In this document: positions 1-32,585 of the stretch, piece by piece | Layout of the letters: every line of letters starts with the position of its first letter | How positions within the stretch are numbered: position 1 is the stretch's first letter | Assembly: GCA_002887195.1 (NCBI GenBank) | Contig: PJAB01000240.1 | Location: 1 to 32,585 of the forward strand | Source: Chrysochromulina parva | Lineage: Eukaryota; Haptophyta; Prymnesiales; Chrysochromulinaceae | Length of the DNA stretch: 32,585 nucleotides | Reading direction: 5' to 3' | The notes under the pieces: generated by a model | Database searches by the model: none | Told to the model about the DNA's origin: nothing | Seen by the model: the letters and a program-made list of their open reading frames with translations, nothing else | Made by a program: the position numbers and the translations under genes

Positions 1-286
1 TCGCGCCTGCGAGAAGTCTGACCTGTGGGGTTGGATCAACGCCGTGCCCTACGAAAATCGCGGCTGGTGCGCCGCCGAATTCTCGTGTGCGCTCAAGGCG
101 GGAATCATCGCCAACTTGGAAGATCCGGAAGTGCAGCGCGTCCTCAACGCTCGGGCTTGGCCAAAGACCGTGGAAGAGTACCAGAAGATGATGGACGACC
201 CCAAGGTTGAGTTCACGGCCAAGGGCGACAAAGACTATGTCGCCTACCTGTTCTTCAAGATGTCATTCGATCTGAGCGCTGCCTAG
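1..286 (+). CDS. 3' end of an unidentified protein gene (partial)
   Basis: An open frame enters from the left edge (frame starting at base 2) and ends at TAG 284-286, so about 94 C-terminal residues are visible and the start lies outside. The visible part contains the motif RGWCAAEF after a WGWINAVPYE stretch. A Trp-Cys followed by a Glu in this setting weakly recalls the 'S-x-WC-x-x-E' segment of TIR-like folds, but the fragment is too short to assign. The end is KMSFDLSAA. No membrane segment is visible. I do not recognise the family. Coding status is supported by the uninterrupted frame from the edge and ordinary amino-acid composition. Confidence 0.5.
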   Translation, partial: RACEKSDLWGWINAVPYENRGWCAAEFSCALKAGIIANLEDPEVQRVLNARAWPKTVEEYQKMMDDPKVEFTAKGDKDYVAYLFFKMSFDLSAA

Positions 287-1074
287 CGGGGTCAGCCGAG
301 CGGCGCCTATGGCCCATAATCTTCAAGAACAAGCTTGGCCGTGCGACCAAAAAGAACCTGTAGATTACCGTACTGAGAGAGAGAAGAGGTTGCCTTATCT
401 ATGCTTGGGGGGGCACGGTGCATTTCGAGGGATGAATGCCTGCTTGATTTGGTGGGGATTTCACAATGCATGCCTGCATGTCGTGGCCTCATGCTGCTTC
501 AAGCCTTCAACGGCCTCGACACTTGATGAGCTTAGTGTCTCGTCGGAGGTACGTCGGAGGGGGCGACACAACCGTGTTCGTATGTAAGTCGGAGTTGGGT
601 GGGTGTGGTAGCGATCTTGCCCCACCGCACGTTCGTCGTGGCGCTATGGCCGCTTGGGGGGGCACGCGGGGCATTTCGAGGGTCCTGAATGCCTGCTTGA
701 TGTTCAGTACTTGATGTTTACTTGATGTGTACTTGATCGGATGTGGCCGGGGGGATTGGCGATGCGGTGAGCCCCGATTACGGCGTAGAGACGCAGCAGC
801 TTTAGAGCGTGCGCGCGAGAGAATTGAGAAAGGCAGTGACACATAGACTCAACGGAGAAAGGCAGTGACACATAGACTCAACGGACTGAGAAGTGAGATC
901 AGACTCGTGACTCGAGCACTGAGACACACCTCTCTGTGGTCGCTTCTCTCGTGTAGAGACGCTAGAGTCTGTGAGAGTCTCTATATTCCGATTCTATAAG
1001 AACAGCTACAACTTTGTTTTATATAGCGAGTATTGAATTTTTGTGACGATTTGTGATGTGAGCTCCCACCGTCG
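287..1074. other. Intergenic stretch with two direct repeats
   Basis: This lies between the 3' ends of two convergent genes, and no convincing gene is seen. It holds an imperfect direct repeat of about 46-50 bp (403-448 and 652-701, both beginning GCTTGGGGGGGCACG and ending in TGAATGCCTGCTTGAT). It also holds a perfect 29-bp tandem duplication (826-854 and 855-883) and three spaced ACTTGATG-like words near 704-737. The right part (about 900-1070) is AT-richer and may carry the 3' UTR and poly(A) region of the minus-strand kinesin. Confidence 0.5.
826..883. repeat. Perfect 29-bp tandem duplication
   Basis: Two adjacent copies begin GAGAAAGGCAGTGACAC and end CTCAACG. They lie in the intergenic region between convergent genes, and nothing indicates a function. 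Confidence 0.8.
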
Positions 1075-4000
1075 TCACATGCGTTGCTGATCCTCGGCGG
1101 CGCGCCGGTGCATGCGGAGCATCTGCTCTTGTTGGCTGAGCACCGCCTTGAGGTTGACAAGCTGCACCGTGAGCGACGAAGCCTCCGCCGCCTTGGCCTC
1201 GAGCTGCGCACTGAGCATAGCCTCGCGATCGCCCATTCCGCCACCAGCAGCACCATCGCGGGAGCGGCCCTGCTCGGCGAGGCCTCCTCCGCCGCCGCCG
1301 CCGCCTGAGCCCCCGCCAAACAGACTCTCGAAAAAGCCAGCGCCGCCAGCGCCGCCAGAAGCAGCGCCGCCAGCGCTCGCGCCAGCGCCGCCCGAGCGAG
1401 CCTGCTCCTCGCGCATCTGGAGCTCGCGATGGAGCTCCGCCAGCTGCTGCTGCAACGCCGCCACCTGCTTGCGCGACATGACCACGTCATTGTCGCCGAC
1501 GCCGCGCGCCCGGCGCAGCGCCTCGAGCTCGGCCAGCTCGGTTGCATGGGCATGGGCGAGCTCCTTACGGATCGCATCCCGCGTCTTCTCCTCGAAGGCC
1601 TCTCGCTCAAGCCGCTCGCGCTGCCGTTGGTTCTGCGCCTCGACGACGCTGAGCTGGCTCGCGCGAGATTCCTTGAAGTGCGCAAGCTCGGCCTGTCGGA
1701 TGCGATCTTGTGCATCGAGCTCCGTCCTGCGAAGCGATGCCTCGAGCGACGCGATGCGCGCCTGTGCCTCGAGACGCGCCTCCGAGCGCACCTGATGAGG
1801 GAGGCAACTATGAGTCATCAGTGATCATCAGAGGTCATCAGAGCTCGAGACGCGCCTCCGAGCGCACCATGTCGACACGGCGCGCCTCCGCCTCGCGACC
1901 CGCCAGCGCGAGTCGGAGCTGTGCTGCGAGCGCATCACGCTCCTCCATGGCCCGAAGCACACTCCCCGCGTTCCCATGCAGCCGGCTCGCGAGCACATGC
2001 GCGCGCCATGCGTGGAAGAGCTGTCGAGTCCAGCCGCGTGAACGGTGGACCTCAAAGGCGGTGAGCAGCTTGCTCAGACGAGCCGCCGCGCCCTTCTCGG
2101 CCCGCTCTTCTTGCGCGTGCAGCATCTCATCGCGCTCGCGTGTCAGGGCAGACGTCCTCGCAAGCTCATGCCACGCATGCAGGATCCGTTGCACGGAGGC
2201 TCCGATCATCACCTTGAGGACCCGGCTCGCCATCTTCTCCTTATGGGCTGCGAAGAGCTCCTTCTGCTGCCGAGTCTCGGCGGCGCGCTCGTCCGCCGCC
2301 GAACGGCGCCTCTCGAGCTCACGAGCTCGAATCTCCCCTCGAACGAGATGGCTCCATGCGCTGAAGACGGCGCGTTGACCGATGCAGCCGGCCACGCCGT
2401 GTAGGAGCCTCTTCGCCGCTTTCAGAGTCCTTCTCTCGAGCACCAGCTCCACCCTCTCTCGCTCCCGCTCATCCCTCTCTTGCTGGGTGAGGGTGGCCCA
2501 GGCACGAAAGGTGGCACGCAGGCCGATGCCGAAGGCGACGAGGACGCCCAGCTTGCGAGCCAGCGTCTCCTTTTGAACCATCGCCTTCTGCTCGGCCGCC
2601 AGTTTCTGGTGCTCTTGCGCTGCGGCCGCCGCACGCGCCGCACGCGCCGCCGCCGTCTCGCTCTCGAGCTGCGAGCGAAGGGCCGCATTCTCTTGCCGGT
2701 AGGCCTCGAGGGCGGTGGAGCGGCTGAGGGCCTCGAGGCGCATTGCGCCAATGGACTCGCCTGATGAGGGAGGCAATCAGAGGTCATCAGAGGTCATCAG
2801 AGGTCATCAGCCACTGCTGATCGAGGCGCATTGCGCCAATGGACTCGCCTGATGAGGGAGGCAATCAAAGGTCATCAGAGGTCATCAGAGGTCATCAGAG
2901 GTCATCAGAGGTCATCAGCCACTGCTGATCGAGGCGCATTGCGCCAATGGACTCGCCTGTAATGGCCTTCTGCTGCTCGATTTGGCGAGCGAGCTGCTTG
3001 GACTGATCCTCGGCGGTACGGCGCACCTGATGAGGCAGTAATCAGGCAATAATGAGGCAATAATCAGGCAGTAATGAGGCAGGCCATCAAGGATCCTCGG
3101 CGGTACGGCGCACCTGACGAGGCAGGCCATCAAGGAGCTCATTACAGGCCCTCAGCGGGCAATCACGCTCATCCATGGCGCGGCCACGGAGCTGTCATTG
3201 CTCATCAACGCACCTGGTCCGCCGCGGCGACAAGCTGTGCCGCACGCTCCCTCGATGCGAGCAGCCGCTGCGTGCGAGCGTAGCGTGCCCACGCGCTGAG
3301 GACGATGCGCACAAGACGCTCGCGCGCGCCGTGCAAGAGCTTCTCGGCGGTGACCGTACGCATCTGGAGCCAGCGCTGCAGCTGGTTCTCGTGTGCCTCC
3401 TCGGCGCTCAGGGCAGCCTCCTCCCTGTCGAGCTTGCGGAGCTCCTCCTGCTCGCTGAGTTCCGAGGTGGCCTCGGTGAGCTGCGCCTGGCACCTTGCAA
3501 GAGCGGCCTCGGCCTCATCCAAATTGCACTGCGCATCGCTCAGGTCAGCCTGCAGCTTCGCGACCTCGGCTTTGGCAGCCTCGAGCTCCCTCTCATGCGC
3601 GCGCCTCTCATGCGCACGATCGAGCTCCGATCTCTCGAGCTCGCCCAATCTCCGCTGCATCCTCGCGAGCTGCTCGGGCGAGGTGGCCTGCTGGTGCGCC
3701 GAGAGCATCTGCAGCTGCTGCTGCAGGCTGAGCACCTCCGCCTGCTGCTGCTGCACCTGCTGCATGAGCGCAGCCCCTCGCGCGTGGGCGGCCTGCGTCG
3801 CGACACTCGCCTCGGCGGCCTCGCGGCGCGCCTCGGCTAGCTGCGCCTTCCACGCCTCCTCGGCTGCGAGACGGCGCCGCTCGCGCTCCTGCACGTCGCC
3901 ATACCGGTGCCCCTTTTCATCGGCGAGCCTCTGCTCGAAGCTCCTCTGCTGCTTCCCCTTCTCGTCCTCGAGCTCGGCCACTCGCCGCTGAAGCGCGCCT

Positions 4001-6995
4001 AGCTCGGCGGCGTGAGTCTGGCTCGCCTCGTCCACCTGCGCCGCCGCGAGCGAGCGCGCCACCTTCACCTCGGCCTCGAGCTCGAGGAGGCGCTTCTTGT
4101 AGCCCTCTCTCTCTTGGGCAGCCTCGCCGCTGTTCGCCTCGCGTTGCCTTTTGTGGAAGGCGCGCACCATCGCCTTCTCCTCGTCGAGAGCTTCGCGCAC
4201 CTGTGGAGGAATGCAATCGGGGACGCCATCGGAGTCGCACTCGATCGCACTCAGAGGGCTGATGAGGGAGGCCATCAAGTCGGCACTCAACCAGGGCAAT
4301 CACGCTCATCAGCTGCACACACACACACACAAACACACACCTCGCGAAGGTGGTTCATCTTCTCAGCAAGGGCGGCGAGATCCGTGCGCTCATCTCCAGC
4401 GCTCGTGAGTGCCTCGAGCACGGCCATCAGCTTCACAATGCGCCGCTCGTGCGTCTCCATCTCGCGAGCTCGCTGCGCCTCCACCTCGCCCACCTTCTTC
4501 TCGCCAGTGCCTCGGAGACCGCGTATCTCGTCCTCGAGCTCCCGCAGACGCTTCGCCTGCGACGCCTCACGCTCGCGCACCTGCTGCAGCTCCATCTGCT
4601 GCAGCTTGTGCTGCGAGGCCGTCTTAAAGTTGCGTACCTCGTCCTGCAGCAGGTTCACCTTACTGCGGCTCGCCTCGCGCTCGCCAAGCTGATCGAGCTC
4701 CCATCTCAATCTCTCAATCTCCGCGGCCTTATCCCGCTCGCCATCCTGAGCTCGCTTGAGCTCGGACTTGTAGATGCGGCCCTGCTGCTTGCGGCCCTCC
4801 TCGGCGCGCTCCGCGGCCCGGGCCACATGACGGAGCTTCTCCTTGAGCACTTGCACCTGAGGAGGGAGGCACTTGGGAGCAAATCAGTGAGCAATCAGGG
4901 AGCAATCATGGAGCAATCAGGCGGATTCCGAGCGCAATCGAGTGCAATCCCTTCCAATCCAGTGCAATCGAGTGCAATCGAGTGCAATCGAGTGCAATCC
5001 AGTGCCCTCCAATGCCATTACCTGCCCCTCGAGTGAACCGGCGCCCTCGCCTAGGTCGCCCAACACGCCGCCCCAGTCAAAGGCACCTCCGTCGTCGAGG
5101 AGCAGCTGGGCATTGCCGTTAGGCGAGCCGCCAGAGCCTGAAGAGACACCCAGCCCAAAGCCTCCTGAGCATGTCGCCGAGCCGACGCCGCCACCCACGC
5201 CGCCGCCGCCGCCGTTGGCGCCGCCGCCGGCACCGCCGCCTAGGGCGGATGAGAAGGCGGCGCGCGACATGCTGCTCACGTGTGCCGAGGCCGGTGGGCG
5301 CGGCAGGCCCGTCCTCGGATCGACAGCCGGCGGCGGCGGCAGCGAGGGCCAGAACTCGGGAGATTGCGGCAGATGGCCGGACGACTGGCCGATGCCATAT
5401 AAGGGAGGCGATCTCGGCAACTCAATCGGTGGGGGAGGTGAAGTTCCCTTGAGCTGCATCCCTAGCTCCCGTGCCTCCCTCGCGAGGGAGGCGCCGTCCC
5501 AAGCGCCCAGGCTCGCGAACGCGGGCGCCGTACCAGGCACTTGCTCGTCCGCCCACGCCCGTGCCGCTCCGTACGCACTGTGCGGCTCGGCGATTGCATC
5601 TCGGCTGAGCTCGGCGCTGAGGGCGCGGCCGAGCGGCGCCGTGGCCGAACCGTTGAACCGACCGGCCGCCGTGCCGCCTGAGCCGCCTCCGAAGGACGCA
5701 CGTGGCGGCCGGTGCTTCTGGCGCGCGCCGTACTGAGCGTCGCCGCCCCCCTTCGTTGGGGTCGCGTCCGCCCCGAGCTTGGGCGCCGTGCTGGGCGCCC
5801 CTGGTTTGGGCGGCGTCGCGTCGCGCTTCTTGTCGACGGAGCTGGAGCGTGCCTCGTGTGCGAGGTTGCGCGTGGCAACGTTCACCACCGCGCGCGCGCG
5901 CGACGCAAAGTGTAGCGTCGAGAGGGACTCGTGCAGCGACGAGATCGAGGGCGAGATGGTGCACAGCATGACGCAGAGCGCGGATCCACCCAAACTCTCC
6001 TTGAGGAGGTGGGTCAATTTCGAGTTGCGATAGGGCACGTGCGCGGCGGAGTCCTTACCGGTAGCTGACGAGGCGCCGCCCTGAGCGCCGCCCGCCGCTC
6101 CCGGCGGCGGCGGCGGCGGCTGCGGCTGCTGCTGCTGCTGCTGCTCGGCGAGCGTCTTGATGACCAGTCCGAGGGTCGTGAGGCTCTGGTTGATCGCGAT
6201 CGCCTCTTGCTGACGCGCGGGCGCGTCGCCCGCGTCCTTGTACCGCTCCGAGCCAGCGAGATCGACGAGGTGCGCGCGCGAGGTGACTGTCTTGCCGCCT
6301 CCCGCGCGCGAGCGGGCGGGCAGCGTCAGCGCAAGCGTGAGCAGCGCGTGCGAGCGCGACGAGTGCGCATTCATCTTGGTCGCGGCCGTGATGCGCGCAC
6401 CTTCCGCCTTGGCGAGCAGTTGCAGGAGCTCCTTCGCGGATTGCACGCGCGGCTCGCTGAGACCTTGGACGTGCACGCCCTTGGCCTCCGAGCGGCGCAG
6501 GCGAAGCTCCGCCTTCGAGCTCGGATCGAGCAGGTCGAAGAAGGTCTCGTTGTGCAGCTGGCAGTAGCTCACATGCACCTTGGCTCCCGGGATCGCGCCT
6601 ACGCGCTCGAAGAGCTCGGCGCCAAAGCGCGGGATGATGCCCGCCGCGCGCGCGCGCTCGGCGGGTGAGGCTGTCTCGTCGCTGCTGCCCATCATGCTGA
6701 ACGTCTTGCCGCTGCCCGTCTGGCCGTAGGCCAGGATCGTGCAGTTGAAGCCGTCGAAGAGCGCCGCCATCGGGCTGGCGACGAGCTCCGTGTACACCTC
6801 GTGCTGCGCCGCCGATTCGGCAAAGCACGCGTCGAACGTGAACGTCGCCTCCTCCTCACCCGAGGTCACCGTCACTGTCGTGTTCGACGGCATAGCGATG
6901 CACGGCTCGCCATCGGCCGGCGTGGACGGCCGGCATCGCACGGCGACCCGTACGGGCAGCCGCGCCGCCGCGGAGGTGGCGTCGCCCGAACCCAT
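1075..6995 (-). CDS. Kinesin with N-terminal motor, coiled-coil stalk and Sfi1-like Trp repeats (6 exons)
   Basis: Exons on the minus strand: 6995-5022, 4856-4341, 4200-3214, 3026-2957, 2760-1868, 1791-1075. Phases match and give about 1718 residues with stop TGA at 1077-1075. Motor domain is residues ~14-375: P-loop GQTGSGKT (91-98), switch I NAHSSRSH (209-216), switch II LVDLAGSE (243-250), and PYRNSKLT (321-328). A Gln/Pro/Gly/Ala insert (residues ~284-318) lies just before the conserved HVPYRNSKLT, about loop 12. A low-complexity linker follows, then long heptad-rich Glu/Arg/Gln coiled coils. The tail has five spaced aromatic-Ala-Trp segments (Trp codons near 3291, 2500, 2356, 2173, 2008), resembling Sfi1-type centrin-binding repeats. 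An ATP-driven microtubule motor is expected; the subfamily is not assigned. Intron 4 (2956-2761) is GC-AG. Exon boundaries come from frame continuity and splice signals, not transcripts. Confidence 0.85.
1792..1867 (-). repeat. Kinesin intron 5, flanked by a 24-bp direct repeat
   Basis: This is a 76-bp intron. Its first 24 bases (1867-1844) are identical to the first 24 bases of the next exon (1791-1768), both starting GTGCGCTCGGAGGCG. The rest is TGATGACC/TGATGATC words and the end TTGCCTCCCTCATCAG. Reading through the intron meets TGA at once, so removal is required. Confidence 0.85.
2761..2956 (-). repeat. Kinesin GC-AG intron 4, internally duplicated, with three copies of a 28-bp exon start
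   Basis: The 28 bp that open exon 5 (2760-2733, starting GCGAGTCCATTGGCG) occur identically at 2848-2821 and 2956-2929. Each upstream copy is followed by a 10-bp-period TGATGACCTC array and a CCTCATCAG end. The intron therefore looks like a unit (exon copy plus body) that was duplicated in tandem. The donor is GC (GCGAGT). Reading either upstream copy through meets a stop, so the terminal acceptor is the usable one. Confidence 0.8.
3027..3213 (-). repeat. Kinesin intron 3 with an internal copy of the exon 4 start
   Basis: The 22 bp that open exon 4 (3026-3005, starting GTGCGCCGTACCGCC) are repeated exactly at 3113-3092 inside the intron, where they are also preceded by an acceptor-like CTCGTCAG. 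Between the copies is a short array of TGATTAYTGCC / TCATTAYTGCC words. The structure suggests a second duplication added to an older intron. Confidence 0.8.
4314..4340. repeat. (CA)n microsatellite at the kinesin intron 2 donor
   Basis: An almost pure CA run (TG on the coding strand) directly abuts the kinesin exon 2 end and includes the donor GTGTGT of intron 2. Length change here could shift or multiply GT donors. Confidence 0.8.
4857..5021 (-). repeat. Kinesin intron 1 with GATTGCACTC array
   Basis: A 165-bp GT-AG intron between the motor/linker exon and the first stalk exon. It is built mostly of GATTGCACTC/GATTGCTCCC words, several at exact 10-bp spacing, and ends in CTCCCTCCTCAG. No clear copy of the next exon start is visible here, unlike most introns in the window. 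Confidence 0.75.
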
Positions 6996-7054
6996 GGGCT
7001 ACGGACGTCTCCTGTGGCACGTCTCGACCTAGACTGACTCCGTCTGCACCGTCG
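6996..7054. promoter_or_regulatory. Possible shared promoter of the divergent kinesin and TPR genes
   Basis: Only 59 bp separate the kinesin ATG (6995, minus) from the first in-frame ATG of the TPR gene (7055, plus). If the TPR gene really starts at its later ATG (7244), the divergent gap is 248 bp. That gap includes a T-rich run (CCTTTTTTT near 7150) that looks more like leader or promoter than coding sequence. No TATA-like element is obvious. Confidence 0.35.
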
Positions 7055-7993
7055 ATGTCCGCTGTACCTCCACCCCTCAAAATGGACGGCGCCTCAACCC
7101 AAGCCGTGCGGAAAAGCTCCAAGTGCGTTGAAGAGGTGCTCGCAAAACCCCTTTTTTTCTGGTTCACGACGGGGCATCTCGTTTTTGGTGCATCGGCGCC
7201 CTCGCCGCTTCCGTCACCGCCGCCGGTTCCGCTGCCAGCGCCGATGCCGTCGACACCGCAACAACCAACATTGTCGGAAGATGAGGAGGTCGCCGCGCTG
7301 CGCGCGCTGCTGAACAGTGGCCCTCGGACCAACCGCGCACGGCCCCCAGCCCTCTCCCCGAACAAGTCGCCGGCACGGCCTGGCGCCGCCGCCAGCGGGG
7401 ACCAGGCGGCACGGCTGCTGGAGCTCCTGCAGGACAAATCGGGGCTCGACCAGGCGAGGCCGATGCTCGAGGCCGAGCTGCGCCAGCGCGAGGCGACCAA
7501 GGGACCCAACTCGCCCGAGACGCTCCTTAGCGTCACTTGTCTCGCGATGCTGCTTCAGGCCAAGGGCGAGCTTGCGGAGGCGCGCCCACTCTACGAGCGC
7601 GCGCTCATGGGCTTCGAGAAGCAGTACGGGCCCAACCACCGCGACACGCTCATCGCGGTCAACAACCTCGCGGTGCTCCTCAAGTCGATGGGCCAGCTAG
7701 ACGCGGCGCGGCCGCTCTACGAGCGTGTGCTCGCGGGCGACGAGCAGCAACTCGGGCCGAGCCACCCGCACACGCTCGACAGCGTGTATAACCTGGCGCG
7801 ACTGCTGCATGCGGAGGGCAAGACTGCGGAGGCCATCCCGCTCTTCCAGCGCGAGCTCGCCGGCTGCGAGCAGCAGTACGGCATCACGCACAACGAGACC
7901 AAGACGTCAGCGGCCAACCTATATAATCTCCATCTCGAGCTCGGGCAGACGAAGCCGGCGGAGGCGCTGCGCGTCAAGTACGCGCTCGGCTGA
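7055..7993 (+). CDS. Kinesin-light-chain-like TPR repeat protein
   Basis: A single exon, up to 312 residues, ending TGA 7991-7993. The C-terminal half holds four KLC-type tetratricopeptide units with the typical pattern LAxLLxxxGxxxEARPLYERAL followed by GPxHxxT (visible words: EARPLYERAL, NNLAVLLKSMG, AARPLYERVL, YNLARLLHAEG). Such repeats bind proteins; the partner is unknown. The N-terminal ~60 residues are Pro-rich and atypical, so an alternative start at 7244 (MPSTPQQPT, 249 residues) is credible. The gene is head to head with a kinesin, which is suggestive, but KLC-type TPR proteins are common in algae and need not pair with a motor. Confidence 0.75.
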   Translation: MSAVPPPLKMDGASTQAVRKSSKCVEEVLAKPLFFWFTTGHLVFGASAPSPLPSPPPVPLPAPMPSTPQQPTLSEDEEVAALRALLNSGPRTNRARPPALSPNKSPARPGAAASGDQAARLLELLQDKSGLDQARPMLEAELRQREATKGPNSPETLLSVTCLAMLLQAKGELAEARPLYERALMGFEKQYGPNHRDTLIAVNNLAVLLKSMGQLDAARPLYERVLAGDEQQLGPSHPHTLDSVYNLARLLHAEGKTAEAIPLFQRELAGCEQQYGITHNETKTSAANLYNLHLELGQTKPAEALRVKYALG

Positions 7994-8683
7994 GCGCGTG
8001 CGAGCACTCAGGCGGGTGCGGCACGCATGCACGTGAGTGAGTGAGAGCACGGTGCTTTCCTCAGAATGGCACCCGGCTCGGCCGTGGAGACGGTTATGGA
8101 GACGACGCACATGCGTGAGACCTCAGGTGCAGGTGTATGGACGCGGCGGGCGGCGCTGGGGAGGCGTGTTGTCCACCCCCCCCGATGCACTGTCATGTGG
8201 ACCGATCGAAGGCTCTTATTGCGAAGACTAGCGTCGTGTGCCGGCGGGGACCGCGTCCGGGACCCCCGGGGCGACAAGTGCGAAAGGAAAGCATGCGTTA
8301 TCCGTTTCGTATTAACGAGATTCTTTATTTTGTTTAATACGCGATACGCCCCCGGTCCGCGCGGTCGACGTGTCGGTGTTGAAGGCACCTAGAGAAGTGG
8401 CACCCGGGTCAACCGCGGGAGGCCTCGCGGCGGGCCGGAGCCCCGGACGCGCCTCGCACGGGGCGCCGTCGCTCTGCTCGTACTCGGCTCGCTGGCTCGC
8501 TGCCCCCGATAGTAGTGCAGCTCTAGGCTGGGAGGGATATTGTTTCTTCTCCGATCTGCTGATCTCGTGAACCGCACTGTCCGGCGCGGGTTGGGGGCCG
8601 CGGTGCGGTGTGGTGCACGCGCACAACGGCGCGTCAGCGTCGAACGCGCGTGATGAGGCGCCTCATCACAGCGGACGCTAGCG
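7994..8683. other. Intergenic region between convergent genes, with an AT-rich hairpin
   Basis: This separates the 3' ends of the TPR gene (+) and the transporter (-). No gene is recognised. Most is GC-rich, with one AT-rich island at 8290-8345 that contains an 8-bp inverted repeat, CGTATTAA (8308-8315) and TTAATACG (8334-8341), around a T-rich 18-base loop. This is a plausible place for 3'-end formation, but no canonical AATAAA was found. Confidence 0.45.
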
Positions 8684-10260
8684 TTAGCGTAAGTGAGTGC
8701 TGCGGCTCGGGCGGCTCAGCTCAGTGGCCCCGGTGCTCACACGACGGAGTGGCGTGACGCCCTTGGCCGTGTGGAGCACTGGGGTGATGCGCGCCGCCGC
8801 CGACGAGCTGTGGGATGAGCTGTGGCTCCGTTGGCATGCGGCCTCCACGTACTCAGCGCTACTGACCGCTAGGAAGCCCGACGAGACGAGCATCATGCCG
8901 AGGAGCAACGAGCCGCTGAGCCGCGCGCGGCCGCGCAGCACGTCGGAGGCCAGCGCAATTGGGATGGAGAGCGACAAGCCGACCGTCGCCACGAGCGGCG
9001 AGGAGAGGAGCATCGCCTTGGCGAGGAGCAATCAGACGTCATCAGAAGCAATCAGACGTCATCAGAGGCAATCAGACGTCATCAGAGGCAATCAGACGTC
9101 ATCAAGGGGCCATCCGGTGCGAGCATCACCTTGGCGAGGAGCACATTCGAGAGCAATCAAGAGCAATCAAGAGCAATGAAGAGCATCACCTTGGCGAGGA
9201 GCACATTCGAGAGCACGGTGCCGAGGATCGCGTTGAGAGCGAGCGCGAGCATCGTACTACTGGAGGGCAGCGCGAAGAGCTCCCAGTGGAGCAGGTGGAG
9301 CAGTGGTAGCCCGACGGCCGTGATGACACTCGTACTCAGCCCTATTAGGCCGAAGAGGTAGGGCATCGGCAGAGCTGACTCGTCGGGCAGCTCACGCTTG
9401 AGCTGGGCAGCATACCCTCCGTATAGCACCGCAGACACGAGCGAGATCGCATTGCCCTGGAGCGGCCGGGAGCCATATGCGCCGACGCTGACGCCGCCAC
9501 CCTGGAGCATGCGCAGGCCATGCGCACCGGCGCCGCTGCCACCGCCGCTACTGCTGCTGCTGCTGCCGGCGGCGCGCGCGCCGCCGCCGCCGTAGCGCAC
9601 GACGACGAGCACGCCGCAAAAGGAGATGATGGTGGCAAGGAGCTTGACGGGTCCGATGCGCTCACGTAGGAACAGCACCGAGAAGAGCAGCGTCCACAGA
9701 GACGACGACGCCGCGATAAGCGTCACCGACGAGACCGTCGACATCTCGAGCCCCAGAATGAAGCACAGCTGCGACGCGAAAAATAGCAGGCCAACGCGAG
9801 CGCCAACTGCGAGCTCGGCGAGCGGGCCGAGCGGCGCGGCGCGGAGCGACTCGTCGCCCAGGCGGGAGGTGTCACCGCTCGCGCCGTGCACGAGTTCGTA
9901 TTTGCTGCGGCAGCCGCACAGCGCGGCCCAGAGCTTCGCCGTGCGCTGCGGGTAAAAGGGAAGGTACACGTTGAGCATCGCCATCGAGAAGTATGTGACG
10001 AAGTAGGGCTTCTCGTAGTGATCGGACTCGAAGACGAAGTGCTGCATCGCCACAGACGAGGCGGTCCACAGCACGACGACGAGCAGCACGAGCAGCGCGC
10101 CAAGCACCCTCGGCGAGCACGGCAGCCGCAGCCTAGCAATGGCGCGCAGCAGCCGGACCGTCAGGGCAATGACCGTCACCAAAACGAGCCCGAGGACCGC
10201 GAGCGCGAACTTACGAAACGGGGAGTCGCCGCCGCCGTCGTCCATGTCGAGACTTCCCAA
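8684..10260 (-). CDS. SLC35F5-like drug/metabolite transporter (2 exons)
   Basis: Exons 10260-9190 and 9016-8684 give about 467 residues, stop TAA 8686-8684. A second in-frame ATG is at 10245. The protein has many hydrophobic segments, consistent with the ~10-helix DMT/EamA fold. The Glu-containing LYS-type loop PVKLL after RERIG, and LGTVLSNVLLAKAMLLSSPLVATVGLSLSIPIAL across the exon junction (quoted in two pieces: NVLLAK / AMLLSSPLVA), match the conserved C-terminal region of SLC35F-type solute carriers. The substrate is unknown. A Gly/Ser/Ala-rich loop lies in the middle (codons near 9600-9480). It is expected in an endomembrane or plasma membrane. Its 5' end faces the FOP-like gene across 153 bp. 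Confidence 0.8.
9017..9189 (-). repeat. Transporter intron with three copies of the exon junction sequence
   Basis: This 173-bp intron starts GTGATGCTC, a one-base variant of the next exon start GCGATGCTC. A 35-bp block spanning the upstream exon end and the intron start (9215-9181) is repeated perfectly 60 bp further on (9155-9121). A third 23-bp version with one mismatch forms the acceptor junction (9030-9008, GCTCCTCGCCAAG|GCGATG). So the acceptor is itself a copy of the donor-side exon end. In between is a 20-bp repeat, TGATGACGTC plus TGATTGCCTC. Confidence 0.85.
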
Positions 10261-10413
10261 AAAAGGGCTGCGGAATTCGGCGATTGCAGCTCATACCATT
10301 GGAAAAAAAGCGAGGGGCGCACCAAAAGGAGGACAGTCGCCCTTCGCCCTTGATGGTCCTCGTAATCCAGCCATCCCCAAAGCCCCCCGCGTCCCGATCG
10401 GTCGGCGGGTAGG
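10261..10413. promoter_or_regulatory. Divergent promoter region between transporter and FOP-like gene
   Basis: A 153-bp gap separates the two start codons. It must hold the 5' leaders and promoter elements of both genes unless they are transcribed from inside each other. It contains an AT-richer patch (ATTGGAAAAAAAGC near 10299). No recognised motif was identified. Confidence 0.35.
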
Positions 10414-12432
10414 ATGCTCGCGCTGTCCCCTCGCTCCATCGACCTGGCCTCGGCGCCAATAGAGGACGTGGCCGCCGCCATACGCACCACCCTGACGGAG
10501 CAGGGTGCGCTGCAGCGCGTGCGAGCGACGCTGCGAGCCCATGTGTACAGCGCACTGATGGCCTCGGAGCCTCGGCCGGCAGCGCCAAACCTCGCGGCGA
10601 CCTCATCGGGGAAGCTTGCGCTCGCTGTCATAGACGACTTTTTGCAGTTCCACAGCCTCGAGAGCACCGCATCCACGGCGGCTGTCGAGGTGATCGGTTG
10701 GAGCGAGCGCTCGCTCGTCGCCGACGCGGCCGCGGAGCTGCGGCTGCCGCACTCGCAACAGCCGCTGCTTCTCCAACTGCTCGAGGCGCACCTCGCGCAT
10801 GCGGGAGATGCGGCTGCCGGCAAGACGGCTGCCGCCAGGAGGCCTCCCGTCATCGTCGCACCCGCTCCCGCCGCGCCCGCGCCCCTCGCCGCCGCTCCCG
10901 CCTCGCCAGTCGCGGCCCTAGAGCCGGCTGAGCCTCCGAGCGCCGCCTCGTCACCGCTCTCTTCGTCGGCGGCCTCAATGGCGGATAGTGTTCTCTCGAG
11001 CAGCGGCGGCGGCGGCAGCGTTGGCGGCGGCGGAGCGCGCGCCCGCGGCAGCACGCTGCCTCCCGTTGGTGGAGGCGGTGGCGCGGGCGGTGCGGGCGGT
11101 ACCGGCAAGCTGCTGCCGAGCCTGGCTCCTCTCCGCGCCCGGGACAATAGCGGCGCCTCCGCAGAAGATGAGTGGGTACGTGATCGGCGGCTCGAGGATG
11201 AGGAGCGCGAGGCGGCCCGGCGAAAGGTGGCGGCCGAGGAGGCGGAGAGGGAGAGGGCGGCGGCGGCCAAGGCGGCGGCCGAGGCCGAGGCCAAGGCAGC
11301 GGCCGAGGCGAAGGCCAAATCGGACGAGGTGGAACGCAAAGCGGCCGAAGTGAAACGACTGCTTGCGGAAGCTGAGGAGGCCAAGAAGGCGGAGGATGAG
11401 AAGATGAGCGCACGTGTGTCGGGCCGAGGCATGGGCGGCGGCGGCTCGCTGTGGGGCGAGGACGAGAAGCTGAATGCTCCGAGCTCGGGTCGGCGCGCGG
11501 GCGGGGGCGGCGGCCTCGATGCGTTCATGGCCAAGGAGACGGAGAAGCAGCAGGTGGCGGAGCGGCGCGGTGCGACGGGCATGGGCGGCCTCGATGCGTT
11601 CATGAAGAGGCAACAGGCGGCGAGCGGCGTGAGCGCGCCCGAGTCGGACGTGTTAGGCGGCGGCGCAGCGGCAGAGGCGCCCTCGACGTCCTTGTTCACG
11701 GGGGCGGCGGGAGGGGCTCGGGGGCTGCCGCCGCCGGTCGACGGTCGGCGCGCGCCCGTTCTGAGCAAGCCCGGAGGTACGGAGGGCAAGCCCACGGCCG
11801 CCAGGGGCGCGGCGGCGGAGTCGGAGCTTAAAGCGGCGGCCGTGCCAAATTTGGGAGCCGTTCCAAATTTGGGAGCCGCACCAAATTTGGGAGCCGCACC
11901 AAACTTGGAGCGCTCCAATGTGTCCAACGCCGCCAAGCACGCGGCTGCGCTGGCGGAGGATTCGGATGCGTCCATCGAGCTCGCTGGCGAGACGGACGAC
12001 GACGAGGACAATGTGGGGCTCAGCCGATCGATGGGCTCTGTCGGCTCGATCAACTCAAGCCCAGGCAGCGCCAAGGGGCGGGTCAGTGGCGTGGGGGCGC
12101 TCGGCACGGCGCTGACCGGTAGCAGCGCCGTGGCGAAGCCGCGCTCGGCGTTTGCTCTTGCGGCCGAATCGGATGACGAGGATGACGGCACGGTGCTCGG
12201 CCCCGTACGTGCTGCCAAGAGTGCGACCGCCCCCGCCAAGCGCCACGCCGGGCTGCCCGACACGGCGCCGAAGCCTGCCTTCAGGTTCGACGACGAGCCG
12301 AAACCGAAGGCCGTGTACAAGGCGCCGCCGCCGCCACAGCCCACCATTGATGACGAGCCCGCCGAGGAAGTGGACGACATCGAGGTGATCTCGGACATCG
12401 AGATTGAGGACGACGGAGGGGACGCATGGTGA
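10414..12432 (+). CDS. FOP/CEP43-like LisH centriolar protein
   Basis: A single open frame of 672 residues, stop TGA 12430-12432. The N-terminus reads like the FOP/OFD1/FOR20 dimerisation module: a helix with LRAHVYSALM (residues ~41-50) followed by LisH-like VIDDFLQFHSLESTAS (~72-87). A Glu/Ala/Lys coiled coil follows (~255-330), then Ser/Gly/Ala-rich linkers, a four-times-repeated PNLGA segment, and an acidic C-terminus with EEVDDIEVISDIEIED. FOP has the same order: N-terminal dimer domain, low complexity, acidic tail. Known family members act at centriole subdistal appendages or basal bodies. Orthology rests on this layout and weak motif matches, so a generic LisH protein is the alternative. 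A further 3' exon cannot be excluded, because the stop overlaps a GTGAGA donor-like word. Confidence 0.6.
   Translation: MLALSPRSIDLASAPIEDVAAAIRTTLTEQGALQRVRATLRAHVYSALMASEPRPAAPNLAATSSGKLALAVIDDFLQFHSLESTASTAAVEVIGWSERSLVADAAAELRLPHSQQPLLLQLLEAHLAHAGDAAAGKTAAARRPPVIVAPAPAAPAPLAAAPASPVAALEPAEPPSAASSPLSSSAASMADSVLSSSGGGGSVGGGGARARGSTLPPVGGGGGAGGAGGTGKLLPSLAPLRARDNSGASAEDEWVRDRRLEDEEREAARRKVAAEEAERERAAAAKAAAEAEAKAAAEAKAKSDEVERKAAEVKRLLAEAEEAKKAEDEKMSARVSGRGMGGGGSLWGEDEKLNAPSSGRRAGGGGGLDAFMAKETEKQQVAERRGATGMGGLDAFMKRQQAASGVSAPESDVLGGGAAAEAPSTSLFTGAAGGARGLPPPVDGRRAPVLSKPGGTEGKPTAARGAAAESELKAAAVPNLGAVPNLGAAPNLGAAPNLERSNVSNAAKHAAALAEDSDASIELAGETDDDEDNVGLSRSMGSVGSINSSPGSAKGRVSGVGALGTALTGSSAVAKPRSAFALAAESDDEDDGTVLGPVRAAKSATAPAKRHAGLPDTAPKPAFRFDDEPKPKAVYKAPPPPQPTIDDEPAEEVDDIEVISDIEIEDDGGDAW
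11841..11911 (+). repeat. 18-bp coding tandem repeat with palindromic CCAAATTTGG core
   Basis: Four in-frame copies encode (A/V)PNLGA in the FOP-like protein. Three copies contain the perfect palindrome CCAAATTTGG, which also fits the CC(A/T)6GG CArG pattern; the fourth has one change. Being coding, it need not be regulatory. Confidence 0.8.
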
Positions 12433-12934
12433 GAGCGCGCCGTGGTGAGCGGACGCGCCGTGGTGAGCGGACGCGCCGTGGTGAGCGTGAGCGGCAGAGG
12501 CTTCGAGCAAGGCAGGACCTCCGAGGGCGACCGCAGCTCCGCATGTTGAGCGCATGCATGGACCGAGTCGGACGCATGCATGGACCGAGACGGACGCATG
12601 CCTTGATCGAGTCGCAGCTCCGCATGTTCAGCGCATGCATGGACCGAGTCGGACGAGAGGCCGCTTCGTCCCTGATCATCCGTTCAACCGTTGTCGCATT
12701 CCAGATTCCAAGAACAGCAGCGAGTCGCAGTTGCGTGAGGCGCATGAGCCATGACGTTCGCGGAGACCTATGTGCGTCTCTTGTGTGTATCGATGTGTGT
12801 ACTGTGACAGCTTCACCGACGAGGAGGATTGGGGGCGTGTTGTCTTAACCATAATCTTAATTGACCTACGAGACTACGAGTAGTACATGGTAAGACCACT
12901 CAAACGTAGCCTCTGATGATGCAAGAGTTAGGAC
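12433..12934. other. Repeat-rich intergenic/3' UTR region
   Basis: No gene is recognised. Immediately after the FOP-like stop come three 18-bp units containing GCGCCGTGGTGAGC (about 12437-12488). This is the reverse complement of the core shared by the family A introns. A 40-bp direct repeat follows (12533-12572 and 12614-12653, one mismatch), rich in GCGCATGCATGGACC. The remainder (about 12760-12930) is AT-richer and unremarkable. Confidence 0.55.
12437..12488 (-). repeat. Three tandem copies of the family A intron core, inverted relative to the gene
   Basis: On the minus strand each 18-bp unit reads GCTCACCACGGCGC plus four bases, the same word found at the heart of five introns in this window. 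Here it follows a stop codon on the plus strand, so it is antisense to the adjacent gene. Confidence 0.6.
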
Positions 12935-13381
12935 TTAGGTCCTAAGCGGTCGGTGTGAATTAGCACCACGCCCCATCGGCCGATGTCTGCCGTTGGCTCT
13001 TTGCCGTTGTCGGCCCTTTGGTGGTACTCCGAGGATGTCTGCTGGTCGCGCTCGGAGGAGCTGCGAATCGTACGCCACGGCTGTCATGTTCACGTCCATT
13101 CTCGAACTCGAGTTGGTCACCTCCGTTGGCTCGTACAAGGCGATCGCGACGCATGCGCAGATGATCGCGATCAAAGCAATGCAGCAGATGGCCAGAAAGG
13201 CGCGCGTCTTGAAGCACTGTGCGTCGCGCTCCTTCTGTGTTGGGACGCGCTGCCAGCCGCGTTTGCGCATGAGCTCGGCAATGCGTGCCTCCTCAGCAGC
13301 ATCGTCATCGCGCTCCCAAAACTCGGATTCAGACGCGGTCGGCCCACTGGCCAGCGAGGACGCGCTTCTGTTCATGCGCAT
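12935..13381 (-). CDS. Small single-pass membrane protein of unknown function
   Basis: 148 residues from ATG 13381 (another ATG two codons later at 13375); the frame is open further upstream to 13543 but that part looks non-coding. Residues ~17-60 are charged and helical (ERDDDAAEEARIAEL, then KRGWQRVPTQKERDAQ). Residues ~61-83 form a strong hydrophobic segment (AFLAICCIALIAIICAC) with four Cys. The C-terminal ~65 residues are polar, with possible N-glycosylation sites NSS and NMT right after the membrane, which would favour a lumenal or extracellular C-terminus. The last part is Arg-rich. I do not recognise a family. It lies downstream of the DEAD-box gene on the same strand, about 265 bp away. 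Confidence 0.5.
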   Translation of the reverse strand: MRMNRSASSLASGPTASESEFWERDDDAAEEARIAELMRKRGWQRVPTQKERDAQCFKTRAFLAICCIALIAIICACVAIALYEPTEVTNSSSRMDVNMTAVAYDSQLLRARPADILGVPPKGRQRQRANGRHRPMGRGANSHRPLRT

Positions 13382-13645
13382 GCACGTCGCTCTGAGGGCC
13401 CTCGAATGAGTCTCGAATGGACACGCTTGTGGAAGCGTCAAGCCGAAGCCGCACGAGACCCTTGCTTCGGACGGATTGAAACACGGCACAAGGTGTCGCG
13501 GGACAGAGCGAAACTTGTCCAAATTAGGCAAGTTTCGTGACAAGGCATGGTGTAGTTTCCGTCGATGTAGATATGCAGACCCACTTACAGTTGACCTGAC
13601 TTACCTGACGTTCGGGCAAACGTTCGGGCCCTCGTGGCAAGTGTT

Positions 13646-15817
13646 TCATGACTCTACACGCCGTCTGCGGCCAGCGCCACGCGCGTCGCCGCCGCCGTCG
13701 CCACCGCGTCCGCCGCCATCGCCGCCGCGCCCTCCTCGGCCCGCCGCACCGGCAGGCGCTCGGCGAGTAAATGCCCCAGGCGTTCGGCGAGTGAAGGCCC
13801 CTCGGGCGCGGCCGCCGCCTCTCGCGCCCGATGCACCCTCACCGGAAGCCCTGGGGTTTCGTCCAAGCGCCGCGCCGGGCGCCTCACCGGATGCCCTGGG
13901 GTTTCGTCCAAGCGCCGCGCCGGGTGCCGAGCCTGTGGAACGGCCACTCCCCCCTCCACCGACGACGCCATCCACGCCCCTCCCCCCTGGGAAGGCGGCT
14001 GAGCCGGCGCCGATGCGCATACCGCCCGGCCCGCGCGCGAGTGGCTGCAGCTCCGTCGCGGCGCGCTGCTTCACCATGCGCACGTGCTCATCCCCCGCCG
14101 CCACCAGATCCTTGCGCTGCTTCTGAGCGTCGCGGATTGCCCGCACGAGCTCAAGGTCGCTCTTGGTGACGAGATTCGTCACGGTGCCCGACTTACCGGC
14201 ACGCGCGGTGCGCCCGCAGCGATGGACGTAGTCGGTGGCGCTCTTGGCGAAATCAAATTGGACCACGTGGCTCACCTGTGGGGAAGGGGAGAGGGTGAGG
14301 GCGCCGTGGTGAGCACTTGCATGCGCGCGCGATGGACCAGCGTCTAATTGGGCCACGTGGCTTACATCCAGCTGGTCCAGCCCGCGGGCAGCAAGGTCCG
14401 TCGTCACCAGCACGTGCGCCTCCCCGCTCGTGAAGCGCGCGAAGTTGGCGGCGCGCTCGTTGGCAGGCACCGCGCCGTGGTAGTTGGCGGTCGCGTAACC
14501 CTCCTCCGTGAGGGTATGGTCGACGAAGCGGGCAGACTCCTTTGAGTTGCAGAAGAGCACCACACGGCCGAGGGACGGGCGGCCACCCTCACCCGGCACT
14601 CCGAAGAGGTCCTTGAGAGCATTCACCTGATGAGGGGGGCCATCAGATCTCATCAGGCGCAATCAACGGCCATCAGTCCTTGAGCATTCACCTGATGAGG
14701 AGGGTAATGGAGGTCGATCGAGATGCAATCAGATGCAATCAGATGCTCTCAGACGCGCTCAGACGCGCTCGGAGGCACTCAGATGCAATCCGCCGGCGCT
14801 CATCCCGCCAGCGCCCATCCAGCCAGCGCTCATTCAACCGGCGCTCAGACAGCCCGCGCTCACCTTGGCATCGGGCCCGTTGCACGTTAGGAAGCGCTGC
14901 TCGAGGGTAGGCGGCACCATGTGGTTGCCCGCGAGCATGAGCTGACGCGCGCCACCGAGCCAGCGCTCGTACAGCGCGAGCGCACTCTGCGGGTGCGTCG
15001 CGCCTACGGCGAGGTGCTGCACGGCACCGCATACGTCCGCGCGCTTGTCCGCGCTCAGGTCACGCGTGGTCACCTTCAGGACTGCGTCAAGGTCGGCACC
15101 GAAGCCGGCCTCGAACATAGTGTCGACCTCGTCGAGGATGACGTGGCGCACGTCGCCCAGGTACAGATCGCCCTGCTCGATCAGCTTGAGCAACCGGCCG
15201 GGCGTCGCCACGAGCAAGTCGACGGACCGCTCGAGCTTCTTACGCTGCGCGCCGTCGGGCACGCCGCCGCTGACCACCTCGACGCTGAGCTTGGCGTGGT
15301 GCGAGAGCTGCTTGGCCACGCTGTGCACCTGCATCGCGAGCTCGCGAGTGGGCACGAGCACCACCGCGCGCGGCCGCTTGGGCTTCGCGCGCCCCGCGAG
15401 GGCCGACTCGTCGTCCTTGATGCTCTGCATCGTGGGCACGAGGTACGTGAGCGTCTTGCCCGAGCCCGTCTGCGCGCCCAGGATGAGGCTCTCGCGACCG
15501 AGAATGGCCGGAATTGCAAAGTTCTGCAGCTCATTCGGCTTGTGCACGCCCGCGGCGTCCAGCGCCGCGCACAGCTCCTCGCGCACTCCGAGCGCAGCGA
15601 ACGCCGAAGGCGTGGCCGCGGTGGCGGACACGCAGCGGATGGGTGCCCGCGGGGCGCACCCCGTGACGAAGAGCCCGGGGGCGAGCGCCATCGAGCAAGT
15701 GAGGTGCACGGCGTGGCCGGATGCTGCCAGCAGCATGAGCGTGATGGGCGTGCGACGTCGCAGCATGGACGTCATCAATGGACGAAGTGCGTCCTTCGAA
15801 TGAAACTTCCTCCCCAA
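13646..15817 (-). CDS. DEAD-box RNA helicase, DEVD variant, possibly organellar (3 exons)
   Basis: Exons 15817-14864, 14626-14366, 14275-13646 give about 614 residues, stop TGA 13648-13646. Visible helicase motifs: Q-motif PNELQNFAIP, motif I AQTGSGKT, Ia VPTRELA, Ib TPGR, II DEVD (rather than DEAD), TTDLAARGLD (motif V region), and VI HRCGRTARAG. The stretch between ATGs at 15775/15766 and the helicase core (MLRRRTPITLMLLAA...) looks like a signal or targeting peptide, so import into the plastid or mitochondrion is possible; a start at 15775 or 15766 may be better than 15817. The C-terminus is an RGG/GGDGG-rich tail, typical of RNA binding. Plant organellar DEAD proteins with DEVD exist, but specific orthology is not claimed. 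ATP-dependent RNA remodelling is expected. Confidence 0.85.
14276..14365 (-). mobile_element. Family A introner in the DEAD-box gene (intron 2)
   Basis: A 90-bp intron. Its first 23 bases (14365-14343) match the first 23 bases of exon 3 (14275-14253) with three mismatches. The remaining body has GCATGCAAGTGCTCACC, then ACGGCGCC, then a pyrimidine run ending CCCCACAG. The exon copy encodes VSHVVQFDF, the expected DEAD-box segment; the intron copy reads VSHVAQLDA. Length is 3n and the frame stays open. Confidence 0.85.
14627..14863 (-). repeat. DEAD-box intron 1 with an internal exon-start copy
   Basis: A 237-bp intron made of short GATGC/CAATC-type words (GAGCGCCGG and GATTGCATCT arrays). Near its 3' end a copy of the exon 2 start (GTGAATGCTC-AAGGAC at 14691-14671, against exon 14626-14606) follows a CCTCATCAG, and a second CCTCATCAG precedes the real exon. 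This is the same nested layout as kinesin intron 3 and ASCC3 intron 19. Confidence 0.75.
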
Positions 15818-17959
15818 ACCCCCGAGATCGGCTTCAGATCAAGTTCAAGTTCAAGTCAAGTCAAGTCAAGTCTGGTCTGTTGTTCATGTAGTGACTTGAT
15901 TCGACTTGCTTCAGATCAGTCTACAGTTGTGCGTGCGTCTGGTCAAAAAAGGACCTCATAATATCCCGGGGCCGCGCGTTTACATGACTTCTGCAACAGG
16001 CCAGCAAGCGGAGTGTGTGAGAAAATTTCAAACGGACAATTTCAAACGGAGTGCACCTGATGGGCTCTTGCACCTTTTCATGATGGGCCTGCTGGTCGTG
16101 AAGCGGAAAATCTACAACATCAAATCCACTGAGCTCGGTGAGCTGGAAACGCGGCGGCGTACTTCCATGACCATGTGGCGGAGGGCGGCACAACATGTTC
16201 CCAAAGCTGGATTGGAAACGGCGCTTGATCCCAAACTAGCGCAGGCCTTCAGCCGACGCTGATGGCCGCGCTAAATGCATGCCAGCACGCCACCATCAGC
16301 AGCCCAGCACCCTTTGCCCAGCACTCAGATCTCAGTGGCCGCAGAACCTGTCCAGCAGGCGGGGCTGCCGCCCAAGTCCCTCGCAGAGTCCTGCAAATCA
16401 TTTGACACGAGCAGCAGCAGCAGCACAGCAGCAGCAGTACAGCAGCGGCGCCGGCGCGAGCAGCATTCAGACTAAATACAAGGTGAACCCGTGCGGGGCC
16501 AAAGCTGGTTTTAAGACTGCCAAGATTACCGAACGTTCTGGCCATCTGGGGCCTAAGCCACCCCTATGGCCAGTCCCACTTGCCACTGGACAGTGGTTCA
16601 CTTCATCCTTTGAACCATGCAGGTTGCTGGCTCGGCTTTCAAGGCCAGCAGGCGTAAGACAAGGCCGACGTTCTGGAAGCACGCCACGCGTCTTCCTCGG
16701 GTTATGCCCAGGCGGAGACATACTGCCGGCCCCACGGAGTTGAAGGTGAAGCTTGAGCTGCCGCAGCGCTCCACCTTCACAGGGGTGAGGCTGTGGCCGC
16801 CAGAGGGAGCTCTCTATGGGAGAAGCTCAAGTCATTCTGTTATTAATATGGGAGAATCAGAGCTTGCCCAAGCTCTTATGCAGGTTGCAATACCCCCCCC
16901 AACCGCCACCTCATTACTGGTGGCGCTGGATGTGACACAACAACAGCCTGGTTCCAAGCATCCGGACCCCCGTCACCGAATCCTCCACCTCCACCTCCAC
17001 CTCCACCACCGCTGCCCCCGCCAGCACCGCCGCCGCCATCGCGTGCGTGCCAAGACCAGCGCCAAGTTCTGGCAAGGGCCTCGCTGAGCAAAGGCGGCTC
17101 GAAAATGCGGCCGGCAAGACAAGGGCTCTCACACAGATCCGGACGTTGTTGAAATGTCCCTATGGCATGCCTTCGTGCAACCGGAAGTCGACGGCAGGAC
17201 TGATTCTCGAGCTTAGAGAACAAGAACCATCAGGAACGCAATCAAAATATGCTGGTGTGAGTATCGTCGGATGGTTATCGGATGGTCAAAGGATTTGTTT
17301 TGTACCTCGATTAGTGGCAGAAACCAAGTCTACCATTCGGCGGAGATGGCGGCGCTCGACCGAGCATCTGCGGGGGTCCTGTCCGAGTATCGTCAAGGCG
17401 TGCGCTGTGCTGCGCGAGTTCCAGCAGTCTAATTGCTACGAGCCGGGCGCAAAGGCCGTGCGAGGCGCACAAATGCAACGGCTCATCGATGTTGCTGGCC
17501 TCGCGGGGATCTGCTGGATCGCATACGATGTTCTGGCGGAGGACGAGGTCTGGAGTGTGCCGACCGGCATTCGCTCAGCTGGGCATCGACAACCCAAGGC
17601 AGGAGTCAGATCTGAAGCGGCGGCGCAAGTTTGAGAAGTGGAGGAAAAAGCTCACGGACTGGGCGGTTGCTGAGCGGGCGGCAACTGGGCAGTTCCTGAG
17701 CGGGCGGCGACTGCGGACGAGGCCGCCGCCGAGGGGCTCGTGCTCGTGTCGTCAAACAACGAGAGTGGCTGTCAAAAGTACGTGACCAGAGGTGTCCCAC
17801 TGAGATCAAGTCGACGCGCTCGTGGACAATCTGGCGAGATGGCCTCCTCAGCAACCCTGCTTTCCATCCCTCACCTCACCCGAAATCACCCCCCCTTTTC
17901 CCCCCCTTCCCCATCGCATGCATGCGGTTTCCCCACATTGACACACAACGTGACGCATT
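15818..17959. other. 2.1-kb region without a recognised gene
   Basis: This lies between the divergent starts of the DEAD-box and ASCC3 genes. It is less GC-rich than its neighbours. It contains (TCAAG)n-like words at 15840-15875, a doubled AATTTCAAACGGA near 16022-16048, a CAG-rich stretch at 16410-16450, and (CCTCCA)n at 16983-17010. Several open frames exist (15906-16262, 16617-17087, 17047-17634, 17489-17785, plus), none with a recognised domain. It may hold a fast-evolving gene with introns, a decayed element, or only regulatory sequence. Confidence 0.4.
17047..17785 (+). pseudogene. Possible unknown coding region split between two frames
   Basis: One frame (17047-17634) contains protein-like text such as YAGVSIVGWLSDGQRICF and GICWIAYDVLAEDEVW. 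A second frame (17489-17785) continues with KRRRKFEKWRKKLTDWAV before a stop. The switch of protein-like composition near 17560-17600 could mean an unspotted intron, a frameshift in a decayed gene, or chance. I do not recognise any family, and confidence that this is coding at all is low. Confidence 0.2.
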
Positions 17960-18428
17960 GTGGCGTCGCCGTCGTGTGGGGCTTTCACAATGGAGACTCT
18001 CAGCACGCTCCTCCATGCGAACACGCCCGACCTGCACGACTGGCGAACGCGCCGCCTTCGCATCTTACGGCTGCGCCGCGCCGCGGCAACGCCCACTGGC
18101 AGCGCTCCAAAGAGCTTCTCCGAGCTCGCCGGCGTGTCGCAGAGGACTCCGGGCTACGCGGAGCAGGCCGACAACTATCATCGCTTCCTTGGCGCTGTGA
18201 ATGCCGCACTCGGCGGCGAATCGCCGCCCGATGAGGTGGCGCATGCTGCTGCCTCCGCCTTCCGCGCGCTGCAGGCTCTTCCCGAGCCAACTGCAGAGGC
18301 CGCGGCCACCAAGCCGCCCGGGATCAGTGCGCACGGCCCTCCTGGACTGGCGGCGCCGACCGCGCAGATCAGCCGCCAGACGATGCAGCACGCGCGCGGT
18401 CTTCTCACTGGTGGTGCCGTCAGTGGCA

Positions 18429-18463
<35 letters not shown>

Positions 18464-21400
18464 AGTGTTGCCACTGCCACTTTGAATGCAGCGGCCGCGG
18501 CCGCCTCGGCAGCGTGCGCGGCAGCCTTCGGCGCATCGCTCGGCGATGAGCCCATCCGCCAGATGGTGAGTGCTCATGCGCCGCTGGCCGCGTGGCTGCG
18601 GGAGCACCGGCTCCGCACGGGCGGCGGTGGGGGCAGCGGCGGCAGCACCACCACCGCCCCCAAAAAGGACGGCGAGACTCCGAGATCAACTCCGAGATCA
18701 ACTCCGAGATCAACTCCGAGACTCGCTCCAGGCGAGACGCCCTTGGATGCCTCGGGCGCCGCCTCCGCCGCCATCCCTCCGCCCGCGCGCGACGCGTACA
18801 CTCGGCTCCTTCGCGCTGTGGAGGAGGCGGCCGCCGCGGCCGAGGCGGCGGCCGCGGCCGAAGCGAAGGCGAGAGAAGAACGACTCGCGGCCAACCGAGC
18901 GGCGAGTGCGGCGGCGGCGAGCGCGGCGGCGGCATCAGCGGCGGCGGCGGCAGCCGACGGCGGCGGCAGCGGCAGCGGCATTGGGGGTAGCGATGGCGGC
19001 GGCGGTGCTGTTGAGCCTTCGCCAGAAGGGACCATCGGTTGGGTACGCGAGCGCTGCCGCATGCATCTGTATGCGAATTTGGAAGGGGGTGGCGTGGCGA
19101 CCGACGCAGAGGTGGATATGCTCAGTGCAACGCTCCTCGGGCAACTCTACTCCAATACGACGGAGGACGCACTGCAGGTGATTGCCATCGATTGCCACCG
19201 ATTGTCACCGACGGCTACCCATTGCCACCAATGGCCACCGATGGCCTCCGATGGCCACCGATGGCCACTGATGGCCTCCGATTGCCACCGATTGCCACTG
19301 ATGGCCACTGATGGCCACCGATGGCCTCCGATACTGATTGCCACTGATGGCCAACTGATGGTCCCATGCGCCCACCACGTCGCGTCACGCACTGCAGGGC
19401 GACCTGCTCAGCCTGCTCGGCTTCGGCGCGCTGGAGCTGATTGCGACGGTGCTGCCCGCACGGGTGCGTGTGAAGGACGATCTGAAGCGGCTGCTCGCCG
19501 CCGCTGAGCATGCGGATGCGGACGGGAGCTCGAGCGGCGGGCTGGGTGGCAGTGGCGGTGCCGGCGGCGGCCCCGCAGCGCCCGTTGGTTGCATGGTCAA
19601 GCTGACCACCAAGTCGCAGCAGGTGCTCGAGAAGCAAAGGCGCAAGGACGCGACGAAACTTGCCAAGGAGAAGCGCCGCGCCGCGCTCGAGGAGACGCGA
19701 TCTCCCGACGAGATCGCGGCCGAGCTCGAGTGGCTGAGCGCGGCTGGATTCGAACCGGCCGCGAAACTGCTTCGTCAGGAGGAGGAGGCCAAGGCGGCCA
19801 AGCCGCTCGCGCCCGACTCGGCGCTCGCGCAGCTGCGTAGTCTCGCCTCCATCAGCGGATTGGGCAAGGCGCTCCCAGAGGGCACTGTACGGCGCACCGG
19901 TAAGGGGTGGGAGGAGGTGCAGGTGCCGCCCGCCCAAACCACGAAACTCGAGCAGAGGCTGGTCCAGATCAGCGAGCTGCCTGAGCATGCGCAGCTGGCC
20001 TTCCGCGGCGTGCACGCCCTGAACGCGCTCCAGAGCGCCGTCGTGGGCGTGGCGCTCCATTCGAATGAGAACATGCTCGTATGCGCTCCGACGGGGGCGG
20101 GCAAGACGAACGTGGCTCTCCTCGCGATGATGCAGCAGGTGCGGGTCTGTTGCCCGGAGGGGGGGGACGGGGGCAGGGGGGGGTGGGGGGAGGTGGAACG
20201 GGGATGAATTTGGGGAAATTGACCCTCGGATGACCCCTGCGTGCTTCTGATTGCCTCTTCGAACGCCTCTGAACGCCTTTGTTGGGTCCTGCCTAATTTG
20301 GCAGGTGGGCCTGTGCTTCGAGGAGGGGAGCCTCGTACGCGAGAAGCTCAAGATGATCTACATCGCGCCCATGAAGGCGCTCGCCCAGGAGCTCGTGGGC
20401 AAATTCTCCAAGTCCCTCGGTCAGCTCGGGCTGCAGGTGCGCGAGTACACGGGCGACATGCAGCTGACGAAGCGCGAGATCGCGAGCACGCACCTGATCG
20501 TGACCACGCCCGAGAAGTGGGATGTGGTTACACGCAAGGGGTCGGATGCGCTCGTGTCCGCGGTCGGGCTGCTCATCATTGACGAAGTCCATCTGCTCAA
20601 CGACGACCGAGGGCCCGTCATCGAGGTGCCGAGATGGCGCGCCTCCTCTGATTGCATGTGATTGCCTGTGATTGCCTGTGATTGCATGTGATTGCATGTG
20701 ATTGCATGTGATTGCATGTGATTGCATGTGATTGCATGTGATTGCATGTGATTGCATCCCTCATCAGGCACTCGTGGCGCGCACGCTCCGTCTCGTCGAG
20801 TCGTCGCAGCAGATGATCCGGATTGTGGGCCTCTCGGCCACCCTGCCCAACTATGCGGACGTCGCTCTCTTCCTCAAGGTGATGGCTCTTGATGGCCTCT
20901 TGATGGCTCTTGATGGCTCTTAAGAGCCCCGACTGGCCCTGATTGACCCGGATCGACCTTTTGGCCCCGAAATCCCACAACTGCCGGGCGTGTCTCTCCT
21001 CCTCAAAGGTCAACCCGGCGACTGGTCTCTTCCACTTTGGGCCGCAGTACCGCCCTGTGCCACTGACGCAGACCTTCATTGGAGTGACGAAGACGAATGT
21101 CAAGGAGCGGAACGACATGATGATCCAGATTGCGTACGAAAGGGCACTCATCGCGATCCGACGTGGCAAGCAGGTGATGGTCTTCGTGCATGCCAGGTCC
21201 GACACGGTGCGCACGGCGCGTGCACTCCTGGAGCTCGCGAGGAAGGAAGGCACCGCCGAGGAGCTCCTTCCAAAGTATGACGAAATCCCGACGTTCCAGC
21301 TCAAGGTTAAGGAGGTGGGCTGAGTGCTCCCTGATTGCTGGCGGAGCTGCAGGCGAGATACCAATGAGTGTGGCTGAGTGCTCCCTGATTGCTTCTCTGA

Positions 21401-24400
21401 GTTCCTTCCTGAGTGCCTCCCTGAGAGCCTCACTCATTGCCTCCCTGACCGCCTTCCTAATTGCCTCCCTGACTGCCTCCTTGACAGCCTCCCTGAGTGC
21501 ACCTGATCGCCTCTCTGAGTGCCCCTTTGATGGGCAGGTGGGCAAGTCCAAGTCTCCCGAAGTACGCGAACTCTTCGGGGGCGGCTTCGGCGTCCACCAC
21601 GCGGGCATGCTGCGCGCCGATCGGGGGCTGAGTGAGCGCTTGTTCTCCGAGGGCCTCCTCAACGTGCTCGTGTGCACCGCAACGCTCGCCTGGGGAGTCA
21701 ACCTGCCCGCGCACACGGTGATCATCAAGGGGACGCAGCTGTACGATCCCGAAAAGGGCTCCTTCAAAGACCTCGGCGTGCTCGACGTGATGCAGATCTT
21801 TGGACGGGCGGGACGACCCCAATTCGATACGAATGGCGGCGAGGGCATCATCATCACGCAGCATGCCAAGCTCGCCCACTATCTGCAGATGCTCACCTCG
21901 TCGATCCCGATCGAATCGCAGTTCGTCTCACGCCTGTGCGATCACATGAACGCCGAGATTGCGCTCGGCACAGTCACCTCGGTACGCGAAGCCGTCACGT
22001 GGCTCTCGTCTACGTACCTGCACCTTTGCATGCAAGTGCTCACCACAGCGCCGTGTCTTCACAGGTACGCGAAGCCGTTACGTGGCTCTCGTATACGTAC
22101 CTGCACGTGCGCATGATGCGCAATCCTCTCGCGTACGGCATCCCTTATGAGACCGGCATGACCGACCCACGCCTCGTCCGTTGGCGCACCGAGCTGATCC
22201 AATCGATGGCGCGCCGGCTCGACAGGTGAGTGCCCCTGATTGCACTTGATTGCACCTGATTGCATATGGTGACCTCTGATCCATCAATGGCTCACCGGCT
22301 CGACAGCGGCCGCATGATCCGGTTCCATGAGGCCTCCGGATCCCTCGACCCGACCGAACTAGGCCGTACCTCGTCGCACTTCTACCTGTCCGTGGACACC
22401 GTCGAGACGTTCAACGAGATGCTCTCTCCAACGAGCAACGAGGCCGAGATCCTGCACACGCTCTGCAGCGCCGCCGAGTTTAGTCAGATCAAGGTGAGGA
22501 GCGGATGGCGCCTGATGGGCGGCCTGCGGTTCGTCTGAGTGCCTCCCTGATGACTGCCTGAGTACCTGTCTAAATATATGCGCGTGTGCCTGCCTAATTA
22601 GGTGCGCGAGGAGGAGATGGAGGAGCTCGAGGCGCTGCTCGACCAGGCGCCGCTCAACGTCAAGGGCGGCCTCGCTTCCAAAGAAGGCAAGACCTGTGTC
22701 CTGATGCAGGCGTACATAGGCGGACTACCGGTCAAGGCGTTCGCGCTCGTCTCGGACTGCACCTTCATTGCGCAGTCGGCCGCGCGCATCGCGCGAGGTC
22801 TGTTCGAGATCACCCTCGCGCGCGGATGGCTCTCGTATGCCGAAAAGGTGCTGGTTGCCTCTGATTGGTGCTCATTGCCTCGGTTTGCCTGAGACTGCTT
22901 CCGATGGTGCCTGAGATTGCTTCTGGGCTCGCTTGATTGTCTGTTGATTGAAGGTTGATTGCGTGATGATGGCGTGCGGATGGCATGCTGATTGTCTGTC
23001 CGTGAATGCAGGTGCTGCGTATCTCGAAGATGCTTGAGCAGCGGGCGTGGGCGTTTCGTCACCCGCTGCGCCAGCTCGGCAATCTCCCGTTTGAGATCTA
23101 CGACAAGCTCGAGGCGAAGCGCGCGAGTGTCGATACGCTCCGCGATCTCGACGTGAAGGAGATTGGTGCGCTCATCAGCAATATGAAGCAGGGCCCCGCC
23201 ATCAAGGCGGAGGCTCGTCAATTGCCTCTACTACTCGTGGACGTGAGTGCGCAGCCAATCACGCGCACCGTGCTGCGCGTCAGCCTGACACTCACCGCGG
23301 CCTTTGACTGGGTCGACCGCCACCACGGCGGCATGGAGCCATTTTGGGTCTGGGTACGCGATTGCCACAGATTGTCACTGATTGCCACTGATTGCCACTG
23401 ATTGCCATGGATTGCCATGTATTGCCATGGATTGCCATGGATTGCCACTGATTGCCACTGATTGCCATGGATTGACACTGAATTCCATGGATTGCGTCGG
23501 ACGACCCCGTGTGGCCGCTGGAGTGCCGTTGAGTACCGCTGAGTGCTGCTGAGTGCTGCTGAGCGTCGCTGAGTGCTGCTGAGTGCTGCTGGTCTCTGGT
23601 CGCAGGTCGAGGACACCGAGAATGAGCACATTTATCACAAGGAGCTGTTCACACTGACCAAGATGAAGAAGGACGAGCCGCACACCCTCGCGTTCACCAT
23701 CCCCCTCTTTGAGCCCCTCCCCCCCTGCTACTTCGTGCGCGCCATCTCCAACCGATGGCTCGGCGTCGAGACGATTGTGCCGTTGCCGCTGAGTGAGCTG
23801 CACTTGCCGACAGCGCAGCCCGCGCACACGGAGCTGCTCGACCTTCGGCCGCTCCCCAAGACCGTCCTCTGCGATCCAAATTGGGAGGCCCTCTTCAAGT
23901 TCTCCCACTTCAATCCGATTCAGACGCAGGTCTTTCACACCGTCTTTCACACCGACCAGAACATCCTCGTCGGCTCGCCTACGGGCTCCGGCAAGACCGT
24001 CACCGCCGAGCTCGCGGTACTCCGTCTCCTCCGAGCGCACCCCGGCATGAAGGCCGTGTACATCGCGCCGCTCAAGGCGCTCGTGCGCGAGAGACTCGAT
24101 GACTGGACGACGAAATTCGTCAAACGGCTCGGCCTCTCGCTCCAGGAGCTCACCGGAGATTCGGCGCCGGACGCGCGCGCACTCGCCACGGCCGACATTT
24201 TGGCCACCACGCCGGAGAAGTGGGACGGCGTCTCCCGCCACTGGCAGCAGCGCGGCTACGTCCGGCAGGTAAGCCGCTGCGCCTCGGTTGGACGGAGATC
24301 TCGTGTTGACGAGATCTCGTGTTGGCAAAATCTCATGTTGATGAGATCACGATCTGCTCGAGTCGGTTGAGGCCTCTGAGGAGCTCTGATTGCATCTCGC

Positions 24401-27400
24401 GTTCGGCAGGTGGGGCTGGTCATCATTGACGAGATCCATCTGCTCGGCGAAGACCGTGGGCCGATTCTCGAGGTGGGGCCAGATTGGTCACTGATTGCGA
24501 TTGATTGATTGACGAGATCCATTCTCGAGGTGGGGCCAGATTGGTCACTGATTGCGATTGATTGATTGACGAGATCCATTCTCGAGGTGGGGCCAGATTG
24601 GTCACTGATTGCGATTGAGTGCGAGTGCGATTGAGTTCGAGTGCGATTGAGTGCGATTGAGTGCGATTGAGTGCGTCCATCATCAGGTTATCGTGAGTCG
24701 GATGCGCTACATTGCGACCAAGACAAACGCTTCCATCCGCATCGTCGGCCTCTCAACCGCGATGGCCAATGCACACGACCTCGCTGACTGGCTCGGCATC
24801 CCGCCCGATGGCCTCTTCAACTTCAAGCCGTCGGTAACGAACCGCTCCTCCCTAATTTGGGTGCGCGTCGCCTCCCTAATTTGGCGCGTGCTCCCTCCCA
24901 AATTAGGTACGCCCGGTGCCGCTCGAGGTGCACATCGCGGGCTTCCCTGGCAAGCACTACTGCCCCCGCATGGCCACAATGAACAAGCCAACGTACCGCG
25001 CGATCCTCAATCACTCGCCTACGAAGCCGGTGCTCGTCTTCGTCTCGTCTCGTCGCCAGGTCTGATTGCACTACGACTGCATCCCTGATGACTTCGGATG
25101 GCCTTCTCACTCCGCCAGTGCTCGCCTCATGCCGCTGCTGTGAACATTCACAGACGCGCCTCACGGCGCTCGACTTGATTGCGTACTGCTCTGCGGATGA
25201 GAGGGACACTCAATTCGTCAATCTCCACCCGAGCGAGCTCGAGCCGTTACTCGCGACCATCAAGGACGGTGCCCTCAAGCACACGCTTGCGTTTGGGGTG
25301 GGCATCCATCATGCTGGGCTGTGCGAGAGCGACCGGACGACCGTTGAGCGCCTGTTCGTCTCGCAAGCCATCATGGTGCTCGTGTGCACCTCGACCCTCG
25401 CGTGGGGAGTCAACTTTCCCGCGCATTTGGTCGTCGTCAAAGGGACCGAGTTTTACGACGCCAAGACGAAGCGGTACGTCGAGTTTCCGGTGACCGAGGT
25501 GCTTTGCATGCAAGTGCTCACCACAGCGCCGTGCCCCCCGCGCAGGTACGTCGACTTTCCGGTGACCGATGTGCTTCAGATGATGGGTCGTGCGGGCCGG
25601 CCGCAATTCGATGACCAAGGCATCGCAGTGATCCTTGTGCACGAGCCCAAGAAGACGTTTTACCGCAAGTTCCTGTAAATGAGAACTCTTGCCGAGGGAG
25701 ACGTGATTGCGATGGATGACGTCTGATGGCGTGTGATGAGCTCGCTGATTGCCTCCCTCATTAGGTACGAGCCCTTCCCTATCGAGTCGTGCCTGCAAGA
25801 GCAGCTGCACGATCACATCAACGCCGAGGTGGTGAACGGCACGATCACCTCGAAGCAGGTGCGTGATGACCACTGATGACCACTGATGAACGTCCATGAC
25901 GTGGCAGCTTGGCCACTGGTGGCAACACGTGCCCTTCTGATTGATAGCCACTGATGACCACTGATGACCACTGATGACCACTGATGACTCCTGACGAGGC
26001 AGGACGGTGTGGACTTCCTCTCGTGGACGTACTTTTTCCGACGGCTCGCGCGTAACCCCGCGTACTACCACCTCGAGGTCCCGATGGTCGCGGCGTCGGC
26101 TTCCTCCTCCCTCGGCCTTGACGAAGCAGGTTCGTTAATGGGCTCGTTTATCGGCTCGCTGATGACCTCACTCATTCGACCTCGGCTGATTGCCTCACTC
26201 ATTCGACCTCGGCTGATGACCTCACTCATTCGACCCCGGCTGATTGCCTCACTCATTCGACCTCGGCTGATGACCTCACTCATTCGACCTCGGCTGATGA
26301 CCTCACTCATTCGACTCCGGCTGATTGCCTCACTCATTCGACCTCGGCTGTGTGCAGTGAACACGTTCCTATCCGATCTCATCGAGGGCACGCTGTACGA
26401 TCTCCAGAGCGCGGGATGCCTCGAGATTGACGAGATCGACGGGAGCTCCGTGCGCCCTCTCACGCTCGGGCGGGTCGCATCGTACTACTACCTCAAGTAC
26501 ACGACGGTCGCGCTCTTCTGCGCAGAGCTGCATGACGTCGACGAAGCCGTTACGGAGCTGCCCACCCTCCTTCGAGTGCTCTGTGACGCTTCCGAGTTTG
26601 ATGAGCTTCCGGTACTCGTCACCACCGATGAGCAATTATGAGCACCGATGACTACTGATTGCGTCCGCATCCGAGCACTGATTGCGCCCCTCATCAGGTA
26701 CGTCACAACGAGGAGCACGTGCATGCACAGATGAGCACCGAGCACTGATTGCGCCCCTCATCAGGTACGTCACAACGAGGAGCACGTGCATGCACAGATG
26801 AGCACCGAGCTGCCGTGGCGTGTCGACCAGTCGGCCCTCGACTCGCCGCACGTCAAGGCTCACCTGCTGCTTCAAGCGCACTTCGCACGCACGCCTCTTC
26901 CAATGTCGGACTACGTCACCGACACCAAGTCGGTACTCGACCAGGCGATGCGGGTGCTCCAGGCCATGGTCGACATTGCGGCGGATGGAGGCTGGCTGGA
27001 CACGACGCTGTCAGTGATGCACCTCGTTCAGATGGTGACCCAGGCTCGATTCCTCGACGACTCTCCCTTCACCGATCTGCCCCACGTCGATGACAAGGTA
27101 GAGGCGCGGCGGCCCTGCGTGCAGAGGGCGTCACTGGTTGCAGCTCTGAGTGCATGTTTGATGATCTGATTGCGTATGATCTGATTGCGTTCCTCATCAG
27201 GTGGAGGCGGCGCTGCGCGCCAAGGGCATCACCGACCTCGCCACCCTCGCGCGCCTGCCCATAGAGAAGCTCCGACAGCTGCTTGGCGGCGTGCTGCGCG
27301 AAAGGCCGATCGGCGAGCTCGCCGAGGTGCTACGCGCCTTGCCCACGCTCACGCTGCGCGCGGAGGCGCCCCATACGGCGCTCGCCCCGGGCGAGGAGAG

Positions 27401-27686
27401 CGTGGTGAAGGTGCACCTGGAGGCGACGCAACGGGGGCACCGGCGGCATGCGTTCGCGCCGCGCTTCCCGAAGCCAAAGCTCGCGGGCTGGTGGCTGGTG
27501 ATGGGCGAAGCGGACGAGCTCTTCGCCCTCAAGCGCATCCACCTCGACCGTGGGGCGCTCACGAGCGAGCTGCACTTCGCCGCCCCGGACGAGCCCGGCG
27601 AGTACCTGTACAGCGTCCGCCTCGTGAGCGACTCGTACATCGGACTCGATGGCGAGGTGCAGGTGACGGTAGTCGTCTCGGGCTGA
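17960..27686 (+). CDS. ASCC3: ASCC3/Slh1-type Ski2-like tandem helicase (21 exons)
   Basis: Exons: 17960-19177, 19398-20138, 20305-20625, 20768-20878, 21009-21314, 21538-21981, 22065-22225, 22307-22493, 22602-22847, 23012-23353, 23606-24268, 24410-24472, 24687-24833, 24907-25059, 25154-25473, 25546-25674, 25765-25858, 26003-26129, 26358-26611, 26765-27097, 27201-27686. Phases fit and give about 2281 residues (human ASCC3 ~2200). Cassette 1: CAPTGAGKT (20082-20108), DEVH (20581-20592), [17 protein letters not shown]. Cassette 2: GSPTGSGKT (23972-23998), DEIH (24428-24439), [15 protein letters not shown], each with a Sec63-like unit. Both cassettes keep intact motifs, which favours ASCC3 over spliceosomal Brr2, whose second cassette is degenerate. 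Known roles are ribosome-quality-control splitting and alkylation repair. The N-terminus has poly-Gly/Ala and TPRS repeats; ATG 17990 is an alternative start. Exon joins follow family conservation closely. Confidence 0.9.
18424..18461 (+). repeat. (GGC)n run coding poly-Gly in the ASCC3 N-terminus
   Basis: A nearly pure GGC run encodes an 11-Gly tract in the poorly conserved N-terminal extension. Nearby are a 12-bp repeat coding TPRS (about 18676-18720) and Ala-rich tracts (18820-18955). These are replication-slippage-prone low-complexity segments. Confidence 0.8.
19178..19397 (+). repeat. ASCC3 intron 1 with 10-bp ATGGCCACCG array and 12-bp flanking repeat
   Basis: A 220-bp intron. The word ACGCACTGCAGG spans the donor junction and recurs at the acceptor junction, so the two splice sites sit at equivalent positions of a direct repeat. 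The body is an array of ATTGCCACCG / ATGGCCACCG / ATGGCCTCCG words at mostly 10-bp spacing. Confidence 0.8.
20626..20767 (+). repeat. ASCC3 intron 3 with ten exact 10-bp repeats
   Basis: A 142-bp intron. Bases 20651-20750 are ten units of ATTGCATGTG (two read ATTGCCTGTG), in perfect 10-bp register, followed by ATTGCATCCCTCATCAG. The start GTGCCGAGATGGCGCGC is a drifted copy of the next exon start GCACTCGTGGCGCGC. Confidence 0.9.
21315..21537 (+). repeat. ASCC3 intron 5 with 12-bp TGCCTCCCTGA array
   Basis: A 223-bp intron. It opens with GTGGGC, which also opens the next exon. GGCTGAGTGCTCCCTGATTG occurs twice near its start, then TGCCTCCCTGAC-type words run at about 12-bp spacing (about 21410-21530). 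Confidence 0.75.
21982..22064 (+). mobile_element. Family A introner in ASCC3 (intron 6)
   Basis: The first 42 bases (21982-22023) are a copy of the exon 7 start (22065-22106) with two mismatches. The remaining 41-bp body (22024-22064) reads TTGCATGCAAGTGCTCACC, ACAGCGCC, then GTGTCTTCACAG. The exon copy encodes [11 protein letters not shown] as the family expects; the intron copy reads [11 protein letters not shown], so the intron copy is the one that drifts. Length 83 is not 3n. Confidence 0.9.
22226..22306 (+). repeat. ASCC3 intron 7 whose acceptor copies the upstream exon end
   Basis: An 81-bp intron. Its last 26 bases (22281-22306, ending CACCGGCTCGACAG) resemble the last 27 bases of the preceding exon (22199-22225, ending GCGCCGGCTCGACAG). 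The body is CTGATTGCACTTG-type words. Here the duplicated target supplies the 3' splice site. Confidence 0.8.
23354..23605 (+). repeat. ASCC3 intron 10 with twelve exact 10-bp repeats
   Basis: A 252-bp intron. Bases 23361-23480 are twelve units of ATTGCCACTG / ATTGCCATGG in perfect 10-bp register, followed by a second array of GAGTGCTGCT words (about 23530-23590), also at 10-bp spacing with small variants. The acceptor is GGTCGCAG. Confidence 0.9.
24473..24686 (+). repeat. ASCC3 intron 12 with 57-bp repeats carrying pieces of exon 12
   Basis: Units start at 24464, 24521 and 24578, exactly 57 bp apart. The first begins in exon 12 itself. The second and third carry GACGAGATCC joined to ATTCTCGAGGTGGGG, words that in exon 12 are separated by about 26 bases. 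The intron thus contains internally deleted copies of exon 12, each ending in a copy of the donor CTCGAG|GTGGGG. Confidence 0.85.
24834..24906 (+). repeat. ASCC3 intron 13 with doubled acceptor-like CCTAATTTGG words
   Basis: A 73-bp intron containing CTCCCTAATTTGG twice and the true end CTCCCAAATTAG|GTACGC. The start GTAACGAACCG is close to the exon start GTACGCCCGG. The body differs from the GATTGCC type. Confidence 0.65.
25474..25545 (+). mobile_element. Family A introner in ASCC3 (intron 15)
   Basis: The first 31 bases (25474-25504) match the exon 16 start (25546-25576) with two mismatches. The 41-bp body (25505-25545) has TGCATGCAAGTGCTCACC, ACAGCGCC, then a C-rich run ending CGCGCAG. 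The exon copy encodes [13 protein letters not shown] as in the family; the intron copy reads [10 protein letters not shown]. Length is 3n and the frame stays open. Confidence 0.9.
25859..26002 (+). repeat. ASCC3 intron 17 with TGATGACCAC repeats
   Basis: A 144-bp intron between TSKQ and DGVDF. It contains two blocks of TGATGACCAC at 10-bp spacing (around 25865-25885 and 25948-25990), and the acceptor is GACGAGGCAG. Confidence 0.75.
26130..26357 (+). repeat. ASCC3 intron 18, seven 27-bp repeats, open in frame
   Basis: A 228-bp intron (3n) with seven copies of a 27-bp unit containing CTCACTCATTCGACCTCGG. Read through, it would add SLIRPRL-type repeats with no stop. Comparison with ASCC3 homologues indicates that the segment is absent from the family, so splicing (GAAGCAG|GTTCG ... 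TGTGCAG|TGAAC) is the preferred model, but retention would keep the frame. Confidence 0.75.
26612..26764 (+). repeat. ASCC3 intron 19 with a perfect 67-bp tandem duplication across the acceptor
   Basis: Units 26671-26737 and 26738-26804 are identical. Each contains an intron end (GCGCCCCTCATCAG) plus about 40 bp of exon 20 start. The second acceptor (26764) is used in the model, because exon sequence after the first acceptor (26697) soon meets TGA. The intron start GTACTCGTCACCAC is a third, drifted exon-like copy. Confidence 0.9.
27098..27200 (+). repeat. ASCC3 intron 20, drifted exon copy plus TGATTGCG end
   Basis: A 103-bp intron whose start GTAGAGGCGCGGCGG resembles the exon 21 start GTGGAGGCGGCGCTG. 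It ends with two ATGATCTGATTGCGT words and TCCTCATCAG. Confidence 0.75.
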
Positions 27687-28546
27687 GACGCTAGTGTGTT
27701 CACCGCTCGCTCCTGCGCGCTGGCTTTGATTACTGGCTTGATGGTTGGCGTTCGTTGGTGGCACGTGAAAGGCCTGGTGCCTGGTTGTGGTAGCTTTAAT
27801 ACTCTTCCACCGGCGGCGCATCGCGATCCCCCCCGAACCGCAATCATGCTTGCGTCCCCGCGCAAACTCACAGTCTCAGTCACGGACATATATGTGTACG
27901 CACAGTCTCGGAACAGACGACATGTTGAGAGAGCTCCGCGTTCTGCCCCCCAGGGGGGGCTCTACACTGTAGCACACGCTCGCGCTCGCCACTCCCGTCC
28001 CCCCCTCCGCGCCCTTCGACGCGCCCTCATGGTCAGGCGCGCTTCCCCCCTGCCCCATGAGGTCGCACTCTGTTTGTCGAGCGCGTGCTCCTTTTGCGAG
28101 CGAACAAGTGTTACGCAAGACCCATTTTTAGGTCCATCTTAAGAATGTACGATTCGTTTGTTGTCAAGTCAAGTTGTGTGAACCACGTCCCCTCCGTTGC
28201 GGAGCACGGTGACTTCTAAAACACCTTTTCGGTGTCGAGCTGTCGAGGAAGCGCAGCCGCCCATGTCTCAAGTCTTTCATCTTTGTTCTTTTGAAGGATG
28301 GATCAGCCGCGGATACAATGCCCAGTTGAAAATGAGGGCCAACGAGTGGGCAAACATAGTCCTTTTTGAGCAAGTTCCCCTTCGGAGAGAAACAGCTTTG
28401 TTGCGCCTATCGTGCGAGAATGATGCCCTCCAAGGCGCAGTCCAGTGCGTCGAGCATCTGGGCCGATACAGCTTCCCATCAGCTATCTGCCGCAACAGAC
28501 GTTCAGAATCCCATCTCCGTTGGGCAGCTCCGCCGAAGCTACGGCG
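27687..28546. other. Intergenic region upstream of the cyclic-nucleotide-binding gene
   Basis: 860 bp between the ASCC3 stop and the chosen start of the next plus-strand gene. It should hold the ASCC3 3' UTR and the next gene's promoter and leader. The part 28100-28400 is AT-richer. Several short open frames occur but none has a recognised domain. The next gene's frame is open back to 28445. Confidence 0.45.
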
Positions 28547-30468
28547 ATGTTGGCGCGCCAGCAGCTCAAGAAGCCGCCAGGTTTTCTGCAGGAGCTGCAG
28601 CTGTCACCGCGCCGGCCGCACCCGCGTGCGGGGCTGCCGATGCTTGAGTCGGTCGAGGGCGTGCAGAGTCCGAGGACGTGGCTGCCGACCTCGCCTCGTG
28701 GCCGCGTGCACGTCAGATCGCTCGTGCTCGACGAGCCGGCGGGGCCGCCAGCCGAGCCGGCCGTGCCTGCGGCGCATGCATTGGCCTCCTCGCCCCAACC
28801 CATCAAGGCGTCTGTCTTCGCCTCCGCGACGCCCATCGAGCTCTCCAAGGCGCACGCGCGCGCGCTCTCGTCCCCATCATCGGGCGACGACGAGTCGACC
28901 GAGGCGACCGACAAGAGGCAGCGGCTGCGGCTGCTCGACGACATGCGCTGGATCCTATTCAACAAGACGGACGTGTACCAGCCGCGCGAGATGCCCTCAG
29001 CGCTCTCGCCCGAGCAACTCGCCGACGTCGTCGACACCCTCTCGCGCGTGCACCTCTTCCGACGGTTGAGCGACCAGCAGCTGTCGGAGCTGCGCCGGCT
29101 AGGCAAGCATCGGCTCTACCCTCGGTACTAGAGCCTCTGAGAGCCTCTGAGAGCCTCTGAGTGCCTCTGTGTGCCTCTGAGTGCCTCTGAGTGCCTCTGA
29201 GTGCCTCCCTGAGTGCCTCTGAGTGCCACTCTGATTGCCTTTGAGTGCCTCTGAGTGCCTCTGATTGCATATGATTGCCTCCCTCATCAGGTACTCTCGG
29301 ATCTTGCGTGAAGGCACGCGCTCCACGTCACTCTTCGTGCTGCTGAGCGGGCACATCGCCGTGTACAACGCCAAGAGCGGCGAGACGCCCACGAGCTTGG
29401 GGCGCGGCGCCCTCTGTGACGAAGCCTGCCTCGTGGCCGAGGTCGCGCGAGAAACGTCCGTGAGCGCGATCACCCCATGCCACGTGCTCGTCCTCGAGCG
29501 GAGCGCGCTCGTGTGGAATGCGCCGACGGAGCTCGATCCACGGCGCGTGCTGCGTGCGCCTCCGATGGCCGCGCTCACGACGACGCCCGAGTTCCACGAG
29601 CTGCGCATCTCCGTGATTGCGGGCATGCTCGAGGCGCTCGCATTCTTCCGCAGCCTGACGCACGGCCGTCGCGCGGCGGTGGCGGCGCTCCTCGAGGTGG
29701 CGACGTACGTGGTGGGCGAGGTCGTCTTTGAGCAGGCACGCGTCCCTTGATTGGCCTTGATTGCCCTTGATTGGCCTTGATGGCCCTTGATTGAACCTGA
29801 TTGACCCTGATTGACATTGATTTTGACACTGATGGAGAGGTCGTCTTTGGCAGGGTGACGCGACCGAGATGGCCATGTACCTCGTGACCGAAGGGCAGGT
29901 CGAGCTGAGCCAGGGAGCGTTAGGGCGCGACATGAATGGTAATGCACGCCCCGCCATCGTGCTCGCCCGCGTCGATCCCGCCTCCGAGCGCCCTTGGTTT
30001 GGCGAGCTGCAGCTCTTTATGAGGCTACCCCGGCACAGCACGGCGACGGTGCTCCAGCCCGCACGCCTGCTCAGGCTCAGCCCCAACCACTTTGAGGAAT
30101 TCCTCGAGCTCCTGCCGGACTTTCGCACCTTTCTGAACCGCTCGACGCGCTCGTCAGCCGCGCACGCGATCTCGAACCGTGAGATGACTCTCGAGCAGAG
30201 CCGCGCTGACGAAGCGCGGAATCGGATGCAGTCGACCGTGTCGGTCGTCTGGCAGTCCGGCGCGCGCCTCGGCACCAACGCCGTCCTGGGCGCCAGTGGG
30301 GCCGCCGAACGCTCGGCGTTTGCGGAGCGGTGGGAGCGCCTCGTGACAGCGATGCTCGCGCGGGCGGGCGACTCGGACTACACGAAGGCGATGGCGACCG
30401 TCTCGTTCAAGACGACGGACTACATACCGCACGGCCAGCGCCCGTCGAGGGACGTGGCGAGCGCATGA
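28547..30468 (+). CDS. Protein with two cyclic-nucleotide-binding-like domains (3 exons)
   Basis: Exons 28547-29124, 29291-29735, 29854-30468 give about 545 residues, stop TGA 30466-30468; an in-frame ATG at 28445 is an alternative start. The first domain (from about codon 28985) has VHLFRRLSDQQLSEL, then FVLLSGHIAVY, the CNBD beta-roll pattern, but its phosphate-binding cassette is poor. The second has FFRSLTHGRR, then VVFEQGD across the exon 2/3 junction, MYLVTEGQVEL, and FGELQLFMRLPR (from 29998), retaining the cassette Gly-Glu and Arg, so cAMP/cGMP binding is plausible there. The layout recalls PKA regulatory subunits, but no inhibitor motif is evident in the Ser/Pro-rich N-terminus. No transmembrane channel or kinase domain is present. 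The ligand and partner are unknown. Intron 2 has a GC donor. Confidence 0.8.
29125..29290 (+). repeat. CNBD gene intron 1 with GAGTGCCTCT 10-bp array
   Basis: A 166-bp intron made of GAGCCTCTGA / GAGTGCCTCT words at mainly 10-bp spacing (about 29130-29260), ending TTGCCTCCCTCATCAG. The start GTACT is shared with the next exon start GTACTCTCGG. Confidence 0.85.
29736..29853 (+). repeat. CNBD gene GC-AG intron 2 inside a direct repeat of about 28 bp
   Basis: A 118-bp intron. The junction block GAGGTCGTCTTTGAGCAG|GCACGCGTCC (29718-29745) recurs in drifted form at the 3' junction (from 29837: GAGGTCGTCTTTGGCAG|GGTGACGCG). Repeat similarity extends to both sides of the splice point. The body is TTGATTGGCC/TTGATTGCCC at about 10-bp spacing. 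Splicing yields VVFEQGDATE, the expected CNBD sequence. Confidence 0.85.
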
Positions 30469-31182
30469 CGCGCCGTTTCGGCGCGTGCGGCCGCTCCCCG
30501 CGCATCTCGGCGCATCTCGGCGCATCTCGGCGCACGAAACGCTGACGAAACGTGATCGGAAAAGGTGCTGCCTGGTGGGCAGTACTACGAATGGGAGTCA
30601 AGCGGTTTTGAGCACAAGAAAGAAGAAACCCCCCAAATTGATCATTGTCCTATCCGCACCGCGGTACCTCGTCACCCGGGAGACCGTCTGACGGTGATGG
30701 AAATGGGCTAAATCCAAATGTGGCGAAATCGACGTGCGTGCGGTCGACGGTACACGCGGTAGACGACCCCGCCTCGCGGACACGACATATCCGCTCACAC
30801 CACAGTCGGTGCACAGGAGGACAGCTCTGCCTCTGGGGACATATGTAAATATCGGCACGGCATGGAGCAGCGCGTACTCATCTATGCCGTATGTAGACCA
30901 TGTGGTGGCCGGTGTATTTGAACGGCTCCTGCACGTGCGACTCCGCGGGTCGGCTCGGCTTAACGGACCGGTAGCGGTACCCCCCCGACGCGAGTGCGAA
31001 GATGCGTCGATGGAGGTGTGCGTGGAACCGTGGATCACGTCCGGTCGTAGTCGTTATGGGTTATGGCGCATGCATTTTTTCGTCGGCACCATGGTCGGCA
31101 CACGCCCGGCACCGACCGCCACCACAGAGCTCAGAGTTTACCGGAGTACAGCGCAACCGAATTGTGGAGCGGAGCGGAGCGA
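30469..31182. other. Intergenic region between convergent genes
   Basis: 714 bp between the CNBD gene stop and the deaminase-like gene stop. It has three GCATCTCGGC 10-bp repeats (about 30502-30534) and an AT-richer patch with AAGAAAGAAGAAACC near 30617. No gene or RNA structure is recognised. Confidence 0.45.
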
Positions 31183-32585
31183 TCATCGCAGCGGGCTCTC
31201 CCGGAGCGAGCGCAGGAAGGTGGACAGCACGCCGTCGAGCTTGGCCCGGAGCTCCACGTGCACACGCGAGAAGGCCGAGCCCCGCTGGCCACGCGTCGCG
31301 TACCTGTGGGGAAAGGGCGCCGTGGTGAGCACGTGCATGCATATATGATCGTGGAGGTGGTTCAGCTGGCCACGCGTCTCGTACGCCTCGGCCACGGCCG
31401 GGTCGCACAGGGTCGCCAGGTAGGCCCAGTCCTTCTCGTCTGTCGCGCGCATCGTCACTCCGGGCGCATTGGCTACCAACAGTAGGATGCCCTGCCGTGC
31501 CGAGGCGGCGTCGGCGCAGTAAGCCGAGCTTCGAACGCAATCGTCGGGCGCCCTCTCGATCATCAGGTCCTCCGTCCACATGGCCTTATAGAGGTCGGCG
31601 ACCACGAGCTCAAGCGAGATTGCATGCTCGCGCATCTCGGCCTCATAAAAGGCGCGAAGGCGCTCCGAACAGCTCGTCGGGTGACCTTGGTCCTTACGCC
31701 TCGCGGCGAGCTCGAGCTGCTTGCGTGCGTCCTCGGGCGTCTTCGCCTCGGGCAGCCGACCACCTGAGTGGTGGCAGGGCTGATAGCTCATGTAGAGCCG
31801 AAGGATGCGTGCACGATCGCCACCAGCGTCCGACCCCCCCCGAAGCAGCGCAAGCAGCTGGGGATCCGCGAGCATGAACTCCTCGGCATGCACGTTCCAC
31901 TCGGAGCGCCCGCGGAAGCAGTTGGCGTACCTGTGGGGAAGGGCGCCGTGGTGAGCACTTGGATGCCATATGGAGTTACCGCGGAAGCAGTTGGCGTACC
32001 TGGCGACGTACAGGTCAGCGCCGTTCTGGGCACCGAGCACGCGCGCCACGATGGTCACCTGTGCTTTGGTGCACTTGTCGCGCGTATCGACCTTGCCCCA
32101 TCGAGGAGCCCCCCCCGGCCCGTCGCGCCGGCCGCGCTCGCCCCTCCTGTCGCCCTTGGCATACCGTGCGACGTCGCCGGCCTCGGCGGCCGGCATCTGG
32201 AGCGCATCTCCGGGGATCTCTAGCGCATCTCCCGCCGCGTTGAGCGGCTGGCCGAGGCACAAGGACACGTCCGCTTCCCATTGGTTCGCGTGATAAAAGG
32301 CACGGCAGAATTGGGACAGGTCGCCCAATAAGCTGCGGTATCCATGGGGGAGGCTGGTGCACGTGACAGCATGGGGCGGGGCGTACGTGGTAAACCCTTG
32401 AAACGAGGCGTGGGCTGGGCGCTGGCACTGGCAGCGCGTCCCGGGGCCACTGCCGAGCCCGCCAAGCCTGTCGCCGCCGCCCTGCCTGTCGCCGCCGCCC
32501 TGCCTGTCGCCGCCGCCCTGCCTGTCGCCGCCGCCCTGCCTGTCGCCGCCGCCCTGCCTGTCGCCGCCGCCCTGCCTGTCGCCGC
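31183..32585 (-). CDS. AID/APOBEC-like zinc-dependent deaminase, 5' end beyond the window
   Basis: Exons (minus): beyond 32585 to 32000, 31930-31385, 31303-31183; stop TGA 31185-31183. The frame is open to the right edge with no in-frame ATG before the conserved region, so the start lies outside. Deaminase signature: WNVHAEEF (HAE codons 31890-31882), then LRLYMSYQPC (Pro-Cys codons 31779-31774), and a second Cys in TSCSERL (31671-31669). The following ISLELVVADLY resembles the 'v-L-i-f-v-A-R-L-Y' strand of AID/APOBEC enzymes, and GVTMRATDEKDW resembles the next segment. The two Cys ligands are separated by 34 residues instead of the usual two to four, an unusual insert if both bind zinc. Cytidine/nucleic-acid deamination is inferred. 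At the edge the frame encodes GGGDRQ repeats. Two family A introns interrupt the gene. Confidence 0.6.
   Translation of the reverse strand, partial: GDRQGGGDRQGGGDRQGGGDRQGGGDRQGGGDRQGGGDRLGGLGSGPGTRCQCQRPAHASFQGFTTYAPPHAVTCTSLPHGYRSLLGDLSQFCRAFYHANQWEADVSLCLGQPLNAAGDALEIPGDALQMPAAEAGDVARYAKGDRRGERGRRDGPGGAPRWGKVDTRDKCTKAQVTIVARVLGAQNGADLYVARYANCFRGNSIWHPSAHHGALPHRYANCFRGRSEWNVHAEEFMLADPQLLALLRGGSDAGGDRARILRLYMSYQPCHHSGGRLPEAKTPEDARKQLELAARRKDQGHPTSCSERLRAFYEAEMREHAISLELVVADLYKAMWTEDLMIERAPDDCVRSSAYCADAASARQGILLLVANAPGVTMRATDEKDWAYLATLCDPAVAEAYETRGQLNHLHDHICMHVLTTAPFPHRYATRGQRGSAFSRVHVELRAKLDGVLSTFLRSLRESPLR
31304..31384 (-). mobile_element. Family A introner in the deaminase-like gene (3' intron)
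   Basis: An 81-bp intron. Its first 20 bases (31384-31365) match the next exon start (31303-31284) with one mismatch (GTACGAGACGCG against GTACGCGACGCG). The body has TGCATGCACGTGCTCACC, ACGGCGCC, then CTTTCCCCACAG. Length is 3n and the frame stays open. Confidence 0.85.
31931..31999 (-). mobile_element. Family A introner in the deaminase-like gene (5' intron)
   Basis: A 69-bp intron. Its first 21 bases (31999-31979, starting GTACGCCAACTGC) are identical to the next exon start (31930-31910). The body has GGCATCCAAGTGCTCACC, ACGGCGCC, then CTTCCCCACAG. Length is 3n and the frame stays open, so read-through would duplicate YANCFRG. Confidence 0.85.
32467..32585 (-). repeat. 18-bp minisatellite coding GGGDRQ at the window edge
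   Basis: More than six near-perfect 18-bp units (plus strand CCTGTCGCCGCCGCC plus CTG) run to the right edge. In the deaminase frame on the minus strand they read (G-G-G-D-R-Q)n. Since the array is cut by the edge, its length and the true gene start are unknown. Confidence 0.8.

What the first reader, a model, noticed from the sequence alone, without database searches (positions are those of the whole stretch)
14276..31999. Family A: a 38-50 bp micro-introner at five sites in three unrelated genes
Five introns (14365-14276 minus, 21982-22064 plus, 25474-25545 plus, 31384-31304 minus, 31999-31931 minus) share the core GCAAGTGCTCACCAC, then (A/G)GCGCC and a pyrimidine run to CAG, always in the sense orientation of the host gene. 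Each begins with a 20-42 bp copy of the following exon. The mobile part is therefore only about 38-50 bp and supplies the acceptor, while the donor GT comes from the duplicated target. This matches the logic known for introner elements in some algae (one splice site from the element, one from the target duplication), but the element is far smaller and the target duplication far longer than typical DNA transposons.
Basis: partly seen in the sequence, partly recalled or inferred. Interest (0 to 1): 0.9.

Follow-up and report, generated by a model that had tools for sequence, protein, structure and literature searches.

The report
Branch-point micro-introner flanked by long duplications
In a photosynthetic alga, probably a haptophyte, a tiny repeated DNA piece that looks like an intron branch point sits at more than a thousand places, usually between two 13-51 bp copies of the target, and many of these insertions look like newly made introns, which gives an unusually readable record of how introns may be born.

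Summary
In detail: five introns with core, Y-run and CAG, each starting with a copy of the next exon. The genome has 1,369 copies of the 15-mer at <=1 mismatch (control 6). Of the first 100 listed, 82 have flanking repeats (3.3% of mispaired flanks), variable in length (median 28 bp outside tandem arrays). Splicing is inferred, not seen: two window junctions align gap-free to human ASCC3; 17 of 17 acceptor-type copies with coding flanks keep phase after splicing, 12 of them only then. Four of the five window introns are open multiples of three, so frame alone does not prove them. An unrelated second family has the same duplications, one at a site empty in the window. My reading: duplication-with-filler at DNA level; a copied piece with a branch point makes the duplication an intron, and the target supplies the missing splice site. 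Repair or template switching versus retrotransposition is unproven. New variant of introner-type intron gain.

The parts
14276..14365 (-). Intron 1 (DEAD-box helicase gene): donor in copy of next exon, core, Y-run, CAG; 90 bp, open in frame if unspliced
14343..14365 (-). Intronic copy of next exon (23 bp); exon copy at 14253-14275
   Evidence: identity 0.87
14306..14320 (-). Core GCAAGTGCTCACCAC with branch-point-like CTCAC
   Evidence: branch-point reading is inference
21982..22064 (+). Intron 2 (ASCC3-type helicase gene); 83 bp, frameshift if unspliced
   Evidence: spliced exons align gap-free to human ASCC3 across the junction
21981..22023 (+). Intronic copy of next exon; exon copy at 22064-22106
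22032..22046 (+). Core, exact
25474..25545 (+). Intron 3 (same ASCC3-type gene); 72 bp, open in frame if unspliced
   Evidence: spliced exons align gap-free to human ASCC3
25473..25504 (+). Intronic copy of next exon; exon copy at 25545-25576
25510..25524 (+). Core, exact
31304..31384 (-). Intron 4 (Inv-AAD-like deaminase gene); 81 bp, open in frame if unspliced. P0122 and P0123 carry it with a frame-changing length difference; P0121 runs across the site without it
31365..31384 (-). Intronic copy of next exon; exon copy at 31284-31303
31322..31336 (-). Core, one mismatch (GCACGTGCTCACCAC)
31931..31999 (-). Intron 5 (same deaminase gene); 69 bp, open in frame if unspliced. P0121 and P0122 begin inside it; P0131, P0125 and P0124 run across the site without it
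31979..32002 (-). Repeat incl. CAG of preceding exon; second copy 31910-31933
31948..31962 (-). Core, one mismatch (CCAAGTGCTCACCAC)
22202..22306 (+). Second-family insert ((CTGATTGC)n filler), repeat 22202-22225 / 22283-22306; reads as donor from filler, acceptor AG from the copy of the preceding exon
   Evidence: splicing not tested
1768..1868 (-). Second-family insert (CTGATGACC words, end CCTCATCAG) between identical 25-bp repeats
31736..31763 (-). Empty site in the window: the 28 bp GTGGTCGGCTGCCCGAGGCGAAGACGCC after a CAG, which protein P0131 reads twice, around a second-family insert
   Evidence: DNA of P0131 not seen, inferred from its protein

Best explanation
These are young spliceosomal introns made at DNA level by a duplication-with-filler event inside coding exons. 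The target stretch (13-51 bp outside tandem arrays) ends up on both sides of a short copied filler. Fillers that contain a branch point (here TTGCATGCAAGTGCTCACCAC(R)GCGCC, branch point CTCAC) plus one splice site turn the duplication into an intron: with the acceptor Y-run CAG, the duplicated target gives the donor GT; with the donor GTACGT..., it gives the acceptor AG. Copies with neither are found mostly where the insert is a multiple of three. The filler is copied from an existing intron, often a near one. Shown by sequence: insertion structure, frame pattern, two splice-site modes, a second family with the same duplications, and one second-family site empty in the window but filled in a close relative's protein. 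Inferred: that splicing occurs, the branch-point identity, that the core copies are absent from some relatives' DNA, and that the copying is repair- or replication-coupled (staggered break or template switch with short homology) rather than by a transposase or reverse transcriptase.
For: 1,369 genome copies vs 6 control. 82 of 100 flank repeats vs 3.3% mispaired; 70 of these outside tandem loci, length median 28, middle 80% 18-37, identity median 0.94. Acceptor-type: insert length mod 3 is 11/13/16 of 40; of 39 evaluated 17 have two coding flanks, all 17 keep phase after splicing, 12 of them are not multiples of three. Donor-type: 12 of 18 with coding flanks keep phase. No splice site at the junction, non-tandem, hand-picked: 13 of 14 multiples of three, p 6e-6. 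Gap-free ASCC3 alignments. Relatives' introns differ by frame-changing lengths (P0122, P0123, P0166). Second-family insert in P0131 at a site empty in the window. Second family: 25 of 50 repeat-flanked vs 3.6% mispaired, 19 of them with mod 3 of 6/6/7; 1,621 genome copies, control 0. Linkers of same-contig copies alike: 0.66 vs 0.53, permutation p 2e-4 over 24 pairs. Examples of shared bases at the 3' junction: L095, L013, L123 (6 nt), L038 (8 nt). Duplications with unrelated filler exist (15 of 167, 11 multiples of three).
Against: Two modules dominate the fillers, which looks like elements rather than chance capture. Four of five window introns are multiples of three without an in-frame stop, as are 5 of the 17, so they could in principle be read through. 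Of the 14 copies without splice site the codon model sense coding, 2 antisense, 1 unclear and 9 not clearly coding. Local likeness is weaker in a second data set (3' linker p 0.03, 5' side p 0.18), and some same-contig pairs may be gene duplicates. At acceptor-type 3' junctions the shared bases do not exceed mispaired pairs. 18 of 100 copies have no clear repeat. 6 of 18 donor-type copies do not keep phase (by eye five in tandem or nested arrays, one with a misread acceptor); a first automatic count gave 1 of 4, three of these with the acceptor not set at an AG. No RNA data and no DNA of the relatives.
Confidence: 0.5

Rival explanations
1. Non-autonomous retroelement: a short RNA (perhaps an excised intron) is reverse-transcribed at a nicked target (target-primed reverse transcription), giving variable duplications and 5' truncation.
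For: Variable-length duplications, shared bases between the insert's 3' end and the start of the duplication in examples, variable 5' ends, sense bias.
Against: Donor-type copies have an exact 5' end and a variable 3' end, the reverse of what this predicts. Only 5 weak RVT_1 matches (best 34 bits); RVT_2 none, but nothing rang in the controls, so absence is not shown. The five introns do not fold better than shuffles; no Rfam match in the window or in ten loci.
Confidence: 0.2
2. Miniature DNA transposon introners.
For: Multi-copy, one splice site from the insert and one from the target duplication.
Against: Duplication length is not fixed (13-51 bp outside tandem arrays) against 3-9 bp cited for DNA-type families (PMC9860276, passage in part 2); no terminal inverted repeats seen by eye; both ends vary; a second unrelated family shares the duplications.
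Confidence: 0.1
3. Reverse splicing of excised introns into transcripts or single-stranded DNA, then reverse transcription.
For: Same-contig copies more alike, sense orientation.
Against: Reverse splicing leaves no target duplication and inserts whole introns (recalled); here half-introns between duplications, and copies without acceptor.
Confidence: 0.05
4. Ordinary tandem repeats or minisatellites in coding sequence misread as introns.
For: In-frame repeats are common here (61 of 71 'other' repeats are multiples of 3); some core copies form tandem arrays (L012, L019, L092); four of five window introns are open multiples of three.
Against: Acceptor-type inserts are not multiples of 3 more often than chance (11 of 40); homologues lack them; relatives' versions change frame.
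Confidence: 0.04

Closest known systems
Introner elements of Micromonas, Aureococcus, Symbiodinium, Chrysochromulina, Florenciella (Gozashti et al. 2022, PMC9860276; text parts 1-2 of 7, the TSD methods section and search passages seen)
   Same: Many similar introns; one splice site from the insert, the other from the target duplication, in both directions; short (family medians of 30-654 nt). Their Chrysochromulina example carries the donor and co-opts the acceptor, like the donor type here.
   Different: They cite 3-9 bp duplications and often inverted repeats for DNA-type families; here 13-51 bp and variable. Their pipeline asks for similarity to near both splice sites, which acceptor-type copies lack on the 5' side. 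Copies without splice sites and a second family with the same duplications were not in what I saw.
Tandem genomic duplication of AGGT exon segments (review PMC3443670, passages; potato RdRp PMC4974935, abstract and outline)
   Same: New intron bounded by a duplicated exon segment that gives a splice site.
   Different: There the duplicated segment itself supplies the intron; here a repeated branch-point-like filler sits between the copies.
[quoted passage not shown] PMC3443670, passages)
   Same: Direct repeats explained by staggered breaks, inserted filler.
   Different: Repeats described as short; here long, and the same two filler families again and again.
Direct repeats near intron splice sites (PMC11782384, abstract only)
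   Same: Repeats of 4-30 bp (mean 11.4) near the borders of 213 introns.
   Different: Broad survey with mostly short repeats; no repeated filler in the abstract.
Fungal introner-like elements and stwintrons (PMC8469720, passages)
   Same: Proliferating, sense-only introns.
   Different: No flanking duplications, internally symmetrical; here duplications, and no symmetry seen.

Membership tests
Introner (intron-generating repeat) | Many similar introns at unrelated sites in one genome | tested here: met
   179 strict acceptor-type matches; 104 donor-type heads at <=3 mismatches; intron status of each not shown
Introner (intron-generating repeat) | Similarity reaches near both splice sites | tested here: not met
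   In acceptor-type copies the intron's 5' part is the target copy, different at each site
Introner (intron-generating repeat) | Recent insertion at a site empty in relatives | tested here: inconclusive
   P0121, P0131, P0125 run across core-family sites but could be spliced RNA; for the second family the window is empty where P0131 is filled
Introner (intron-generating repeat) | Spliced | tested here: inconclusive
   Frame and homology support it; no RNA-seq
DNA-transposon (MITE) introner | Fixed short target duplication | tested here: not met
   13-51 bp, quartiles 22-34, outside tandem loci
DNA-transposon (MITE) introner | Terminal inverted repeats | tested here: inconclusive
   None seen by eye in the copies printed (output of 29 was cut); no dedicated search
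Retroelement by target-primed reverse transcription (SINE/LINE-like) | Constant 3' end, variable 5' end, variable duplications | tested here: not met
   True of acceptor type; donor type is the reverse
Retroelement by target-primed reverse transcription (SINE/LINE-like) | Reverse transcriptase with endonuclease in the genome | tested here: inconclusive
   5 weak RVT_1 matches in a fragmented assembly; endonuclease not searched
Tandem genomic duplication intron | Intron made of the duplicated segment, with no foreign filler | tested here: not met

The most novel reading that the evidence does not exclude
A genome-wide intron-making system without a transposon: a host duplication-with-filler process copies portable branch-point modules (two unrelated families, together about 3,000 pattern matches) into exons, and the duplicated target supplies the missing splice site, so the branch point, not the whole intron, is the unit that spreads.
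Probability: 0.4. Interest if true: 0.9.

Novelty: new variant of a known kind. Interest (0 to 1): 0.74.

Why it matters
How new introns arise is a long-standing question with few cases caught in the act. Here many insertions still carry recognisable target copies and come in two complementary splice-site modes, next to copies without splice sites that mostly keep triplet length, so insertion and selection for splicing might be told apart. If the branch-point-module reading is right, massive intron gain needs no transposase. A survey that demands similarity up to both splice sites would miss the acceptor-type copies.

Tried and rejected
No Rfam family in the window or in ten loci. RNA folds of the five introns are within shuffles (z 1.21, -0.75, -0.39, 1.07, -1.09). 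Other collections: one IMG/VR contig end (L151) holds a real-looking copy on a phage-like contig, probably a chimeric assembly; one 19-mer match in a Flavobacteriales MAG (L152) lacks the rest of the element and fits chance; a stricter pattern found none in IMG/VR. Paralogues with an empty site: none seen in the 25 strongest of 1,078 locus pairs and the self-matches printed. Short homology at acceptor-type junctions: not above mispaired pairs. An 18S search by typed pattern found nothing.

Rows dropped or set aside: 18 of 100 copies with repeat score under 13; 48 of 100 without a clear coding orientation; 1 of 40 acceptor-type copies could not be parsed and 22 of the 39 lacked two coding flanks; 12 of 41 donor-type copies had no repeat or AG; 7 same-target pairs. 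The 14 copies without splice site were picked by eye from 31 automatic 'other' copies after their sequences, and so their lengths, were in view. The 17 left out (listed) are 8 in tandem arrays and 9 with a likely, displaced or doubtful splice site or a poor alignment; 11 of these 17 are multiples of three, so the automatic set gives 24 of 31. The first codon model used two seeds in a wrong frame; it was redone with one of six seeds still in a wrong frame, which the final model scores negative. At first I read P0121's residue L (window: R) at the intron-4 site as proof of an empty allele; in P0122 and P0123 that base falls on a wobble position, so the argument fails and was dropped.
Full report
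What is there. The five introns are at the stated coordinates. In each, the donor GT lies in a 20-42 bp copy of the next exon, followed by GCAAGTGCTCACCAC (two with one mismatch), (A/G)GCGCC and a pyrimidine-rich end in CAG. They lie in a DEAD-box helicase gene, an ASCC3/SLH1-type helicase gene (two introns) and an Inv-AAD-like deaminase gene (two introns).

Genome scale. The window is contig 240 of a 45.07 Mb, 2,199-contig genome. The 15-mer occurs 695 + 674 times at one mismatch or fewer, against 6 for the reversed pattern. The strict acceptor-type pattern occurs 179 times; the donor-type head GTACGTTGATTGCCACTGATGACCTGCCTTGCATGC occurs 104 times at three mismatches or fewer. The genome is that of an alga: 58 exon-level light-harvesting matches. 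Named sources among the best hits are haptophytes: Coccolithus braarudii, 74% on one light-harvesting protein, and a Prymnesium MAG, 69% on the helicase. Haptophyte is an inference.

Duplications. Of the first 100 exact copies listed, taken without regard to structure, 82 have a flanking direct repeat at score 13 or more, against 3.3% for mispaired flanks. Leaving out eight loci with tandem arrays, 70 copies have repeats of 13-51 bp, median 28, middle 80% 18-37, median identity 0.94; with them the longest is 70. The long and variable length is the most unusual feature.

Three outcomes. (A) Acceptor from the insert, donor from the repeat: 40 of 100 by rule. Insert lengths are 11/13/16 by remainder. 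All 17 with two coding flanks keep phase after splicing; 12 are not multiples of three and keep it only then, the other 5 would read through. (B) Donor from the insert, acceptor from a copy of the preceding exon: 11 of 100 by rule. In a wider set of 41 heads, 29 had a repeat and an AG, 18 of them two coding flanks, and 12 of 18 keep phase; of the other six, by eye, five are in tandem or nested arrays and one has a misread acceptor. (O) Neither splice site at the junction: 31 by rule, 24 multiples of three; of 14 hand-picked non-tandem ones, 13. Triplet length suggests coding sequence, but the codon model calls only 2 of the 14 sense coding, 2 antisense, 1 unclear, 9 not clearly coding, so 'in-frame peptide insert' is not established. 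The core is open in all three sense frames. L014 looks like a full-length copy with both splice sites (by eye). Over all 100, coding orientation is sense in 48, antisense in 4, not callable in 48.

Splicing. There is no RNA evidence. Only one of the five window introns (21982, 83 bp) would shift the frame if retained; the other four are multiples of three without an in-frame stop. Against read-through: spliced exons at 21982 and 25474 align without a gap to human ASCC3 (8alz_B); the unspliced reading lowers the Helicase_C score a little at the DEAD-box and 25474 sites (86.3 to 83.7 and 35.5 to 30.6 bits); and close relatives' versions of the 31304 intron (P0122, P0123) and of the 14276 intron (P0166) are read in a different frame after the intron, that is, they differ by non-triplet lengths.

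Presence and absence. P0121 (97% identical over 90%) begins inside intron 5 and then runs straight across the site of intron 4. P0131 (96% over 38%) and P0125 run straight across intron 5. Each could be an empty allele or a partly spliced transcript; the tool does not say whether the source was DNA or RNA. Firmer is a second-family case: P0131 carries an insert read as SDCMLMASDCMLIASLIR at a site empty in the window's DNA, and its two flanks both fit GTGGTCGGCTGCCCGAGGCGAAGACGCC, a 28-bp duplication starting after a CAG. Its DNA was not seen. P0124, a more distant relative (71%), is continuous at both core-family sites.

A second family. Inserts made of CTGATTGC/CTGATGAC words ending CCTCATCAG show the same duplications: 25 of 50 at score 14 or more against 3.6% mispaired, a few of them in tandem arrays. 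The end TGATTGCCTCCCTCATCAGG occurs 1,621 times at one mismatch or fewer, control 0. In about 300 kb (window plus 90 loci, the ascertained copies masked), 167 local duplications comprised 23 with the core, 63 second-family, 55 repeat-like filler, 15 unrelated filler and 11 pure tandem. Multiples of three are 12 of 23 and 28 of 63 in the first two classes, against 48 of 55, 11 of 15 and 8 of 11 in the rest, as expected if only the first two can be rescued by splicing.

Mechanism. Both families carry motifs that fit a branch point (CTCAC; CTGAT/CTGAC); this is recalled consensus, not tested. The part shared by A and B copies is the branch-point stretch, the one signal that a duplicated AG/GT target is unlikely to supply; note that copies were found by this stretch, so its constancy is partly by construction. 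Both insert ends vary, and some 3' junctions share 6-8 nt with the target (L013, L095, L123; L038), though acceptor-type junctions as a group do not exceed mispaired pairs. The variable linkers of same-contig copies are more alike than others (24 pairs, p 2e-4; weaker, where 35 pairs gave p 0.03). Four copies on contig 251 with different targets have linkers 0.83-1.00 alike, and in the window the two ASCC3 introns share the stretch around the core, as do the two deaminase introns. I therefore favour copying from nearby introns during repair or replication, with selection keeping what is spliced or frame-keeping. Retrotransposition is the main rival. The genome holds DNA polymerase A family matches, one weak match in a 2,488-aa frame that could be polymerase theta.

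Novelty. In the open-licence library I searched introner with target site duplication, introner alone (40 of 67 papers listed), with Pelagomonas, with haptophyte, in newer papers on horizontal spread, and intron gain with direct repeats, Chrysochromulina or templated insertion. In the listings, abstract starts and passages I saw, nothing describes introners with such long variable duplications. I read no paper in full, and most subscription papers are not held.

Noticed in passing
window 31183-32391 (-): Gene related to Inv-AAD (AID/APOBEC-type) deaminases, with HAEEF and PCHHSGG motifs; none of the 35 hits has an informative name.
   Followed up: partly
window 20649-20755, 26158-26350, 29167-29268, 19290-19353: Short-period tandem repeats such as (TGATTGCATG)n and (CTGAGTGCCT)n, with words like those of the second intron family.
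   Followed up: no
L093, L117: Core copies with a different acceptor end, CCCTAATTAG, instead of CCCCACAG: an acceptor subfamily.
   Followed up: no
L037:226-304: Duplication with d 57 whose filler holds two TACTAAT words, possibly a third branch-point-bearing filler.
   Followed up: no
L151:4300-4554: End of a phage-like IMG/VR contig carries a core copy and an (ACGAACCCTG)n filler between repeats of roughly 38 bp (by eye); probably a chimeric assembly with the same or a related alga.
   Followed up: partly
G000 C200:2373-2846: Weak DNA polymerase A match in a 2,488-aa open frame; candidate polymerase theta.
   Followed up: no
L012, L019, L092, L039, L045: Tandem arrays of target copy plus core, suggesting repeated insertion at one site or later expansion.
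   Followed up: no
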